A model generated the notes under the pieces. That model was not told the origin of the DNA and did not search any database. It worked only from the letters and a program-made list of their open reading frames with translations. Both the position numbers and the translations under genes were made by a program. Source: Streptomyces sp. NBC_00775 (GTDB taxonomy: Bacteria > Actinomycetota > Actinomycetes > Streptomycetales > Streptomycetaceae). Taken from it: DNA of 64,000 bases. The DNA lies in NCBI RefSeq assembly GCF_036347135.1, contig NZ_CP108938.1:2046001-2110000 (forward strand), written 5' to 3'. Below are positions 1 to 64,000 of this stretch, one piece after another; the first letter of the stretch is position 1; each line of letters opens with the position of its first letter.

Positions 1-268
1 CGGGCGGCGTCTGGTGCGTGCTCTCGGCGTGCTGGGCGGAAGCCCTCGTACTGGACGTACTTGGGCTTTCGCCCGGTGCGGCGAGTGGGGGCACCTCCCA
101 CGCCCTTAAGGCAGTGGGGGAGCGTGCCAGGCGTCGCCCGGCAGACGGGAATTTGACGACAGGGCCTAGCGAAGGCCCGTGGCATCCGGACCGGCAGGTG
201 ATCTTCACTGCCGGTCCGGGCGACCGCGGGCCTTTCCCGTGTCCGTGCCTGCATGTGCCTGGAACCGC
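1..268. other. Non-coding leading edge, repeat-like
   Basis: I see no convincing gene here. Open frames across this stretch lack a ribosome site and have no recognisable protein. The segment around 45-175 has the look of a dispersed Streptomyces intergenic repeat: a GTACTGGACGTACTTGGGC block, then a small hairpin TGGGGG/TCCCA near 87-101. That is from memory, not from a search. The right end holds the terminator listed separately. Confidence 0.4.
186..219 (-). terminator. Hairpin terminator after the PPOX gene
   Basis: A perfect 12-bp inverted repeat (arms 186-197 and 208-219, 10-base loop) lies about 50 bases beyond the stop codon of the minus-strand flavoprotein gene. It has no clear U tract, as is usual in Streptomyces. 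Confidence 0.6.
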
Positions 269-706
269 TCAGTCCCAGGGGCCGAAGCCGGTCACCCGGT
301 CGATGGTGACGCGGACGACGAAGCCGGTGGCGTTCGCGAAGCGGGCCGCGGGCCAGGACGCTCCGGCGTCCAGGTAGGGCACGGCGATCCGGCCGAGCAG
401 GGCGACGGCGCCGCCCTCCAGGACCTCCGCGGTGCCGTGCGCCACGAAGTGGTACTCCATGCCGTCGGGGCTCTTGACCCCCGATGCCATGGAGAGGGCG
501 ACCCGCGGGTCGCGGCGCAGATTGCGGATCTTCTGCTGCTCGTAGAGGTGGCCGGAGACGACCCGGTCCTCCTCGTCGAGTCCCACCCAGACACAGGCCA
601 CCTGCGGGCTGCCGTCCGGGTTCAGGGTCACCATGTGCGCGAGATGTCCGGAGGTGAGAGCCCGGCGCACCGGTGCGGTCAGCGGGTAGCGCGTTGTGGT
701 GCTCAC
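269..706 (-). CDS. PPOX-class F420/FMN-dependent oxidoreductase
   Basis: A 145-residue protein of the split-barrel pyridoxamine 5'-phosphate oxidase-like superfamily. These small cytosolic proteins bind F420 or FMN and reduce diverse substrates. The family pattern shows as a short N-terminal helix, then HLAHMVTLNPDGSPQVACVW, then a repeated strand pattern with DPRVALSM and a C-terminal VTGFGPW. The GTG at 706 was chosen because GAGAGGAACC stands just before it; the frame runs further upstream without a better site. It is transcribed alone, between a hairpin at 746-781 and the terminator at 186-219. It may lie outside the cluster or be a redox accessory to it. The superfamily is secure; cofactor and substrate are unknown. 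Confidence 0.85.
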   Translation of the reverse strand: MSTTTRYPLTAPVRRALTSGHLAHMVTLNPDGSPQVACVWVGLDEEDRVVSGHLYEQQKIRNLRRDPRVALSMASGVKSPDGMEYHFVAHGTAEVLEGGAVALLGRIAVPYLDAGASWPAARFANATGFVVRVTIDRVTGFGPWD

Positions 707-745
707 AGTGGTTCCTCTCTCACTGCCCGGCCGGTGAAGGGGAAA

Positions 746-781
746 CAGCTCCCGCCGCCCGACCCCTGGCGGCGGGAGCTG
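746..781 (-). terminator. Strong hairpin between IS701-like gene and PPOX gene
   Basis: A perfect 14-bp inverted repeat (arms 746-759 and 768-781). It sits about 180 bases beyond the stop of the IS701-like gene and only 40 bases before the PPOX start, so it could terminate the first transcript or act as a leader hairpin in the second. Confidence 0.5.
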
Positions 782-901
782 TGCGGGGACACCGCTTCGG
801 AAAGCGTCCCCGGTCTGTGGGGGATTCATGGGGAGGGAAATCGATCGCATGCATTCCCTCGCCTCGGTCAAGCATTAGTCAGTCAAGCAAAGCCGAACTT
901 C

Positions 902-957
902 AGAATTCCGCCCGGGCGGTTCGCGGTTCGGTACTGCGTCATATGGCGCGGAATTCT
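902..957. repeat. Inverted repeat touching the IS701-like stop codon
   Basis: AGAATTCCGC (902-911) and GCGGAATTCT (948-957) form a perfect 10-bp inverted repeat spaced by 36 bases. The right arm ends exactly where the stop codon of the IS701-like gene begins. It may be a terminator or a relic of a transposon end; no partner copy was seen upstream of that gene. Confidence 0.4.
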
Positions 958-2220
958 TCATGAGGAGACGCTGGACACGGCGGGCACGGCGGGCACGGCG
1001 GGCACGGTCCCGTGCCGGCGTATCGCGCCCGCCGCCCGGCGGGCCGCGAGCCGCTCCAGGGCCTGGAAACCGTGCGCCGCGGAGGCCAGCGTCACGTGGT
1101 GGTGCCAGCCCCGGAAGGAGCGGCCCTCGAAGTCGACGAGGCCGCACTCCTCGCGCAGCCGCCCGAGGTCGTAGCGGGAGCGCCAGCGCAGCTTCGCCGT
1201 GGAGACGAGATCGGGAAGCCGGCGCGAGCCGAGGTTGGTGACCCAGTAGGTCCGCGGCTGCGGCCGCCCGGCCGGCCATTCGACGAGGAGCTGGCGGGGC
1301 CTGCGGAAGCGGCGCTCGCCGTGCCGGACGGCCGGGCCGCCGGGGCCCGCCGGGATCTGCGCGGCGAGGAACTGCGACTGCCGCACCCGGCTCTCGACGC
1401 CTTCGCGCCAGGCGAGGGTGACGCGTGCGCTGCGGCGGCCCGCCGTGTGCATCATGTCGGCGGCCGTGCCCAGCACGACGGGCGATCCGTTCGCCGACGG
1501 GGCCGCCAGCAGCGGTGCGCCGCCGGCGACTTCGACGAGATAGCCGAGCCCGCGGGCCTCCAGCCCGTCGAGTAACGGGAGGACGTCGGGTTCGTGCCGC
1601 CAGTCGGCGAGTATCGGAGCGGGCCTGAGGTCCCACTCCTGCACCATCTCGTCAAGGCTGTGCAGCACATGCCGCCAGCGGGGCTGGTGGCGCTCGACGT
1701 CCGGCACCCGGGCCGCGCCGCGCCGCCGCTCGTCGTCGTCCCAGTGCGGCGGCATCAGCAGCCGCCAGTTCACCGGGATGCTGGCGTCCTCGGTGGCGAG
1801 GGACACGGCCAGGCCCAGTTGGCAGTTGGCGGTGCGGCCCTCGGCCGGCACGAACTGCCGGGCCACGCCCGCCGAGTGGTTGCCGTTCTTCGGGAAGACC
1901 ACCTCGTCCACCACCCAGGCATCGGGTTCGGCTGCGAGGAAGACCTGTTCGGCGAGGCGTTTACGGACATCCGTCACCTCCCAGGGACTCTGGCTCACGA
2001 ACTGTTGCAGTGACTGGGAGGCGCGGCGGCCGAGGACATGCTCGGAGATACGGGCCGGAGTCTTGCGGCCACTGGCATCGAGCAGTCCGCGCACATAGAC
2101 CTCACCCCAGCGGCGCTGGTCGGAGCGGGCGAACGGCGAGAAGAGATACGCGCAGTATTCGGAGAGACCGTCTCCCCGGCCCCGCTCCCGCGTGGCGTTC
2201 AGGTCAGCGTTCAAAGACAT
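958..2220 (-). CDS. IS701-family transposase-like protein 1
   Basis: A 420-residue DDE-superfamily protein of the IS701 type. The first acidic region reads WVVDEVVFPKNGNHSAGVAR, matching the family's D-x-x-x-x-P-K-x-G-x-H-S-x-G-V-A-R signature. The second Asp is in ILADWRHEPDV, and the region after the catalytic Glu is DFEGRSFRGWHHHVTLASAA. The family Glu before that motif appears to be Arg (RWRSRYDLGRLREECGL), so activity is doubtful. The C-terminus is a run of Val-Pro-Ala from three 9-base repeats (977-1003). No terminal inverted repeats flank it, which argues for a domesticated gene rather than a mobile element. It is a paralogue of the protein at 18866-20050. It has its own promoter-like sequence at 2250-2278. 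Confidence 0.8.
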   Translation of the reverse strand: MSLNADLNATRERGRGDGLSEYCAYLFSPFARSDQRRWGEVYVRGLLDASGRKTPARISEHVLGRRASQSLQQFVSQSPWEVTDVRKRLAEQVFLAAEPDAWVVDEVVFPKNGNHSAGVARQFVPAEGRTANCQLGLAVSLATEDASIPVNWRLLMPPHWDDDERRRGAARVPDVERHQPRWRHVLHSLDEMVQEWDLRPAPILADWRHEPDVLPLLDGLEARGLGYLVEVAGGAPLLAAPSANGSPVVLGTAADMMHTAGRRSARVTLAWREGVESRVRQSQFLAAQIPAGPGGPAVRHGERRFRRPRQLLVEWPAGRPQPRTYWVTNLGSRRLPDLVSTAKLRWRSRYDLGRLREECGLVDFEGRSFRGWHHHVTLASAAHGFQALERLAARRAAGAIRRHGTVPAVPAVPAVSSVSS

Positions 2221-2249
2221 GGAGACCCCCTGCGTGAAGCGTCAATGCT

Positions 2250-2278
2250 AGTTAACTGCGGCTGTGAAAATCTGTCAA
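2250..2278 (-). promoter_or_regulatory. Candidate promoter for IS701-like gene 1
   Basis: Read on the minus strand, TTGACA is followed after 17 bases by TTAACT, a good vegetative-sigma spacing, about 30 bases upstream of the ATG. It lies between the terminator of the preceding operon (2322-2352) and the gene, so the gene is probably transcribed separately. Confidence 0.5.
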
Positions 2279-2321
2279 GTCACCAGTAAATCAGCGGTTT
2301 TGGGGGCTGTCATACGCCAAA

Positions 2322-2352
2322 GGGCGGAGTCTCCGACCTGGAGACTCCGCCC
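2322..2352 (-). terminator. Terminator of the SnoaL/GMC operon
   Basis: A perfect 13-bp inverted repeat GGGCGGAGTCTCC/GGAGACTCCGCCC with a 5-base loop, 20 bases beyond the stop codon of the last gene of the operon. Confidence 0.75.
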
Positions 2353-2372
2353 GTTGCGGCAGTGGTGGTTGT

Positions 2373-2828
2373 TTACAGCGACGCCGAGCCCTCCATGGGG
2401 TCCAGGTCGTCCACGATGTACGTCTTCACCAGCGGATTACCGTCCTCACCTGCGACGACAATCCAGGTCTGGTAGGCGTCGAAGCCCAGCCACTGGCTGC
2501 GCGCCGCGGGCGGATTCCAGATGTGGGCCTGCCAGTTGACAACCACCTTGACAAGCGCCTCACCGCGGGCGGTGGGCTCCACCTCGACGCTCTTGAGCTC
2601 GTGCACCTCGTCGAAGAAGCGGTTGGTCACCGCCTCGTACCAGCCCTTGAACTCGTCCAGCGTCGTGAGCGTCGCTTCGGGGAAGCGCATCTCCAGGCCG
2701 TCCTGGACGAGATAGGGCAGCACCTGCTCCAGCGGGACGTGCTGGTCCAGGGCGATGTACCAGTCGCGGACCGCGTCACGGATGGACTGCTCGGTCAAGG
2801 AGGCGCCGAGCAGGGTGGATTCGGTCAT
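2373..2828 (-). CDS. SnoaL/NTF2-like protein A
   Basis: A 151-residue protein with the cone-shaped NTF2 fold pattern: an N-terminal helix (IRDAVRDWYIALDQH), LEQVLPYL, then a long curved sheet ending in TYIVDDLDPMEG. Family members include polyketide cyclases, ketosteroid isomerases, dehydratases and non-catalytic binding proteins. It is the last gene of a minus-strand operon with two other SnoaL-like genes, a GMC oxidoreductase and a VOC protein, 38 bases after the VOC gene. The start has AGGAAGAAGG in front. It does not resemble PhzA/PhzB, the NTF2-fold proteins of phenazine clusters. The fold is fairly sure, the reaction unknown. Confidence 0.8.
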   Translation of the reverse strand: MTESTLLGASLTEQSIRDAVRDWYIALDQHVPLEQVLPYLVQDGLEMRFPEATLTTLDEFKGWYEAVTNRFFDEVHELKSVEVEPTARGEALVKVVVNWQAHIWNPPAARSQWLGFDAYQTWIVVAGEDGNPLVKTYIVDDLDPMEGSASL

Positions 2829-2866
2829 GGGAAGCCTTCTTCCTCGTACGCGTGTGATCGGTCTCT

Positions 2867-3280
2867 TCAGTCGATGGAGGCGTCCCGATAGCCCTCGCTG
2901 ACCTCCACGATCACCCCGTCCGGGTCGGTCAGCCACACGCTCTGCCACCCGGGGATGAAGTCGTCGAAGTGCAGCGGGCCCAGCGTCACCGGGACCTCGT
3001 CGCCCACCTTGGTGAGGAAGGCGTCCAAGTCGTCCGTCTGGAAGGCCAGATGACGGGCCACGCCCGGCTGGGCGGGACCGTCCCCGGCCGGCTTCACCAG
3101 CGGCTCGGTGTCGGAGTGGAACAGTTCCAGATAGACGTCGCCCTGCCGCAGGAACACGATCCGGTCGTCGTCCAGTTCCACCGTGCGCGCCCGGCTGAAG
3201 CCGAACCACCGCTCGTAGAAGGCCTCCGTCGCGCCCAGATCACGGCAGTTGAGCCCCACATGGGACCACCGCAGGCTCAT
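2867..3280 (-). CDS. VOC-superfamily (glyoxalase/bleomycin resistance/dioxygenase-fold) protein
   Basis: A 137-residue protein with two beta-alpha-beta-beta-beta repeats, opening WSHVGLNCRDLGATEAFYER and closing SVWLTDPDGVIVEVSEG. Likely metal ligands are the first His (SHVGLN), Glu of VYLELFH, His of ARHLAFQ and Glu of VIVEVSE, the normal VOC arrangement. Members isomerise, hydrolyse, ring-cleave or sequester small molecules. Its ATG overlaps the GMC stop by four bases (ATGA), so the two are translationally coupled. A metal-dependent step on an aromatic intermediate is an inference from context; a binding or self-resistance role is the alternative. Confidence 0.85.
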   Translation of the reverse strand: MSLRWSHVGLNCRDLGATEAFYERWFGFSRARTVELDDDRIVFLRQGDVYLELFHSDTEPLVKPAGDGPAQPGVARHLAFQTDDLDAFLTKVGDEVPVTLGPLHFDDFIPGWQSVWLTDPDGVIVEVSEGYRDASID

Positions 3281-4869
3281 GTGCCCCCCTTGATGAGGTC
3301 GGCGGCCCGCTCGGCGATCGCCGCGATGGCCGTGTTGCAGTTGCCCGAGGGCACCGCGGGCATCACGCTCGCGTCGACGACGCGCAGCCCGCTCACGCCG
3401 TGCACCTTCAGGTCCGGGTCGACGACGGAGAGATCGTCGATGCCCATGCGGCACGAGCCGGCCTGGTGGTGGTAGCTGTCCGCGCGCTCGCGCACGAACC
3501 GTTCGATGTCGGCGTCGGTGCGCACGTCCGGGCCGGGCAGCAGCTCCCCCTTGAGGTGCTCCTTGAAGGCGGAGGTGGCGAAGATGTCACGGGACAGCTT
3601 CACCGCCTGCACCAGCCGCTCGACGTCGGAGCGGTCCCCCAGGTAGTTGGGGTCGACCAGCGGCTTGGCGAACGGGTCCGCGCTCGCCAGCCGCACGGTG
3701 CCGCGGGACTGGGGGCGCACCACACCGGGCAGGATGCTCACCGCGTTGGGGTGCTGCTGGCCCACGATGATGTCGAACGGCACATGCACGAAGGCGATTT
3801 GCAGGTCGGGCGCGATCAGTCCGGGCCGCGAGGTGGCGAAGAGCGCCGACTCGGAGAGGTTCTGGTGGCCCTGCTCGACCGGCTCCACGGTCTCGGCGAT
3901 GAGTCCGGTGAGCACATGGTTGTGGAAGTTCTCGCCCACGCCCGGCAGCCCCGCGGTGACCTCGATGCCCAGCGGCCGCAGCTGCTCGGGGGAACCGACG
4001 CCGGACAGCAGCAGGATCTTGGGCGACTCGATCGCGCCCGCGCACAGCAGGACCTCGGCGCCCGCCCGTACCGTGTGCTCACCGGGCTCGCCGGGCCGGG
4101 CGTTGCGTACCGTACGCCCCTCGCCGGTGAAGGCGATCTCCTGCTGGACGTAGGTGACACCGGTGCAGCGGCCGTCCTCGATCACCAGCCGGGCCACCTG
4201 GGCGCCCGTACGGAGTGTCAGGTTCGGCCGGTCCAGGGCGGGTTCGAGGTACGAGACCAGCGCGCCGCGCCGCCTGCCGTCGCGGGCGTCGAGATGGTGC
4301 CAGCCCGCGCCGATCATCCGCGAGCCGTTGAAGTCGTCCAGCTCGGTGTGGCCCAGCTCCACGCACGCGTCGATGAAGGTGCGCGAGAGCGGATTGGGGT
4401 GGTGCGCGCCCGCGTTGGTGACGACCTGGGGTCCGCCGATGCCCGTCTCGGGTCCGTGCGGGTCCTCCTGGTCCTCCATCCTGCGGAAGTACGGCAGCAG
4501 GTCCTCGTATGACCAGCCCGCGGCGCCCTGGTACGCCCAGGCGTCGAAGTCCGAGGGGTGCCCGCGGACGTGCATCATGATGTACAGGTTGCTGCTGCCG
4601 CCGGGGATCTTGCCCCGCGGTTCGTACGTCGACCGTCCGCCCAGCGCCGGCTGCGGAACGCTCGTGTAGCCCCAGTCGACCTCGGAGCCCAGCAAGGTGA
4701 ACCAGAGCGGTGCCTGGTCGACGTTGGCCGGGATGTGGTTGCCGCCGGCCTCCAGGAGCAGGACCCGTACCGCGGGGTCCTCGGTGAGGCGGGCGGCGAG
4801 CACGGAGCCCGCGGTTCCCGCGCCCACGATGATGTAGTCGTAGTCGCTGTGGTCCTCGTGTTCCGCCAT
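3277..4869 (-). CDS. GMC-family FAD-dependent oxidoreductase
   Basis: A 530-residue glucose-methanol-choline oxidoreductase, full length for the family. The FAD Rossmann motif is YIIVGAGTAGSVLAARL near residue 12. PRGKIPGGSSNLYIM matches GMC signature 1 and GAIESPKILLLSGVG signature 2. HHQAGSCRMG carries the likely catalytic His, followed by VVDASVMPAVPSGNCN. Such enzymes oxidise alcohols, often aryl or sugar alcohols, with oxygen or another acceptor. The ATG at 4869 lies 14 bases after the upstream SnoaL gene, and the stop overlaps the VOC start. It is probably a tailoring oxidase of the cluster. Confidence 0.9.
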   Translation of the reverse strand: MAEHEDHSDYDYIIVGAGTAGSVLAARLTEDPAVRVLLLEAGGNHIPANVDQAPLWFTLLGSEVDWGYTSVPQPALGGRSTYEPRGKIPGGSSNLYIMMHVRGHPSDFDAWAYQGAAGWSYEDLLPYFRRMEDQEDPHGPETGIGGPQVVTNAGAHHPNPLSRTFIDACVELGHTELDDFNGSRMIGAGWHHLDARDGRRRGALVSYLEPALDRPNLTLRTGAQVARLVIEDGRCTGVTYVQQEIAFTGEGRTVRNARPGEPGEHTVRAGAEVLLCAGAIESPKILLLSGVGSPEQLRPLGIEVTAGLPGVGENFHNHVLTGLIAETVEPVEQGHQNLSESALFATSRPGLIAPDLQIAFVHVPFDIIVGQQHPNAVSILPGVVRPQSRGTVRLASADPFAKPLVDPNYLGDRSDVERLVQAVKLSRDIFATSAFKEHLKGELLPGPDVRTDADIERFVRERADSYHHQAGSCRMGIDDLSVVDPDLKVHGVSGLRVVDASVMPAVPSGNCNTAIAAIAERAADLIKGGT

Positions 4870-4883
4870 GTCGGCTCCCGCCG

Positions 4884-5258
4884 CTAGTCGGTCCCGAGTA
4901 CGGGCTGGAACGGGACGGTGTCGTGGTGGTTCGACATGTAGGAGATCCGCCCGTCGACCACCTGGAAGTAGTTGACGACGTCGGCCTCGATCGGCTCGCC
5001 GGAGTGCGTGGCCGCCGAGATGTGCGAGACGACGGCGGCCTGCTCGCCCTCGATCACGATGTGCCGCGGGGTGTTGGTGAACGCGGCGTACATCGCGGGG
5101 AAGCCCTTCATCATGGCGCGCAGGGTCTCCCGCCCCTCGACGTGCCCGGCGAGCTGCTCGTCCATGGTCTGGCGCTCGGCGAACAGATCCGTCCAAGCCT
5201 CCCAGTCACCCTTGTTGGCCAGCTCGTAGTAGCTGTTCACCACTTGCCTGGTGTCCAC
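4884..5258 (-). CDS. SnoaL/NTF2-like protein B
   Basis: A 124-residue protein with a SnoaL-like pattern: VVNSYYELANKGDWEAWTDLFAE, then RETLRAMMKGFPAMYAAF, HIVIEGEQAAVV and DVVNYFQVVDGRISYM. This is the usual shape of small polyketide-cyclase-like or isomerase-like proteins. It is the second gene of the operon, 22 bases after SnoaL-like protein C and 14 before the GMC gene. It clearly shares a fold with its neighbour but is not a recent duplicate. Confidence 0.8.
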   Translation of the reverse strand: MDTRQVVNSYYELANKGDWEAWTDLFAERQTMDEQLAGHVEGRETLRAMMKGFPAMYAAFTNTPRHIVIEGEQAAVVSHISAATHSGEPIEADVVNYFQVVDGRISYMSNHHDTVPFQPVLGTD

Positions 5259-5280
5259 GTGTGTCTCCCTCGGACAGGGA

Positions 5281-5703
5281 TCAGACGGCGATGCGCTCGT
5301 CGATCGGCTTGAGCTGGAAGACGGTCCACATGAAGCGGTCCACGCTGTGCTGGTCCGCGGTGTGCACCTGGACGTCGGCGATCCGCCCGTCGCGGATCCC
5401 GTACGTCGTCGACGTCGGGAACAGGTACTCCTCGGTGTCCGCCTTCGCGTGCCCGAGGTGCTTCTCGACGACGGTGCCGTCGTCCAGTTCGCCGAAGTGG
5501 ACGTTGTCGACGCTGACTCCGGCCTTGAACAGCTCGCCGAAGAAGGCCATGACCTGACCCGCGCCCCGGTGGTCGCCGGACAGCGGGTGGTGGCCGGGCA
5601 TCTTCCAGGAGATCTCCGGGTGGAACAGCTCTTCCTGGATGCGGTCCAGCTGGCCGGAGTTGAAGTACTCGTACATCTTCAGTACGAGGTCGGTGTTCGA
5701 CAC
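5281..5703 (-). CDS. SnoaL/NTF2-like protein C
   Basis: A 140-residue protein of the nuclear transport factor 2 superfamily. It opens VLKMYEYFNSGQLDRIQEEL, followed by FHPEISWKMPGHHPLSGDHRG and HADQ-type strands ending FQLKPIDERIAV. The GTG at 5703 is chosen because GAGGAG stands seven bases ahead. It is the first gene of the operon and is preceded by a long leader with a strong hairpin (5743-5782). Fold-level assignment only; a dehydratase, isomerase or cyclase role is possible. Confidence 0.8.
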   Translation of the reverse strand: MSNTDLVLKMYEYFNSGQLDRIQEELFHPEISWKMPGHHPLSGDHRGAGQVMAFFGELFKAGVSVDNVHFGELDDGTVVEKHLGHAKADTEEYLFPTSTTYGIRDGRIADVQVHTADQHSVDRFMWTVFQLKPIDERIAV

Positions 5704-6069
5704 AGCGCTCTCCTCGGATCGTGGTGGTTGTCTCACAGCGGCGGCCGGGCCCGGCGGGGGGTTCACGGTGCCGGGCCCGGCCGCTGCTCGGCGGGACCCG
5801 CCGCGCGCCGTGAAGGGGGGATCGGCGCCTGCGGTCCGGCCGGCTCGGGTGAAGCAGCGTCGTACGAAGGAAAGTGAATTCTTTTGTCCCGGCAGTGCGG
5901 AATCAACGCAGTGCGGGATCAACTGACGCCTAATTCAGCTTCTGCCGCAGTGCACCGCCGAGTACGAGTGAAGCCGCGACGCCTCTCCCCCTGCGACAAC
6001 ATGCAATTACGTCGCCCACACTGTCGGAGGTCGGCGACGGACCCGCCTTCCGCGCACGAGACTTCCGGC
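5704..6069. promoter_or_regulatory. Divergent control region of SnoaL operon and MFS gene
   Basis: This 366-base non-coding region separates the divergent starts. Near the SnoaL operon it holds a perfect 13-bp inverted repeat (arms 5743-5755 and 5770-5782, 14-base loop). The flanking genes diverge, so this cannot end an upstream transcript and should lie in the operon's leader RNA. Towards the middle is a 16-base tandem direct repeat, GCAGTGCGGAATCAAC at 5892-5907 and the same with one change at 5908-5923, a plausible operator. No clear open reading frame fits the space. Confidence 0.5.
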
Positions 6070-8055
6070 ATGGTGAGCACAGAGCGGGGCGGCGGGCGCG
6101 GCTGGGTGAGTCTCGCGGTGATCCTGGCCGGTGCTTTCATGGCCATTCTGGATGTGGCTGTCGTCAATGTCGCGATGCCCTCGATCCACAGCGATCTCCA
6201 TACGAGCTTCGGTGCCGTCGAATTGGTGGTTTCCTCCTACACACTTCTCTACGCGAGTTTCCTGGTGACCGGTGGCCGACTGGGTGATGTCGTCGGCCGC
6301 AAAAGGATGTTCATCACCGGTCTCGCGGTATTCACGACGGCTTCCGCCCTCTGCGGTCTGGCTCCCGGCATTCACATACTGGTCGCGGCGCGTGCCCTTC
6401 AGGGGGTGGGCGGGGCGCTCCTGTATCCACAGGTCCTCGCGATCATCCAGGTGACGTTCGACGGGCCCGAACGCGCCCGTGCCCTCGGCGTGTTCGGCTG
6501 TGTGGTGGGGGTCGCCGCGATCGCGGGGCAGATCGTCGGCGGGCTGCTGCTGGCCTGGAACCCGCTGGGGCTGGACTGGCGGCCCGCGTTCCTGATCAAT
6601 GTGCCGATCGGTCTGGCCACCATGGTGGCGACCCTGCGGCTGCTGCCGCCGGACGAACCGCTGGAGCCGCGCCCCCACCTCGACTGGCGCGGCTCCGTGC
6701 TGTCCGTGCTGACCCTGGTGCTGTTCATCGTGCCGCTGCTGATGGGCCGCGACGCAGGCTGGCCGGCGTGGATGCTGCTGTCGCTCGCGGCCGCGCCCCT
6801 CGCCGCCGCCCTGTTCCTGCGGCACGAGCGCCGGGTCGCCGAGCGCGGACTCGACCCCTTGATCCGGCTCACGCTGTTCCGCAACCGCGGCTTCGCCGGC
6901 GGGGTGCCGATCGCCGCGATGTTCAGCTTCTCCTACGTCGGCTTCATGCTGGTCCTGGCCATGTATCTGCAGATCGGCCTGGGCTTCTCGGCGCTGCGGG
7001 CCGCGCTGGTCTACACGCCCAACGCCCTGGGGTTCCTGATCACTTCGCTGCTGGCGGCACGGATCGCCCGGCTGCTGGGACGCCATGTGCTGACGCTCGG
7101 CTATCTCGTCGCGGCCGTCGGGCTCTGCTCGGTCGCCGCCACGAGCGCCGCTCAGGGTGCCGGCCTCGGCGGCTGGGAACTCGCGCTGCCGCTGTTCATC
7201 GCGGGCCTGGGCCAGGGGCTCGGGATGACCCCGCTCATCGGCACCATCATCGGCACGCTCGCACCGCGCGACGCGGGGGCCGGGGCCGGCGTGGTGACCA
7301 CCACGCTCCAGGTGGGCAACGCGCTGGGGGTCGCCCTGATGAGCCTGATGTTCTTCACGGTGCTCGGCGACGGCACCTCGCACGCCGCCTACGCGAGCGC
7401 CTTCTCGCAGGTGCTGCCGGTCGCCGCGCTCGTGGCGCTGACCGCCGCGTTCATGGTCACCCGGCTGCCGCGCGGCACGGGTGCGTCGGGCAACGCCCTG
7501 CTGGAGCGGCTGCCCGGGCATGCCACGGGGTTCGCGTACTCCATGTATCTGATGACCGGCGGCCGCATCGGGGACCGGCTGTTCCACGAGATCCTCGGCC
7601 AGGTCACGGAGCGCCGGGAGCGGGAGATCCGCGAGGCGCCGCGGGCCGCCGGGGAGTTCCTCGTCTACCACTTCGAGTCCGCGCACCACGACGCCGCGTG
7701 GCTGACGTATCTCACGCGCGAGGCGCTCGCCTACGGCGGCGGACCCGTGCCCCACGAGGCGGAGCGGCGCGCCGTCATCCAGTCGCAGGTGGACGAGATC
7801 CGGCAGCGCCAGACCGGCGGGGAGCTGCGCCCCGAGCTCGATCCCGAGCTGCTGCGGCTGCTGACCTTCGCCCTCACCAACTATCCGCGCCTGCTGCCGC
7901 AGATCACCCGGATGGCGACGGGCCTCGGCCCGGACGACCCCGGGTTCACCGCGCGCTGGGAGCTGTTCCTCCAGCAGCTGGGAGATCTGCTGCACGCGGG
8001 CCCGCCCATCACGTCCCTACCGCGCGCGAGCGCATCTTCCGGAGGACAGGAATGA
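6070..8055 (+). CDS. MFS drug:H+ antiporter fused to a TetR-like ligand-binding domain
   Basis: A 661-residue protein. Residues about 10-480 are a 14-helix DHA2-type exporter: ILAGAFMAILDVAVVNVAMP in helix 1 and GGRLGDVVGRKRMF as motif A. Residues about 495-650 are soluble and helical and match the C-terminal ligand-binding half of TetR regulators: RLFHEILGQVTERREREI, HHDAAWLTYLTREAL, RQTGGELRPELDPELLRLL, DPGFTARWELFLQQL. The DNA-binding half is missing. The tail may sense the exported compound. The ATG at 6070 (or GTG at 6073) just precedes the first membrane helix. The stop overlaps the next ATG. Likely the cluster's exporter and self-resistance gene. Confidence 0.88.
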   Translation: MVSTERGGGRGWVSLAVILAGAFMAILDVAVVNVAMPSIHSDLHTSFGAVELVVSSYTLLYASFLVTGGRLGDVVGRKRMFITGLAVFTTASALCGLAPGIHILVAARALQGVGGALLYPQVLAIIQVTFDGPERARALGVFGCVVGVAAIAGQIVGGLLLAWNPLGLDWRPAFLINVPIGLATMVATLRLLPPDEPLEPRPHLDWRGSVLSVLTLVLFIVPLLMGRDAGWPAWMLLSLAAAPLAAALFLRHERRVAERGLDPLIRLTLFRNRGFAGGVPIAAMFSFSYVGFMLVLAMYLQIGLGFSALRAALVYTPNALGFLITSLLAARIARLLGRHVLTLGYLVAAVGLCSVAATSAAQGAGLGGWELALPLFIAGLGQGLGMTPLIGTIIGTLAPRDAGAGAGVVTTTLQVGNALGVALMSLMFFTVLGDGTSHAAYASAFSQVLPVAALVALTAAFMVTRLPRGTGASGNALLERLPGHATGFAYSMYLMTGGRIGDRLFHEILGQVTERREREIREAPRAAGEFLVYHFESAHHDAAWLTYLTREALAYGGGPVPHEAERRAVIQSQVDEIRQRQTGGELRPELDPELLRLLTFALTNYPRLLPQITRMATGLGPDDPGFTARWELFLQQLGDLLHAGPPITSLPRASASSGGQE

Positions 8056-9143
8056 CGACCATCGATCCCTTCGACCCGCTCGACCCGCTCAGCTCGATCG
8101 ACCCGCTGGGCTCGTTCGATCCCCTGGACTCGTTCGACCCGGTCAACCCGTTCGACGAGAACCTCGTCATCGATCTGCCCGTGTACGAGACCGTGCTCGG
8201 TGACGCCGCCGCCCGCGGCGCGAGCCCGGCGCTGATCGACGGCGTGACCGGCCGCACCGTCGGCTACCAGGAGCTGGAACTCGCCACCCGGCGGCTCGCG
8301 GCGGGACTCGCCGACGCGGGTGTCGAACAGGGCGACGCCATCGCGCTGTTCAGCACCAACACCCTCTGGTTCGCTCCCGTCCTGCACGCCTGTGCCCGGG
8401 CCGGCGCGGTCGTCTGCGTACTGGACAGCCAGGCCGACGAGGCCGAACTGGCGGCCCAGTTGACCGAGAGCGGGACGCGGTGGCTGTTCACCACGCCCGC
8501 GCTGCTGCCCCTCGTGCGCAAGGCGCAGCGGATCGTCGGCGCGGGGCCGCGCCCGGTCGAGGAGATCTTCACTCTGGAGCCGGTGGACGGCTATCGCTCC
8601 GTCCTGGACCTCGTCGCCGTCGACGCGCCGGAACCGGTGGTGGACATCGAGCCGGTCACCGACATCGCCGTGGTGCACCACGCGGTCGGCTCCCGGCGCC
8701 GCGCCCAGCTCACCCACTCCGACATCGCGGCGGACCTCGCGGTGCTGGCCTCGGACAATCCGCTGGAGCCCGGGGAACGGGTGCTCGCCGGGGTGGCGTT
8801 CGCCCAGCAGGACGGCCTCGCCTTCCTGACGCAGCACGCGCTGCGCAGCGGCGCCACCGTGGTCGTGGTGCCGGAGCTGCTGCACGCGCCCGAACTGCTC
8901 GACGCGATCCGCGCGCAGCGGGTGCGGACCGCCTTCGTCACGCAGACCGTGCTCTACAGCCTGGTCGCGTCGGCTCCGGAGGACACCGGCGAACTGGGCT
9001 CCCTTGAGCGCGTCATCTGCGTGGGGCCCGAGCTGACGCCGGACACGGCGGAGACCTGCGCGGTCCTGCTGGGCGTACCGACGATCGAGTACCTCGGCCG
9101 GCAGACGTTCGCGGGGATCGCACCGCCCCTGCCGGGAGCCTGA
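8052..9143 (+). CDS. Degenerate, half-length ANL (acyl/aryl adenylate ligase) homologue
   Basis: A 363-residue protein aligning with only the large N-terminal part of AMP-forming ligases: ALIDGVTGRTVGYQELELAT, GDAIALFSTNTLWFAPVLHA, then FAQQDGLAFLTQHAL. The phosphate loop, normally SSGTTGxPKG, is HHAVGSRRRAQLTH (near residues 208-222), without the Ser/Thr/Gly run or the Lys. The protein ends near the YGxTE region, so the C-terminal lid with the catalytic Lys is absent. The N-terminus is a low-complexity run of Asp-Pro-Leu/Phe. The ATG overlaps the MFS stop (ATGA), with GGAGGACAGG ahead. It probably cannot adenylate; it may be a partner or regulator of the full ligase at 33078-34646. A pseudogene is possible, but the frame is clean. 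Confidence 0.75.
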   Translation: MTTIDPFDPLDPLSSIDPLGSFDPLDSFDPVNPFDENLVIDLPVYETVLGDAAARGASPALIDGVTGRTVGYQELELATRRLAAGLADAGVEQGDAIALFSTNTLWFAPVLHACARAGAVVCVLDSQADEAELAAQLTESGTRWLFTTPALLPLVRKAQRIVGAGPRPVEEIFTLEPVDGYRSVLDLVAVDAPEPVVDIEPVTDIAVVHHAVGSRRRAQLTHSDIAADLAVLASDNPLEPGERVLAGVAFAQQDGLAFLTQHALRSGATVVVVPELLHAPELLDAIRAQRVRTAFVTQTVLYSLVASAPEDTGELGSLERVICVGPELTPDTAETCAVLLGVPTIEYLGRQTFAGIAPPLPGA

Positions 9144-9167
9144 CCGCACAGCACAGGGTGAGGATGC

Positions 9168-9208
9168 GAGGGTGCCCCCGCCGGTCGTCCGGCGGCGGGG
9201 GCACCCTC
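9168..9208. terminator. Bidirectional terminator
   Basis: A perfect 16-bp inverted repeat (arms 9168-9183 and 9193-9208, 9-base loop) between the convergent half-ligase and antiporter genes. Confidence 0.75.
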
Positions 9209-9253
9209 AGCCGTATGTGCCGGGGCACCACCGGCCTGTCCGTACGGTACGGG

Positions 9254-10831
9254 TCACAGGTGCAGATCGCGGCTGAGTGCCGCCTCCTCGAAGTCGAGCT
9301 GATGGACGACCTGGCGGACCACCTCGTCGTCGAGACGGCCTTGGTCGCGCATCGCGATGAAGGCCTCGCGCTCGGCGGTCAGCATCTCCCGGCGCAGCAA
9401 CTGGTAGGCGGCGGCCGGTGAGTGGGTGCCGGGCCGGCCGCCGTCGCGCAGCCGTTCCCAGGCGGCGACCCGCCGGTACTCGGCGACCTCCCGCAGCCGC
9501 AGGACCACATGCTGCGGGCAGTGCTGGTGCTCGCCGGCGACCAGCTCCTCCAGCCGGTGCTGGGCGTGCCGGGCGGCCTCCTCCTGCGCCTTGGCCTCGG
9601 CGAGGTGGTCGTCGTGCTCCCCGCCGCGGCCCGCGAGCCCGAGCCGGCGGACGAACGCCGGGAAGCCGAGCCCCTGCACGAAGAGCGTGCTCAGCGTGAC
9701 CGAGAAGGTGAGGAAGAGGACGAGTTCGCGGTGCGGCATGTCGTCGGGCAGCGCGAACGCCGCGGCCAGCGACACCACTCCGCGGATGCCCGCCCAGGAC
9801 AGCGCGGCCGGCAGCTGCCACGGTGGCGAGGGGTCGCGGGCACGCAGCCGGGGTGAGATCCAGCGGGGCAGATAGGTCGCCGGGAACACCCAGAGGAACC
9901 GGCCGAGCATCACGGTCAGGGAGACGGCCACCGCGTACCAGAGCAGGGACCACAGCGGGGTGTCGTCCAACGCCCTGACGACGGGCCGTAGTTGGAGCCC
10001 TATCAGGGCGAACACCACGGACTCCAGCAGGAAGACGATCAGCTTCCAGGAGGCCTGCTCCTGCAACCGTGCCGCGTGCGAGGCGCGGTTGGAGTGATGG
10101 CCGAGGTAGAGCCCGGCGGCGAGGACCGCGAGCACACCGGAGGCGTGCAGATACTCCGCGAGCGCGTAGGTGACGAACGGCACCAGCAGGGAGACCGCGG
10201 TGTGCGCGACGGCGTCGCCGAGCCAGCACTGGAGCCGGCGCACCGGCCAGGCGATGAGCAGGCCCAGGACCAGCCCGCCCGAGCAGGTGAGGACGAAGTC
10301 GCGGATGCCGTCGAGGAGGGAGAAGCCGCCGCCCGCCACGATCGCCACCGTGATGCGGTACGCGGTGAGGCCGGTCGAGTCGTTGAAGAGGGACTCCGCC
10401 ACCATGATCCGTACGAGTCTGCGCGGCAGCCCGAGTTTGCGGGCCACGGACACGGCGGCCACCACGTCCGTCGGTCCGAGGAGCGCGCCCAGCACGAAGG
10501 CGACGGGCCAGGACATGCCGGGGACGACGGTGTGCGCCACCAGCGCCACGAGAGCCATGGTGAACAGGACGAGTCCCACGGACAGCAGGGCGATGGGGCG
10601 CGCGTTGACACGGAAGCTGAGGAACGAGCTCTCGCAGGCCTCCGAGTACACCATCGGCGGGATGAAAAGGAACAGCACGAGGTGCGGGTCGAGGTGGTAG
10701 TCGGGCACACCCGGCACGAAGGAGGTCAGCAGGCCCGCGAGGACCAGGCTGACCGGCGCGGAGATCTGTATCCGCCGTACGACGACGGCGAGCAGCGTCA
10801 CGGGGACGACGAGCAGCAGGACCTCGGTCAC
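9254..10831 (-). CDS. CPA1-type Na+/H+ antiporter
   Basis: A 525-residue membrane protein with about a dozen helices. The ion-transport core is LGALLGPTDVVAAVSVARKLG, with AESLFNDSTGL carrying the conserved Asp, and the later SWAGIRGVVSLAAAFALP is typical of NhaP/CPA1 exchangers. The C-terminal 110 residues are cytosolic and charged (HDDHLAEAKAQEEAARHAQHR). The GTG at 10831 overlaps the stop of the upstream LtrA-like gene (GTGA). It should exchange protons for sodium or potassium across the plasma membrane. It could belong to the cluster's resistance or export functions, or be a neighbour. Confidence 0.88.
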   Translation of the reverse strand: MTEVLLLVVPVTLLAVVVRRIQISAPVSLVLAGLLTSFVPGVPDYHLDPHLVLFLFIPPMVYSEACESSFLSFRVNARPIALLSVGLVLFTMALVALVAHTVVPGMSWPVAFVLGALLGPTDVVAAVSVARKLGLPRRLVRIMVAESLFNDSTGLTAYRITVAIVAGGGFSLLDGIRDFVLTCSGGLVLGLLIAWPVRRLQCWLGDAVAHTAVSLLVPFVTYALAEYLHASGVLAVLAAGLYLGHHSNRASHAARLQEQASWKLIVFLLESVVFALIGLQLRPVVRALDDTPLWSLLWYAVAVSLTVMLGRFLWVFPATYLPRWISPRLRARDPSPPWQLPAALSWAGIRGVVSLAAAFALPDDMPHRELVLFLTFSVTLSTLFVQGLGFPAFVRRLGLAGRGGEHDDHLAEAKAQEEAARHAQHRLEELVAGEHQHCPQHVVLRLREVAEYRRVAAWERLRDGGRPGTHSPAAAYQLLRREMLTAEREAFIAMRDQGRLDDEVVRQVVHQLDFEEAALSRDLHL

Positions 10832-12024
10832 CTCGCATCGCCCGGTGCCGGGTGCAGATGCCGGCCGAGGCCGGCCAGCCGGTGCGGTTTCGGGCGGCAG
10901 CCGCAGTGGCAGCTGGGCGCGATCCCCACCAGCGCCGTCTCGGCGACCGCGGCCGCCGCCACGGGCGCGGTCAGCAGGGCGAGCGCGAAGAGCCCGGACC
11001 GGTCCCGCGCGACGAGGGGCACGAGCAGCGCGACGGCGGCGACCGCGAGGCGCAGGGTGACCACGGAACGCGGCAGCCCCCAGCGCGGCCAGGCGAACAC
11101 CGCGTGGAAGCCGACGGCTCCGGCGCACATCAGCCACAGCGCGGAGTCGTCCAGAGCCTCCCGCGGGTGCGCCACGGCCAGCCAGACGCCGACGGCGATC
11201 GCGGAGACGGAACCGAGCAGGCAGTAGTGCCCGTACGCGAGCAGCTCCCGCACCACACGGCTCTGGTTGTCCTCCGTGCGCAGCTGGTGGGCGATCCGGC
11301 TGTTGCTGAAGTGGAAGTAGATCCACCACAGGGAGGCGACGAGCAGGAAGGCCAGGGCCAGCGCCAGGGCCTGCCGGACGGAGAAGTCGTGCGGAATCTT
11401 CCCGCCGGCGTCCACGAACGGCACTCCGAGCGCCAGTATGACGACCAGGCCGAACCGCTCGGGCAGATGCAGGACGTCGACGTGGATGTGGTTCAGCCGT
11501 CTGCGCAGCACGAAGGTGCTGGACAGTTCCCCGGCCATCAGCACCGCCCAGGCCACCCGCTGCTGCTCGTGCGGAAGTCCCGCGGTGAGCAGCAGCAGGG
11601 GGGCGGTGCAGAACGCCGACACGGAGAAGGGGTTCAGGCGCAGCCCGCCGAAGACGTCCACCGCCCACCACAGCAGCAGGGCGCGCAGCAGCAGATAGGC
11701 GACGGCGAAGAAGACGCCGTGGCCGTGCAGGGCGGTGGGCGCGGCGATGGTCATCATCGAGGTGATCAGGGTGATGGCGAGGAGCCGCAGCCGGTTCTTC
11801 ACGTCGTGCAGGTCCGTCAGGTTGGACAGGATCCCGGTGCCCACCCACGACCACCAGAAGGGGGTGAACACGGCCCAGGCGTTGACCAGTCCGGTCCAGG
11901 AGATGTCGTCCGCGAGGGTGTGGGTGACCTTGTTGACCGCGAAGACGAGCACCAGGTCGTAGAAGTGCTCCGCCACGTTGATGCGTTTGGACTCGATGAG
12001 CGGTGCGACGCGGCTGGTCGCCAT
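10828..12024 (-). CDS. ltrA: Low-temperature-requirement A (LtrA) family membrane protein
   Basis: A 398-residue polytopic membrane protein with the LtrA signature near the N-terminus (VAEHFYDLVLVFAVNKVTHTL, then FTPFWWSWVGTGIL). About ten or eleven hydrophobic helices follow, with HFSNSRIAHQLRTEDNQSRVVRELLAYGHY as the conserved central loop. The family's molecular role is not established. It ends in a Cys/His-containing tail (SCHCGCRPKPHR). It is coupled to the antiporter gene by a 4-base overlap and starts one base after the hydrolase stop, so the three genes form one operon. Confidence 0.85.
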   Translation of the reverse strand: MATSRVAPLIESKRINVAEHFYDLVLVFAVNKVTHTLADDISWTGLVNAWAVFTPFWWSWVGTGILSNLTDLHDVKNRLRLLAITLITSMMTIAAPTALHGHGVFFAVAYLLLRALLLWWAVDVFGGLRLNPFSVSAFCTAPLLLLTAGLPHEQQRVAWAVLMAGELSSTFVLRRRLNHIHVDVLHLPERFGLVVILALGVPFVDAGGKIPHDFSVRQALALALAFLLVASLWWIYFHFSNSRIAHQLRTEDNQSRVVRELLAYGHYCLLGSVSAIAVGVWLAVAHPREALDDSALWLMCAGAVGFHAVFAWPRWGLPRSVVTLRLAVAAVALLVPLVARDRSGLFALALLTAPVAAAAVAETALVGIAPSCHCGCRPKPHRLAGLGRHLHPAPGDAR

Positions 12025-12025
12025 G

Positions 12026-12976
12026 TCAGCCTCCGGCTGTGGGCCTCACCCGGTCGAAGCTGTGCCGGAAGTGCGCGTCGACCGCCTCGACCGCGGAGCC
12101 CACCTGCGGGTCCCGGTCGTAGAAGTCGAACTGCGTGCCCTCCAGCCACAGCACCCGGGTCGCCGTCGGCAGCAGGGTCGCGAAGCGTCGTACGCCGTCG
12201 GGGAGCGCGGCCTGCTCGCTGTGCACCACGATGGTGGGGACGCTTATCCGGGTCGCCGAGGGGATCGGGCTGAAGGTGAGCCAGTCCCACCAGCCCATGA
12301 CCGCGAAGCGGTTGGGCCACTCGGGCACGCCGCCCCGCGCGCGCGAGAGGTAGTAGTCGTAGGGCCCGTACATGGCGGCCTCGGGGTCCGTCTCGCTGAC
12401 CGCCTTCACATAGCGGACGGTTCCGGTGCGCGCGTACTCCTCGCGGGCGAGCGCCGCCTCGTCGAGCTTGCGGCGTACGGCGTCCTGGCCGCCGTAGATC
12501 TGGTGCACCAGCGAGGCGTCGTGGAGCCAGGGCGCGACGAGGGCGAGCGAACGGACCCGGGGGTCGTTGGCGGCGGCCACCGCCGCGTAGCCGCCGCCCG
12601 CGCAGACGCCGAGCAGGCCGACCGACTCGGGGTCGACCATCGGGTTCTCCAGGAGGTGGCTGACCGCGCTGCTCATGTCGCCCACCTTGCGGCCCACCAG
12701 TTCGGTGTCCCTGGGGTGGCCGGTGGACTCGCCGTGCCCGGTGAAGTCGAACGCCAGGGCCAGGTATCCGAGCTGCGCGAGCCGCCTGGCATACAGCCCG
12801 GCCATCTGTTCCTTGACGGTGGTCCAGGATCCGGCGACCACCACCGCGGGGCGCGGCTCCGCGTCGTCCGCTTGCGCCAACTGGTAGAGCGTGCCCACCA
12901 GTTGCTCACCCTCGCTCTCGAAGGTCACGCGCGCGCTGCGCACCATGGGCGTCTCCTCGGGGCGGTCCAGTTCCAT
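12026..12976 (-). CDS. Alpha/beta-hydrolase with altered active site
   Basis: A 316-residue alpha/beta-hydrolase with an N-terminal VVVAGSWTTVKEQMAGLYARR strand-loop and AFDFTGHGES. The nucleophile elbow reads GVCAGGGYAA, so Cys replaces the usual Ser. This is seen in some relatives and in dienelactone hydrolases. The C-terminal region, where relatives carry the catalytic His before an FDFYD-like motif, has Gln instead (GTQFDFYD). It may therefore be a binding or isomerising protein, or use another base. ATG 12976 is preferred with GAGG ahead; ATG 12985 and GTG 12991 are alternatives. It leads the operon with the ltrA-like and antiporter genes. Confidence 0.78.
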   Translation of the reverse strand: MELDRPEETPMVRSARVTFESEGEQLVGTLYQLAQADDAEPRPAVVVAGSWTTVKEQMAGLYARRLAQLGYLALAFDFTGHGESTGHPRDTELVGRKVGDMSSAVSHLLENPMVDPESVGLLGVCAGGGYAAVAAANDPRVRSLALVAPWLHDASLVHQIYGGQDAVRRKLDEAALAREEYARTGTVRYVKAVSETDPEAAMYGPYDYYLSRARGGVPEWPNRFAVMGWWDWLTFSPIPSATRISVPTIVVHSEQAALPDGVRRFATLLPTATRVLWLEGTQFDFYDRDPQVGSAVEAVDAHFRHSFDRVRPTAGG

Positions 12977-13046
12977 GACTGTCATCCTCACGAGCGGTAA
13001 AACGGCGAGTCAAATGTCGGGGTGGGGAACGGCCGTACTGCCTGTA

Positions 13047-13061
13047 GTCACGGTCCGTGAC
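13047..13061. promoter_or_regulatory. Palindromic operator candidate upstream of the hydrolase operon
   Basis: GTCACGGTCCGTGAC is a perfect 7+1+7 palindrome about 70 bases ahead of the hydrolase start and just past the stop codon of the flavoprotein. A one-base centre suits a protein-binding site better than an RNA terminator. Confidence 0.45.
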
Positions 13062-13066
13062 CCGTG

Positions 13067-14005
13067 TCAGCCCGCCTTCAACTCGGCGGGGTAAAGGAAG
13101 TAGTTGGCCGCGGAGGCCGCCTGGGAGCCCTCGTGGACGGCGGCGCTGACCTGGTGCGAGTGGAGCGAGGAGACGTCGCCGGCCGCGTAGACCCCCGCGG
13201 CCGAGGTCTTCTGCTCGGTGTCGACGGCGATGTGCCCGCTCGGCGCGAGCCGCAGGCTAAGGGCGCGGGCCAGGGCGATCTCCGGGGTCGCGCCCTGGAT
13301 GCTGAAGAGCGAGTCGGCCTTCAGGTGCTGTCCGCCGCGGGTGACGACGGTGTGCAGCATGCCGTCCTCGCCCTCCACGGAGCGGATCCGGTCGTGCAGG
13401 ACCGGGATGCCGGCCGCCTCCAGCCGTTCCCGGCAGCGCGAACCGATCTCGTCCGTACGGCTGTTGGTGAGCAGCTGGATGTCGTCGCTGAGGCTGTGCA
13501 TCTGGAGCGCCTCGGCGGCCGTCGCGTCGGTGTGGCCCACCACCAGGATGCGTTTGCCCCGGTTCTCGTAGCCGTCGCAGGCGATGCACCAGAACATGGA
13601 CCGGCCCACGTACGACTCCCAGCCGTGGAAGTGCGGGAAGTGGTCGAGCACCCCGGTGGCGATGATCAGGGTCCGGCCGGTCCAGGAGCCGGTCTGCGCG
13701 TGCACGGTGAAGCCGCGTTCGGCGTCGCCCTCGGCGTGCAGCACCGCGTGGTGGACGACGCGCGCCTGCGGATATCCGGCCAGCTGCGCACGGCCCAGCT
13801 CGCGCAGCTCGACGGTCGGGATGCCGCCCGGGAATCCGAGGTAGTTCCGGTTGACCTGGTGATGGGTCGAGCGGCCGTGTCCGGTGTCGAAGACCAGCAC
13901 CCGGCGGTTGTAGCGGGCCAGACACAGGGCGGCGGACAGCCCGGCCGGGCCGCCGCCGACGACCAGCGTGTCGGCGTCGCGCGCCGAGGGGGCTACGGGG
14001 GCCAT
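13067..14005 (-). CDS. Thioredoxin-reductase-like FAD/NAD(P) oxidoreductase
   Basis: A 312-residue protein with the two-dinucleotide-domain layout of low-molecular-weight thioredoxin reductases. The FAD motif VVGGGPAGLSAALCLARYN is at the N-terminus, WCIACDGYE carries a redox CxxC in the middle, ILVVGHTDATAAEAL is the NAD(P) domain, and AAGVYAAGDVSSL is the terminal FAD motif. Relatives in biosynthetic clusters (HlmI, GliT) use the same scaffold to oxidise dithiols. The ATG at 14005 has AGGAG upstream. It lies between the hydrolase operon and the AGE operon terminator, so it is probably transcribed alone. There is no thioredoxin partner nearby, so a biosynthetic or detoxifying role is plausible. 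Confidence 0.88.
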   Translation of the reverse strand: MAPVAPSARDADTLVVGGGPAGLSAALCLARYNRRVLVFDTGHGRSTHHQVNRNYLGFPGGIPTVELRELGRAQLAGYPQARVVHHAVLHAEGDAERGFTVHAQTGSWTGRTLIIATGVLDHFPHFHGWESYVGRSMFWCIACDGYENRGKRILVVGHTDATAAEALQMHSLSDDIQLLTNSRTDEIGSRCRERLEAAGIPVLHDRIRSVEGEDGMLHTVVTRGGQHLKADSLFSIQGATPEIALARALSLRLAPSGHIAVDTEQKTSAAGVYAAGDVSSLHSHQVSAAVHEGSQAASAANYFLYPAELKAG

Positions 14006-14042
14006 GAGGGGCAACTCCTAGGACATGCGGGTGACTTGACGG

Positions 14043-14082
14043 CCGGTCTTCGCCCCGCCGGGGCGGGCGGGGCGAAGACCGG
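14043..14082 (-). terminator. Terminator after the AGE-epimerase gene
   Basis: A perfect 17-bp inverted repeat (arms 14043-14059 and 14066-14082) with a 6-base loop, 26 bases beyond the stop codon. Confidence 0.8.
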
Positions 14083-14108
14083 AGCTCACACAGGTGCCGC
14101 GCAGGCGG

Positions 14109-16268
14109 TCACTCGTCGTCGCACCGCGCGTGCGGGTCCGTGAGGAAGGCGTCCGTGGCGGCCAGCGCCCGGGTCACCTCCGGGGGGACCTCGCCGACGA
14201 TGACGAAGTCGACGTCGAGACCCGCCTTCGTACGCTGGAACAGCAGTTCGTTGATGGGCTCGCGGGAGATCTCGGTGACCCGGCACATGTGGAACTCCAC
14301 GCGCTCGGGCCCGGCCTCCAGCGCTTCGCCCAGCGTGCGCCGCAGCTTCTCCAGCGAGTCCCGGCCGAGGACGCCCTCGCAGGAGACCCGCGCGGTCCTG
14401 CCGTCGAAGCTGCTGGAGATGCGCATCGGCATCTCGGTCGGCTCGATCTCGACGCGGACCTTCAACCGCGTGGTGGACTGCGGAAGCTGCACGGTGAGGT
14501 TCTTCGGGTCGAAGTCCTCGTACCGCTCCCCGTCGATCCACACCCGGGCGAGCCGGACGGCCTCCCGGGGCAGCAGGTCGGGCGCCACCCGCAGCGTGCG
14601 GCCCGGGAAGGACTCGGGCAGCGGCCGGAAGTGCAGCGTGAGCGCGTTGTCGCCGACCAGCAGGTTGCCGTAGGTCGCGGCCAGATAGCACAGCTCCAGC
14701 GAGTGGTAACCGGCCATCGCGTGGCTGCCCTTGAGCCGCTCGGTGCCGAGCAGGTACGGGATGCCGTTGGCCAGGACGTTGAAGTACACGCCGCCGTCCT
14801 CGTAGTCGAGGAAGAAGGCGTTGTAGAACGAGGCGGCCTCCCGGGCCAGCCGCCGGTGGTCGGGGTCGCCGGTCACGCCGGCCAGGATGAGGTAGGCGAG
14901 GATCGACTGCTCCTGCTGCCACCAGGCCTTGCGGTCGTGCCAGACGAGCCGGTGGTCGCCGAAGCGGGGATCGGCGCGCCGCTCGACGACGTCGTACCAG
15001 CCGCCGCGCTGCTGGTCGCTGCCGACCGCGGGCATGATCTCCGCGATCCGCTCGGCGAGCGCCACGTACTCGGGTTTGTCCACCAGGCTGTTGATGCGGA
15101 TCAGGTTCCACGCGATCTTCAGGTTGTGGCCCACGACCGCGCGGTCCTGCTGCCAGCCCCAGGTGCGGTCGGGGCTCCAGTCCTCGTGGAAACGTTCCTG
15201 AACGAAGGGGCTGTTGGGCTCGTCCGGGAAGTGCCGCACGATGGTGTCGGCCGTCTCCTCCAGCATGTCGGCCAGGTCCGCCCGGCCGGTCGCCAGATAG
15301 GCGTTGATCAGGTACGCGGGCGCGTGGTCGCCCACCGAGTTCCAGTTCTTGCGCGCCCGGTTGCGCCCGAGGGAGTCCGCGCGCGGATCCATGGTGATCG
15401 GGTCCAGGTGCGAGAAGTAGCCGCCGCGGACGTAGTCCTTGAAGTAGCGGTGGAACAGCTCGACCGTGCGGTCGATGTCGGCGGCGATCCGCGGGTCGCC
15501 GGTGATCCGGTACGTCTGGGTCGGGCCGGCGAGCGCGTAGATCTGCTCGTACATGGGGATCGCGTCGAAGTCGTCGCCGAACTCCGAGGCGAACACCTTG
15601 CGCTGTCCGGCCTGGGTGATGTCGATCCCGTGGTACCAGTAGACGATCCCCTCGCGGTCGTCGGCCACCTGCATGTGCTCGCGCAGATACTCCGTGCCCG
15701 ACTCGGCCGCCTCCAGGAAGCGGTCCTCGCCGGTCAGCAGGAAGGCCGTGGCGAGCCCGTAGACCAGCCGGGAGATCGTGTCGGTCTCCTGGCGTACGTC
15801 CTGTCCGGCGAATTCCGGCACATGGGTGCCGCTGAGCGTCAGATGCGTACGGAACCGGCGCCAGTCGTACACGTCGTCCGGGAACTGGCCGCGCAGATAG
15901 AAGTCGGCTATCTCCCGGGCCTGCTGGACCCACCAGTTGGGATCCTCGAAGACATAGGCGCCCCGGTGCTCTTCCGGGAAGGTGATGTTGCGGGCCTCGA
16001 TGCGGGCGCCGCCGTCCCATTCGTAGAAGATTCCGTAGACAAAGACGTAACGGCCCTCGGCGAGCATGTCGAGGGTGGCTTCGCTGGTGTCGCGGTGCCC
16101 TTCGGCGAGATTGCGCACGACCTGGGAGCCGAGGAGGCCGTCCAGGTGGATCGTGAACTCGCGTCCGTCGGTGGTCCGCAGACCGAATCGCTGGTGCGCG
16201 GGCTCGTAGGCGGTGACATATCCGGCGATGCTGTCGCTGTACGTACGGCGTATCTCGGGTGCACTCAT
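14109..16268 (-). CDS. AGE-family (N-acylglucosamine 2-epimerase) protein with a C-terminal STAS-like domain
   Basis: A 719-residue protein. The middle (about 120-540) is an alpha/alpha-barrel of the AGE/cellobiose-2-epimerase type: YWYHGIDITQAGQRKVFASE, FGDDFDAIPMYEQIYALAG, WGWQQDRAVVGHNLKIAWNL and WWQQEQSILAYL. These contain the His and aromatic residues that line the sugar site. The last 90 residues read like a STAS domain (EGVLGRDSLEKLRRTLGEAL, RVTEISREPINELLF, DVDFVIVGEVPPEVTRAL), unusual on such an enzyme. An N-terminal beta segment (DGREFTIHLDG) precedes the barrel. GGAGG stands before the ATG. With the following NAD(P)-binding protein and NDP-sugar pyrophosphorylase it suggests sugar handling, but no glycosyltransferase is in the window. 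Confidence 0.8.
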   Translation of the reverse strand: MSAPEIRRTYSDSIAGYVTAYEPAHQRFGLRTTDGREFTIHLDGLLGSQVVRNLAEGHRDTSEATLDMLAEGRYVFVYGIFYEWDGGARIEARNITFPEEHRGAYVFEDPNWWVQQAREIADFYLRGQFPDDVYDWRRFRTHLTLSGTHVPEFAGQDVRQETDTISRLVYGLATAFLLTGEDRFLEAAESGTEYLREHMQVADDREGIVYWYHGIDITQAGQRKVFASEFGDDFDAIPMYEQIYALAGPTQTYRITGDPRIAADIDRTVELFHRYFKDYVRGGYFSHLDPITMDPRADSLGRNRARKNWNSVGDHAPAYLINAYLATGRADLADMLEETADTIVRHFPDEPNSPFVQERFHEDWSPDRTWGWQQDRAVVGHNLKIAWNLIRINSLVDKPEYVALAERIAEIMPAVGSDQQRGGWYDVVERRADPRFGDHRLVWHDRKAWWQQEQSILAYLILAGVTGDPDHRRLAREAASFYNAFFLDYEDGGVYFNVLANGIPYLLGTERLKGSHAMAGYHSLELCYLAATYGNLLVGDNALTLHFRPLPESFPGRTLRVAPDLLPREAVRLARVWIDGERYEDFDPKNLTVQLPQSTTRLKVRVEIEPTEMPMRISSSFDGRTARVSCEGVLGRDSLEKLRRTLGEALEAGPERVEFHMCRVTEISREPINELLFQRTKAGLDVDFVIVGEVPPEVTRALAATDAFLTDPHARCDDE

Positions 16269-16399
16269 CGAAGGGTGCCTCCATCATCGGGGGTGCCATG
16301 AGCAGCACGAGGCTGCTTCCATGGGGGGTGGAAAGGTGTGGCCTCGGACGGGGGTCTCCCGGCCGCGGCTCGGCGCACGGGAACTCAGCGCACGGGAAC

Positions 16400-17086
16400 T
16401 CAGCCCACGGGAATGCGGTCCCACTCCAGTGCGGCGAAGGACGACTCCCAGTCGGTGACCGCGGGCCCGGACTCGTTGAACAGCTCGAAGGTCACGCCGA
16501 TCGCCGAAGGGCAGTACATGGCCTGGATGCAGGCCTCCGCCGCGTCCTGCCGCGAGACCTGTCCGGTCCCGCGGTCGCCCTGCACCAGGCGTACCCGGGA
16601 GCCGGCCCGCTGGTCGTCCAGGAGCCAGCCGGGGCGCACCACGGTGTGCGAGAGCCCTGATTCGCGGACCTCGTCCTCACCGGCCCGGCGCCAGTCCAGC
16701 ACTCTGCCGTAGGCGTTGAGCGGGTGCCCGTAGTGCGTGGCGTGGATCTGGCTGACCAGGACGACATGAGGGCGGCGGCCCGCTCCCACGGCCGACCGCA
16801 GCGCGTTGCGCACACCCAGGTACATGGTGGTCTCGGGCCGGTCGGGCCCGGTGTCGTCGGTGCCGGGCGAGACGCAGTAGACCAGTGCGGAGCAGTGCGC
16901 CAACGGCTCGTCCAGGGAGCCCCGTTCGCGTACGTCGGCCGCCGTGTAGCCCACTCCGTCGGGCAGCGCCTCCTGGAGCGTGCCGCGGCCGACCACATGG
17001 ACGCGCTCGCCCAGGTCCAGCAGCCTGTTCACGACCAGACGCCCGAGTCGGCCCGAGCCTCCGATCACCACCACCGGGCTGTCCAT
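16400..17086 (-). CDS. NAD(P)-binding atypical short-chain dehydrogenase
   Basis: A 228-residue NmrA/atypical-SDR protein. The N-terminal Rossmann motif is VVVIGGSGRLGRLVVNRL. GVRNALRSAVGAGRRPHVVLVSQ forms the fourth strand region, and LSHTVVRPGWLLDDQ is the substrate-side motif common in NAD(P)H-binding sensor-like and reductase proteins. A canonical YxxxK is not evident (AYGRVLDWRR sits at that place), so catalysis is uncertain. ATG 17086 has AGGAGG ahead. It lies 61 bases after the pyrophosphorylase and 131 before the AGE gene on the same strand, probably one transcript. Confidence 0.8.
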   Translation of the reverse strand: MDSPVVVIGGSGRLGRLVVNRLLDLGERVHVVGRGTLQEALPDGVGYTAADVRERGSLDEPLAHCSALVYCVSPGTDDTGPDRPETTMYLGVRNALRSAVGAGRRPHVVLVSQIHATHYGHPLNAYGRVLDWRRAGEDEVRESGLSHTVVRPGWLLDDQRAGSRVRLVQGDRGTGQVSRQDAAEACIQAMYCPSAIGVTFELFNESGPAVTDWESSFAALEWDRIPVG

Positions 17087-17147
17087 CGATTCCTCCTCGT
17101 CTAGGGACTCGTACGGGAATTCGTGCGGGCACTCGTACGGGTCCGGT

Positions 17148-18482
17148 TCAGACCCACTGCAGGACGTCGTCCGAGCAGGTCAGCCACGTGCCTGAGGGCA
17201 CGTGGAAGTGTGCGGGGATGCGCAGCCGCGGATAGACGCTGACGCCGGAGAGCCGGCTGCCGGGCCGGAGGCTGACCCCGTCGCCGATCGCGGTGTGCGA
17301 CTCCAGGCGGACGGGTCTGCCCCGCTCCGAACGGATCACCGCCATGGGGCCGATGTACGAGTCGCTGAGTTCGGCGTAGGGCCCGACGAGCGAGTAGTCG
17401 CCCACGGCGACCCCGCTGAGCCGTGCGCCCTCGCCGAGTTCGACGCCGTCGCCGATGTCCGCGTACTCCAGGCTGACGTCGTCGCCGACCTCGACATGGC
17501 GGCCGATGTGCACGCCGGGGCCGATCTTCACCCGGCCGTCCGCGATCTTCTCGGTGAGCGTGGTGCCGGACACCGGGTCGCGGGTGCGCAGACTGGTCTC
17601 GTCGATCCAGCAGTCGGCGGCGCCGGCCGTCGGTGGGCCCATCAGCCGGTTCAGCCGGCGGTACGCGCCGCGGAGCACGTCGCGCAGCGCGGCCAGATAG
17701 TCGGGCACGTTACCCAGGTCGCCGAGGCGGGCGATGCGGTGGGCGGCGACCGGTTCGTCGTGCTCCACCAGCCAGGGCAGCAGGTCGCCGCCCCAGTCGA
17801 GCCGCTGCTGGGCGAGCCGCATCAGCTGCGGGTCGCGGGCCGCGCGGCGCAGCCGGTCGCAGTCGACCAGGTACATGCCCGCACTGGTCGGCAGCGGCTC
17901 GTCGCCGCGGCCGGGGAAGAGGGTGCGCAGCTGCTGGGCGCTGGGTTTCTCCGCGAACCCCCGGACGCGTCCGGCCGGGTCGGTGCGCAGCACGCCGTAC
18001 TTTCCGGCGACCTCCCGGCGGGTCCTGCCGACCGTGGCCACGGTGACCGTGGCGGCTGTCTCCTGGTGGGTGCGCTCCAGTTCTTCCAGCGAGAAGTCCA
18101 GGACCGAGTCGACCGGCAGCACCAGGGCCCGGCCGGTCAGCTTCCACTGTTCGAGGTTGTGCAGGAAGGCCGAGCCCGAGCCCACGTTGTACGGGTCGAA
18201 GCCGGCCCGCGAGTAGCTGATCTCCACGCCGTGGCGCTGGCCGTGGCCGAGCAGCAGCTTGATCTGGCTGCGGTTCTCCAGGCCCTGGGCGATCACGTAG
18301 AAGCGCCGTATGCCCTGGTCCTTGCAGAGTTCCACGACCCATTCGACGAGGCGGCGCCCGAGGAACGGGATGACCGCCTTGCTGCGGATGTAGTCGGCCG
18401 ATTCCAAGGTGATCGGCTTCGCTCGTTCCCCGCGCCCGCCGGCCAACATGACGGCCACGGTCTCGCTCGTCGCCCCAGGCAT
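17148..18482 (-). CDS. NDP-sugar pyrophosphorylase with left-handed beta-helix tail
   Basis: A 444-residue sugar-1-phosphate nucleotidyltransferase of the GlgC/GlmU type. The N-terminal nucleotide loop is VMLAGGRGERAKPIT followed by SKAVIPFLGRRLVEWVVEL. GVLRTDPAGRVRGFAEKP and a later GDLLPWLVEH match the sugar-binding region. The last 130 residues are hexapeptide repeats (VKIGPGVHIGRHVEVGDDVS, LEYADIGDGVELGEGARLSG). It would make an NDP-hexose from a hexose-1-phosphate; closeness to GlgC suggests ADP-glucose chemistry, but the specificity is not readable. GGGGAGG precedes the ATG. It heads the operon with the SDR and AGE genes. Confidence 0.85.
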   Translation of the reverse strand: MPGATSETVAVMLAGGRGERAKPITLESADYIRSKAVIPFLGRRLVEWVVELCKDQGIRRFYVIAQGLENRSQIKLLLGHGQRHGVEISYSRAGFDPYNVGSGSAFLHNLEQWKLTGRALVLPVDSVLDFSLEELERTHQETAATVTVATVGRTRREVAGKYGVLRTDPAGRVRGFAEKPSAQQLRTLFPGRGDEPLPTSAGMYLVDCDRLRRAARDPQLMRLAQQRLDWGGDLLPWLVEHDEPVAAHRIARLGDLGNVPDYLAALRDVLRGAYRRLNRLMGPPTAGAADCWIDETSLRTRDPVSGTTLTEKIADGRVKIGPGVHIGRHVEVGDDVSLEYADIGDGVELGEGARLSGVAVGDYSLVGPYAELSDSYIGPMAVIRSERGRPVRLESHTAIGDGVSLRPGSRLSGVSVYPRLRIPAHFHVPSGTWLTCSDDVLQWV

Positions 18483-18865
18483 GCAGGCCTCCCCGCTAGT
18501 CGAAGCCTTTCCGTGCCTCTCCGTTCGAGATGGAACCCCGCGGTGTCGAATCCTGTCAAATGCCTTGTAAATTCAGGTCGGACCTCGTCAACTCGGGTGC
18601 CGCGAAGCTCATGTGAGAGGCATTCGGGCGGGAATTGCCACCGCGTTCGACACCCCTTCGAGCGCCCCGACGGGCCCGTGCGCGGTGGTCCGGACACCAC
18701 CCGGCCGGCCCTCGTGGTGGCCGCGCCACCACCTCCGGCCGCGGCGGTTGTGCGGCCACCATCACTCGTCCCAACCGTGTGACGGGACCACCTGGGCGTG
18801 GCACTGAGTGCCGCGCACTGTGGAGCCAGCTCAACCGAGCGACTCCGAACCGAGGTGGGATTCCG
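18483..18865. promoter_or_regulatory. Divergent control region with several inverted repeats
   Basis: This 383-base non-coding stretch lies between divergent starts. It contains GGTGGT/ACCACC arms (18684-18689 and 18696-18701), an 8-bp inverted repeat GTGGTGGC/GCCACCAC (18714-18732), and a perfect palindrome GGCACTGAGTGCC at 18800-18812, about 55 bases ahead of the second IS701-like gene. I see no gene in it. Confidence 0.45.
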
Positions 18866-20050
18866 ATGACCGGCACCGAACTCGCGATGAGCGGCACTGA
18901 ACTCTCGTCCACGTTGTTCGCCACCTTCCCGCGCAGCGACCAGCGCAGGAAGGGCGAGGAGTACATCCGTGGCCTCCTCGCGACCGAGGGCCGCAAGTCG
19001 ATACGCAACATGGCGGCGCCGACCGGCGGTTCGGCCCGTGAGCAGAGCCTGCATCACTTCGTTTCCAGTTCAACCTGGCACTGGATGCCGGTTCGTGAGG
19101 CGCTCGCCCAGTACGTCGCGCGCACCGTGGCCCCGGAGGCCTATGTGATCCGCACGATGGTGATCCCCAAGGCGGGCGACAACTCGGTGGGCGTGTACCG
19201 GCGTTATGTCCCCGAGCTCGGCCAGATCCGGGGCGTGCAGCAGGCCGTGGGCGTGTGGGCGGCCGCTCAGGAGACCAGCGTTCCGGTCAACTGGCGGCTG
19301 GACATCCCGCAGGACTGGCTGGACAACGGACTCCGCCGGCGGCAGGCCGCCATCCCGGACAGCGTGCGCGAGGAGTCCCCCGAGGAGTCGGCGGTCGAGG
19401 CCATGCTCGCCGTACGGGACTGGGGGCTGCCCGCCCGGCCGGTGGTGATGGACGCCCGTGACATGGACGCCATGTCCGTGGTGCGCCGCTTCCGGTCCTC
19501 CGGTCTGCGGCACCTGATCCGGATCAGCGGCTCGCTGCGGCTGACCCCGGCGGACCCCGCGCAGATCGGCCGCGGGACGCCGGAGGCGCTGCCCGCCCAG
19601 CAGATCATGGCCGCCGCCAAGCTGCTCCGCCGCCCGGCGGTGTGGCGCGACCACAGCCCCGAACACGCCATGCGCACCAGCCTGGTGGCCGCCGTACGGA
19701 TCCGTGGCGCCTCCCGCGCCCCCGGTATGCGGGGCGGCGGCGACATGCTCCTCATCGGTATCGGCGACAGCGGAAAGGCGTGGCCGAGCGAGCTGTGGCT
19801 GACCGACCTGGTGGACCTGAGCCCCGTCGCCCTGCTACGGCTGAGCCGGCTCATCGGCCGGGTCGACCGTGACTTCTCGGAGATCTCCGAGCAGGTGGGC
19901 ATCCGCGACTACGCGGGCCGCTCCTTCAACGGCTGGCACCGGCACGCCACGCTCGCCTCGGCCGCCCATGCCGTCGCGGCACTCGACGGGACGTACGGGA
20001 CGTACGACGAGGAGCTGCGGACCGGCACCGGCATACGGCGCGCCGCCTAG
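18866..20050 (+). CDS. IS701-like protein 2, transposase-derived and probably inactive
   Basis: A 394-residue paralogue of the protein at 958-2220: both share FxRSDQRRxGExYxRGLL at the N-terminus and GRSFxGWHxHxTLASAAH at the C-terminus. In the first catalytic motif the family Asp is Arg (VIRTMVIPKAGDNSVGVYRR, against VVDEVVFPKNG in copy 1). The later DFEGRSF is DYAGRSF. The second Asp (VVMDARDMDA) remains. This looks like a domesticated DNA-binding protein rather than a working transposase. ATG 18866 has GAGGTGGGA ahead. Its stop overlaps the convergent PucR-like gene's stop over CTAG. No terminal inverted repeats or target duplications were found. Confidence 0.8.
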   Translation: MTGTELAMSGTELSSTLFATFPRSDQRRKGEEYIRGLLATEGRKSIRNMAAPTGGSAREQSLHHFVSSSTWHWMPVREALAQYVARTVAPEAYVIRTMVIPKAGDNSVGVYRRYVPELGQIRGVQQAVGVWAAAQETSVPVNWRLDIPQDWLDNGLRRRQAAIPDSVREESPEESAVEAMLAVRDWGLPARPVVMDARDMDAMSVVRRFRSSGLRHLIRISGSLRLTPADPAQIGRGTPEALPAQQIMAAAKLLRRPAVWRDHSPEHAMRTSLVAAVRIRGASRAPGMRGGGDMLLIGIGDSGKAWPSELWLTDLVDLSPVALLRLSRLIGRVDRDFSEISEQVGIRDYAGRSFNGWHRHATLASAAHAVAALDGTYGTYDEELRTGTGIRRAA

Positions 20051-21987
20051 GCCTTGGGCTGCTCACGGCCCACCAGGTGGCTCCGGATCCTGAACAGCCG
20101 CAGCGCCAGCTGCACTTCGAGCGCGCGCCCGGGCTGCTGCCAGTCGTGGCCGACCAGTTCACTGATCCGTTCCAGCCGCCGGGCGACCGTGTTGGGATGG
20201 ACGTGCAGCCGCCGCGCGGCGTACGTGGGACTGGCGCCCGCCTCGAAGAACGCCTCCAGCGTCTGGGTCAGCTCGGAGAGCCGCTGCTCGTCGTACGCGA
20301 GAAGCGGTCCGAGGACGGACTCGATATAGCCCTCGGCGTCATGGCTTTCGGACAACAGCAGTCCGAGGAAGCCGAGTTCGCCCGCCGAGCCCGCCCGGCC
20401 CACCGCGCCGAGCGCCGTCATCGCCTCCAGACAGCGCACCGCCTCCTGGTAGCCGTGCCGCACTCCGGCGGGGTCGGCGACGGGCCCCGAGGCGGCCACC
20501 GTCACCGGATGTCCCAGCAGCGGCGCGAGCTCGCCGGACAGCGCGCGGGCCGCCGCGCCGGGGTCGGTGCCCGGCAGCAGGAACACCGCCGTTCCGTGCC
20601 GCATGCTCTTCAGACCGCTCTTGCGGTACGCGTACGAGGCCGCCCACACCGAGGCCCTGGCCGGTGTCTCCTCCTCCGGCCGGGCGACGACGACCACATG
20701 CGGGCCGTCCAGTTCGACGCCCAGCCTGCGGGCCCGGGTCCGTATCTTCTTCGGCGACAGGTCGGGATGGGTGAGCAGCTCGTCGAGCAGATCGTCGCGC
20801 ACCTGGCCCTCGGCGATCGCCGCCCTGCTGTTCTCCAGGAGCAGCAGCACGGCCATGGCCTGGGTCGCGAAGCCGAGCAGCTGGACACCGTTGTCGGTGA
20901 GCGGCCTGTTGGGGTGCACCAGGACGGTGCCGAGGTCGACGGTGCCGGTGCAGATCGGCGCGGCCCACATGTCGTCCTCGTCCAGCGGCAGGGGATGACA
21001 GGCGCCGTGGGCGTCCAGGGCGCCCGCCGCGGCGTGCTCCCACTCGACCTCCGGCACCTCGCCGGCGGTGGCGAGCACCACGCCGTCGGAGCCGCAGATC
21101 CGTACGGCGCCGTCGAGGAGCTTGCTGGTCTCCTCCGCCACCTCGTTCAAGTCGCCGCCGCCGAGCACCAGTTGGAGCATCTTCGCGTGCGCGTCGCCGG
21201 ACTCCCGCAGGGCCGCTGTCCGGTCGAGGAGCCGGGCCCGCTCCACGGTGGCGCCGGCGAGTTCGCCGTACGCGCTCATCAGCGCCACCTCGTCCGCGGT
21301 GAAGTGCCGTACGCTCCGCGCGGCGATGTGCAGCACGCCGAAGGGCCGGGTCTGCCGGTTCAGCGGCACCGCCATCACGGTGTGCAGCCCCTCGGCCCTG
21401 ATCACCTCGTCGACGACGGCACTGCGTTCGATCCGCTCGTCGGTGAGGTAGTCGGCGGTCCAGAACGGCACCGGGTCCGTCATCGCCATGCTCCCGGGGC
21501 CCTGGCAGACCGGCAGGGTCAGGCCCACGTCGAGCGTCGCGATCCGCCCGTCGGAGGCACGGACGCGGACCTGCGCCGCACTCTGACCGTCCCGGCCGAC
21601 CGGACCCCCTGGGCCGAGCTGACCGCCCTCGTCGGCCTGGCCGCCCTCGTCGGGAAAGCAGACGTACGCCATGTCGAGCCCGAGCAGCAGCCGCGCCCGC
21701 CGGGCGATCGCCTGGACGAGCGTGCTCTCAGGCTGGTGGACGGCGCCGAGGTCGCGGGCGGCCTCAAGGAGCGTGGACAGTCCGCTCTCCCGCTGCCGGT
21801 GACGCTCCCAGCGCGAGGAGATGCTCAGGCCGAGCCGGGCGGCGCGCTCCAGCTCCGCGAGTTCCGCGGCGTCCGCACCGCGGTGTCTGGCCTCGTCGAC
21901 GAGCGAGGTGAGCCGGTCGGCGGGGGCTCCCGCCGCCAGCAGTTCGAGTACGGCGGAACTGGCGTCCCGCGTCGGCTCCTGGGACAC
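20047..21987 (-). CDS. GAF-domain PucR/CdaR-family transcriptional regulator
   Basis: A 646-residue regulator. Residues about 70-290 form a GAF sensor domain (STLLEAARDLGAVHQPESTL, RHFTADEVALMSAYGELAGA). A central PucR/CdaR-like region follows, and a helix-turn-helix closes the protein: GASPTYAARRLHVHPNTVAR then RLERISELVGHDW. The GTG at 21987 follows GGGAGG; the frame is open further upstream without a good site. Members activate catabolic or secondary-metabolite operons in response to small ligands. It ends tail-to-tail with IS701-like gene 2. A cluster-specific regulator is the simplest reading. Confidence 0.85.
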   Translation of the reverse strand: MSQEPTRDASSAVLELLAAGAPADRLTSLVDEARHRGADAAELAELERAARLGLSISSRWERHRQRESGLSTLLEAARDLGAVHQPESTLVQAIARRARLLLGLDMAYVCFPDEGGQADEGGQLGPGGPVGRDGQSAAQVRVRASDGRIATLDVGLTLPVCQGPGSMAMTDPVPFWTADYLTDERIERSAVVDEVIRAEGLHTVMAVPLNRQTRPFGVLHIAARSVRHFTADEVALMSAYGELAGATVERARLLDRTAALRESGDAHAKMLQLVLGGGDLNEVAEETSKLLDGAVRICGSDGVVLATAGEVPEVEWEHAAAGALDAHGACHPLPLDEDDMWAAPICTGTVDLGTVLVHPNRPLTDNGVQLLGFATQAMAVLLLLENSRAAIAEGQVRDDLLDELLTHPDLSPKKIRTRARRLGVELDGPHVVVVARPEEETPARASVWAASYAYRKSGLKSMRHGTAVFLLPGTDPGAAARALSGELAPLLGHPVTVAASGPVADPAGVRHGYQEAVRCLEAMTALGAVGRAGSAGELGFLGLLLSESHDAEGYIESVLGPLLAYDEQRLSELTQTLEAFFEAGASPTYAARRLHVHPNTVARRLERISELVGHDWQQPGRALEVQLALRLFRIRSHLVGREQPKA

Positions 21988-22027
21988 ACTGCCTCCCGCT
22001 CCCCCGCGCGTGTGCTGTCGTACGTCG

Positions 22028-23137
22028 CTACCGGCCGGCGCGCAGCCGCAGTTGGGTGCCCACCGTCCCTCGGAGCGCCTCCCACGAGCGGACCAACCGT
22101 TTCTCGCCATGTGCCGCGAGCCTCCCGGCGACCGCCTCGAAGCGTAGGCCGGTCCGTTCGAATTCGTCCAACACGCGCCGGGCGTCCCGTTGCCGGCCCC
22201 CGAGGGTGTCCCCGCGCGGCGTTCCCCAGCGGTCGGCGGCGAGCAGCGCGCGCAGCGGCAGGGCCAGGGCGGTGTGCCAGCCCACCAGCCGGGCCGCGTA
22301 TCCGGCCTGGTCAGGGGTGTGCGGGCCGTCCACCGTCCACATCAGGCGCTGCGGCCGGGCGCCGGCGGCGGCGAGGTCCCGCCAGCGGGCGCCGCCCAGC
22401 TGCTCGTCGTACTGCTGGTACATCAGCCGGGCGAGGGCCAGGGCGGTCTCGCCGCGCAGCGCGCCGGCTTCGGAGGTACCCAACTCGGCCAGTCGGGCGT
22501 CGCATTCGGTGTCGATGCGGCTCACCGGCGCGGACGCCAGCGAGGCGATGCCGTGCAGCGGCCGACCGGCGCGGCGGGCGATCTCGAGTCCGCCGCAGTA
22601 CGCGTCCATGACCTCGCTGTGGCGCCGGGCCGTGTAGATCTCGGTGGCGTGCACGCCGATGCCCCGGCCGACGCAGTCCCTGATGGCGGCCAGCCCTTCG
22701 ACGGTGGCCGGGATCTTCACCAGCGCGTTCGGCCGGGCGACGGCCGCGACCAGCGAGCGTGCCTCGGCGACCGTGGCGTCGGCGTCGTGGCCGAGCCCCG
22801 GATCCAGGTCCATGGAGACCAGGCCCTCGTGCCGGCCCGTGGCCTCGTAGGAAGGACCGAGGTCGTCGCAGGCCCGGCGGATGTCCTGGACCTGGAGAGC
22901 CCGCAGCGCCTCGCCAACGCCCGTGCCCTCTCCGGCGAGTTGGGCCAGTTGCCGGTGGTAGGCGGTGTCGACGGAGAGGGCAGCGGCAAGCAGGGCGGGC
23001 TGTGCGGTCATGCCCCGCACACCTTCCAGTGCGGCCAGTTCCGCCGGCCGCCGCGCCTGCAGAAATCCCCGGTGAAATCCATTCAGCCAAGGGGAAACGC
23101 CCTCCGAAACAAGACGACGCAGAATTCCGCCCCGCAT
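22028..23137 (-). CDS. tal: Divergent transaldolase
   Basis: A 369-residue transaldolase. It starts LRRLVSEGVSPWLNGFHRG, as the family does. The Schiff-base Lys is in NALVKIPATVEGL near residue 141, and HGIASLASAPVSRIDTECDA matches the conserved strand with Ser/Arg/Asp. The usual TSNPTIF motif is altered to MTAQPALLAAAL, so this is a diverged copy, not the housekeeping one. GGGAGGGG precedes the ATG at 23137. It is divergent from the DAHP synthase and may enlarge the erythrose-4-phosphate pool for it. The gene lies 40 bases beyond the PucR-like start on the same strand. Confidence 0.82.
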   Translation of the reverse strand: MRGGILRRLVSEGVSPWLNGFHRGFLQARRPAELAALEGVRGMTAQPALLAAALSVDTAYHRQLAQLAGEGTGVGEALRALQVQDIRRACDDLGPSYEATGRHEGLVSMDLDPGLGHDADATVAEARSLVAAVARPNALVKIPATVEGLAAIRDCVGRGIGVHATEIYTARRHSEVMDAYCGGLEIARRAGRPLHGIASLASAPVSRIDTECDARLAELGTSEAGALRGETALALARLMYQQYDEQLGGARWRDLAAAGARPQRLMWTVDGPHTPDQAGYAARLVGWHTALALPLRALLAADRWGTPRGDTLGGRQRDARRVLDEFERTGLRFEAVAGRLAAHGEKRLVRSWEALRGTVGTQLRLRAGR

Positions 23138-23377
23138 AACCCCTCCCGGCGTCGCGATCGAGGACGACGGACCAGCATGCGCGGTCCTGGCGCACTGCGC
23201 GGAATCTCTCCGCACACAATGTCAACTCGCCGGTGGTGAAGGCCCGTTGAAACGTAGTCGCGACCTGATGGACATGTGCCCCACCTGACGTACTCAGCGA
23301 TGCGTCGTTGGCCGATTCCCACCGCCAACGCACTCTTTGGCACAAAGGAGCTCGAAGAAAAACTCTTGGAGACAACC
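23138..23377. promoter_or_regulatory. Divergent promoter region of transaldolase and DAHP synthase
   Basis: This 240-base intergenic stretch should hold both promoters. The plus-strand frame is open from 23276 with an ATG at 23300, but the ribosome site favours GTG 23378, so the region is treated as leader. I see no strong palindrome. Confidence 0.35.
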
Positions 23378-24550
23378 GTGGACATTGATCTGCCCAGTGT
23401 CCGATCGCGGACTGCCCTGCAGCAGCCGGATTGGGACAGGACAGAATTGATCCGTTCGGTCAGAGGGGAGTTGACGAACAGTCAGGCACTCGTCGGCCTC
23501 GACGACGTACTGGCCCTGCGCGAACTGCTCGCGCGGGTGGCCATCGGCGAGGCCCATGTGGTCCAGGCCGGTGACTGTGCCGAGGACCCCACCGAATGCA
23601 CCGCGGGCTATGTCGCCCGCAAGGCCGGTCTGCTGGACGTGCTCGCCGGCACCCTGAAGATGATCACCCATACACCCGTGGTCCGGGTCGGCCGCATGGC
23701 AGGCCAGTTCGCCAAGCCCCGCTCCCGGCCCACCGAAGTGATCGGAGGCACCGAACTCCCCGTCTACCGGGGGCACATGGTCAACAGCCCGGAGCCCGAC
23801 CCGGAGCTCCGCCGGCCCGACCCGCGTCGCCTGCTGGACGGCTACGCGGCCGCCCAGGAGGCCGTACGGCATCTCGGATGGCTGGACGACGGCCGCCCCT
23901 CCGTGATCTGCCCGCCGGTGTTCACCAGCCACGAGGCCCTGCTACTGGACTACGAACTCCCCATGGTCCGCCGGGACAAGGAGGGCGGGCTGCTGCTGAC
24001 CTCGACCCACTGGCCGTGGATCGGCGAGCGCACCCGGCAGCCGGACGGCGCCCATGTCGCCCTGCTGTCCCAGGTCGTCAACCCGGTGGCCTGCAAGGTC
24101 GGGCCCAATATGTCCGTACGCGATCTGCTGACACTGTGCGAGAAGCTCGACCCGGAGCGGGAGCCCGGACGGCTGACGCTCATCGCCCGCATGGGGGCCG
24201 ACCTGGTCTCCGAGCGGCTGCCGTCGCTGGTGTGGGCGGTGCGCGCGGCCGGTCACCCGGTCATCTGGCTCACCGATCCCATGCACGGCAACACCGTGAC
24301 AGCCCCCGACGGGCTCAAGACCCGCTTCGTGGAGACCATCGTCCGCGAGGTCGAGGGCTTCCAGTGCGCGGTGCGGACCTCCGGCGGGATCGCCGGCGGA
24401 CTGCATCTGGAGACGACTCCGGACCATGTCACGGAGTGCGTCACGGGCGTGGCCGACATCGCTCACGTGGGCGACAAGTACACGAGTTTCTGCGACCCCC
24501 GCCTCAACCCGGTCCAGGCCGCCTCCGTGGTCTCGGCCTGGCGCGGATAA
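23378..24550 (+). CDS. phzC: Type II DAHP synthase (PhzC-like)
   Basis: A 390-residue 3-deoxy-D-arabino-heptulosonate-7-phosphate synthase, joining phosphoenolpyruvate and erythrose-4-phosphate at the shikimate entry. Visible motifs are VQAGDCAEDPTE (metal Cys), VRVGRMAGQFAKPRS, LLLTSTHWPWIGERTR, WLTDPMHGNT (metal His) and GGIAGGLHLE. The GTG at 23378 is picked for GGAG nine bases ahead and because the protein then begins as PhzC proteins do (SRTALQQPDW). A dedicated, probably less feedback-inhibited copy is usual in phenazine and aminobenzoate clusters. It leads the plus-strand precursor operon. Confidence 0.92.
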   Translation: MDIDLPSVRSRTALQQPDWDRTELIRSVRGELTNSQALVGLDDVLALRELLARVAIGEAHVVQAGDCAEDPTECTAGYVARKAGLLDVLAGTLKMITHTPVVRVGRMAGQFAKPRSRPTEVIGGTELPVYRGHMVNSPEPDPELRRPDPRRLLDGYAAAQEAVRHLGWLDDGRPSVICPPVFTSHEALLLDYELPMVRRDKEGGLLLTSTHWPWIGERTRQPDGAHVALLSQVVNPVACKVGPNMSVRDLLTLCEKLDPEREPGRLTLIARMGADLVSERLPSLVWAVRAAGHPVIWLTDPMHGNTVTAPDGLKTRFVETIVREVEGFQCAVRTSGGIAGGLHLETTPDHVTECVTGVADIAHVGDKYTSFCDPRLNPVQAASVVSAWRG

Positions 24551-24572
24551 CCGGACCAGGGAGGTCCCGCAC

Positions 24573-25388
24573 ATGGAGCACACGGAGCACACCGAGCACA
24601 TACAGAACCATCAGGCAAGGGAGAACAAGGTCGCCCTCGTCACGGGCGCGGCGGGCGGCATAGGAGCCGCTGTGAGCCGCGCGCTCGCCGAGCAGGGCGT
24701 GCTCGTCGCGGCCGTCGACCACAACGCCGAAGCTCTGCGCGAGTCCGTGGAGAAACTCACCGCGGACGGGCTGCGCGCCGAGGCGTTCGCCACCGACGTC
24801 AGCAGCGGCGCGGCGGTCGAGGCGACGGTCGACGCCGTCGAACGACGCCTCGGCCCGGTGGAGTACCTGGTCAACGCGGCAGGCGTGCTGCGCCTCGGCG
24901 AGGTGCGGACCTTCACCGACGAGGACTGGCAGACCACGTTCGCGGTCAATGTGAACGGCGTCTTCCACGTCAGCCGCGCGGTCGTCGACCGGATGGCGGC
25001 GCGTGGGCGCGGGGCGATCGTCACGGTCTCCTCGAACGCCGCGGCGACCCCGCGCACCGAGATGGCCGCGTACGCCGCGTCCAAGGCGGCGGCCACCATG
25101 TTCACCCGGAGCCTGGGCCTGGAGGTGGCCAAGCACGGCATCCGCTGCAACATCGTGGCGCCCGGCTCCACCGACACCCCGATGCTCAGCTCGATGTGGC
25201 ACGACGAGTCGGGCCCGCGCGGCACCGTCGAGGGCCGCGCGGACGCCTTCCGCGTGGGCATCCCGCTGGGCCGGATCGCGCAGCCCTCGCACATCGCCGA
25301 CGCCGTGATCTTCCTGCTCTCCGACCGCGCCGCGCACATCACCCTGCACATGCTCACCGTCGACGGCGGCGCGTCGCTGGGCGCCTGA
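24573..25388 (+). CDS. EntA/DhbA-like dehydrogenase, probable DHHA to 3-hydroxyanthranilate step
   Basis: A 271-residue classical SDR. It has [19 protein letters not shown] (cofactor loop), VNAAGVLR (NAG motif), a catalytic Ser in [25 protein letters not shown] with YxxxK following, and [15 protein letters not shown]. It resembles 2,3-dihydro-2,3-dihydroxybenzoate dehydrogenase. Beside PhzD and PhzE its likely substrate is trans-2,3-dihydro-3-hydroxyanthranilate, giving 3-hydroxyanthranilate, as in benzoxazole pathways. AGGGAGG precedes the ATG. The N-terminus has a short Glu-His-Thr repeat. Confidence 0.88.
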
Positions 25389-25435
25389 CCTCACTCAGGG
25401 GCCGCCCGAACTCACGTATATCCGAAGGGACTTCC

Positions 25436-26062
25436 ATGGCCGGCATACCCACCATCGAGCCGTACGCGATGCCCGCGCCGGGCGAGCTGCCGCCCAACGC
25501 GGCGGCCTGGGCGGCGGACCCGGAGCGCGCGGTGCTGCTCGTCCACGACATGCAGCGCTACTTCCTCAAACCCCTGCCCGACCAGGGGCCGGGCGACGAA
25601 CTCGTCAGCAACGCCGCGCTGTTGCGGGACCGCTGCGCCGAACTCGGCGTGCCGGTCGCGTACACCGCCCAGCCCGGAGGGATGTCCGCCGGACAGCGCG
25701 GTCTGCTCGCCGACTTCTGGGGCCCGGGCATGCGGGTGGACCCCGTCGACCGCGAGGTCGTCGAGCCGCTCGCGCCCCGGGAGGGCGACTGGCTGCTCAC
25801 CAAGTGGCGCTACAGCGCCTTCTTCCGTACGGACCTGCTGGAGCGGATGCGTTCCGCGGGCCGCGACCAGCTGATCATCTGCGGTGTGTACGCGCACGTC
25901 GGCGTGCTGATCACCGCGACCGAGGCGTTCTCGCACGACATCCAGCCCTTCGTCGTCGCCGACGCGGTCGCCGACTTCTCGGCGAAGGACCATCGCACCG
26001 CACTCCACTACGCGGCCCAGCGCTGTGCCGTCGTCATCCCCGCAAAGGAGGTCTTCGCATGA
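25436..26062 (+). CDS. phzD: Isochorismatase-family PhzD (ADIC hydrolase)
   Basis: A 208-residue alpha/beta hydrolase of the isochorismatase fold, matching PhzD in length (about 207). The catalytic Asp is in [10 protein letters not shown] near residue 38 and the Lys in [14 protein letters not shown] near 121. The PhzD-typical region [19 protein letters not shown] and [16 protein letters not shown] follow. It hydrolyses the vinyl ether of 2-amino-2-deoxyisochorismate to trans-2,3-dihydro-3-hydroxyanthranilate and pyruvate. Its stop overlaps the PhzE start (ATGA), so the two are coupled. Confidence 0.93.
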
Positions 26063-27933
26063 CCGGCGCCCCGCGCGACCTGCTCGACCAGGTGCTGTCC
26101 GGGCACACGCCCGCGTACGCCCTGCTGCACCGGCCCGCGGCCACCGGCCGCTCCGCACTGGAGGTCGTCGTCGGCGAGGTGAACGAGCCGGGGACCCTGG
26201 CCGGCATTCCGCTCCCCGCCGCCGCCGCGCCCGGTCACCAGGTGCTGGCGCTGGTCCCGTACCGGCAGATCGAGGAGCGCGCATACGACGTCGCCGACGA
26301 CGGGACGCCGCTGCTCGCCATGACGGTCACCGGGCAGCAGACCCTGCCGGTGGCGGACGTACTGGCGCGCGTCCCCGATGTGCCGATCCGGCTGGCCGGC
26401 GGCCACTTCGACATCGACGACGCGACCTACGCGGACACGGTCCGCCGGATCATCAAGGAGGAGATCGGCGAGGGCGAGGGCGCGAACTTCGTCATCAAGC
26501 GGTCGTTCACCGCCGACATCACCGGCTACTCGTCGGCGAGCGCGCTGACGCTGTTCCGCCGGCTGATGGAGCAGGAGTCCGGAGCGTACTGGACCTTCCT
26601 CGTGCACACCGGGACCCGCACCCTCGTGGGGGCGAGCCCCGAGCGGCACATCAGCGTCCACGGCGGTACGGCGGTCATGAACCCGATCAGCGGCACGTAC
26701 CGCTATCCCGCCGCCGGCCCGACCCTCCCCGACGTCATGGACTTCCTCGCCGACCGCAAGGAGGCCGACGAGCTGTACATGGTCGTCGACGAGGAACTCA
26801 AGATGATGGCCCGGATCTGCGAGACGGGCGGCCGGGTGGTCGGCCCGTATCTGCGGGAGATGGCCCGGCTCGCGCACACCGAGTACTTCATCGAGGGCGA
26901 GACGGACCGCGATCCGCGCGAGATCCTGCGCGAGACACTGTTCGCGCCGACGGTCACCGGCTCTCCCCTGGAGAGCGCGGCGCGCGTCATCCGCCGGCAC
27001 GAGCCGCACGGCCGCGGCTACTACAGCGGTGTCCTGGCCCTGATCGGCCACGACGCGCAGGGCGGGCGAACCCTGGACTCCTCGATTCTGATCCGTACGG
27101 CCGACATCTCCGCCGAGGGCCGCCTGAGCATCGGCGTGGGCGCCACGCTCGTACGCCACTCCGACCCGGACTCCGAGGTCGCCGAGACGCGCGCGAAGGC
27201 GGCCGGCCTGCTCGCGGCGCTCGGCACGGAGGAGCCGACGCGGTTCGCCGAACACCCCAGCGTGCGGGGGGCGTTGGCCGCACGGAACGCGACGATCGCG
27301 GGGTTCTGGCTGGCCGAGGGTGACCGGCGTGCGCCGGTGGCGGACGCCCGCAGGGTCCTGGTCGTGGACGCCGAGGACACCTTCACCGCCATGATCGCCC
27401 ACCAACTGCGTTCCATGGGCCCGCTGGTGACGGTCCGTCGGTTCGATGAGCCGTACTCCTTCGACGACTACGACCTCGTCGTCATGGGCCCGGGCCCGGG
27501 CGACCCGCGCGATCTCACCCTCCCCAAGATCGCCCATCTGCACTCGGCCGTCCGTGAGCTGCTGGACACGCGCAAGCCGTTCCTCGCGGTCTGCCTCAGC
27601 CACCAGGTCCTCAGCCTGGAACTGGGACTCGACCTCAACCGCCGTGCCGTGCCGAACCAAGGAGTCCAGCGCGAGATCGACCTCTTCGGCCGCCACGAAC
27701 GGGTCGGCTTCTACAACACGTTCGCCGCGCGCAGTGCCGCGGACGCGGTCGACGTGCCGGGCGTGGGCGTGGTGGAGATCTGCCGGGACCCCGGCAACCG
27801 CGAGGTCCACGCCCTGCGTGGACCCGGTTTCGCGTCGATGCAGTTCCACCCGGAGTCGGTCCTCACCCAGAACGGCCCGACCGTCCTCGCCTCCCTGATC
27901 CAGCACCTCCACGCCCCCCTCCAGACCATCTGA
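26059..27933 (+). CDS. phzE: PhzE-like 2-amino-2-deoxyisochorismate synthase
   Basis: A 624-residue fusion of a chorismate-utilising domain (about 1-410) and a glutamine amidotransferase domain (about 430-620), the PhzE arrangement. The chorismate part shows [23 protein letters not shown] and [11 protein letters not shown]. The amidotransferase part shows GPGPGDPRD, the catalytic Cys in [16 protein letters not shown] (near 511) and the His/Glu in MQFHPESV (near 594). It converts chorismate and glutamine-derived ammonia to ADIC. It ends the precursor operon and is followed by a terminator. With no phzF, phzA/B or phzG nearby, the route likely stops at 3-hydroxyanthranilate. Confidence 0.95.
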
Positions 27934-27945
27934 CCCCGTCCCCAC

Positions 27946-27979
27946 AGGCCCCGGCCCCCTTCCCCAGGGGCCGGGGCCT
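27946..27979 (+). terminator. Terminator after phzE
   Basis: A perfect 13-bp inverted repeat AGGCCCCGGCCCC/GGGGCCGGGGCCT (27946-27958 and 27967-27979), 12 bases beyond the phzE stop. Confidence 0.75.
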
Positions 27980-27994
27980 TCACCATGCCGTTCT

Positions 27995-28295
27995 TTCGCC
28001 CCCGCCGCCCCTACCCGTCCCATCCCTGGGGGCTGCGCCCCCAGACCCCCCTAAAAGATTGCGCAGTTCCCCGCGCCCCTGAAGAGACAGTCGTCTGCGG
28101 GCCGGCGGGGGTTGCTCGCGCAGTTCCCCGCGCCCCTAAACAACCGCCGGCCCGCCCCAGGCGCCTTTAAGGGGCGCGGGGAACTGCGCAATCTTTTGCA
28201 CCAGCCCCCACCCACCCACACCCGACACACAACCGAACGGGGTCGAAGGGGCAGAGCCCCTGGAGGATGGGACGGGTAGGGGCGGCGGGGGCGAA
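27995..28295. repeat. Intergenic repeat family, copy 1 (double, inverted)
   Basis: Perfect 31-base inverted outer arms (27995-28025 and 28265-28295) enclose further inverted copies of a core GCGCAGTTCCCCGCGCCCCT (28061-28080 and about 28118-28137; reverse copy 28170-28189). The same outer and core sequences recur at three other convergent junctions in this window. Here it sits between phzE and the CreD-like gene. Confidence 0.85.
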
Positions 28296-28301
28296 CAAAA
28301 A

Positions 28302-28338
28302 GGATCCGCTCCCCCAGCGCACCGGGGAGAGCGGATCC
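28302..28338 (-). terminator. Terminator after the CreD-like gene
   Basis: GGATCCGCTC/GAGCGGATCC (28302-28311 and 28329-28338) form a perfect 10-bp stem 21 bases beyond the minus-strand stop. Confidence 0.65.
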
Positions 28339-28359
28339 ATCGCTCCGTACGAACTCGGT

Positions 28360-29862
28360 CTACGCGGCCCACGAACGCAGCGCCCGGTCGACCAGAGGGC
28401 CCGCACCCCCCGTGTACCCGGCCGGATCGCACAGCACCACCAACTCCGCGGCACTGAGGAGCCGAGCAACCGACGGCTCCTCCGCAAGCACCTCGGGCAA
28501 CCCCCGCCCACTCTCGCGCACAACCCCCACCGCATCGGTCAGCACCTGCTTCGCCCGCACCTTGCCCAGCCACGGCGCGAGCACGGCGGCGATGCGCTCG
28601 GACACGATCTGAGCCCCACTGTGCGCAAGGTTCTCCCGCATGCGCCAGGGGTTGACCACCAGCCCCTTGGCCAGCTCCACAGCCGTATGGGCAGAGCCGC
28701 CCACCAGCCGCAGGCACTCCCGCAGAAGCTGCCACTCGGCATGCCAGGCACCGGCGGAGCGCTCGTCCTCGGAGAGCAGACACTGCGTCAACCCGGCGGC
28801 CATCACCGGGACTTGGAGCGCGGCGGCACGCATCAGCGTGGCGAGCACCGGGTTGCGCTTGTGCGGCATCGCCGACGAACTGCCACGGCCGGCCACCGTC
28901 GGCTCGGTGACCTCGCCGACCTCCGTCCGGGTCAGCGACTGCACGTCCACCGCGATCTTCCCCAGCGCACCGGCCGTGAAGGCCAGCACCGAGGCGACGT
29001 CCGCGATCGGCGTGCGCAGCGCGTGCCAGGGCAGCACGGCCGGCGCGAGCCCCGTCTCGGCGGCGAACGCCTCGACGAGCCGGTCGAGATAGTCGCCCGC
29101 ATCGCCGGCCACACCATCCACGCCGAAGTCACCGACGACACCGTCGTCACCGTTCAGGCGTACGTCACCGACCGTGCCCATACCCTCCGCGCCGGCGATC
29201 GCCGCGTACTCCAGATAACCCGCCAGGGTCCCCGCAGCACCCCCCAGCGACACCGGCAGCCCTCCGTCGAGCACCCGCTCGACCCGCCGTACGGCGTCGA
29301 GGACCAGCTCGCGCCACCCCGCCGCCTTGAGCCCGAAGGTCGTCGGCACGGCCTGGAGGGCCAGCGTCCGGCCCGCCATCAGGGTGTCGCGGTGCTCCAG
29401 GGCCAGGGCGCCCAGCGCGTCGGCGATCCGGGTCAGGTCGGCGCGCAGCAGCCGCAGCGCCCTGGCGGTGACCAGCATCGCCCCGGTGTCCAGGACGTCC
29501 TGGCTGGTGGAGCCCCGGTGTACGTACTCCGCCGCGCCCTCGTCCTGGGCCGCGACGGCCCGGGTGAGCGCCTGCACCAGGCCGACCACGGGGTTGGCGG
29601 TCTCCCGGGAGGCCAGCGCGAGGGCGCGTGCGTCGAAGCGGTCGGCGCGTGCCGCCCGGGTGATGATGTCCGCCGCGGGCTTCGGCACCGTCCCGAGCCG
29701 TGCCTGGGCACGGGCCAAGGCGGCCTCCGCGTCGAGCATGGCCTGAAGCCATGCCCGGTCGCAGACGGCCGCCTCGACGGGGGTACCGGCACGCACGGGG
29801 GACAGCAGACCCGAGTCGGTCAGCACGTCCGTCTCCTGGTGTGCGTCCAGTGCGTGGGTCAC
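28360..29862 (-). CDS. creD: CreD-like nitrosuccinate lyase (fumarase/aspartase superfamily)
   Basis: A 500-residue lyase of the aspartase/fumarase/carboxymuconate-cycloisomerase superfamily. The first region is VHRGSTSQDVLDT, the second LALQAVPTTFGLKAAGW, and the signature loop is RGSSSAMPHKRNPVL near residue 330. By family it eliminates a group from a succinyl moiety. Beside a CreE-like oxygenase the expected reaction is nitrosuccinate to fumarate and nitrous acid, as established for cremeomycin CreD. An odd Gly/Asp/Val-rich insertion (GDFGVDGVAGDAGDYLD) lies near residue 245. The GTG overlaps the CreE stop (GTGA). A cycloisomerase role is the alternative, but the pairing favours CreD. Confidence 0.85.
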   Translation of the reverse strand: MTHALDAHQETDVLTDSGLLSPVRAGTPVEAAVCDRAWLQAMLDAEAALARAQARLGTVPKPAADIITRAARADRFDARALALASRETANPVVGLVQALTRAVAAQDEGAAEYVHRGSTSQDVLDTGAMLVTARALRLLRADLTRIADALGALALEHRDTLMAGRTLALQAVPTTFGLKAAGWRELVLDAVRRVERVLDGGLPVSLGGAAGTLAGYLEYAAIAGAEGMGTVGDVRLNGDDGVVGDFGVDGVAGDAGDYLDRLVEAFAAETGLAPAVLPWHALRTPIADVASVLAFTAGALGKIAVDVQSLTRTEVGEVTEPTVAGRGSSSAMPHKRNPVLATLMRAAALQVPVMAAGLTQCLLSEDERSAGAWHAEWQLLRECLRLVGGSAHTAVELAKGLVVNPWRMRENLAHSGAQIVSERIAAVLAPWLGKVRAKQVLTDAVGVVRESGRGLPEVLAEEPSVARLLSAAELVVLCDPAGYTGGAGPLVDRALRSWAA

Positions 29863-31838
29863 ACGATCACTCCTGTCAGATCGGTGTCGTCGGTCACCGG
29901 CCGTACCCCGGCGGGTACTTGGGCGGCCGGGGGCAGTCCGAGGACGGCGCGGGCGATCGCGTCGGAGTCGCCCAGGGTCACCGAGTCGACGCCGGGCCGG
30001 ATACCGGCCGCGGTCACCCAGTGCACGGACTCGGTGGGCACGCCGTAGGCGAACCGGCGCGGGTGCGCCCGCCCCCGGGCGTCGAGGAGCCGGTTGGGCC
30101 GCTCGGTAACGGCGAGGCCGCCGGTCTCGTAACTCGTGCCGCAGGAGCCGTCGATCCGGAACGGGCCCGCCTGCTCTGTGTTGATCAGGTGGCTGAGCAG
30201 CGGGTCGTCGGTGCGCCGGATGTCGGGCTCGGGCAGCCGCGCCTCGATCAGTGCGGTGGCGCGGATCGGCTTACCGGGTACGGAGGTCGAGTCGGCGACG
30301 AAGACCTGGTTGAGGGTGTCCAGGCGGACCTGGGTGCCAGGGCCGGTGATCTCCAGGACGCCGGCCTCGATGAGCGCGACCATCTGCTCGATGCGGGCGG
30401 CGGGCGGGCCGATGGAGAGGAAGGCGTTGAGGGGCGTGTACCAGCCCTCCAGGTCGTCGCGGTGCGAGTTGCCCTCCAGGCCGCCGTGGTCGACGGCGAG
30501 CCGGATCTCGTTGCGCAGGTCGCGCAGGACGTCGAGGGCCGCCTTGAGCGGTCCGCTGACGTTGCCCGAACGGGCCTCCACCACGTCCTGGCGCAGATAG
30601 CCGACCAGCCACTCCTGGAAGTCCTCGCGGTCGGCGAACTTCCGCTTGCCGTAGGGCCGGGAGAGCTTCTCCCAGTCCCAGCGCTCGCCGCTGTCGATGC
30701 CGTACGAGTCGAGCAGCGCGTCCGGGCTCTCGCCCTCCCCCAGGGCGAGGTAGGCGCTCACCAGTGCCTCACGGTCGGCGTCGCGGCCCTTCGCGGAGAG
30801 CAGCGTTCCGTAGTAGACGCTCTCCACCTCACGGGAGATGTACGGCCACAGGTCGGCGGTGAAGTTGACGCGTTCGCCGTCCTCTGAGCGCTTGCGCAGG
30901 TCCTCGATGTACTGGCCGGTGAGCAGTTTCGGGTAGTAACGCCCGTACGCGCCCTTCTCGTTCTCGCCGCGCGCGTGGTACGGGACGCCGCGCCGCGAGA
31001 AGGCGTACAGCTTGGGCTCGCGGCCCGAGGGGTGGTAGACGAGCTTGCCGTCCTCCTCGGCGAAGCTGCCGCCGCGGCCCAGGGTGAAGAGGGCCATGTG
31101 GTCGAAGAAGTTGAGGCCGAGTCCGCGGATCAGAACGTTCTGGCCGGGGGCGACGGAACTGAGGTCGGCGTCGGCCGGGTTGCAGGGCGTGATGTAGGTC
31201 AGGTAGTGGATCCGGGCCAGGCTCGCGGTGCGGGCCTCGCGCGGGGTGAGGCGCGCCGGCAGGTGACCCTGCGCCAGGATGATCGCGTCGAGCTGGTTCA
31301 GCCGGGTGCCGTCCTCCAGGCGCAGGCCCTGCGGACCGCCGGGGACGCCGTGCGTGTCGGCCATGGCCACCGCGCGGGAGGAGTGCACCGTCACGGTGAC
31401 GTGCTTCGGGGCGCGGGCGACAACCCGCTTGAACGCGTCGTGCAGATAGCGGCCGTAGAAGGCGCGGCTGGGGTACGAGTCGGGGCCGAGGCGTTCGGCC
31501 TCCTCAAGGGTGTCGTTGTCGTAGCCGCCGAACTGGCCGAGCAGGGACAGGCCCTGGGCCCATTCGTACAGGCTCGGCCCGGGCTCGATGGGGCCCTCGA
31601 TCTGCGCGCTGTCGTCCGTGTAGACGGTGATCTGCGAGGCCACCGTGTTGGTGAGCAGATGCCGGGACTGCTGGGCGCGCCAGACCGCTCCGGCACCGGC
31701 CGGGGACGGGTCCACGACGTGCACGGTGACGTCCGTGTGCGTGGGCCGCTTGCGCTCGCCCGCGCACAGGCGCTCCAGTACGGACAGACCGCGCGGTCCG
31801 GCGCCCACGATGGCGACCTGGAGACGGCTGCTGCTCAT
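29859..31838 (-). CDS. creE: CreE-like FAD-dependent L-aspartate N-oxygenase
   Basis: A 659-residue FAD/NAD(P)-binding protein of the large CreE type. It opens VAIVGAGPRGLSVLERL (FAD loop), then VHVVDPSPAGAGAVWR, LLTNTVASQITVYTD and VLIRGLGLNFFDHMALFTLG (the second nucleotide site). It ends SCGTSYETGGLAVTERPNR and GIRPGVDSVTLGDSDAIARA. CreE oxidises the amino group of aspartate stepwise to nitrosuccinate, using NADPH and oxygen. Its ATG overlaps the monooxygenase stop and its own stop overlaps the CreD start, the coupling expected for two enzymes sharing a reactive intermediate. Confidence 0.88.
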   Translation of the reverse strand: MSSSRLQVAIVGAGPRGLSVLERLCAGERKRPTHTDVTVHVVDPSPAGAGAVWRAQQSRHLLTNTVASQITVYTDDSAQIEGPIEPGPSLYEWAQGLSLLGQFGGYDNDTLEEAERLGPDSYPSRAFYGRYLHDAFKRVVARAPKHVTVTVHSSRAVAMADTHGVPGGPQGLRLEDGTRLNQLDAIILAQGHLPARLTPREARTASLARIHYLTYITPCNPADADLSSVAPGQNVLIRGLGLNFFDHMALFTLGRGGSFAEEDGKLVYHPSGREPKLYAFSRRGVPYHARGENEKGAYGRYYPKLLTGQYIEDLRKRSEDGERVNFTADLWPYISREVESVYYGTLLSAKGRDADREALVSAYLALGEGESPDALLDSYGIDSGERWDWEKLSRPYGKRKFADREDFQEWLVGYLRQDVVEARSGNVSGPLKAALDVLRDLRNEIRLAVDHGGLEGNSHRDDLEGWYTPLNAFLSIGPPAARIEQMVALIEAGVLEITGPGTQVRLDTLNQVFVADSTSVPGKPIRATALIEARLPEPDIRRTDDPLLSHLINTEQAGPFRIDGSCGTSYETGGLAVTERPNRLLDARGRAHPRRFAYGVPTESVHWVTAAGIRPGVDSVTLGDSDAIARAVLGLPPAAQVPAGVRPVTDDTDLTGVIV

Positions 31839-33073
31839 TCCTGAACTCCATTCAGATTCGGGTGGGTCGAGAGGTAGGCCGGTGCGGGTGTGGTCGCGCC
31901 GAAGTCCCGGGCACCGTGCATCCAGGCCACTTGGTCGTGCAGTTGGCCGGGGGTGAGCTTGGACAGGAGTGCGTTCCTGGCGAGCGCGGCACCGCCGGAG
32001 GGGTGCCACAGTTGGGTGCTCTCGCGCGCGGCGAGCTGGATCGCGGCGGTGCGCTCACGGCGGTCGGCGGTGTACTTCTCGAAGCGCTGGGACACGTCGT
32101 CCCCGCTGCCCTCCTCCAGCAGGTCGCCGAGGTGGACGGCGTCTTCGAGGGCCTGGCAGGCGCCCTGGGCCGCGTAGTGCAGCATCGGGTGGGCGGCGTC
32201 GCCGAGGAGCGTGACGCGGCCGTCGGTCCAGGTGTCGACCGGGTCGCGGTCCACGAGCATCCAGGACCGCCAGCCCTCGCCCAGCTCGACGAGGCGCTGC
32301 GCGTCCGGCCCGAGGGCGCCGAACTGCCGTCGTACATGGGCCTTTTCGGCCGGCACGCCCGCGAAGGCACGGGTACCGCCGTCGTCCTTGCTGCCCGCGA
32401 GGTTGAGGTGCTTGCCGCCGGCGATCGGATAGTGCACGAAGTGGCAGCCGGGGCCCGTCCACCACACCACGGAGGTGTTGCGGCGCAGTTCCTCGGGCAC
32501 CCGCTCCATGGGGATGACCGCGCGGTACACGGTGATCCCGGAGACGCGCGGGTCGCCGTCGCCGACGAGCTGGGCGCGGACGGCGGAGTTGATGCCGTCG
32601 GCGCCGATCAGCGCGTCGCCCGAGACCCGTTCACCGCTTTCCAGCACGGCGGAGGCGCTCGTACGTCCTTGTTCGTAGCCGGTGACGGCGCTGCCGCCGC
32701 GCAGTTCGATGGTGTCGAAGGCCCGGCACGCGCCGAGCAGCAGGGCGTGCAGCTCGGCCCGGTGCACGACGACATAGGGGTTGCGGAACCTGCGCCGGTA
32801 CTCCTCGGTGAGCGGCAGGCTGGTCACGTGCTCGCCGCTCACGCCGTCCATGAACCGCAGTTCGTCCATGCGGACGGCCAGGGCGCGCGCCGCGCCGCCG
32901 ACGCCCAGCCGGTCCAGGGCGTGGATTCCGTTGGGCGCCAGCTGGATGCCGGCGCCGATCTCGGCGAACTCCGGCGCCCGTTCCAGGACGACGGCCCGGT
33001 GGCCGCGCTGTGCCAGGGCGAGCGCGGTGGCGAGCCCGCCGATGCCTCCGCCGGTGATGACTGTCCTGATCAT
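31835..33073 (-). CDS. FAD-dependent aromatic monooxygenase (salicylate-hydroxylase type)
   Basis: A 412-residue group A flavin monooxygenase. The FAD loop is VITGGGIGGLATALALAQRG, the DG motif is GDALIGADGINSAVRAQL, and the GD motif is VTLLGDAAHPMLHYAAQGAC. RRFRNPYVVVHRAELHALLL is typical of salicylate and 3-hydroxybenzoate hydroxylases. It likely hydroxylates, perhaps with decarboxylation, the 3-hydroxyanthranilate ring or its diazo product. ATG 33073 lies four bases beyond the ligase stop with GGGTGGGTGA ahead; GTG 33085 would overlap. Cremeomycin and related diazo clusters also carry a flavin monooxygenase. Confidence 0.87.
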   Translation of the reverse strand: MIRTVITGGGIGGLATALALAQRGHRAVVLERAPEFAEIGAGIQLAPNGIHALDRLGVGGAARALAVRMDELRFMDGVSGEHVTSLPLTEEYRRRFRNPYVVVHRAELHALLLGACRAFDTIELRGGSAVTGYEQGRTSASAVLESGERVSGDALIGADGINSAVRAQLVGDGDPRVSGITVYRAVIPMERVPEELRRNTSVVWWTGPGCHFVHYPIAGGKHLNLAGSKDDGGTRAFAGVPAEKAHVRRQFGALGPDAQRLVELGEGWRSWMLVDRDPVDTWTDGRVTLLGDAAHPMLHYAAQGACQALEDAVHLGDLLEEGSGDDVSQRFEKYTADRRERTAAIQLAARESTQLWHPSGGAALARNALLSKLTPGQLHDQVAWMHGARDFGATTPAPAYLSTHPNLNGVQE

Positions 33074-33077
33074 GTCG

Positions 33078-34646
33078 TCACCCACCCTGGTTCGTGAGCA
33101 CGCGGGCCAGTTCCAGGCGCTTGATCTTCGTGGTGGCCGTCTGCGGCAGATCGGCGAGCCGCCACTGCACGGGATCGGCCATGGCCGGCAGCCCCTCGGC
33201 CGCGGCCCGCCACGCTTCGAGATCCAGCGGTACGTCGTCCTTGGTGCACACCACGGGTACGGCCCTGCCGTCCGCGCCGGGGATGATGATGACCTCGGCG
33301 AGGTCGTCGAGCCGGGCGAACAGCCGGTCCTCGGCGGCCAGCGTGGAGCCGAAGCCCTCGATGACGTCGACCTCGCGGTCCAGCAGATGCAGACAGCCCC
33401 ACTTGGTGCGGTAGCCCACGTCTCCCATGCGCCACCAGCCGCCCTCCGACAACTGCTTGTCGTAACGCGCCTGTTCGCCGAGATAGGTGACGATGCGGCC
33501 GTCGCTCTTCACCTCGATGAACCCGGGATTGTCCTTGGACGGCGGCTGCCCGTTGCGGCTGACGACCCGTACGTCCGTCATACCGGGGAAGGGCATCCCC
33601 ACACAGCGCCCGTCGGCCTCCGCGGCCCGCCGCCTGCTGAAGGAGCGCGCGACGGCCGGCCCGATCTCGCTCTGCCCGTACAGCTGCCCGAAGACGGCCG
33701 CCCGGCGGTCCGTCGCACCCAGCAGCCGCTGTACGGTCCGCGGGTGGATGGCGTCGAACGTACTGCTGTAGAGCTTGACGTTGGACAGGGGCCGGCGCGG
33801 GTCGTCCGCCAACTCCTCCCATTTCATGAAGGAGTTGGGATGGGCCTCCAGAATTCCCGGCCGCAGCCGCGCGAAAAGTTCCCCCACATGAGCGGGGTCG
33901 GAATCGGCGAGTACGACGATGGGAAATCCGCGATGCAGTGAGATCGCGAGCGCCGTGAACAGCCGGGAGTGCACGAACGACACATGCATGGCGATCGTCT
34001 CGCGCCCCCGGATGAGCGGCGTGACGACGGAGGCCTGGGGCCGGTAACGCGCCTGCAGGGTCCGCCCGGTGTGCACGGCGAGCTTCGGTGTGCCGGTGGT
34101 GCCCGACGTGTGCGTGATGAGCGCCGGGTGCTCGGGCGGCATGGTCACCGCGGCGACGCGCTCGACTCCCTCGAACTCGCTCAGCGCGGTGGCGGCAGGG
34201 TGGCTGCCGGAGGTCAGCAGCACTCCGGACGCCAGCCCGACCACCGAGCCGGGCAGCTCCTGCTCCAGCTTCGCCTGGTCGGTCACGAGATACGGCCGGT
34301 CGGTGCGCCGCACCAGCTCGGTGACCGTCTCCCCGTCGAGCTTGGGTGACAGCAGCACCGGTACGGCGCCGACACGGGCCGTGGCACACGCCAGCAGGGT
34401 GATGTCGAATCCGTCGGACTTGTAGATGACCACGCGGTCGCCGGGCCTGACCCGTGCCGCCCACAGCCGGGACGCGAAGTCGTCGACCAGGTCGGCGACT
34501 TCGGCGACCGTGGCGCGGCGGCCGAGGCCGGGCGCGATGTCGAGATCATGGTCGAGAATCAGTATGTTCGCGGGGTGCCGGGCGGCCGCTCGCTCGAAGA
34601 GCGTCCCGAGCCGGATTCCCCGGTTTCCTATCCGTTGCAGCAACAC
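33078..34646 (-). CDS. ANL-superfamily ligase, candidate ATP-dependent diazotase
   Basis: A 522-residue complete AMP-forming enzyme. The phosphate loop is ITHTSGTTGTPKLAVHT (near 175), then QLYGQSEIGP (near 320), GGWWRMGDVGYRTKWG (near 405), LLDREVDVIEGFGS and a C-terminal Lys in TATTKIKRLEL (near 503). Homologues either form aryl-CoA or, as CreM in cremeomycin biosynthesis, activate nitrite for diazotising an aromatic amine. Location directly upstream of a monooxygenase-CreE-CreD operon supports the second role. The GTG at 34646 follows AGGAGAGGG. A 3-hydroxyanthranilate-CoA ligase or adenylating enzyme remains possible. Confidence 0.85.
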   Translation of the reverse strand: MLLQRIGNRGIRLGTLFERAAARHPANILILDHDLDIAPGLGRRATVAEVADLVDDFASRLWAARVRPGDRVVIYKSDGFDITLLACATARVGAVPVLLSPKLDGETVTELVRRTDRPYLVTDQAKLEQELPGSVVGLASGVLLTSGSHPAATALSEFEGVERVAAVTMPPEHPALITHTSGTTGTPKLAVHTGRTLQARYRPQASVVTPLIRGRETIAMHVSFVHSRLFTALAISLHRGFPIVVLADSDPAHVGELFARLRPGILEAHPNSFMKWEELADDPRRPLSNVKLYSSTFDAIHPRTVQRLLGATDRRAAVFGQLYGQSEIGPAVARSFSRRRAAEADGRCVGMPFPGMTDVRVVSRNGQPPSKDNPGFIEVKSDGRIVTYLGEQARYDKQLSEGGWWRMGDVGYRTKWGCLHLLDREVDVIEGFGSTLAAEDRLFARLDDLAEVIIIPGADGRAVPVVCTKDDVPLDLEAWRAAAEGLPAMADPVQWRLADLPQTATTKIKRLELARVLTNQGG

Positions 34647-34686
34647 GTGCTCGCCCTCTCCTACCCAGGCTTCACAGGCTCGGAAT

Positions 34687-35253
34687 TCAGCTCTTGAATT
34701 CGCTTTCGATGACGTCCTTGATGCGCTCCACGGTCGCCGCCAGATCCTTTTCCAGCTTGGCTCCCCAGTCGGCGAAGAACGCCTGCTTCCGCTCCGCGTC
34801 CATCTCCGCGGTGATCCCCCGGATTCCCTCCGTCGGGGCGCCCATCCTGAAGTGATGGACCAGTCGGCTGCCGCCGCCCTCGGCCTCGATGTCGAAGGTC
34901 CAGACGCTCTCCTGCTTCCGCCCCGTCGAGTCCTGGATCGCCCAGGAGAAGGTGACGCCGGCCTCGGCCGCGACCACCTCGGAACGGGTGCTCCACGCAC
35001 CGCGCACGACGGGGGCCCACGCGACCACGTCCTCGTCACGGTGGTTGTCACCGCGGAAGACGGCACCCACGGTGGCGGCTTCGCCCTCCACCCACTCCCC
35101 GCCGACACACTCCTCGCTCCAGTCGCCGCTGCGGCCGAGGTCGCTGACGACGGAGTAGACCTGAAGGGGCGTGGCGTCGATGTGCACGTCGGCCGCGACC
35201 TTGAACAGAGAGCTTTCCTCAACGACGTTTTCACTCACGGTCTTGTCACCCAC
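34687..35253 (-). CDS. SRPBCC (START/polyketide-cyclase-like) protein
   Basis: A 188-residue helix-grip protein. ADVHIDATPLQVYSVVSDLG is the classic SRPBCC start, followed by GDWSEECVGGEW, VVAAEAGVTFSWAIQD, and the long C-terminal helix ADWGAKLEKDLAATVERIKD. Such proteins bind hydrophobic ligands in a deep cavity and may act as cyclases, aromatases or binding proteins. GTG 35253 is preferred with GGGAG ten bases ahead; a 15-base near-repeat (GACAAGACCGTG twice) makes GTG 35238 a rival. It is the first gene of the nitrous acid operon, 40 bases before the ligase. Confidence 0.78.
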   Translation of the reverse strand: MGDKTVSENVVEESSLFKVAADVHIDATPLQVYSVVSDLGRSGDWSEECVGGEWVEGEAATVGAVFRGDNHRDEDVVAWAPVVRGAWSTRSEVVAAEAGVTFSWAIQDSTGRKQESVWTFDIEAEGGGSRLVHHFRMGAPTEGIRGITAEMDAERKQAFFADWGAKLEKDLAATVERIKDVIESEFKS

Positions 35254-35450
35254 GGTCTTGTCACTCCCGGTGTTTTCCGCTGATGCCGGAATGCTGCGCC
35301 GGCTGGAAGGCGTGAGCAAAAAGGCCTGTGAGGGTCCGTCAAGTCCAACGGTCACCGTTTCTGCGGGACTTGGAGCTTGAGGCTCGGGACTTGACGAAGA
35401 ATGCGTGGGCTTCGCGCGAGTGCCCTCCCCCGGTGGAAGAATCCAGGGCC
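35254..35450. promoter_or_regulatory. Divergent promoter with long inverted repeat
   Basis: CGTCAAGTCC (35337-35346) and GGACTTGACG (35387-35396) form a perfect 10-bp inverted repeat spaced by 40 bases, with another partial GGGACTTG between them. They stand between the nitrous acid operon and the quinone oxidoreductase gene. The half-site GACTTGAC also occurs in the promoter at 2250-2278, which suggests either a shared regulator or a shared -35 element. Confidence 0.5.
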
Positions 35451-36422
35451 ATGCGTGCCGCCTATGCCGAACAGCTCGGCCCACCCGACGTCATTCGCTA
35501 CGGACAGCTCGCCGCACCCGTGCCGGGTCCCGACGAGGTCCTCGTCGACGTACGGGCCACCACGGTCAACCCCGTGGACACCTTTGTCCGTTCAGGGGTC
35601 TTCCGTACGCCGCTGGAGTTCCCCTTCGTCATAGGCCGCGACCTGGTGGGCACGGTCGCGTCGCCCGGGGGCGGGTTCGCCGTCGGCGACGCGGTGTGGT
35701 GCAACAGCCTCGGCCACGGCGGCCGTCAGGGGGCGGCGGCCGAGCAGGCGGTGGTGCCGGTGGACCGGCTCTACCGGCTCCCGCCGGGCGTGGCTCCCGA
35801 GATCGCGGTGGCCGTGGTCCACCCGGCCGCCACCGCGTATCTCGCCCTGTTCACCCACGGCGGTCTGTGCCCGGGCGAGACGGTCCTGGTCGCCGGGGCC
35901 GCGGGCAACGTGGGCGCCGCGCTGGTGGTCCTCGCGGTGCGCGCGGGTGCCCGTGTGATCGCGACGGCGGCGGCTCGCGACCACGACTACTGCCGGAGTC
36001 TGGGGGCGGCCGAGATCGTGGACTACCGCGACCTCGACCTCACTCGCCGCCTCGCGGAGCTGGCCCCCGCCGGAGTCGACGTCCACGTCGACACCTCCGG
36101 CCGCAACGACCTCACCTCCGCCGTCGCCCTCCTCGCCCACCGCGGCCGCATCGTCCTGCTGGCCGGCGCCAAGGACGAACCCGTCCTCCCGGTCGGCCCC
36201 CTCTACATGAAGGACGCCTCCGTGCGGGGCTTCGCCATATCCCACGCCACCCCCTCGGAACTCGCCTCGGCGGCGACCACCATCAACGACCTGCTGTCCC
36301 GGGGCCTGTTGCACCCCCGCGCCATGGAGCCGCTGCCCCTCAGCACCGCCGCGGACGTCCACCACCGCATGGAACGCGGTGAACTCCACGGCAAACGGAT
36401 CGTCCTGCACACCAACTCCTGA
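35451..36422 (+). CDS. Zinc-free medium-chain (quinone oxidoreductase-like) dehydrogenase
   Basis: A 323-residue MDR-superfamily protein of the zeta-crystallin/quinone oxidoreductase group. It starts MRAAYAEQLGPPDVIRYGQL and has VNPVDTFVRSGVF, a NADPH-binding VLVAGAAGNVGAALVVLAV, and GRIVLLAGAKDEP. No catalytic-zinc Cys/His set is evident. Members reduce quinones or enones with NADPH. Divergent from the diazo operon, it could reduce a quinone-like or quinone diazide intermediate. The initiation site is weak (GGAAGA some way ahead), but the ATG is the only good choice. Confidence 0.85.
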   Translation: MRAAYAEQLGPPDVIRYGQLAAPVPGPDEVLVDVRATTVNPVDTFVRSGVFRTPLEFPFVIGRDLVGTVASPGGGFAVGDAVWCNSLGHGGRQGAAAEQAVVPVDRLYRLPPGVAPEIAVAVVHPAATAYLALFTHGGLCPGETVLVAGAAGNVGAALVVLAVRAGARVIATAAARDHDYCRSLGAAEIVDYRDLDLTRRLAELAPAGVDVHVDTSGRNDLTSAVALLAHRGRIVLLAGAKDEPVLPVGPLYMKDASVRGFAISHATPSELASAATTINDLLSRGLLHPRAMEPLPLSTAADVHHRMERGELHGKRIVLHTNS

Positions 36423-36439
36423 ACCGCCGCCGGGTTCCT

Positions 36440-36693
36440 CGCCCCCGCCGCCCCTACCCGTCCCATCCCCAGGGGCTCCGCCCCTTCGACCCCGTTCGGT
36501 TGCGTGTCGGGTGCGGGTGGGTGGGGGCTGGTCGCGCAGTTCCCCGCGCCCCTAACGGCGCGGGGCTGCGCCCCGCGATCCCCCGCCCGCCCCCAGTTCT
36601 TTAGGGGCGCGGGGAACTGCGCAATCTTTTAGGGGGGTCTGGGGGCGCAGCCCCCAGGAACGGGATGGGACGGGTAGGGGCGGCGGGGGCGAA
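36440..36693. repeat. Intergenic repeat family, copy 2 (double, inverted)
   Basis: Outer arms (36440-36468 and 36663-36693) are inverted copies of the arms at 27995/28265, enclosing core copies at about 36535-36553 and 36603-36622. It lies between the convergent oxidoreductase and histidine kinase genes. Confidence 0.82.
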
Positions 36694-36703
36694 AATCCCG
36701 CCG

Positions 36704-38008
36704 TCACCCACCCCACGGCAGCCACGCCCGGACCAGAAACCCCCCGTCCCCCTCACCCCCGTGCTCCAACCAGCCCCCCGCCAACGTCGCCCGCTCCGTA
36801 AGCCCAATGAGCCCCTGCCCCGACCCGGGGACATGGGGAACGTCCCCCGGCGGCGCGGGATTGTGGACGGACACCGTCAGGCCGTCCCCGGGCGCCCCGC
36901 GGAGCGTCACCGTGACCTCGGCCCCCGGCGCGTGCTTACGCGCGTTCGTCAGCCCCTCCTGAGCGATCCGGTACGCGGTACGCCCAACGGACGCGGGAAC
37001 GACGGCCGGATCGGCGACACGGTTGTCGAGGACGACCTTCATACCGGCCGAGCGGGACTCGGCGACCAGCCCGTCGAGCCCGCCGAGCGTCGGCTGCGGC
37101 CGCCCCGCATCGTCGGAGTCCCCCGCCCGCAACACCCCGATGATCTCCCGCAGATCCTGCAACGCCTCGTGCGCGCTCTCCCGGATCACCCCGGCCGCCC
37201 GTGCGACCTCCTCGCGCGGCGCGTCCGGCCGGAACTCCAGCGCCCCCGCGTGCACGCTCAGCAGGGTGAGCCGATGCGCGAGCACGTCGTGCATCTCGCG
37301 CGCGATGGCCTCGCGGGCGAGCCGCTGCGCCTGCTCGGCCCGCAGCTCCGCCTCCGTCTCGGCCCGCCGCGCCCGGTCCCGCAGACTCAGCATGAGCTGG
37401 CGCTTGGACCGTACGAACATGCCCCAGCCGACCACCGTCGCGGTGAGCAGCGCGGTGACGGCGACCGCGGCGGCGTACGACAGGTCGGGGTCGGGGCGCA
37501 GCCAGAAGAACAGCGGGGTCAGCGCGAGCGAGACACCGGCGAGCCATCCCACGTACTTGAAGGGCCGGTGCACGGCGAGCGTGAACAGAGCCACCATGGC
37601 CGCGCCGCCCGCGGTGTTCGAGACCAGCCCGACCGAGACCATCGCCACCGCGAGCCCCAGCGGCCGGCGCCGCCGCAGCCAGACCGCCGCGCAGGCGAGC
37701 GCGCCGAGCCACTGGTCGGCGACGGCGAGACCGTGCGGGGTGTTCGGGTCGTGGTTCAGCGTGTTCGCGGCCGCCAGCCCGATGACGACGGCCAGCAGGA
37801 AGCATCCGAAGTCGACGAACCAGTCGCGCACGGTGCGCCGTGGCCGCCCGCCCCGGCCCGCGTGTTCGGCGTCGGGGTCCAGCTCGGCGACCACGGCCGA
37901 GGGCAGCAGCCATCGCCGCCCGGGCAGGGCCTGCCCAGCGGGCACCGGCCGCCTGGCCAGTCCCTCCGCCGAAGACGCCGTCTCACGCGCCGGATGGTCA
38001 CCACTCAC
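36704..38008 (-). CDS. Membrane sensor histidine kinase (NarL-system type)
   Basis: A 434-residue kinase. About five or six membrane helices (FGCFLLAVVIGLAAANTL onward) are followed by a coiled segment, then a HisKA_3 dimerisation helix with the phospho-acceptor His in REMHDVLAHRLTLLSVHAGA. An ATPase domain follows (AYRIAQEGLTNARKHAPGAE as N box, GSGQGLIGLTERATLAGG as G box). GTG 38008 begins a sensible N-terminus; the frame is open beyond it. No response regulator lies next to it, so it is an orphan here. It sits just past the cluster edge. Confidence 0.85.
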   Translation of the reverse strand: MSGDHPARETASSAEGLARRPVPAGQALPGRRWLLPSAVVAELDPDAEHAGRGGRPRRTVRDWFVDFGCFLLAVVIGLAAANTLNHDPNTPHGLAVADQWLGALACAAVWLRRRRPLGLAVAMVSVGLVSNTAGGAAMVALFTLAVHRPFKYVGWLAGVSLALTPLFFWLRPDPDLSYAAAVAVTALLTATVVGWGMFVRSKRQLMLSLRDRARRAETEAELRAEQAQRLAREAIAREMHDVLAHRLTLLSVHAGALEFRPDAPREEVARAAGVIRESAHEALQDLREIIGVLRAGDSDDAGRPQPTLGGLDGLVAESRSAGMKVVLDNRVADPAVVPASVGRTAYRIAQEGLTNARKHAPGAEVTVTLRGAPGDGLTVSVHNPAPPGDVPHVPGSGQGLIGLTERATLAGGWLEHGGEGDGGFLVRAWLPWGG

Positions 38009-38186
38009 GGTCGACAAATCTACGCAGCCGCGCCCGCCGCCACCTCCCCGCGACCGGGATCGCCGACCAAAGTCGCACCACTTCAGACTTTCGTCCCGCC
38101 CCGTCGCGACGACCCGCGACTTCGGCCGGACATGCCTCACCCCGCGGCCGATGAACGTGGGGGAGCCGCGGGGCGAGGGCCATGAC

Positions 38187-38395
38187 ATGAAGCGGATGCT
38201 GGAGCTGTTCGGTTGTGTCGCCCTGGTTCAGGGCGCCCTGGGCCTGGTGCACGGGATCACCGGCCGACCGCACGGGTGGGGGCTCGTGCAGAGCGGCTCG
38301 GTTTCCTCGACGGCTACGAGAGCTGCGCGAGCGTCGCACTTCTCGTACTGGCGTTCGCGCTGTTCGCCGCCGCCGGGAGCCGGAAGCCCGGCTGA
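38187..38395 (+). pseudogene. Frameshifted small membrane protein gene
   Basis: The frame from ATG 38187 reads MKRMLELFGCVALVQGALGL and LVHGITGRPHGWGLVQ, then becomes nonsense. The frame starting near 38294 continues with RLGFLDGYESCASVALLVLA and ends FALFAAAGSRKPG with a stop at 38393-38395. Together they make a coherent two-helix protein of about 69 residues. One base seems missing at 38291-38294, or there is a sequencing error. The joined sequence resembles a short hypothetical membrane protein common in Streptomyces. Confidence 0.65.
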
Positions 38396-38487
38396 ACGCG
38401 GACCGGGCTTCCGGCGGACCGGTCACCGGTGGACCACCGGCGGGTCACCATCCGATCAGGAGCCGATCAGGAGCCGATCGCAGCGGA

Positions 38488-38886
38488 TCAGCAGCTGAAG
38501 TTGATCAGCTTGAAGGTGACGTAGTGGTCCGAGGTGTAGTAGTCCTCCTGCGTCTTCTGACCGGTCACGATGCGACGGGCACCACGCGTCGAGGAGCCGG
38601 GCGTGATGACCGTGTACTCGTGGTAGTAGCCGGTGGACTGGGAGGGCAGGACGCCCTCCCGGTTCTGGAAGACGACCCCGTCCTGCGAGTACGGGAAGGG
38701 ACCTCCCGAATCGATCAGGTCCAGCGTGTCGTACGCCTGTGACGGCAGCGCGCTGTAACAGATGCTGCCCACGGCAGTCGCCGCCGCGTTGGCCGGTACC
38801 ACGGCGGTGCCGCCGATGAGCAGGGCGGACATGAGGGCGACAAGAGCGCCGATGCGGGTGGTTCGTGGGGGGAATCTCATGGACAT
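38488..38886 (-). CDS. Secreted guanyl-specific ribonuclease (RNase Sa/T1 family)
   Basis: A 132-residue secreted protein. A signal peptide (IGALVALMSALLIGGTAVVP, cut near ANA-A) precedes a mature domain close to RNase Sa: SICYSALPSQAYDTLDLI, GGPFPYSQDGVVFQNRE, GYYHEYTVITPG (catalytic Glu), RGARRIVTG (Arg), EDYYTSDHYVTF (His). Both disulfide Cys are present (SICYS and the final C). It cleaves RNA after guanosine outside the cell. No barstar-like inhibitor gene is adjacent. ATG 38880 is an alternative start. Confidence 0.93.
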   Translation of the reverse strand: MSMRFPPRTTRIGALVALMSALLIGGTAVVPANAAATAVGSICYSALPSQAYDTLDLIDSGGPFPYSQDGVVFQNREGVLPSQSTGYYHEYTVITPGSSTRGARRIVTGQKTQEDYYTSDHYVTFKLINFSC

Positions 38887-38966
38887 AGAATGACGCGCGT
38901 AGACCCTGGCATGTCAATGTCAAGGTAAGGGTTTTCTCCCGCCAAGTCCGATGAGTTTTCCGGGAG

Positions 38967-39872
38967 TTAACCTGCCGACCGGCGTCCCCACGCGGTCCCC
39001 GCGAGGACGAGTACGCCGCCCATCAGCCCCAATGCGCCAAGGCGTTCACCGCCGAGGGCGATCCCCGCGGCGGCGGCCCACAGAGGCTCGGTGCCGAGCA
39101 GCAGGCTGACCCGGGACGGCGAGGTCCGGCGTACCGCCCACATCTGCACGAAGAAGGCGAACAGCGTGCAGAACGCCGAGAGGAAGAGCAGTCCGGCCCA
39201 CTCCCGCGCGCCGAAACCCGCGGCCGTGCTCCACGGCGTGGCGTCGGAGCCGGTGCACAGTACGGCGAACACCGCCACGGCGGCGCCCAGTTGGGCAGTG
39301 GTGAGCGACAGCGCGTCGGCGCCCTGGACGGACTTGATACGGGACATGGCTAGCACGTGCACGGTCCGGACGAGGGCCGCGAGGAGCATCAGCAGATCGC
39401 CCTGCGAGGGGCGGGTGAAGCCGCCGCCCTGGGTGAGCAGCACGACGCCGAGCACGGAGACACCGGCCGCGGCGAGGAACGCGCGCGAGGGCCGGACACG
39501 GGTCACCGCCGCTTCGGCGAGCGGCGTGAAGATCATGGTGAGGCTGATGATGAGGCCGGCGTTGGTCGCCGAGGTGTGGACGACGCCGTACGTCTCCAGG
39601 AGGAAGATCCCGCTCAGGATGAGCCCGAGCACTCCGGCCCCGCGCCACTGCGCTGCCGTCAGGGCCCGCAGCGACCGCCATCCCGCCGTCACCAGCACCG
39701 GCAGCACGATCGCGAAGCGCAGCACCAGCACGGCGATCACCGTCCGTGCGGTGGTGATGTCCTTGGCGGCGAGATAGCTCGCACCCCACACCACCGCCAC
39801 GAGCAGCACGGGCAGGTCGGTGAGCCAGGCACGGCGGGGCGCGAGCGCGCCGGGTACGGCGATCGAGGACAT
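38967..39872 (-). CDS. EamA/DMT-superfamily transporter
   Basis: A 301-residue membrane protein with ten helices in two EamA repeats: LPVLLVAVVWGASYLAAKDI in the first and LFLSAFCTLFAFFVQMWAVR in the second, followed by LLLGTEPLWAAAAGIALGGE. Such proteins usually export amino acids or other small metabolites. ATG 39872 was chosen as it directly precedes the first hydrophobic stretch; the frame extends to about 39944. It is a single gene, with no link to the cluster evident. Confidence 0.88.
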   Translation of the reverse strand: MSSIAVPGALAPRRAWLTDLPVLLVAVVWGASYLAAKDITTARTVIAVLVLRFAIVLPVLVTAGWRSLRALTAAQWRGAGVLGLILSGIFLLETYGVVHTSATNAGLIISLTMIFTPLAEAAVTRVRPSRAFLAAAGVSVLGVVLLTQGGGFTRPSQGDLLMLLAALVRTVHVLAMSRIKSVQGADALSLTTAQLGAAVAVFAVLCTGSDATPWSTAAGFGAREWAGLLFLSAFCTLFAFFVQMWAVRRTSPSRVSLLLGTEPLWAAAAGIALGGERLGALGLMGGVLVLAGTAWGRRSAG

Positions 39873-40028
39873 GGGAGCGGTCTCCAGCGGTTGTCGCAGG
39901 ACAGGCAGCGCGGAGACGTCGGCGCTCCCACGGGGGACGATCACCGTACAGGCGGGGGTGGATGAGGGCTACACCCTTTTCTTCCGCTGAGCGGTTCCGC
40001 GAACGCGCCCGCACTTCCCCGGCAGCGC

Positions 40029-40637
40029 TCAGTAGCTCCCGTACGTGGGGCGGCCCTCCCGCTCGTACGTGTGGAGGGCGACGCCCGCGCTCGTGATGCT
40101 GCCCCGGGCGTGCCGGAACGCGGTGGGGACGGCGCCCTCACCGAAGAGGCGGCGGCCGGTGCCGAGTACGACCGGGAAGGTCAGCAGGTGCAGGGTGTCG
40201 ACCAGGCCGAGCGCGAACAGGGACTGGGCGAGGGCACCGCTGCCGTGGACCTGGAGTTCGCCGTCGATGCGCTCCTTGAGGGAGGTGACCTCCTTGCCCA
40301 GCTCGCCGGCGATCACCGTCGTACCGTTCCAGTCGGCGTGCGTGAGGCTCGACGAAGCGACGTACTTGGGCAGGGAGTTCAGCTGGGAGGCGATCGGGTT
40401 GTCCGGGTCGGTGACTTTCGGCCAGTAGCCCGCGAAGATCTCGTACGTCCGCCGGCCCAGCAGGAAGGAGTCCGCGCGGGAGATGACACCGGTGATGAAG
40501 CGTCCGAACTCCTCGTCCCCGTACGGAACGCTCCAGCCGCCGTGCTCGAAGCCGCCGCTCGGGTCCTCCTCGGGACCGCCCGGGGCCTGCATGACGCCGT
40601 CGAGGGTGACGAAACTCGTGAGGATGAGCTTGCCCAT
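40029..40637 (-). CDS. Dihydrofolate reductase/RibD C-terminal-like reductase
   Basis: A 202-residue protein of the RibD C-terminal/DHFR fold: KLILTSFVTLDGVMQAPGGP at the N-terminus, FLLGRRTYEIFAGYW, ELQVHGSGALAQSLFALGLV, and HLLTFPVVLGTGRRLFGEG. Members are NADPH-dependent reductases of unknown substrate, often called YyaP/YwjB-like. It is divergent from the SDR gene at 40775. Confidence 0.88.
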   Translation of the reverse strand: MGKLILTSFVTLDGVMQAPGGPEEDPSGGFEHGGWSVPYGDEEFGRFITGVISRADSFLLGRRTYEIFAGYWPKVTDPDNPIASQLNSLPKYVASSSLTHADWNGTTVIAGELGKEVTSLKERIDGELQVHGSGALAQSLFALGLVDTLHLLTFPVVLGTGRRLFGEGAVPTAFRHARGSITSAGVALHTYEREGRPTYGSY

Positions 40638-40774
40638 GGAGGGTGCCTTCTTCCTTCGGTGGGGTCTGCTGTCATCAGGGCAGACCCCATGGGCACCCGC
40701 AACTCATCGGTCCACCGGAACGCGGTGTCCGTTCGCCGCCAGTATCTCGGTGCCGCGGCGGCTGAGATGGACGC
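40638..40774. other. Divergent intergenic region
   Basis: 137 bases between the divergent reductase and SDR genes. It must contain both promoters, but I recognise no clear operator. Confidence 0.3.
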
Positions 40775-41524
40775 ATGACCTCACAACGAACCATGAACGG
40801 CAAAGTGGCCCTGGTGACTGGCGGGAGCCGCGGTATCGGGGCGGCGACGGCGGTACGGCTCGCCCGGGAGGGCGCGGATGTGGCCGTCACGTACGTGCGC
40901 GGCAAGGAGGACGCGGACGACGTCGTGCGCGCCGTCGAGGCGCTCGGGCGGCGCGGGGTGGCTCTGCGGGCGGACTCCGCGGAGCCGGAGGAGGCCGCCG
41001 GTGCCGTGCGGCGCGCGGCGGAGGAGCTGGGCGGCCTCGACGTCCTCGTGAACAACGTGGGCGTAGGTGTGCTCGCCCCGCTGGACAGCCTCTCTCTCGC
41101 CGATGTCGACCGGGTCCTCGCCGTGAACGTACGCGGTGTCTTCCTCGCGTCCCAGGCGGCTGCCTCCCGCATGGACCGCGGCGGGCGGATCGTCACGGTC
41201 GGCACCTGCATGACACAGCGAGTGCCCGGGCCCGGCGGAACCCTCTACGCGACCAGCAAGTCCGCCCTGATCGGCCTCACGAAGGCGCTGGCGCGGGAGC
41301 TGGGGGATCGGGGGATCACCGCGAACATCGTCCATCCCGGGCCGATCGACACGGACATGAATCCGGCGGGTGGGCCGTATGCGGCGGGTCAGGCTTCGAT
41401 GACTGCGCTGGGGCGGTTCGGTGCGGTGGATGACGTGGCGTCGTTGGTGGCGTATCTGGCGGGGGTGGAGGCGGGGTACGTCACCGGGGCGGAGTTCTCG
41501 GTGGACGGGGGGCACGCGGCGTAG
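40775..41524 (+). CDS. Classical SDR-family oxidoreductase (FabG-like)
   Basis: A 249-residue short-chain dehydrogenase: VALVTGGSRGIGAATAVRLA as cofactor loop, VNNVGVGVLAPL as NNAG motif, catalytic Thr/Ser region VTVGTCMTQRVPGPGGTLYATSKSALIG with YxxxK, and VHPGPIDTDMNP. An Arg in the early loop (YVRGKED) suggests NADPH. Substrate unknown; sequence is nearest to 3-oxoacyl reductase-like SDRs. It converges on the allantoicase gene across a repeat element. Confidence 0.88.
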   Translation: MTSQRTMNGKVALVTGGSRGIGAATAVRLAREGADVAVTYVRGKEDADDVVRAVEALGRRGVALRADSAEPEEAAGAVRRAAEELGGLDVLVNNVGVGVLAPLDSLSLADVDRVLAVNVRGVFLASQAAASRMDRGGRIVTVGTCMTQRVPGPGGTLYATSKSALIGLTKALARELGDRGITANIVHPGPIDTDMNPAGGPYAAGQASMTALGRFGAVDDVASLVAYLAGVEAGYVTGAEFSVDGGHAA

Positions 41525-41538
41525 AGCCGGGTTGTTCT

Positions 41539-41643
41539 CGCCCCCGCCGCCCTTACCCGTCCCATCCCTGGGGGCTGCACCCCCAGACCCCCCTCAAAGA
41601 TTGCGCCACAGTCGTCTGCGGGTGGGTGGGGGTTGCTCGCGCA
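41539..41643. repeat. Intergenic repeat family, copy 3 (single)
   Basis: One outer arm (41539-41567, with one base change from the others) and a GGGGGCTGCACCCCCAGACC segment. It runs into the terminator at 41644-41676, which contains both orientations of the core motif. It lies between convergent SDR and allantoicase genes. Confidence 0.75.
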
Positions 41644-41676
41644 GTTCCCCGCGCCCCTAAAAGGGGCGCGGGGAAC
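41644..41676. terminator. Terminator built from the repeat core
   Basis: A perfect 15-bp inverted repeat GTTCCCCGCGCCCCT/AGGGGCGCGGGGAAC with a three-A loop, five bases beyond the allantoicase stop. It shows directly that the repeat's core can form a terminator. Confidence 0.85.
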
Positions 41677-41681
41677 GCTTG

Positions 41682-42797
41682 TCAGCCGCCGAGTTCCTGG
41701 TGGCGGGAGGACAGGTGGGACGTGCCCTCCGGCGTCAGGGAGCCGAACAGGTGGAGTCGGGAGATGCCGCCGTCCGGGAAGATGTCGACGCGCGCGTGGG
41801 TGGCGGTGGCGGGCGCGGCGAGGGTGAAGCGGTGGTTGGTGTCGGGCTGCAGGCGGGTCCGGGGAAGGATCTCGGTCCAGTCGGCGTCGTCGCCGTTCTT
41901 GACGGACACCGACGCCCAGCCCGCCGAGTTGCCCTTCAGATACGCCGTGTCGATCTCGATCGCACGGATCTCGGACTGCGCCACGAGCTGGTACCGAATC
42001 CAGTCGTTCCCCTGGTCCCGACGCCGACGCGTCTCCCAGCCGTCGTCCATCTTGCGGGAGCGCCCCGGCTGAATGGTGTTCGTGGCGGGCGAGTAGAAGA
42101 GGTTGGAGGCGTCCTCCACCTGGCCACCGTTCTCCAGGGCGACCACGTCGAAGGTGCCGAGCACGGACAGCCACTTCGGGTCGGGCACGACCTCGCCGTA
42201 CACGCGCAGCCGGGCGACACCCCCGTCGGGGTGCTGGTTGACACGCAGATGCGTGAAGCGCTGCTCGACGGAGACGGCGAAACCGTTCGCCGCGTGCCCG
42301 CCGACCGCCGTGCGCGGCACGAGCGTCGTCCACTTGACGTCGTCCGCGTGCAGCTCCTCCGGCGAGGGGGAGCCGGCGACCGAGACACCCTCGACCGACA
42401 CCGCCTGCGGGTAGTTGCCACGGAAGTGGGCCGTGTCGATCACGATCCCGCGGATGACGCCGGGCGCGCCCAGCCGGACCAGCGCCCAGTCGTGGTCCTC
42501 GGCCGTCGGCCACGGGTGCTCGGCCGAGACGCCACGGCGCCGCCGGGTCTCCCAGCCGTCCATGATCTTGCCCTTGTGGCCGAAGTGCTCCGGGTCGAAC
42601 TCGGCGGCCCCGGGCAGGAGAAGGTTCTCGCGCTGGGCGAAGAACTCGTCGTTGGCGGCGATGACACCGGCGCCGAGCTGCCGGTCGGCGAGGTTGGCGT
42701 ACTGGGTGAAGGGGAAGTCGGCGGTGCGGTAGTCCGCGTACGGGTCGCCGCCTCCGTAGGGGTTCGCGTCGCCGGTGAAGTGAGGTATCGCCGTCAC
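41682..42797 (-). CDS. alc: Allantoicase
   Basis: A 371-residue allantoicase, hydrolysing allantoate to ureidoglycolate and urea. Two repeated jelly-roll domains are visible: KIMDGWETRRRRGVSAEHPW with GIVIDTAHFRGNYPQAVSVE, and KMDDGWETRRRRDQGNDWIR with AIEIDTAYLKGNSAGWASV. The doubled DGWETRRRR motif is diagnostic. GTG 42797 is preferred over upstream codons because the protein then starts at the family's usual point. It is downstream of allantoinase on the same strand (72-base gap). Confidence 0.94.
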   Translation of the reverse strand: MTAIPHFTGDANPYGGGDPYADYRTADFPFTQYANLADRQLGAGVIAANDEFFAQRENLLLPGAAEFDPEHFGHKGKIMDGWETRRRRGVSAEHPWPTAEDHDWALVRLGAPGVIRGIVIDTAHFRGNYPQAVSVEGVSVAGSPSPEELHADDVKWTTLVPRTAVGGHAANGFAVSVEQRFTHLRVNQHPDGGVARLRVYGEVVPDPKWLSVLGTFDVVALENGGQVEDASNLFYSPATNTIQPGRSRKMDDGWETRRRRDQGNDWIRYQLVAQSEIRAIEIDTAYLKGNSAGWASVSVKNGDDADWTEILPRTRLQPDTNHRFTLAAPATATHARVDIFPDGGISRLHLFGSLTPEGTSHLSSRHQELGG

Positions 42798-42869
42798 GAT
42801 GATCGATCTGCCTTTCGAGGGTCGGCCGCTGCGGGTGCGGGGCATTCAGGGGCTACGGGGGGGCAGGGA

Positions 42870-44219
42870 CTACGGGTGGCGGGACAGGAGTTGACCGGTC
42901 GGCTCGCCGAACTCGCCCTCGGCCACGATGCGTTCGCCGCGCAGCCAGGTGGACTTGACGACGCCGCTGAGGGTCTTGCCCGCGTACGCCGTGACCCGGT
43001 TGCGGTGCTGGAGCGCGGCGGGGTCCACGGTGAAGGTCTCGTCGGGCGCGAGGACCGCGAAGTCGGCGTCGCGGCCCGCCTCGATGGCTCCCTTGCGATC
43101 GTCGAGGCCGACCAGCCGTGCCGTGCGGGAGGACATCCAGCGGACGACGTCCTCAAGGCCGTATCCACGCTTGCGGGCCTCGGTCCAGACGGCGGACAGG
43201 CTGAGCTGGAGGCCGGAGATGCCGCCCCACGCGGTCGCGAAGTCGTCGGTCTTCAGGTCGGCCGTGGACGGCGAGTGGTCGGTGACGACGCAGTCGATGG
43301 TGCCGTCGGCGAGCGCCTGCCACAACAGGTCCTGGTTGGCGGACTCACGGATGGGCGGGCAGCACTTGAACTCGCTGGCGCCGTCCGGGACTTCCTCCGC
43401 GGTGAGCGTGAGGTAGTGCGGGCAGGTCTCCACCGTGAGCCGTACGCCCTCGGCCTTCGCGGCGGCGATCAGCGGCAGCGCGTCGCTGGACGACAGGTGC
43501 AGCACGTGCACGCGCGCGTTGAGGCGCTTGGCCTGGGCGATGAGGTTCTCGATGGCGGTGTCCTCGGCGTCACGGGGGCGCGAGGCGAGGAAGTCGGCAT
43601 ACTTCTGGCCGCCCTTCTGCGGGGCGGCGGCGAGGTGGTGCGGGTCCTCGGCGTGCACGATCAGCAGGCCGCCGAAGCCGGCGATCTCGGCGAGGGACTG
43701 GGCGAGTTGCTCCTGGTCGAGCTCCGGGAACTCGTCCACGCCCGACGGGGACAGGAACGCCTTGAAGCCGAAGACGCCCGCGTCGTGCAGCGGCCGCAGG
43801 TCCTTGACGTTGTCGGGCAGCGCGCCGCCCCAGAAGCCGACGTCGATGTGCGCCTTGGAGCGGGCGACGTCCTTCTTGGTACGGAGGTTGTCGACCGTCG
43901 TCGTCGGCGGGAGGGAGTTGAGCGGCATGTCGACGAGCGTGGTGATGCCACCCGCCGCCGCGGCGCGCGTCGCCGTCCAGAAGCCCTCCCACTCCGTGCG
44001 GCCCGGGTCGTTCACATGCACGTGGGTGTCGACGAGGCCGGGCAGCAGGACGTCGTCGCCGAAGTCCTCCAGACGGGCACCGGCCGGTACCTCGGCGTCG
44101 TGCGCGAGCACCGCCGCGATCTTCCCCGCGGCGACCGCGACGGATGCGGCGCGCGTCCCTTCGGGAGTGATGACGCGCGTCGAGCGCAGCATCAGTTCGA
44201 CCAATCCGACGTCGGACAC
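42870..44219 (-). CDS. allB: Allantoinase
   Basis: A 449-residue cyclic amidohydrolase that opens allantoin to allantoate. Zinc ligands are [17 protein letters not shown], the carboxylated Lys in [35 protein letters not shown] and VVTDHSPS. The GTG at 44219 has GAGAGGGG ahead and gives the normal family length. It is divergent from the IclR-type regulator, and three TTCCAC-type sites lie in or near the allantoin/glyoxylate genes (listed separately). Confidence 0.95.
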
Positions 44220-44267
44220 CCGGACCCCTCTCTCTGCCGCTGTTGACTCCCGATACCGCGGGTTTAC

Positions 44268-44390
44268 TTCCACGTAACGAAATTCAACGTTCTGTTGAAG
44301 GAGTCTTCACTCCGGCCCTCGCGCCGTCAAGGGCTCACCTCTCCACTCTCCCCCCAACGCGCCCCCTCTGGATGTTTCCACAAAGCGGAA
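44268..44390. promoter_or_regulatory. allR box: Candidate AllR operators between allantoinase and its regulator
   Basis: TTCCACAAAGCGGAA (44376-44390) is a 15-base near-palindrome. TTCCACGTAACGAAA (44268-44282) shares its left half. A perfect 6-bp inverted repeat TTCAAC/GTTGAA with 5-base spacer follows at 44283-44299. The form TTCCAC-N5-GGAA recurs before the malate synthase gene (50491-50505). Confidence 0.6.
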
Positions 44391-44491
44391 GTAGAATTCC
44401 AGCAAGCAGAACGTAGCTACGCACCACCCAGGAGTCAACCGAGTCACAGGTAGGCTGCATCACCGCCTGCCAGTCGTGAAAGGACCGCCTC

Positions 44492-45295
44492 GTGCCGCCG
44501 TCCAGCGCCAGCACCACAGACGCCGCCAAGACCCCCGCCCCAAGTGGCGGCGTCCAGTCCCTCGAGCGCGCCTTCGACCTGCTCGAGCGTATGGCGGACG
44601 CCGGTGGCGAGGTCGGCCTGAGCGAGCTCTCCGCGAGCAGTGGGCTGCCGCTGCCCACCATCCACCGGCTCATGCGCACGCTGGTGGTCTGCGGTTATGT
44701 ACGTCAGCAGCCCAACCGGCGGTACGCGCTCGGCCCCCGGCTGATCCGGCTCGGCGAATCCGCCTCCCGGCTGCTCGGCACCTGGGCCCGCCCCTACCTC
44801 GCACGCCTCGTCGAGGAGACCGGCGAGACCGCGAACATGGCGCTGCTCGACGGGGACGAGATCGTCTACGTCGCACAGGTGCCGTCCAAGCACTCCATGC
44901 GCATGTTCACCGAGGTGGGCCGCCGCGTGCTGCCGCACTCCACCGGTGTGGGCAAGGCACTGCTCGCCCACACCCCGGACGCCGAGGTGCGCGCGCTGCT
45001 GGGCCGTACCGGCATGCCCGCCGCGACGGAGAAGACGATCACCACGCCGGACGGCTTCCTCGCCGCGCTCGACGAGGTACGCCGGCTCGGCTACGCGGTC
45101 GACGACAACGAGCAGGAGATCGGCGTCCGCTGCCTGGCCGTCTCCGTGCCCGACTCCCCCACCGCCGCCGCCATCTCGATCTCCGGGCCCGCCGGCCGTG
45201 TCACCGAGGCGGCCACCGAGAAGATCGTGCCCGTGCTGCAGCAGGTCGCGGAAGAACTGTCGGTGGCACTGGCCAGCTCGGGCACCGGGGCCTGA
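44492..45295 (+). CDS. allR: IclR-family regulator of allantoin utilisation (AllR-like)
   Basis: A 267-residue IclR-type repressor. The N-terminal winged helix is VQSLERAFDLLERMADAGGE with LPLPTIHRLMRTLVVCGYVR. The effector domain includes MRMFTEVGRRVLPHSTGVGK and VDDNEQEIGVRCLAVSVPDS. It is divergent from allantoinase. In S. coelicolor an IclR protein in this position represses the allantoin genes and responds to glyoxylate-type effectors. The GTG at 44492 follows GAAAGGACC. Confidence 0.92.
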   Translation: MPPSSASTTDAAKTPAPSGGVQSLERAFDLLERMADAGGEVGLSELSASSGLPLPTIHRLMRTLVVCGYVRQQPNRRYALGPRLIRLGESASRLLGTWARPYLARLVEETGETANMALLDGDEIVYVAQVPSKHSMRMFTEVGRRVLPHSTGVGKALLAHTPDAEVRALLGRTGMPAATEKTITTPDGFLAALDEVRRLGYAVDDNEQEIGVRCLAVSVPDSPTAAAISISGPAGRVTEAATEKIVPVLQQVAEELSVALASSGTGA

Positions 45296-45362
45296 TCGGG
45301 CCCGTACCGCACAGCGCCTCGGGGCCAGGCCGGACCCGTCCCTCACAGCGCCCCGGACCTGA

Positions 45363-46043
45363 TCAGACGAGTACCCGAAGCCGCCCGTCCGCCATCTCCC
45401 GTACCGCGTCCGCCTCCCCGAGGTGGGCGCGGTCGTGCGTGACGAGGACGGTGGCCGTGGCACGCTCGCGGGTGAGCCGGGCCAGCAGGTCGAGGACGGC
45501 CGCGCCCCGCTCGTGGTCGAGCGCGCTGGTCGGTTCGTCGACGAGGAGCACGGACGGTTCGTTGACCAGCGCGCGGGCGATGTTCACGCGCTGCCGTTGA
45601 CCGCCGGAGAGCTGGTGCGGACGCCGGTGCGCCAGGTCGGCGAGCCCCACCGCCGCCAGCAACTCCCTCGCCCGGTCCGCCACTTGGCGCCGTCCGTCCA
45701 GGTGGCCCATCACCTGGAGCTGCTCCAGCGCCGTCAGCGAGGGCAGCAGGTTCGGCTGCTGGAAGACGATGCCGATCTCACGCCGCCGCAGCACGGCCCG
45801 TTCGGCGGGGCTCAGCGTCCCCGTCTCCGTACCGCCGACGAGGACGCGTCCGCGGTCCGGCGCGACCAGGGTCGCGGCGACCGCGAGCAGACTGGACTTG
45901 CCGGAGCCGGACGGGCCGACGATCGCCGTCATGGTCCCGGCCGGGACGTCGAGGCCGACCCGGTCGAGGGCGGTCAGCCGTCCGTCGCCGTCCGGATAGG
46001 TGAGGGTGACGTCGGCCAGGGACAGACACAAGGACAGGCTCAT
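45363..46043 (-). CDS. ABC transporter ATP-binding protein (LolD/MacB type)
   Basis: A 226-residue ATPase: Walker A IVGPSGSGKSS, Q-loop IGIVFQQPNLLPSLTALE, signature LSGGQRQRVNIARALVNEPS and Walker B VLLVDEPTSALD. It pairs with the FtsX-like permease immediately upstream on the same strand, as in MacB/LolCDE-like exporters or antimicrobial-peptide resistance systems. ATG 46043 is chosen with GGAACG ahead; GTG 46073 would lengthen it by ten residues and overlap the permease end. Confidence 0.9.
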   Translation of the reverse strand: MSLSLCLSLADVTLTYPDGDGRLTALDRVGLDVPAGTMTAIVGPSGSGKSSLLAVAATLVAPDRGRVLVGGTETGTLSPAERAVLRRREIGIVFQQPNLLPSLTALEQLQVMGHLDGRRQVADRARELLAAVGLADLAHRRPHQLSGGQRQRVNIARALVNEPSVLLVDEPTSALDHERGAAVLDLLARLTRERATATVLVTHDRAHLGEADAVREMADGRLRVLV

Positions 46044-46062
46044 CGGGCACGTTCCGGTGTGA

Positions 46063-47100
46063 TCATCGGGCACTCCCCAGTGCGGTCAGCGGGTCGACGG
46101 CGGTGATCCGCCGGATGGACAGGCCCGCGCCGAGCGCCCCGAGGGCGATCATCACGGCGGCGGGCCCGAGGACGGTCGGCGCGTCGAGGACGAACGGCAC
46201 GTCGCCGCCCCGCACCAGCCCGCCGATCGCGGTGGCGAGTCCGGTGCCTAGGAGCGTCCCGGCGGTGAGCATCAGCACCGCCTGGCCGAGCGCGTCCCGC
46301 AGCAGATACGGCGTGGAGGCGCCCAGCGCCTTCAGCACGGCGATGTCGCCGGACCGCTGGATCGTCCACACCGTGAAGAACGCCCCTATGACGAGCGCCG
46401 AGATGACGAAGAGGAAGCCGCGCATCAGCTGGAGCGAGCCGTTCTCCGCCCGGTAGGAGCCGATGGCGGTGCGGGCGTCGTCCTTGGTGAGGGTCCTGGT
46501 GCCCGCGGCCCGGTCGCCCGCCGCGAGGTCGGCGCCGTCGGTGCGCAGGGCGACCACGGTGGCTTCGCCGGACAGGGCGGTCCACACCACCGGCGTATGG
46601 CTGTACGAGGCGTCGCCGGAGACCGCCGCGACGGTCCGCTCGGAGCCGCCGAGCCGTACCCGGTCTCCGGCTCCGACGCGGAGCTCGGCGGCGGCCTTCT
46701 CCGAGAGCACGATCCGGCCGGGGCCGACGCCGTGCGGGGCGATCCCGGAGTCCGGCCGCACGGCGAACGTCGACACCGCGGCCGTACGGTCCCCGGCGGC
46801 CGCGTTCAGCGTGCGGATGCCGATCGGCTCCGCCGAGGTGACGCCCGGCCGCTGGGCCCATGTCCGCCACGCCCGCGCGCGGACCGCCGAGTTGGTGAAG
46901 GACACCGACTGGCCGTCCGGCGGCGCGGCGAAGGCGAGGTGGTCGGCGGGCAGGCCGGTGACCGCCGAGGTGTTCTCCTTGGCGAGCCCGGCGGTCAGCC
47001 CGGACAGCAGCCCCACGAGCAGGGTGATCAACACGACCACGGCCCCCATGAGGGTGAACCGCCCCTTGGCGAACCGGAGGTCTCTCCATGCGACGAACAT
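46063..47100 (-). CDS. FtsX-like ABC transporter permease
   Basis: A 345-residue permease with one N-terminal helix (FTLMGAVVVLITLLVGLLSG), a large extracytoplasmic domain of about 190 residues, and three C-terminal helices beginning GFLFVISALVIGAFFTVWTI. It has the FtsX-family loop DIAVLKALGASTPYLLRDAL. The ATG at 47100 follows GGGTGGGGG. It is divergent from the histidine kinase/response regulator pair, which probably controls it. Confidence 0.9.
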   Translation of the reverse strand: MFVAWRDLRFAKGRFTLMGAVVVLITLLVGLLSGLTAGLAKENTSAVTGLPADHLAFAAPPDGQSVSFTNSAVRARAWRTWAQRPGVTSAEPIGIRTLNAAAGDRTAAVSTFAVRPDSGIAPHGVGPGRIVLSEKAAAELRVGAGDRVRLGGSERTVAAVSGDASYSHTPVVWTALSGEATVVALRTDGADLAAGDRAAGTRTLTKDDARTAIGSYRAENGSLQLMRGFLFVISALVIGAFFTVWTIQRSGDIAVLKALGASTPYLLRDALGQAVLMLTAGTLLGTGLATAIGGLVRGGDVPFVLDAPTVLGPAAVMIALGALGAGLSIRRITAVDPLTALGSAR

Positions 47101-47300
47101 GCCCCCACCCTGCGGCCCGGGTGGCGTCCGGGGCATCGCGCCACGGCACGGTTCACCCGAATCGAAGGAGGGAGGCCGTGTCGTCGCATGGGGGAGTCGG
47201 GGACACCGATGGGCGGACCCCGCGCCGCCGAAGTACGGGGCCCTCTTTCAAACTTTCGGTTGACCGGGGCCCGCTCGCGTCCGCCTACCCTGGAACGACC
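47101..47300. promoter_or_regulatory. Divergent promoter region of ABC exporter and two-component system
   Basis: 200 non-coding bases between divergent starts; a likely binding region for the LuxR-type response regulator. No definite repeat was recognised. Confidence 0.35.
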
Positions 47301-48659
47301 ATGGACGTCCTCCGCCGCTCCCCCGTCGTCGCCACCCTGCGCCTGTGCCTGTACGCACTGCTCGCGGGGCTTCTCGTGCTGGCCGCGGTCCGTGCCGGGG
47401 ACAGCGCGCACCCCCTGGCCGTCGTCCTGTCGGTCCTGGGCATGGGCACGGTGTTCGCGGCGGGCGTCTGCACCCCGGCGGTGCACCGCTCACGGGGTGC
47501 GGCGGCGGTGTGGCTGGCCGCCCTGAGCGCGAGCTGGCTGGTGCTCCTCACCCTCTCGCCGGACGGCCTGTGGGCGGCGTTCCCCCTCTACTTCCTGCAG
47601 TTGCACCTGCTGCCCGTGCGCGGGCGCCTGCCCGCGGTCGCCCTGACGGCCGCGGCGGCCATCGCGAGCTTCCTGGCGCACGGCTCGCACCCCACGCCGG
47701 GCGCGTTCATCGGCCCGCTCCTCGGGGCGGCGGTAGCGGTCGCCACGGTGCTCGGATACGAGGCGCTGTACCGCGAGAGCGAGCGCCGCCGCGAGCTCAT
47801 CGAGGAGCTCATCGCCACCCGTGCCGAGCTGGCCGACGCCGAGCGCACCGCGGGCACGCTCGCCGAGCGGGAGCGGCTCGCCCACGAGATCCACGACACC
47901 CTCGCGCAGGGCCTGTCCAGCATCCAGCTCCTGCTGCGCGCCGCCCAGCGCCTGCTGCCCGCGGACTCCCCGGCGGCCCCGCACATCGAACAGGCCCGCT
48001 CGACCGCCCAGGACAACCTCGCCGAGGCCCGCCGCTTCGTCCGCGCCCTGACCCCGCCCGACCTGGAACACGGCTCGCTCGCCGGAGCCCTGGAGCGGCT
48101 GTGCCGGTCGCGCGCCGTCGACGCCCCGACGATCCGCTTCTCGGTGAGCGGCCCCCCGGCCGAACTCCCGACCCCGTACGAGGTGGCCCTCCTGCGGATC
48201 GCCCAGTCGGCGCTCGGCAACACACTGCGGCACGCGCGCGCCGGCCGCGCCGAGATCACGCTCAGCTTCATGGACACGGCGGTCGCCCTGGACGTCGTGG
48301 ACGACGGGGTCGGCTTCGCCCCCGACGCCGTACGCCCGGAGGGGGCCCGGGAGGACGGCGGTTTCGGTCTGCCCGCGATGCGCACGCGCGCGGAGTCGCT
48401 GGGCGGGACGTTCGCCGTCGAGTCGGCGCCCGGGCAGGGCACGGCGGTGGCGGTCACGCTCCCGCTGCCCGTCGCCGGGGAGCGGGTTCCTCGGCCGGCC
48501 GACACCAGCCGGCTTGCCCGGCAGCCGGCCGACACGGACCGAACTGCTCAGCCTGCCGACACGGACCGGACTGCTCAGCCTGCCGACGCGGACCGGATTC
48601 CTCGGTCCGCCGGCACGGACCGGCTCCCGCCCGTGCGTGCCGCCGGGAGCCGGGCATGA
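47301..48659 (+). CDS. Sensor histidine kinase with repeat tail
   Basis: A 452-residue NarX-type kinase. Four to five membrane helices (LRLCLYALLAGLLVLAAVRA onward) are followed by a linker, HisKA_3 with the His in LAHEIHDTLAQGLSSIQLLL, and an ATPase domain with FGLPAMRTRAESLGG. The last 60 residues are an unusual repeat of ADTDRTAQP-like units from a 30-base DNA repeat (about 48525-48620). The stop overlaps the response regulator start (ATGA). Confidence 0.88.
   Translation: MDVLRRSPVVATLRLCLYALLAGLLVLAAVRAGDSAHPLAVVLSVLGMGTVFAAGVCTPAVHRSRGAAAVWLAALSASWLVLLTLSPDGLWAAFPLYFLQLHLLPVRGRLPAVALTAAAAIASFLAHGSHPTPGAFIGPLLGAAVAVATVLGYEALYRESERRRELIEELIATRAELADAERTAGTLAERERLAHEIHDTLAQGLSSIQLLLRAAQRLLPADSPAAPHIEQARSTAQDNLAEARRFVRALTPPDLEHGSLAGALERLCRSRAVDAPTIRFSVSGPPAELPTPYEVALLRIAQSALGNTLRHARAGRAEITLSFMDTAVALDVVDDGVGFAPDAVRPEGAREDGGFGLPAMRTRAESLGGTFAVESAPGQGTAVAVTLPLPVAGERVPRPADTSRLARQPADTDRTAQPADTDRTAQPADADRIPRSAGTDRLPPVRAAGSRA
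48525..48620 (+). repeat. 30-base tandem repeat inside the kinase gene
   Basis: Units around GCCGACACGGACCG-ACTGCTCAGCCT recur about three times with drift. They encode PADTDRTAQ-like stretches in the kinase tail. The reading frame is kept because the unit is a multiple of three. Confidence 0.6.
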
Positions 48660-49288
48660 CCATCCGCCTGCTGCTCGCGGACGACCATCCCGTCGTACGC
48701 GCCGGACTGCGCGCCGTCCTGTCGGCCGAGCCGGACTTCGAGATCGTCGCGGAGGCACCGACGGCGGAGGCCGCGGTCGAACGCGCCGGGGCGGGTGGCG
48801 TCGACGTCGTCCTCATGGACCTGCAGTTCGGTCCCGGTATGCACGGCGCGGAGGCCACGGCGGCGATCACGGCTCGCGCCGGCGCACCCCGCGTCCTGGT
48901 GCTGACCACGTACGACACCGACGCGGACATCCTGGCCGCGGTCGAGGCGGGCGCGGCGGGCTACCTCCTCAAGGACGCCCCGCCCGAGGAGCTCTCCGCG
49001 GCGGTGCGCACCGCCGCCTCGGGCCACTCGGCCCTCGCCCCCACGGTCGCCGACCGCCTGATGGACCGCATGCGCACCCCGGCCGCCGCCCTGAGCCGCC
49101 GCGAACTGGAAGTGCTCGAACTCGTCAAGGACGGCCTGTCCAACCAGCAGATCAGCAAGCGTCTGTTTCTGAGCCAGGCGACGGTGAAGTCCCACCTGGT
49201 GCACATCTACGCCAAGCTGGGCGTGGACTCGCGCACGGCGGCGGTGGCGGTGGCCACCGAGCGGGGCGTCATCCGGCGGAGAGGCTAG
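48656..49288 (+). CDS. LuxR/NarL-family response regulator
   Basis: A 210-residue regulator: receiver domain IRLLLADDHPVVRAGLRAVL with the phospho-acceptor Asp in VDVVLMDLQFGPGMHG, and a C-terminal helix-turn-helix ALSRRELEVLELVKDGLSNQ followed by LSQATVKSHLVHIYAKLGV. It is translationally coupled to the kinase. The divergent ABC exporter is the likely target. Confidence 0.93.
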   Translation: MTIRLLLADDHPVVRAGLRAVLSAEPDFEIVAEAPTAEAAVERAGAGGVDVVLMDLQFGPGMHGAEATAAITARAGAPRVLVLTTYDTDADILAAVEAGAAGYLLKDAPPEELSAAVRTAASGHSALAPTVADRLMDRMRTPAAALSRRELEVLELVKDGLSNQQISKRLFLSQATVKSHLVHIYAKLGVDSRTAAVAVATERGVIRRRG

Positions 49289-49298
49289 AGCCGGGCGG

Positions 49299-49586
49299 TC
49301 AGCGGCGCGGCGGTTCCCCGAACAGTTCCACCGCGCTGCGGACGTGGCCGAGGCTCGTCGCCAGGGCGCTGACCGAGCCGATCGCGCCCGCGATCAGGAG
49401 CAGGGAGCGGCGCAGCCGGGGGATCTCGGGGATGCCGCTGACGGCCATGGCGGCCAGCGCCGCGAGTTCGTCCTCGGCGATGCCCCGGTCGGGGAACTCG
49501 GCGGGATGCGCGGCGAGTTCACGGCGCAGCCGGGAGACGGCGGTACGCAGTTCCGCCACCCTCGGGTCCTCGTCGCTGCCGGTCAC
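49299..49586 (-). CDS. Small membrane-associated DUF5955-like protein
   Basis: A 95-residue protein with a coiled N-terminal half (VAELRTAVSRLRRELAAHPA) and a hydrophobic helix near the end (RSLLLIAGAIGSVSALATSL). From memory it matches the DUF5955 family of actinobacteria, whose function is unknown. GTG 49586 was chosen for family length; the frame runs to 49631. It converges on the response regulator gene with a ten-base gap. Confidence 0.7.
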   Translation of the reverse strand: MTGSDEDPRVAELRTAVSRLRRELAAHPAEFPDRGIAEDELAALAAMAVSGIPEIPRLRRSLLLIAGAIGSVSALATSLGHVRSAVELFGEPPRR

Positions 49587-49824
49587 TGGCCTCTGCCCCA
49601 AGCTCCGCAACACAGCTCTCCCCCCTCGCACGCCGTTGTGCGCCCATCTCTCGTACGTCCGCCCCAGCGCCCCATGGCGGTGGTCGGGCGCCGGGGGACG
49701 CGGGCCAGTAAACGCCTACCTGCGCGCCGGGCGCCACTCCGCGGACCGAAATTCAGCCCATGGACACCACAGGGCCTGCCCGGGTTCCGGGGCGCGCCCG
49801 GGCCGGGTCGGGTATGCAGGGGAC
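49587..49824. other. Intergenic region
   Basis: 238 bases with divergent flanks. No gene or strong hairpin recognised. Confidence 0.3.
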
Positions 49825-50424
49825 ATGACGGAGAACAAAGACCAGGTGGCCGGGCTGTTGTTGGCGGCCGGCGGCGGTCGGCGCCTCGGGGGGCGCCCCA
49901 AGGCACTGCTGTCCCACCGGGGGCGGCCCCTTGTCGAACACGCGGTCGCGGTCCTGCGCGCCGGCGGCTGCACCCGCGTGCACGTGGTCCTGGGCGCCCA
50001 GGCCGAAGTCGTACGACAGCGGGCCTCGCTGCCCGGGTGTGTCCTCGTGGACAACCCCGAGTGGGAGGAGGGGATGGGTTCCTCGCTGCGGGCGGGGCTC
50101 GACTCGCTGGCGGGCACGGGGGCGCCGGCCGCGCTGGTGTCGCTCGTCGATCAGCCCGGGATCGGGCGGGAGGCGGTGGCCCGGGTCCTGGCCGCGTACG
50201 AGTCTCCGCTGTCGCTCGTGGCGGCGGCGTACGACGGGGAACGCGGCCATCCGGTGCTCTTCGGCGCCGGTCACTGGGCCGGGATCGCGGCGACCGCGAC
50301 GGGCGACCGGGGGGCACGCGCCTATCTGAAGGCCCACGAGGACGCGATCACGCTCGTCGAGTGCGGGGATGTGGCGCAGGCGTACGACATCGACACGGAG
50401 GGCGATCTGATCCACCTTGAGTAA
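49825..50424 (+). CDS. MobA-like nucleotidyltransferase (molybdenum cofactor cytidylyltransferase type)
   Basis: A 199-residue NTP-transferase: VAGLLLAAGGGRRLGGRPKA as nucleotide loop with Lys, RVHVVLGAQAEVV, NPEWEEGMGSSLRAGLDSL and VSLVDQPGIGREAVARV. It resembles MocA/PucB enzymes serving xanthine dehydrogenase maturation. Its place beside purine-degradation genes (allantoin) fits that, but no xdh genes are in the window. Confidence 0.87.
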   Translation: MTENKDQVAGLLLAAGGGRRLGGRPKALLSHRGRPLVEHAVAVLRAGGCTRVHVVLGAQAEVVRQRASLPGCVLVDNPEWEEGMGSSLRAGLDSLAGTGAPAALVSLVDQPGIGREAVARVLAAYESPLSLVAAAYDGERGHPVLFGAGHWAGIAATATGDRGARAYLKAHEDAITLVECGDVAQAYDIDTEGDLIHLE

Positions 50425-50490
50425 GCATGGTGGCACCGAGCGCCACTTTGCCTCGACCCGGAGAATCTCGATATCAACAAACCATTGAAC

Positions 50491-50505
50491 TTCCACCATG
50501 AGGAA
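50491..50505. promoter_or_regulatory. allR box: Candidate AllR operator before malate synthase
   Basis: TTCCACCATGAGGAA has the same TTCCAC-N5-GGAA form as the site at 44376-44390 and lies about 115 bases before the malate synthase start. It suggests joint control of allantoin use and the glyoxylate that it yields. Confidence 0.6.
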
Positions 50506-50620
50506 ACTAGTATCCACTGCTCAGAAGGGCTGGACCGCCTCGCAGGCTCGGTCAGCCGCTTCAGGTGCCCGTGGCACCCAGTGCCGTATGTACGCAGCTC
50601 GCTGAAGGAAGTGACAGCTC

Positions 50621-52255
<1,635 letters not shown>

Positions 52256-52267
52256 GCCGAGCCCGTC

Positions 52268-52591
52268 TCACTTCTCCGAGTGGCCCAGGGACTTTTCCGG
52301 GGCCACTCGGTCGCGTACGAGCCTCTTCACCGCCGTGGGCTCCGGGAAGCCCTGTTCACGGCGGTCCCAGACGACCTCGTCGCCGACGCGTACGACGAAG
52401 ACACCACCGGTACCGGGCTTCAGGGACAGCTCGGTCAGCTCGGTCTCGAACGTGGTGAGGAGCTCCTGGGCGAGCCAGGCGGCGCGGGGCAGCCAGCGGC
52501 ACTGGGTGCAGTACTCGATCTGGACGCGGTGGCTGTTCTCCGTGCTCAAGCGAGTGTTCTCCGTGGTCGAGCGAGTGTTCTCCGTGGTCAT
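52268..52591 (-). CDS. SelT/SelW/SelH-family (Rdx) redox protein
   Basis: A 107-residue thioredoxin-like protein. The VQIEYCTQCRWLPRAAWLAQ motif holds a CxxC (Cys in place of selenocysteine), followed by LKPGTGGVFVVRVGDEVVWD and GFPEPTAVKRLVRDRVAP. The first 20 residues repeat TTENTR-like units (DNA repeat about 52530-52590) and look unstructured. The ATG overlaps the stop of the HipA-like gene (ATGA). Confidence 0.85.
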   Translation of the reverse strand: MTTENTRSTTENTRLSTENSHRVQIEYCTQCRWLPRAAWLAQELLTTFETELTELSLKPGTGGVFVVRVGDEVVWDRREQGFPEPTAVKRLVRDRVAPEKSLGHSEK

Positions 52592-53502
52592 CCGAGGTGC
52601 ACCGACCAATCCTGTTCCGCCGCCGGTTTGCCGTGCAGGTCCGGGACCCGTTTCAGCCAGTCCGGCCGGCCTTCCTGGGTTTTCGCCGCGCGGTGGGCGT
52701 CCTCGGCGGCGAGCTCCTCCCGGCTGGGGAAGTCCGTGGGGAGCCAGGCCGCGGACGCCCGCACCCGGGCGTGCAGATATCCGACGTAGGCCTCGCGGAC
52801 CTCGTCGGGGGTCGCGAAACCGGGCTCTTCCGTGAGCCACCCGTCGGGCACCTCGGCCAGCACCGCGCGCAGGAGCTCCTCGGTCACCAGAGGGGCGAGT
52901 ACGGCGTCCGCGGCCCGTGTGTCGGGGGTGTAGCCGCCCAGCGCGTGGCGTCGGAAGTCGTACGCCTTCTCCGGCGACGAGGCGTCCCAGCGGTGGTGGA
53001 AGACGAGGGCCGCGCCGTGGTCGATGAGCCACAGTCGCGGGGGCGCGATGCCGAAGGTGGGCCAGATCATCAGGTTCGAGCTGTGCACCGTGCGGTCCAC
53101 GTTGACCGTGAGGGCGTCCAGCCAGATCACCTTGCCCGCCTCCAGCGGGTCGACGGCGAACGTCTTGGCGATCTCCGGGGTGAAGTCCTTCGCGCCCGGC
53201 AGATAGTCCATGCCGAGGTTGAGTCCGGCGCTGGCCCGCAGGAGGTCCTGCACCTCCTGGTGGGGCTCGTGCTCGCCGACCGCCGGGTCGAAGTGCACGA
53301 GGACCAGCTCGGGGAACCGCAGGCCGAGAGCGCGCGCCAGCTCACCGACGATGATCTCGGCGACCAGCGCCTTGCGGCCCTGCGCGGAGCCCGTGAACTT
53401 CACGACGTACGTCCCCAGGTCGTCGGCCTCGACGATTCCGGGCACGGAGCCGCCCGCCCTCAGCGGGTTCACGTATCGAACAGCAGTCACGTCGCGCAGC
53501 AC
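52588..53502 (-). CDS. HipA-like kinase-fold protein
   Basis: A 304-residue protein of the HipA-family kinase group common in Streptomyces. ADDLGTYVVKFTGSAQGRKA carries the ATP-binding Lys, LDALTVNVDRTVHSSNLMIW the catalytic Asp and Asn, and PPRLWLIDHGAALVFHH the metal Asp (DHG in place of DFG). No HipB-like antitoxin is adjacent, so a toxin role is not implied. It is coupled to the SelW-like gene. The start is GTG 53502. Confidence 0.8.
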   Translation of the reverse strand: MLRDVTAVRYVNPLRAGGSVPGIVEADDLGTYVVKFTGSAQGRKALVAEIIVGELARALGLRFPELVLVHFDPAVGEHEPHQEVQDLLRASAGLNLGMDYLPGAKDFTPEIAKTFAVDPLEAGKVIWLDALTVNVDRTVHSSNLMIWPTFGIAPPRLWLIDHGAALVFHHRWDASSPEKAYDFRRHALGGYTPDTRAADAVLAPLVTEELLRAVLAEVPDGWLTEEPGFATPDEVREAYVGYLHARVRASAAWLPTDFPSREELAAEDAHRAAKTQEGRPDWLKRVPDLHGKPAAEQDWSVHLG

Positions 53503-53577
53503 ACTGGCCAGCGTAAAGCAGCGGGCAGCGAATGCCTGAGCGGGAGCCGACGGCGGCGGGGGTCAGGACGGTGCTGT

Positions 53578-55110
53578 TCACGGTGCGGTCCGGAGCGGAT
53601 TGGGCAGGGGCACATAGCGCGCGTCCGCGCCGTCCGCGCCCGTCCACCGCAGCAGCAGGTTCGTCTTGCCGGGGAGGGTGGGCGAGGCGAGCAGGCCGGC
53701 GATCTCGGGGAGGCCGTGGTCCGCGTCGTAACGGATCAACTCCCGGCGTACGGCGGGCCACAGGTCCACGCTCGGGTGGAGTTCGGCGAGGAGCGCGGCG
53801 AGTTCGACGAGGTGGTTGACGATCAGGCAGTACACGAGGCGTTCCCAGCCGGCCGCGCGCGTCACCCCCGGCAGCACCTTCACGCCTTCCGCGTCCCGGA
53901 ACAGGGCCTGTACGGGCATGCCGTCGGCGTCGACCGCCACCAGCGTGTTCTGCACATGTGCCTCGATGACGACTCCGTGGCGGTCGAACGCCTCCAGCAC
54001 CGGGGGCACGACCTGGCGCAGATACGCCGCCCACCAGGCGGACGGGTCGGTGAGAGCGTCGAGGGGGCTGCCGTCGAAGCCCTCCACGAGGGCGGCCGCG
54101 AGGAGCGGGGTCGCGCCGGGCACCAGGTGACCGCGCAGTCCGTCGCGGACGAGGACGGCGAGCTCCTCGAAGGCGAAGTCGGCGGTGCGGTAGCCGCGGT
54201 CGCTCAGCCAGGCGGCGGGAGCTCGCGACGCGGCGAACGCCGAGGCGGTCACCGCGTCGGTGCGGCGCATCTTCAGCAGGTCGTGCCGCCACAGCCGGCG
54301 AATGTCGTTGGTGATGCGCACATCGAGGCTGAACTTCACGAACAGGTCGTCGTCGGGGGCGTACAGCGTGCGGATGGCGGCCGTCGGCCACAGGGGGCGC
54401 GCGGTGCGCCCCAGCCGTACGAGCCGGCCGTCCGCGAAGGCGTCCAGGATCTCCGGGCGCGCGCCCACCAGGTCGAGCTGCCAGGGGTGGGCGGGGAGCA
54501 GCCGGTACCCGGGCGGGGCCTCCCCGAAGACGTCGAGCGCCGTCGTGTCGCCCTCCTCGACGACCGCGTCCTCGCGCACGGCGAGCAGTTCCAGCGGGAA
54601 GCGGGCGTACGCCTCGGGCGCGTACGGCAGCCAGCCGGTGACCGGGCCGCCGCCGCGGGCCTTGGGGGCGGGGTGGTACGGGTGCCCGGTGATCAGGGAC
54701 TGTTCCGAGCGCAGATACAGGTCGTCGGGCGGGGTGGTGCGGGCACGTGCGGTGAGCAGCGCGGCCACCGCGTCGCGGCTGTCGGTCATCTCGGTGGGCA
54801 GTTCGGAGCTGGACAGGCCGGTGCAGCGGCGCAGTTCCTCGGCGGTGAGTTTGACCAGCTCGGTGTGGGTGAGCCGGTGCCAGGCGCCGTCGGCGTACAG
54901 CTCGGGTTCCGTGGGCCGCCGGGCGCCCCGCACCCGCAGCAGCCGGCCGTCGGACGGGAGCCGGTACACGCCGGGCTCTTGCGCGCGCTCCGCCACCTCC
55001 CGCAGGAGACAATTGAGCAGCGGCGCGGCGGCGTACGCGTCTGCGGTCTCTTCGATGGTGCCCCTGTCGAGCGGGGGGAGCCTGGGGGGCATGGAGTCCA
55101 CGCGATCCAT
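53578..55110 (-). CDS. IucA/IucC-family NRPS-independent siderophore synthetase 1
   Basis: A 510-residue NIS synthetase. ITGHPYHPAPKARGG is the family phosphate-binding motif, then LLPAHPWQLDLV, FVKFSLDVRITNDIRRL, VIEAHVQNTLVAVDADG and FRDAEGVKVLP. It condenses a carboxylate such as citrate or a substituted dicarboxylate with an amine or alcohol via an acyl-adenylate. ATG 55110 has GGAACGA ahead; ATG 55119 and GTG 55128 are alternatives, the last overlapping the operator repeats. It is divergent from the second synthetase. Confidence 0.9.
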   Translation of the reverse strand: MDRVDSMPPRLPPLDRGTIEETADAYAAAPLLNCLLREVAERAQEPGVYRLPSDGRLLRVRGARRPTEPELYADGAWHRLTHTELVKLTAEELRRCTGLSSSELPTEMTDSRDAVAALLTARARTTPPDDLYLRSEQSLITGHPYHPAPKARGGGPVTGWLPYAPEAYARFPLELLAVREDAVVEEGDTTALDVFGEAPPGYRLLPAHPWQLDLVGARPEILDAFADGRLVRLGRTARPLWPTAAIRTLYAPDDDLFVKFSLDVRITNDIRRLWRHDLLKMRRTDAVTASAFAASRAPAAWLSDRGYRTADFAFEELAVLVRDGLRGHLVPGATPLLAAALVEGFDGSPLDALTDPSAWWAAYLRQVVPPVLEAFDRHGVVIEAHVQNTLVAVDADGMPVQALFRDAEGVKVLPGVTRAAGWERLVYCLIVNHLVELAALLAELHPSVDLWPAVRRELIRYDADHGLPEIAGLLASPTLPGKTNLLLRWTGADGADARYVPLPNPLRTAP

Positions 55111-55124
55111 TCGTTCCATACGGT

Positions 55125-55170
55125 GCACTGGTGATCAGTATGTCTGCGCACTGGTGATCAGTATGTCTGC
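55125..55170. promoter_or_regulatory. Tandem operator between the two siderophore synthetase genes
   Basis: Two perfect, adjoining 23-base direct repeats (55125-55147 and 55148-55170). Each holds ACTGGTGATCAGT, an inverted repeat ACTG/CAGT around a 5-base centre. This arrangement between divergent promoters suggests a dimeric regulator. It does not resemble the usual actinobacterial iron box. Confidence 0.7.
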
Positions 55171-55217
55171 CGTCGCGGACGACCGCGACGCAGTCCCCGT
55201 ACCCAAGGAGCCCGACC

Positions 55218-56723
55218 GTGCACCGTCCCTCCCCGCCCGAGGCGGAGGCCGCGCTCGCCGACGAACTGAGCGTCGTACGCCCCGCCCTGTCGGCGCCGTA
55301 CGCGCGGGCGCTGCCCGGCGCCCGGGCGGCCGTGCTGACCCGGCTGTGGCGGGCGCTGGCGCATGAGCCGCTGCCGTGGATCGCGCGCCGCGAGCCGGGG
55401 CGCGACGGTCTCACGCTGCACCTGACCGACGGACGGCGGCTGCACGGCCCGCACGCCGACCCGTACGCCACCGCCGCGTACGTCACCGAAGTGCGGCTCG
55501 ACGAGCGGTCGTACGACCGTCCGGCCCGGCTGGTCGACGCCCTCGCGGTGCCGCACGGCCTGGCCTTCGCGGCCGAACTCGACCACAGCGTGGCCTCCTT
55601 GGCGCTGTCCCGGGCGGGTCAGCCGGCGTCCGGCCCGGAGCCGGAGAGCGGCTGGGAGTGGGAGCAGCGGGTGGTCGACGGGCATCCGTTCCACCCCAAC
55701 TGCCGTTCCCGGCCCGGGTTCTCGGTGGCGGAACAGCTCGCGTACGGGCCGGAGCACCGGCCGGTGGTGGAGCTGGGTCTGGTGCCCGTGGAGGACTGCC
55801 TCGTCAAGGGCGAGTGGCCCAAGTGGCTCCGGGACGAGGAGCGCGTCCTGATCCCGGTCCACCCCTGGCAGGCGGCCCATGTCCTGAGCGGCGCCCCGTC
55901 CCAGGGAAGTGTCGCCGCGCATCCGCTGATGTCGCTGCGCACTCTCGCCCTCCCCGACGGCCCGCACGTCAAGACGGCTCTGAGCGCCCGGCTGACGTCC
56001 TCGGTCCGGGACATCTCGGTCTACTCGATCGAGACGTCGGCGACGGTCTCGGCGTTCGCGCAGGACATGGCCGCCCGGACCGACGGCCTGCTGCACATCA
56101 CCCACACCCTGGGTGCCGCCACGTCCGGCTCCCCCGGTCTGGGGGCGGTGCTGCGCGAGTCCCCGGACGTGTACGCGCGTACGGGCGAGCGGGTGCTCCC
56201 GGTGGCCGCCCTGGCGACCACGGAACTCCCCCGATCGCCTTCCTGGCTGGCGGACTTCACCCGCCTCGCCGTCACCGTCTGCCTCCGCCTGCTCGATCTG
56301 GGCGTGGCTCTGGAGGCGCACGGCCAGAACCTCCTCGTCGTCCTCTCCCCCACGGGCGCCCCGCTCCGGCTCGTCTACCGCGACCTCGCCGACATCCGGG
56401 TCAGCCCGGCCCGCCTGGCCCGTCACGGCATTCCGGTCCCGCCCCTGGCCGGGCGCACTGTCACGGACGAGGAAACCGCCCTGCGGCGCAAGCTGTTCGG
56501 CTCCCTGGTGGGCGGCACGCTGGGTGCGACCGCGGGATCGTCCGACGGGCTGCGCGAGGCCCTGGAGTCCGTCGTACCCGATCTGCCGCGCACCGCGGAC
56601 CTCGCTGCCCTCCTTCACGAACCGCTTCCGACCAAGGCACTGACCTTGATGCGGCTGTCTCCGGACGTCTCCGGCGACATCTGGACGCGGCTTCCCAACC
56701 CGCTCGTCACCCGCTCGTTTTGA
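55218..56723 (+). CDS. IucA/IucC-family NRPS-independent siderophore synthetase 2
   Basis: A 501-residue NIS synthetase. DGHPFHPNCRSRPGFS has Arg where the family usually has Lys; then LIPVHPWQAAHVL, VKTALSARLTSSVRDIS, ALEAHGQNLLVVLSPTG and VYRDLADIRVSP. GTG 55218 has AAGGAG ahead. With the divergent synthetase 1 it should assemble a carboxylate siderophore, but no decarboxylase, N-monooxygenase or transporter lies beside them, so the product is unknown. Confidence 0.9.
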   Translation: MHRPSPPEAEAALADELSVVRPALSAPYARALPGARAAVLTRLWRALAHEPLPWIARREPGRDGLTLHLTDGRRLHGPHADPYATAAYVTEVRLDERSYDRPARLVDALAVPHGLAFAAELDHSVASLALSRAGQPASGPEPESGWEWEQRVVDGHPFHPNCRSRPGFSVAEQLAYGPEHRPVVELGLVPVEDCLVKGEWPKWLRDEERVLIPVHPWQAAHVLSGAPSQGSVAAHPLMSLRTLALPDGPHVKTALSARLTSSVRDISVYSIETSATVSAFAQDMAARTDGLLHITHTLGAATSGSPGLGAVLRESPDVYARTGERVLPVAALATTELPRSPSWLADFTRLAVTVCLRLLDLGVALEAHGQNLLVVLSPTGAPLRLVYRDLADIRVSPARLARHGIPVPPLAGRTVTDEETALRRKLFGSLVGGTLGATAGSSDGLREALESVVPDLPRTADLAALLHEPLPTKALTLMRLSPDVSGDIWTRLPNPLVTRSF

Positions 56724-56755
56724 AGCGCGGCACGTTTGATCAATAGGATCCGCCG

Positions 56756-58018
56756 ATGATCACAAGACAACGGCTGGCAGCAGGAGTCTGCGCCCTGCTC
56801 GCCGCCCTGACGGCCGGGATCGCCTTCCCGGCCGGAGCGGTCGCCGACGAAACGGCGGCGGCCGCCCCCAAGGTCGAACTCGTACTGGACGTCAGCGGTT
56901 CGATGCGGGCCAAGGACATCGACGGCGGGTCGCGGATGGCCGCGGCCAAGCAGGCGTTCAACGAGGTGCTCGACGCGACACCCGAGGAGGTGCAGCTCGG
57001 CATCCGCACCCTCGGCGCCAACTACCGCGGCAACGACCGGAAGACGGGCTGCAAGGACACCGCACAGCTGTACCCGGTGGGGACCCTGGACCGCACCGAG
57101 GCGAAGACCGCCGTCGCGACCCTCTCACCCACCGGCTGGACGCCCATCGGTCCCGCGCTGCTGAAGGCGGCCGACGACCTCGACGGCGGTGACGGCACCC
57201 GCCGCATCGTGCTGATCAGCGACGGCGAGGACACCTGCCAGCCGCTCGACCCGTGCGAGGTGGCCCGCGAGATCGCGGCCAAGGGCATCGGCCTGACCAT
57301 CGACACCCTCGGTCTGGTACCGGACGCCAAGACCCGCGACCAGCTCAGCTGCATCGCGGAGGCGACCGGCGGCACCTACACCTCGGTGCAGCACAAGGAG
57401 GAACTCTCCGACCGGGTCGGCCAGTTGGTGGAACGGGCCGCCGATCCGGTGGTGACGCCGGTCGCCGTGGACGGTGCCGGATCCTGCCCGAGTGCCCCGA
57501 CGCTGAAGTCCGGGCTGTACACGGACCGCGAGGAGTTCGGTCAGCACCGCTACTACCGGGTGGACGTCAAGCCGGGCCAGGAGCTGCGCGCCTCGGTGAG
57601 CATCGCCGCCGACCGTCAGGTCAACCAGGACTACGGGGTGTTGCTGCGGGCGGTCACCGTGCACGGTCGTGAGATCGTGCGGGGCGAGGCGGCGGGCAAC
57701 GGCCGTACCGATGTGATCTCGACCGGTCTGCGCTACCCGAAGGCCGAGAGCGACGACGAGAACGCCGCGGCCGAGACCGTGTGTCTGCAAGTGTCCAACT
57801 CCTTCTCGGCGGCGAGTGGTGTGAAGACCACGCCCGGTATGCCGCTGGAGCTGACGGTCGACGTCGTCGACGGGCCCGACCAGGCAGGCGACGTGGCCTC
57901 GTTCGGCCTCGGGCGCGGCTGGTGGCTGCTCGGCGCCCTCGTGCTCACCGGCTTCCTCGCGGGTGTGCTGTGGGGCTGGATCTCGCGCTGGCGGTTCGCG
58001 GTCTGGAGGACCAACTGA
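56756..58018 (+). CDS. Secreted/membrane von Willebrand factor A domain protein
   Basis: A 420-residue protein: a signal peptide (RLAAGVCALLAALTAGIAFP), a VWA domain with MIDAS start VELVLDVSGSMRAKD and GWTPIGPALLKAADDL and VLISDGEDTCQPLDPC, a beta-rich region of about 170 residues, and one C-terminal helix GWWLLGALVLTGFLAGVLWG. The VWA faces outside and probably binds a protein ligand through a metal. The stop overlaps the next ATG (TGATG), so both are coupled. Confidence 0.88.
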   Translation: MITRQRLAAGVCALLAALTAGIAFPAGAVADETAAAAPKVELVLDVSGSMRAKDIDGGSRMAAAKQAFNEVLDATPEEVQLGIRTLGANYRGNDRKTGCKDTAQLYPVGTLDRTEAKTAVATLSPTGWTPIGPALLKAADDLDGGDGTRRIVLISDGEDTCQPLDPCEVAREIAAKGIGLTIDTLGLVPDAKTRDQLSCIAEATGGTYTSVQHKEELSDRVGQLVERAADPVVTPVAVDGAGSCPSAPTLKSGLYTDREEFGQHRYYRVDVKPGQELRASVSIAADRQVNQDYGVLLRAVTVHGREIVRGEAAGNGRTDVISTGLRYPKAESDDENAAAETVCLQVSNSFSAASGVKTTPGMPLELTVDVVDGPDQAGDVASFGLGRGWWLLGALVLTGFLAGVLWGWISRWRFAVWRTN

Positions 58019-58878
58019 TGCGTGTCCGACGTATGTTGACCAGGACGACGATGACGGCGAAGACGCTGCTCATGCTGGGCGTCGCCGCGACCCCCGCACT
58101 GCTCGGGGTGTCCGCTTCCCCCGCCGTCGCCGACTCCTCACCCTCGGCGAGCCCGTCGGACGACGGCGGCGCGCCCACCGAGGCCGGTACGTCGTTCCGT
58201 ACGGCGACCGAGATCGAGCAGGGCCAGCAGGCCACCGCGAGCGGGTCCACGGGTGACTACCTGTACTGGTCGTTCCCCGCGGACGCCGGGCAGCGGCCCA
58301 CCGTGAAGGCGACGGTGAAGCTGCCCGAGGCCTCGACGCGCAAGGCCACCGAGACCTGGCAGATCGACGTGTACGACGGCCTGCGGCGCCGCCAGGCGTG
58401 CCAGTACGGGGCCCAGACGCGGACGGCGGCGAGCGACGCGGCCTCCGTGGACCTGTCCTGCACCCTGCGCACCGTCCGCGCCTGGTCGGACACCTGGGCC
58501 AACGACCCGCTGCCGGGCACGTACTACATCCGGCTGACCGCCACGGGTCTTGGCTCCTCCGACCTGGGCCTGCCGGTGAGCACCGAGGTCAAGGTCGACT
58601 CCAAGGACATCGGCGGCGCGGCGGCGGTCGACGGCTCGCTCGCCAAGCCGCTCGTCCCGGGCATCGCGACAACCGCCGAGCAGTCCGACTCGGACTCCGA
58701 CTCGACGACAGCCGCACTGTCCTCGCTCGAACCCGACGACGGCTGGGCCTCCGGCTGGTGGTCCGACCGCTGGGTGTGGACCGCGATCGGCGGCATCCTC
58801 GCGGCACTCGCGGGCATCGGCGGGTACGCACTGACACGGGGTTCGGGAAGGCCTTCGCGCATACCGCCGGGCGCCTGA
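58018..58878 (+). CDS. Secreted membrane-anchored protein, VWA partner
   Basis: A 286-residue protein: signal peptide (MLGVAATPALLGVSASPAVA), a disordered Ser/Asp start, a beta-sandwich-like domain (TGDYLYWSFPADAGQRPTVK, YYIRLTATGLGSSDLGLPVS) resembling the C-terminal half of the VWA protein, an acidic linker (EQSDSDSDST), and a terminal helix WVWTAIGGILAALAGIGGYA. No catalytic motif. It probably acts with the VWA protein at the cell surface. Confidence 0.75.
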   Translation: MRVRRMLTRTTMTAKTLLMLGVAATPALLGVSASPAVADSSPSASPSDDGGAPTEAGTSFRTATEIEQGQQATASGSTGDYLYWSFPADAGQRPTVKATVKLPEASTRKATETWQIDVYDGLRRRQACQYGAQTRTAASDAASVDLSCTLRTVRAWSDTWANDPLPGTYYIRLTATGLGSSDLGLPVSTEVKVDSKDIGGAAAVDGSLAKPLVPGIATTAEQSDSDSDSTTAALSSLEPDDGWASGWWSDRWVWTAIGGILAALAGIGGYALTRGSGRPSRIPPGA

Positions 58879-58888
58879 CTCTTCAGTG

Positions 58889-58926
58889 AACGCCGGACGG
58901 GCTGATCTTTCAGCCCGTCCGGCGTT
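58889..58926 (+). terminator. Terminator after the VWA pair
   Basis: A perfect 16-bp inverted repeat AACGCCGGACGGGCTG/CAGCCCGTCCGGCGTT with a 6-base loop, ten bases beyond the stop. Confidence 0.85.
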
Positions 58927-58950
58927 TGAGGACGAGGCCGTTCAGGCCGA

Positions 58951-59103
58951 AGGGGGGTCTGGGGGCGCAGCCCCCAGAAGGGGCGCGGGGAACTGCGCAA
59001 TCTTTTGCACCAGCCCCCACCCACCCGCACCCGACACACAACCGAACGGGGTCGAAGGGGCAGAGCCCCTGGGGATGGGACGGGTAGGGGCGGCGGGGGC
59101 GAA
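58951..59103. repeat. Intergenic repeat family, copy 4 (single)
   Basis: A GGGGGTCTGGGGGCGCAGCC segment, core AGGGGCGCGGGGAACTGCGC (about 58979-58998) and an outer arm (about 59073-59103) in the same orientation as the right half of copy 1. It lies between the convergent VWA partner and HxlR genes. Confidence 0.82.
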
Positions 59104-59115
59104 GAACCCCCTGCG

Positions 59116-59754
59116 TCACCCCTCCCGCAGCACCTTGGCCACGGCACCCTCCCCCGCCACCTCAACACGCCCCGCACGCACCGCGTCCAGCAGCCCCAAC
59201 ACCCCCCGGCTCACGGCCTCACACGTCTCCGTATCGAGCGCCAGCCGGGCATCCGGCTCCTCCGGAGCGGCCCCGTCCCCATAGAGCGGCCCCTCCCCGG
59301 CCCCGAGCCACACATGGAACGTCCCCTCGTCCAGCCGGACTTCGACAAGTCCCTCCCCCGCCCCCTCCCCCCGCAGTCCCCGCAGCAGCGGCAACGCGAA
59401 CCAGTGCGCCCGCACGGCATCAGTGGGCCGCCGCTCACCCAGCGCGGGCGCACCCCACTCCCCGAGCGCCTGGAGCACGGGGAGCAACTCCCGCCCACGT
59501 CCGGTGAGTTCGTAGACGTACGCCGCACCCGGCGGCGGAAGACGCCGCCGCGTGGTCAGCCCGTCGCGCTCCATGTCCTTGAGCCGGGAGGCGAGGACGT
59601 CGGTGCTCACGCCGGGCAGGTCGGCGTGCAGATCGGTGTAGCGGCGCGGTCCGCCGAGCAGCTCGCGGACGATCAGGAGGGTCCACCGGTCACCGACGGC
59701 GTCGAGGGCCCGGGCGGCGGAACAGTACTGGTCGTAGCTTCGGCGAGGTGACAT
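59116..59754 (-). CDS. HxlR-family transcriptional regulator with C-terminal domain
   Basis: A 212-residue regulator. The N-terminal 100 residues are an HxlR winged helix: ARALDAVGDRWTLLIVRELL, then GGPRRYTDLHADLPGVSTDV with LASRLKDMERDGL. The C-terminal half (WFALPLLRGLRGEGAGEGLV) is an SCP2/sterol-carrier-like extension found in some members. It is divergent from the aminotransferase, with two inverted repeats in the gap. Confidence 0.88.
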   Translation of the reverse strand: MSPRRSYDQYCSAARALDAVGDRWTLLIVRELLGGPRRYTDLHADLPGVSTDVLASRLKDMERDGLTTRRRLPPPGAAYVYELTGRGRELLPVLQALGEWGAPALGERRPTDAVRAHWFALPLLRGLRGEGAGEGLVEVRLDEGTFHVWLGAGEGPLYGDGAAPEEPDARLALDTETCEAVSRGVLGLLDAVRAGRVEVAGEGAVAKVLREG

Positions 59755-59776
59755 GCGACGCAGTCTAGCTATCTTG

Positions 59777-59811
59777 TTGGACTTTCCAAGCAGCTACTTG
59801 GTAAAACCAAG
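59777..59811. promoter_or_regulatory. Twin operator between HxlR and aminotransferase genes
   Basis: TTGGA/TCCAA around CTT (59777-59789) and CTTGGT/ACCAAG around AAA (59797-59811) are two perfect inverted repeats of similar core, centred 21 bases apart (two helical turns). They are the likely binding sites of the HxlR protein. Confidence 0.65.
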
Positions 59812-59839
59812 CAACACATCGAACCGGAGGGCGCAGCGC

Positions 59840-61048
59840 ATGGAGTTCCGGCAGTCCAGCAAGCTCAGCGAGGTCTGTTACGAGATCCGCGGCCCGGTGA
59901 TCGAGCACGCCGACGCACTGGAGGCGGCGGGCCACAGCGTGCTGCGCCTCAACACCGGCAACCCCGCGGCCTTCGGCTTCGAGGCGCCGGAGGAGATCCT
60001 CCAGGACATGATCCGGATGCTGCCCCAGGCGCACGGCTACACGGACTCGCGCGGCGTCCTCTCCGCCCGCCGCGCCGTCGCCCAGCGCTACCAGGACCTG
60101 GGCCTGAAGGTCGACGTCGACGACGTCTTCCTCGGCAACGGCGTCTCCGAGCTCGTCTCGATGGCGGTCCAGGCCCTCATCGAGGACGGCGACGAAGTCC
60201 TCATCCCCGCCCCGGACTTCCCCCTCTGGACGGCCGTGACCACCCTCGCGGGCGGCAAGGCGGTGCACTACCTCTGCGACGAACAGTCCGACTGGAACCC
60301 GGACCTGGACGACATGGCCGCGAAGATCACCGACCGGACGCGTGCCGTCGTCATCATCAACCCCAACAACCCGACGGGCGCGGTCTATCCGAAGGAGATC
60401 GTCGAGGGCATCCTCGACCTCGCCCGCCGGCACGGCCTGATGGTGTTCGCGGACGAGATCTACGACCAGATCCTGTACGACGACGCCGTGCACCACTCGG
60501 CCGCCGCGCTCGCCCCCGACCTGGTGGTCCTCACCTTCTGCGGCCTGTCGAAGACGTACCGCGTCGCCGGATTCCGCTCCGGCTGGCTGGTCGTCACGGG
60601 CCCGAAGCAGCACGCGCGCAACTACCTGGAGGGCCTGACGATGCTCGCCTCCATGCGGCTGTGCGCCAACGCCCCCGCCCAGTACGCCATCCAGGCGGCG
60701 CTCGGCGGCCGCCAGTCCATCCACGAGCTGACCGCGCCCGGCGGCCGCCTCCACGAACAGCGCAACCGTGCCTGGGAGAAGCTCAACGAGATCCCCGGCG
60801 TCTCGTGCGTGAAGCCGAAGGGCGCGCTGTACGCGTTCCCGCGCATCGACCCCGAGGTGCACAAGATCCACGACGACGAGAAGTTCGTCCTGGACCTGCT
60901 GCTGCGCGAGAAGATCCAGGTCGTCCAGGGCACCGGCTTCAACTGGCCCCGTCCCGACCACTTCCGCATCCTCACCCTTCCGCACGCCGACGACCTGGAC
61001 GCGGCGATCAGCCGGATCGGGCGGTTCCTGAGCGGCTATCGGCAGTAG
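59840..61048 (+). CDS. Pyridoxal-phosphate aminotransferase class I (AlaA-like)
   Basis: A 402-residue aminotransferase near glutamate-pyruvate aminotransferase AlaA. VCYEIRGPVIEHADALEAAG is the typical start; INPNNPTGAVYPKEIVEGIL, VFADEIYDQILYDD, and the PLP Lys in FCGLSKTYRVAGFRSGWLVV follow; DHFRILTLPHADDL carries the carboxylate-binding Arg. It likely makes alanine from pyruvate and glutamate. ATG 59840 has GGAGG ahead. Confidence 0.93.
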   Translation: MEFRQSSKLSEVCYEIRGPVIEHADALEAAGHSVLRLNTGNPAAFGFEAPEEILQDMIRMLPQAHGYTDSRGVLSARRAVAQRYQDLGLKVDVDDVFLGNGVSELVSMAVQALIEDGDEVLIPAPDFPLWTAVTTLAGGKAVHYLCDEQSDWNPDLDDMAAKITDRTRAVVIINPNNPTGAVYPKEIVEGILDLARRHGLMVFADEIYDQILYDDAVHHSAAALAPDLVVLTFCGLSKTYRVAGFRSGWLVVTGPKQHARNYLEGLTMLASMRLCANAPAQYAIQAALGGRQSIHELTAPGGRLHEQRNRAWEKLNEIPGVSCVKPKGALYAFPRIDPEVHKIHDDEKFVLDLLLREKIQVVQGTGFNWPRPDHFRILTLPHADDLDAAISRIGRFLSGYRQ

Positions 61049-61109
61049 CCCCGAACGCGGGCCCCGCCGGTGCGGCGGCGGACTTTCAGGGGCGCCCGGG
61101 GGACCCGCT

Positions 61110-61925
61110 TCACCGGCGATCCCAGATGGTCGCCGCCACGTTCAGTTCGGACGGGCCCGGCATGCTCGTCACGGTGAAGTAGCCCAGGCGGCCGTCCCAG
61201 GTCTTCAGACAGGCCATGGCCCCCTCCTGAACGGCCAGCGCCCGCCGCGCCAACTGGCCGCTCAGCGCGGAGCACTGCTGGTATTTCGGCGGTGAAGAAC
61301 CGTCCCATGCCGCGATGGCGTTGGCGACCACTTCGCCGGGGTGGCAGTCGCACTCGAGGCCGAGATCACCGATCGTCGCCGGGGTGGGCGGCACGTTGTC
61401 CAGCCACCATCCGGTGGGAGCCCCGTTGCTGTAGAGGAGCAACGTGCCTTGCCAGCGCACTCTCACGGTGGGTGCCGAGGGCTTGGGCTCCGTCGTGGAC
61501 GACGACGCGGTGGGCGTCGAGTCCTCTTCCGGGGACGGTGTGTCCGGGGACGGGCTCGGTGTGGGGGTGGGTGTGGCGCTGGGTGTGGCGGACCGCGACG
61601 ATCCCTCCGTACCGGTCGGCTGCGGCGCCTCGGCGGAGGCGCTCGACGGCGGACCACCGGCCCGCCCCGTGGCGGCGGCCCCCGACCCCGTACCCGTCAG
61701 GGTCGGCACGTAGAGCAACATGCCGAGCACCAGCGCGAACACTCCGATGCCGGCCACCGCCACCCGCACCTTCGGCGTGGTGAGAGCGGGAAGCTCCGTC
61801 CCGCCCAGCGTCACGGACCGCCCGATCACGGCTCCGACCAGCAGCACCACACCAACGACCCACAGCGACCCAACGAAAGCGAGCAAGTCGACACTCCCAC
61901 GCAGGCATTCACCGGAACCCACCAC
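61110..61925 (-). CDS. Membrane protein with Ser/Thr/Pro linker and extracellular Cys-rich domain
   Basis: A 271-residue protein. Two membrane helices (LWVVGVVLLVGAVIG and VAVAGIGVFALVLGMLLYVP) precede a disordered stretch rich in Ser/Thr/Pro/Glu of about 70 residues. A C-terminal domain follows with Cys residues in LECDCHPG, YQQCSAL and MACLKTW. No family recognised; a surface or cell-wall-spanning protein is likely. The start is either GTG 61925 or 61922. Confidence 0.65.
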   Translation of the reverse strand: MVGSGECLRGSVDLLAFVGSLWVVGVVLLVGAVIGRSVTLGGTELPALTTPKVRVAVAGIGVFALVLGMLLYVPTLTGTGSGAAATGRAGGPPSSASAEAPQPTGTEGSSRSATPSATPTPTPSPSPDTPSPEEDSTPTASSSTTEPKPSAPTVRVRWQGTLLLYSNGAPTGWWLDNVPPTPATIGDLGLECDCHPGEVVANAIAAWDGSSPPKYQQCSALSGQLARRALAVQEGAMACLKTWDGRLGYFTVTSMPGPSELNVAATIWDRR

Positions 61926-62047
61926 CGCCGACGGCCCTGGGGCCTGTCCGCAATGGATGACGACCGTACCGACCGGGCCCGGAACCGGACCAGCCCCTGC
62001 GGCCCCCGCGGCAGATGGACGCGCGCCCCCACGGGTAGTCCTTCCGC

Positions 62048-62581
62048 ATGAGCGATCGCCCGCTGCTGCTTCTCGACGTCGACGGCCCCCTCAACCCGTA
62101 CCGCGCCCTGCTCCTCCGTCACCGTGGCTATGTGACCCGCCGGATGCGCCCCGCGATCTGGTCCGCACGGCAGAGAACGGGGTCCCGCCGGCTCCGGCGC
62201 GGGCTGCGGGTGCGGTTGCACCCGGGACATGGGGCCCGGCTGCTCACCCTTCCGTACGAACTGGTGTGGGCCACCACCTGGATGCACCAGGCCAACGAGA
62301 TGATCGCCCCGGTGATCGGGCTGCCGGGCGACCTGCCGGTCATCGAGTGGCCCGAGCTGTTCGCCAAGGACCCCGATGGGCTGTACTGGAAGACCCGCCA
62401 CGTCGTGGCGTCGGCGGCGGGGAGGCCCTTCGTCTGGGTCGACGACATGATCACCGACCTGGACATACGGCATGTCGCCGAGCACCACGAGGCGGCGGCG
62501 CTGCTCCTGCGGGTCGATCCGCGCAAGGGACTCCGGGAGCATGAGTTCGCGCGCCTGGAGGCCTGGGCTCGTAGCCTGTGA
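62048..62581 (+). CDS. HAD-like hydrolase
   Basis: A 177-residue protein with the HAD motif I as LLLLDVDGPLNPY, a cap-like middle, and motif IV-like VWVDDMITDLD. It resembles actinobacterial HAD proteins of unknown substrate. It ends three bases before the histidine phosphatase gene, so the two may be co-transcribed. Confidence 0.8.
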   Translation: MSDRPLLLLDVDGPLNPYRALLLRHRGYVTRRMRPAIWSARQRTGSRRLRRGLRVRLHPGHGARLLTLPYELVWATTWMHQANEMIAPVIGLPGDLPVIEWPELFAKDPDGLYWKTRHVVASAAGRPFVWVDDMITDLDIRHVAEHHEAAALLLRVDPRKGLREHEFARLEAWARSL

Positions 62582-62584
62582 AGC

Positions 62585-63247
62585 ATGGGTGATCTTCTTC
62601 TCGTACGGCACGGTGAGACCGAGTGGTCGATGTCCGGACGGCATACGGGGTCGACCGACGTCCCGCTGACCGAGAACGGCCGGGAACAGGCGCGCAGGCT
62701 GGCTCCGCTGATCGCCCGGCACCACATCGCGGCGGCGTTCGTCAGCCCGATGCAGCGGGCCCAGGAGACGGCACGGCTGGCCGGGGTCGCCGGGGCGCGC
62801 GTGGACGCGGACCTGTCCGAGTGGGACTACGGCGGGTACGAGGGGATCACGACCCTCGAGATCCACCGGAGCAGGCCCGACTGGTTCCTGTTCACGGACG
62901 GCGTCGCGGCAGGCCCGCCCGAGCATCCCGGGGAGAGCCCGGACGAGGTCGGGGCGCGCGCGGAGCGGATGCTGGCCAGGATCGACGCGGCGCTCGCGGA
63001 GGCGGAGGGCAGTGTGGTGGTCGTGTCGCACGGGCACTTCCTGCGGGTGCTGACCGCGCGGCGGCTGGGGCTGCCCGCCGGGGCCGGCGCCCTTTTCCAG
63101 CTGGGCACCGGGACGATGAGCCGGCTGAGCACGGAGCACCGGCGGCATGTGGTGGCCGGCTGGAATGTCAGACCCGACACGTACTGTTCCCATGAGCCGC
63201 TCCCCTCGGCAGGACAGACTCCCGGGGAGCAACTGACGGGCGGCTGA
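62585..63247 (+). CDS. Histidine phosphatase-family protein
   Basis: A 220-residue phosphoglycerate-mutase-like phosphatase: LLLVRHGETEWSMSGRHTG (RHG with catalytic His), AAFVSPMQRAQETARLAG, DLSEWDYGGYEGITTLEI and VVVVSHGHFLRVLTARRLG (second His). Substrate unknown; probably a sugar phosphate or nucleotide phosphatase. Confidence 0.92.
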   Translation: MGDLLLVRHGETEWSMSGRHTGSTDVPLTENGREQARRLAPLIARHHIAAAFVSPMQRAQETARLAGVAGARVDADLSEWDYGGYEGITTLEIHRSRPDWFLFTDGVAAGPPEHPGESPDEVGARAERMLARIDAALAEAEGSVVVVSHGHFLRVLTARRLGLPAGAGALFQLGTGTMSRLSTEHRRHVVAGWNVRPDTYCSHEPLPSAGQTPGEQLTGG

Positions 63248-63289
63248 GGGAGCCGCCGGGACCCGACCGGCGGCGGGAGGGAGCGCGCC

Positions 63290-63919
63290 GTGACACGACC
63301 GCCGACCGCGGCACAGCGGCGCGTCATCGAGGCCGCCGATCCCGTCACCGGGCGGCTGAAGGGCACGGAGGCCCAGCTCGCCGCGCTGGTGAGGCGCGGA
63401 CTCGCCTTCCGGCACCCCCGGCCGCCGCACGACCACTTCCTGACGCCCGCCGGACATCGCATACGGGAGACGCCGGAGCCGGTCGCCGCCGTGGAGGCCG
63501 CCCCCGTCGTGGCCGAGGCCGGTGTGTTCGCCGCACGGATCGGCGGCGAGGAGACGGCCGACCCCGGCCCGGCGCGCATACGTGAGGTGCGCGGCGCCTG
63601 GCAGGGGCTCCTGGAGCTGCGCCGGATGACCAACCCGGACGGTGCCGTCGACCGTCCGTGCGGATGGGAGCGTACGCATCTGGTGCGGGCCGCCGCGCTC
63701 GCGCTGGAGGCCGCGGGGCACCGGCCCGCGGGGGCGGAGGGCGGCGGCTACCGGGTGCGGGCCACGCCGCAGCCGGAGGCCGTCGCCGTGCGCGAGCCGG
63801 ACCCCGGGGCGCTGCGCGCCTGCGCGGCCACGCTGGAGAAGGCGGGCTGGCAGGTCGGCGAGCACACCGAGCCGCGCACGGGGGCGCGGTATGTGCTGGC
63901 TTCGCCGCGGCGGGTGTGA
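63290..63919 (+). CDS. Conserved hypothetical protein
   Basis: A 209-residue protein that I do not recognise. The N-terminal part (GTEAQLAALVRRGLAFRHPR then HDHFLTPAGHRIRE) looks like a degenerate winged-helix-like segment. The C-terminal part repeats Ala-rich helices (EPDPGALRACAATLEKAGWQ, GARYVLASPRR). The GTG start follows GGGAGGGAG. It is a plus-strand gene after the phosphatase pair. Confidence 0.6.
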   Translation: MTRPPTAAQRRVIEAADPVTGRLKGTEAQLAALVRRGLAFRHPRPPHDHFLTPAGHRIRETPEPVAAVEAAPVVAEAGVFAARIGGEETADPGPARIREVRGAWQGLLELRRMTNPDGAVDRPCGWERTHLVRAAALALEAAGHRPAGAEGGGYRVRATPQPEAVAVREPDPGALRACAATLEKAGWQVGEHTEPRTGARYVLASPRRV

Positions 63920-63975
63920 AGTCTCCCTCCAGCGCGCTGCGGACGTTCTGAAATGCCCTACAGGGCACGGGAGTT

Positions 63976-63998
63976 GAACACCGCCCGCACAGGTGTTC
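63976..63998 (+). terminator. Short hairpin at window end
   Basis: GAACACC/GGTGTTC form a 7-bp stem with a 9-base loop, 57 bases beyond the last stop. Weak as a terminator. Confidence 0.3.
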
Positions 63999-64000
63999 CC

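Follow-up and report, generated by a model that had tools for sequence, protein, structure and literature searches.

A putative penzonemycin-type gene cluster combining 3-hydroxyanthranilate synthesis with nitrite-dependent diazotisation in Streptomyces sp. NBC_00775

Results

General features of the cluster

Analysis of a 64,000-nucleotide stretch of the chromosome of Streptomyces sp. NBC_00775 (the window) revealed a locus that is very probably a biosynthetic gene cluster of the penzonemycin (pzm) kind, in which 3-hydroxyanthranilate (3-HAA) would be diazotised with nitrite derived from aspartate. Its core (positions 23378-36422) is a compact set of ten genes, putatively devoted to arylamine diazotisation: PhzC, an EntA-like SDR, PhzD, PhzE, CreD, CreE, a flavin hydroxylase (FMO), a CreM-type ligase (ANL1), an SRPBCC protein and a quinone reductase (QR). 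Such a core has already been described; the locus appears to add to the pzm kind an FMO-bearing relative with different finishing enzymes.

The 57 gene calls in the window were made with a codon-model script, which gives approximate start positions, and 40 of the products were compared with Pfam (E 0.001 for most, 1e-5 for one batch). The genes for 3-HAA synthesis lie on the plus strand and converge on the CreD/CreE/ANL1 operon, which lies on the minus strand.

Genes for 3-hydroxyanthranilate synthesis

The first gene of this group (23378-24550, plus strand) encodes a PhzC-like class II DAHP synthase of 390 aa (PF01474), whose best solved relative is 6bmc (496 bits). An in-frame GTG at 23378 with GGAG upstream was preferred as its start over the later one at 23471. 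PhzC homologues adjoining related modules share up to 75% identity with it (among the best 79 of at least 575 candidate ANL1 loci). It is followed by genes for an EntA/DhbA-like SDR (24573-25388, plus strand; NCBIfam TIGR04316, 347 bits, cut-off 300), the isochorismatase PhzD, predicted to convert ADIC to DHHA (25436-26062, plus strand; 3r77, 307 bits; 1nf9, 304 bits), and the ADIC synthase PhzE (26059-27933, plus strand). The latter matches 3r74 over residues 3-616 (739 bits) and contains both a chorismate-binding (PF00425) and a glutamine amidotransferase (PF00117) domain. In PhzD, the Asp of the LVHDMQRYF motif and a Lys in an 11-residue segment align with those of Pseudomonas aeruginosa PhzD; we take these two to be the catalytic residues. 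These matches bear out the three Phz enzymes and the EntA-like dehydrogenase named in a sequence-only reading of this DNA.

Genes for nitrite supply and diazotisation

The minus-strand genes encode the nitrosuccinate lyase CreD, which would release nitrite (28360-29862; equivalog NF052556, 810 bits, cut-off 650; CreD structure 5xny, 574 bits), a CreE-type FAD monooxygenase acting from aspartate to nitrosuccinate (29859-31838; PF13454; 8cp2, 683 bits), FMO (31835-33085), ANL1 (33078-34646; PF00501) and the SRPBCC protein adjoining ANL1, a counterpart of pzm19 (34687-35253; PF10604). FMO is a single-component flavin aromatic hydroxylase nearest to 3-hydroxybenzoate 6-hydroxylase; it scores 439.7 bits against the 3-hydroxybenzoate 6-monooxygenase model NF006021, slightly below the cut-off of 459, and its best solved relative is 4bjy (221 bits). 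On the plus strand, the MDR-type QR (35451-36422), a counterpart of pzm13, scores 156 bits against TIGR02824, below the cut-off of 297. The operon running from SRPBCC to CreD had likewise been read correctly, with CreD and CreE recognised by the models and structures above and the other members, as well as the MDR reductase, by family.

ANL1 is presumed to be an ATP-dependent diazotase of the CreM type. The SGTTGxPK loop, the YGQSE motif and a C-terminal Lys are invariant in all 15 aligned sequences, so that the ANL core (P-loop, acidic residue and Lys) is intact, and the Glu of YGQSE would correspond to E352 of CreM (UniProt A0A0K2JLU1; PMC11705231). The presumed link to CreM runs through Pzm18, published as 48% identical to CreM (PMC9323291), since ANL1 is 79% identical to the Pzm18 equivalent of a Streptomyces halstedii locus, L042.

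The claim that the region holds no PKS or NRPS was upheld for the 40 of 57 window proteins scanned with Pfam, none of which matched a ketosynthase, an acyltransferase or an NRPS condensation domain. The matches did include two AMP-binding proteins, and SDRs gave KR-like hits. Within the same 40 proteins we found none of the Pfam families to which CreH and CreI presumably belong.

Proposed pathway

In the proposed pathway PhzC would raise the flux to chorismate, PhzE would convert chorismate to 2-amino-2-desoxyisochorismate, PhzD would turn this into 2,3-dihydro-3-hydroxyanthranilate, and the EntA-like SDR would oxidise the latter to 3-HAA. In parallel, CreE would oxidise aspartate to nitrosuccinate, from which CreD would free nitrite. 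ANL1, using ATP and nitrite and acting closely with the SRPBCC protein, may then convert the amine that stands ortho to the ring hydroxyl into a diazo group, so that an ortho-quinone diazide results. FMO would add a ring hydroxyl before or after diazotisation, and QR may tune the redox state of a quinone-like intermediate. The output is likely to be an ortho-quinone diazide formed from 3-HAA, or a coupling or N2-loss product of it. The gene identities and their conservation are observed; the reactions in Streptomyces sp. NBC_00775, the order of the steps and the product are what we infer. The chemistry suggested earlier for this DNA (chorismate as the origin of 3-HAA, aspartate as the source of nitrite, and a diazotisation that depends on ATP) is consistent with the core genes and coincides with the pathway proposed for penzonemycin.

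Relationship to known clusters

The sequence-only reading knew of no described cluster of this make-up. However, the pzm cluster of Streptomyces sp. SCSIO 40020 (GenBank ON345781; PMC9323291), which is also covered by a 2024 review (PMC11705231), already pairs 3-HAA genes with homologues of CreD, CreE and CreM, an SRPBCC protein and a quinone reductase. The assignment of pzm in that paper is bioinformatic. The cluster shares with the window the DAHP synthase, the PhzE-like, isochorismatase and EntA-like enzymes, and all of the nitrite and diazotisation partners just listed. Its product, penzonemycin, has a 3-HAA core carrying an N-N bond that is retained in the final compound (PMC9323291).

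The two loci differ in their further genes. FMO is absent from the published pzm gene table (PMC9323291), whereas no counterparts of the pzm acetolactate synthase, F420 oxidoreductase or pzm3-type acetyltransferase, and no TPP-enzyme or acetyltransferase family, were found among the 40 window proteins scanned. Because the acetolactate synthase and acetyltransferase, associated with the hydrazone and acyl parts, are lacking from this set, the locus is regarded as the same kind of cluster as pzm and not as a penzonemycin cluster itself. The gene order of the S. halstedii locus L042 is that of pzm22 to pzm12, with genes of nearly the same size, in an examined stretch that does not reach as far as CreD and the 3-HAA genes; besides ANL1, the L042 SRPBCC protein (62%), QR (64%) and CreE (69%) resemble those of the window. 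A second ligase, the pzm17 equivalent, shares 63% identity with ANL1 and sits next to the ANL1 counterpart, whereas the second ligase of the NBC_00775 genome (ANL2) lies at a distance.

The presence of two ligases bears on the nitrogen at C4 of penzonemycin, which its authors ascribe to an unknown transamination (PMC9323291). Conceivably, though with low probability, both nitrogens of the N-N bond in this cluster family come from nitrite: a ligase and QR would C-nitrosate 3-HAA at C4, next to the hydroxyl, and reduce the product in its quinone-oxime form, after which the other ligase would turn the resulting amine into the diazo compound. If true, this would explain the C4 nitrogen, the conservation of QR, and why the pzm-like locus and the present genome each have two ANL ligases.

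Other known systems share only parts of the pathway. The cremeomycin (cre) cluster of Streptomyces cremeus likewise obtains nitrite through CreE and CreD and has a ligase of the CreM type whose substrate is an aminophenol (PMC11705231, PMC11429834), but its precursor is 3-amino-4-hydroxybenzoate made by CreH and CreI (PMC11429834), in contrast to the predicted route to 3-HAA from chorismate via PhzE and PhzD. Limazepine and calcimycin, as described in PMC9323291, share the PhzE/PhzD/dehydrogenase route to 3-HAA, and neither nitrous acid nor a diazotase is mentioned in that description. The pathways to avenalumic acid (ava) and p-coumaric acid (cma) use nitrous acid and an ATP-dependent diazotase in making an aromatic acid, but differ in having a type II PKS and a 3,4-AHBA start (PMC10777205). 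ANL1 scores 89 bits against the model of the ava diazotase AvaA6 (cut-off 975), and the AvaA7-like gene considered below, which lies outside the window, also falls below the cut-off of its model.

Conservation across related loci

Loci with ANL1 homologues were compared as a set of the best 79 of at least 575 candidates, in which many loci end at contig ends and absences weigh little. The SRPBCC protein accompanies ANL1 in 66 of them, QR in about 55 (55 or 53), CreE in 41, CreD in 36 and FMO in about 25 (25 or 26), the paired values reflecting BLAST thresholds that varied between counts. These numbers are not corrected for kinship, and a few of the 79 are the same or near-identical strains (e.g. 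L061 and L064); G032/L052 and G017/L041 are each probably one genome and were not counted as independent. By comparison, of 18 control loci centred on less closely related ANL proteins, none has an SRPBCC partner, QR or two or more 3-HAA genes, and three have CreE; control L118 has a DAHP synthase (42% identity) and a PhzE-like protein (30%). All eight scored partners (PhzE, PhzD, EntA, CreE, CreD, FMO, SRPBCC and QR) are present in three Streptomyces loci, L044, L050 and L052. FMO was found in just seven of the 22 loci (within the same best 79 of at least 575) that contain at least two 3-HAA genes, and its step is therefore optional.

The co-occurrence of ANL1 and PhzE was also seen at the level of genomes. 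Within the set of relatives' genomes, PhzE at 60% identity or more was present in all seven that have ANL1 at 60% or more, a count that takes in the own genome, and in 9 of the 54 that do not (Fisher p 2.6e-5); with the own genome left out the figures are 6/6 and 9/54 (p 1e-4), for a threshold chosen post hoc, after the data had been seen, and again uncorrected for kinship. The ANL1-SRPBCC cassette is thus widespread in actinobacteria, as judged from the best 79 of at least 575 candidate loci, and tends to accompany a 3-HAA route of the PhzE type. In 29 genomes the ANL1 locus has fewer than two 3-HAA genes nearby, and 25 of these also carry PhzE at this level. Three loci that a quick tree places among the nearest ANL1 relatives (L031, L032 and L036) have no 3-HAA genes in the examined stretch; their genomes hold PhzE at 70-75%. 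In a quick FastTree phylogeny of 77 rows, with long branches and used for near neighbours and changes in gene content only, the 3-HAA genes changed at least 12 times, the aspartate route at least 17, nitrate reductase at least 14 and FMO at least seven.

Nitrate reductase genes occur in 28 of the best 79 (of at least 575) related loci, 13 of which are without CreD/CreE. Nitrate reductase may be a second nitrite source there, which would broaden the recognition of such clusters.

Alternative explanations

Instead of being retained, the diazo group might be replaced by hydride. Such diazotisation-dependent deamination, unlikely in our estimate, would yield 3-hydroxybenzoate, which FMO would convert to a gentisate-type product, with QR or an AvaA7-like reductase removing N2. 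The closeness of FMO to the 3-hydroxybenzoate 6-monooxygenase model and to 4bjy is in keeping with this route, the ava and cma pathways perform such chemistry (PMC10777205), and an AvaA7-like gene (L019:12099-13052), 5 kb beyond the left end of the window, scores 288 bits against the AvaA7 denitrifying-reductase model (cut-off 400). Proteins of this family at E ≤ 1e-40 are, however, widespread, occurring in 27 of 61 genomes, and the own genome has three, another of which reaches 285 bits. Moreover, none of the 79 module loci (best of at least 575) has a homologue of the gene at 35% identity or more, and it was rejected as proof of deamination. The N-N bond kept in penzonemycin (PMC9323291) also argues against this route.

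It is still less probable that the locus houses two adjacent but independent functions, with 3-HAA destined for a benzoxazole, dibenzoxazepinone or pyrrolobenzodiazepine-like unit and CreD/CreE/ANL1 acting on a different amine. The convergent arrangement of the operons would suit this, as would the 57 of 79 module loci (best of at least 575) with fewer than two 3-HAA genes in the examined stretch. Against it stand the co-occurrence of ANL1 and PhzE across genomes, the recurrence of the convergent pair in L044, L050, L052 and G005, and the pzm cluster, which holds both gene sets and whose product bears the N-N bond on its 3-HAA core (PMC9323291). A phenazine cluster is very improbable: PhzC, PhzD and PhzE are the first phenazine enzymes, but no PhzF or PhzA/PhzB family match was obtained among the 40 of 57 window proteins scanned with Pfam, and an EntA-like dehydrogenase is found instead, as in the limazepine and calcimycin routes to 3-HAA (cited in PMC9323291).

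Flanking genes

The whole segment 958-36422 had been proposed as a single cluster, with GMC, SnoaL and VOC genes in its tailoring set and an exporter gene. The left block g3-g16 (2373-18482), which encodes these (GMC, SnoaL, VOC, MFS) together with a Na-H exchanger, LtrA, an epimerase-like protein and others, did not sustain this view. Since none of the best 79 of at least 575 candidate ANL1 loci carries homologues of these genes (at least 35% identity over at least 60% of the length), and since those of g3, g6, g5, g4 and g14 are found together in another genome (L140) with no core genes in the 18 kb examined, the block was rejected as part of the cluster; it seems to come from a different neighbourhood and is probably unrelated to the diazotisation core. 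At lower thresholds generic exporters turn up among ANL1 loci. Of the three SnoaL genes reported, two have Pfam support, while the third (2373-2828) has no Pfam family at E 0.001. Transposase genes (DDE_5) are located at 958-2220 and 18866-20050.

An AMP-binding protein of 363 aa encoded within the left block (8052-9143) was considered as a third diazotase and rejected. Its match to the family model is confined to the N-terminal part, and it has HHAVGSRRRAQLTH where ANL1 relatives have THTSGTTG, so that such a role is unlikely.

Three genes next to the core may be associated with it. A PucR/CdaR-type protein (20047-21987, minus strand; PF13556, PF17853), present in 9 of the best 79 of at least 575 loci and in G023 beside 3-HAA genes, is a possible cluster regulator. 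A transaldolase-like protein (22028-23011, minus strand; PF00923) could supply erythrose-4-phosphate, but is weakly linked to the cluster (3 of the same best 79 of at least 575). A histidine kinase (36704-37945, minus strand; PF07730) is possibly the cluster sensor: it is 52% identical to a kinase adjoining the module in one locus, L044, where the neighbouring response regulator is 70% identical to gene u16 near ANL2 in the own genome.

ANL2, a second diazotase-like ligase 55% identical to ANL1, is separated from PhzC by about 35 kb and from ANL1 by about 45 kb. Together with FMO2 and an arylamine-type acetyltransferase, it lies 10-15 kb left of the window (G000:C1:2031657-2035721), and these three genes probably participate in the pathway.

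Organization and predicted functions of the core gene set

A codon-model script called 57 genes in the window (G000:C1:2046001-2110000 of a single-contig 11.1-Mb genome). Four plus-strand genes of the 3-hydroxyanthranilate (3-HAA) pathway – PhzC (DAHP synthase; 23378-24550), an EntA-like SDR (24573-25388), PhzD (25436-26062) and PhzE (26059-27933) – face the minus-strand genes CreD (28360-29862), CreE (29859-31838), FMO (flavin aromatic hydroxylase; 31835-33085), ANL1 (a CreM-type AMP-binding ligase, the presumed diazotase; 33078-34646) and SRPBCC (34687-35253), beyond which lies a plus-strand quinone reductase gene (QR; 35451-36422). From CreD to SRPBCC, three adjacent gene pairs overlap by 4-8 bases and 40 bases separate the fourth pair, a spacing as in an operon. 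The pairing of 3-HAA genes with CreE/CreD diazotisation genes, proposed in the sequence-only reading, was upheld: PhzC, PhzD, PhzE, CreD, CreE and FMO were identified by family and solved-structure searches, and the EntA-like SDR, ANL1, SRPBCC and QR by family searches. The core set is real and coherent, and its reading frames are intact.

PhzE comprises chorismate-binding and amidotransferase domains, and its alignment with a solved PhzE (3r74) spans nearly the full length. PhzD keeps both the Asp and the Lys that we presume to be catalytic. The EntA-like protein scored above the cut-off of the 2,3-dihydro-2,3-dihydroxybenzoate dehydrogenase model and CreD above that of the nitrosuccinate lyase model, while CreE matched 8cp2 (683 bits), listed just as an FAD-binding protein and presumably an aspartate N-hydroxylase. 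Adenylating-enzyme residues of ANL1 are kept in 15/15 aligned relatives. The best solved relative of FMO is 4bjy, listed as a probable salicylate monooxygenase, which we take to be the 3-hydroxybenzoate 6-hydroxylase of Rhodococcus jostii; FMO fell narrowly under the 3-hydroxybenzoate 6-monooxygenase model cut-off and may introduce a hydroxyl group para to the phenol. Sequence comparison shows gene identity, conservation and linkage; all reactions, the ANL1 substrate and the roles of SRPBCC, QR and FMO are predictions. According to PMC9323291, the limazepine and calcimycin clusters have a 3-HAA set of the same kind.

Similarity to the penzonemycin cluster

The penzonemycin (pzm) cluster, as presented in PMC9323291, contains a DAHP synthase, anthranilate synthase, isochorismatase, dehydrogenase, quinone reductase, SRPBCC protein, homologues of CreD (67% to its S. 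cremeus counterpart) and of CreE (62%), and a CreM homologue, Pzm18 (48% to CreM). The earlier remark that no described cluster with exactly this make-up was known is thus superseded, and by gene content the window cluster is a further member of an already described kind. A review, PMC11705231, also bears on 3-HAA plus diazo clusters in Streptomyces. A described cluster carrying FMO was not seen among the open-access literature matches listed. What should interest the specialist is the variant with FMO, the second ligase standing apart from the core and the possible swap of nitrite source among relatives, not the combination itself. Locus L042 of Streptomyces halstedii retains the gene order from pzm22 to pzm12 with nearly equal sizes, deviating in pzm17 (524 vs 560 aa), pzm19 (124 vs 180) and pzm21 (118 vs 126).

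Conservation of the ANL1 cassette

Named genomes were scanned with an ANL alignment, and the best 79 of 575 candidate loci, some ending at contig ends, were compared with 18 control loci around more distant ANL proteins. In these 79, ANL1 was accompanied by SRPBCC (66/79), QR (55/79), CreE (41/79), CreD (36/79), FMO (25/79) and at least two 3-HAA genes (22/79). The control loci contained CreE in 3/18 and lone DAHP synthase matches in two (L118, L127); SRPBCC, QR, nitrate reductase and two or more 3-HAA genes were each found in 0/18. All eight scored partners (PhzE, PhzD, EntA, CreE, CreD, FMO, SRPBCC and QR), together with a DAHP synthase, are present in L044 (Streptomyces sp. yr375), L050 (Streptomyces sp. 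F001) and L052 (S. aurantiacus). The gene set also occurs in G032, probably the same genome as L052, and, without FMO, in G005. In genome G023, which has the same genes as L044, L050 and L052, a second diazotase-like ligase (ANL2) and a second monooxygenase (FMO2) stand between PhzE and CreD; at the expected DAHP synthase position there is a 205-aa gene.

A PhzE search covered 29 genomes among the 57 loci with fewer than two neighbouring 3-HAA genes. A PhzE-like protein was found in 29/29 at E ≤ 1e-60, with at least 60% identity in 25 and 58% in the remaining four; in 11/29 it lay on the same contig (inferred from numbering), at most ~25 kb from the fetched stretch. The 60% threshold was used because generic fused anthranilate synthase, at ~50-59%, is widespread. 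In the relatives set, which served as a control (61 genomes), 7/7 genomes with ANL1 at ≥60% also had PhzE at ≥60% (6/6 when the own genome is left out) vs 9/54 of those without such an ANL1, counts that ignore kinship and use a threshold set after the list was viewed.

In L106 (S. tauricus), L107 (S. fumanus) and L108 (Streptomyces sp. NBRC 110028), PhzE-DAHPS-EntA-PhzD-SRPBCC-ANL1 form a single run on one strand, and CreD, CreE and nitrate reductase are absent from the examined stretches. The next gene encodes a second AMP-binding protein in L106 and is of similar size in the other two.

Possible alternative nitrite source in related loci

A nitrate gene set adjoins the ANL1 cassette in 28/79 loci (best 79 of 575), e.g. 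L062:11707-17855, L031:16265-21406 and L059:15115-21146. It comprises a NarK-like nitrate/nitrite transporter and a NasC-like assimilatory nitrate reductase, with NirB-like reductases alongside; two NasC-like proteins tested scored 733 and 737 bits, below the cut-off of 1100. CreE and CreD are absent from the fetched stretch in 13 of these 28 loci, where the nitrogen may come from nitrate instead of aspartate; these are possibly nitrate-fed diazotase clusters. The titles and abstracts among the matches listed report no dedicated nitrate-based nitrite source beside a CreM-type ligase.

A second ligase outside the window

The region 10-15 kb left of the window holds genes u16 to u20, which encode, respectively, a response regulator, an arylamine N-acetyltransferase, ANL2 (55% to ANL1), FMO2 and a flavodoxin-like reductase. 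ANL2 lies within the module stretch in L043, L053, L055, G023 and G009, accompanied by FMO2 in all except L043, whose contig ends there. Beside the module of L044, a kinase (52% to window gene g30) adjoins a regulator (70% to u16). The u17-u18-u19-u20 order recurs in G044, where ANL1 is absent. We infer that the window core and the ANL2 block descend from a single cluster into which other DNA was later inserted.

3-Hydroxybenzoate could also arise by deamination; the AvaA7-like reductase that supports this route, however, belongs to a common family. Double use of nitrite seems improbable: one ligase would bring about nitrosation at C4, QR would then reduce the product, and the other ligase would diazotise the C4 nitrogen. 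Such a scheme would suit the two ANL1-type ligases of the pzm-like L042 (79 and 63% to the window ANL1), the ANL1 and ANL2 of the own genome, and penzonemycin itself, whose NMR table in PMC9323291, as interpreted, places the N-N unit on C4 with the C2 amine acylated, the added nitrogen being ascribed by the authors to an unknown transamination; yet the fetched stretches of G005, L044, L050 and L052 hold a single such ligase.

Borders of the cluster

The penzonemycin-type cluster is probably narrower than the single 958-36422 cluster originally suggested. Homologues of g3-g16 (2373-18482) at ≥35% identity occur in 0/79 module loci (best 79 of 575), and those of g3, g6, g5, g4 and g14 lie together in G012 (L140; 57-68% identity), where ANL1, CreD, CreE and 3-HAA genes are all absent from the surrounding 18 kb; this block is therefore probably unrelated to the cluster. 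It includes SnoaL/GMC/VOC genes (2373-5703) and a gene for a 719-aa GlcNAc-epimerase-like protein (within 14109-16268), which, as the grouping in G012 suggests, are a separate uncharacterised gene set. In a DHA2-type MFS exporter (6070-8055), the C-terminus bears what looks like a TetR C-terminal domain (PF17926 with 25.6 bits over residues 551-615, narrowly short of the cut-off of 26.2). Immediately behind the exporter, 8052-9143 encodes a truncated AMP-binding protein whose P-loop region is degenerate and which may be a non-catalytic remnant of an ANL enzyme.

Just left of the window, L019:9296-13930 encodes a KAS III, an enoyl-CoA hydratase, an SDR, an AvaA7-like reductase and a thioesterase. 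KAS III homologues were found in 8/79 module loci (best 79 of 575) at ≥35% identity and in 13/79 at ≥30%. At G000:C1:9929982-9935948 in the same genome as the window, a second AvaA7-like gene, 70% to the copy near the window, has another AMP-binding protein a few kb away.
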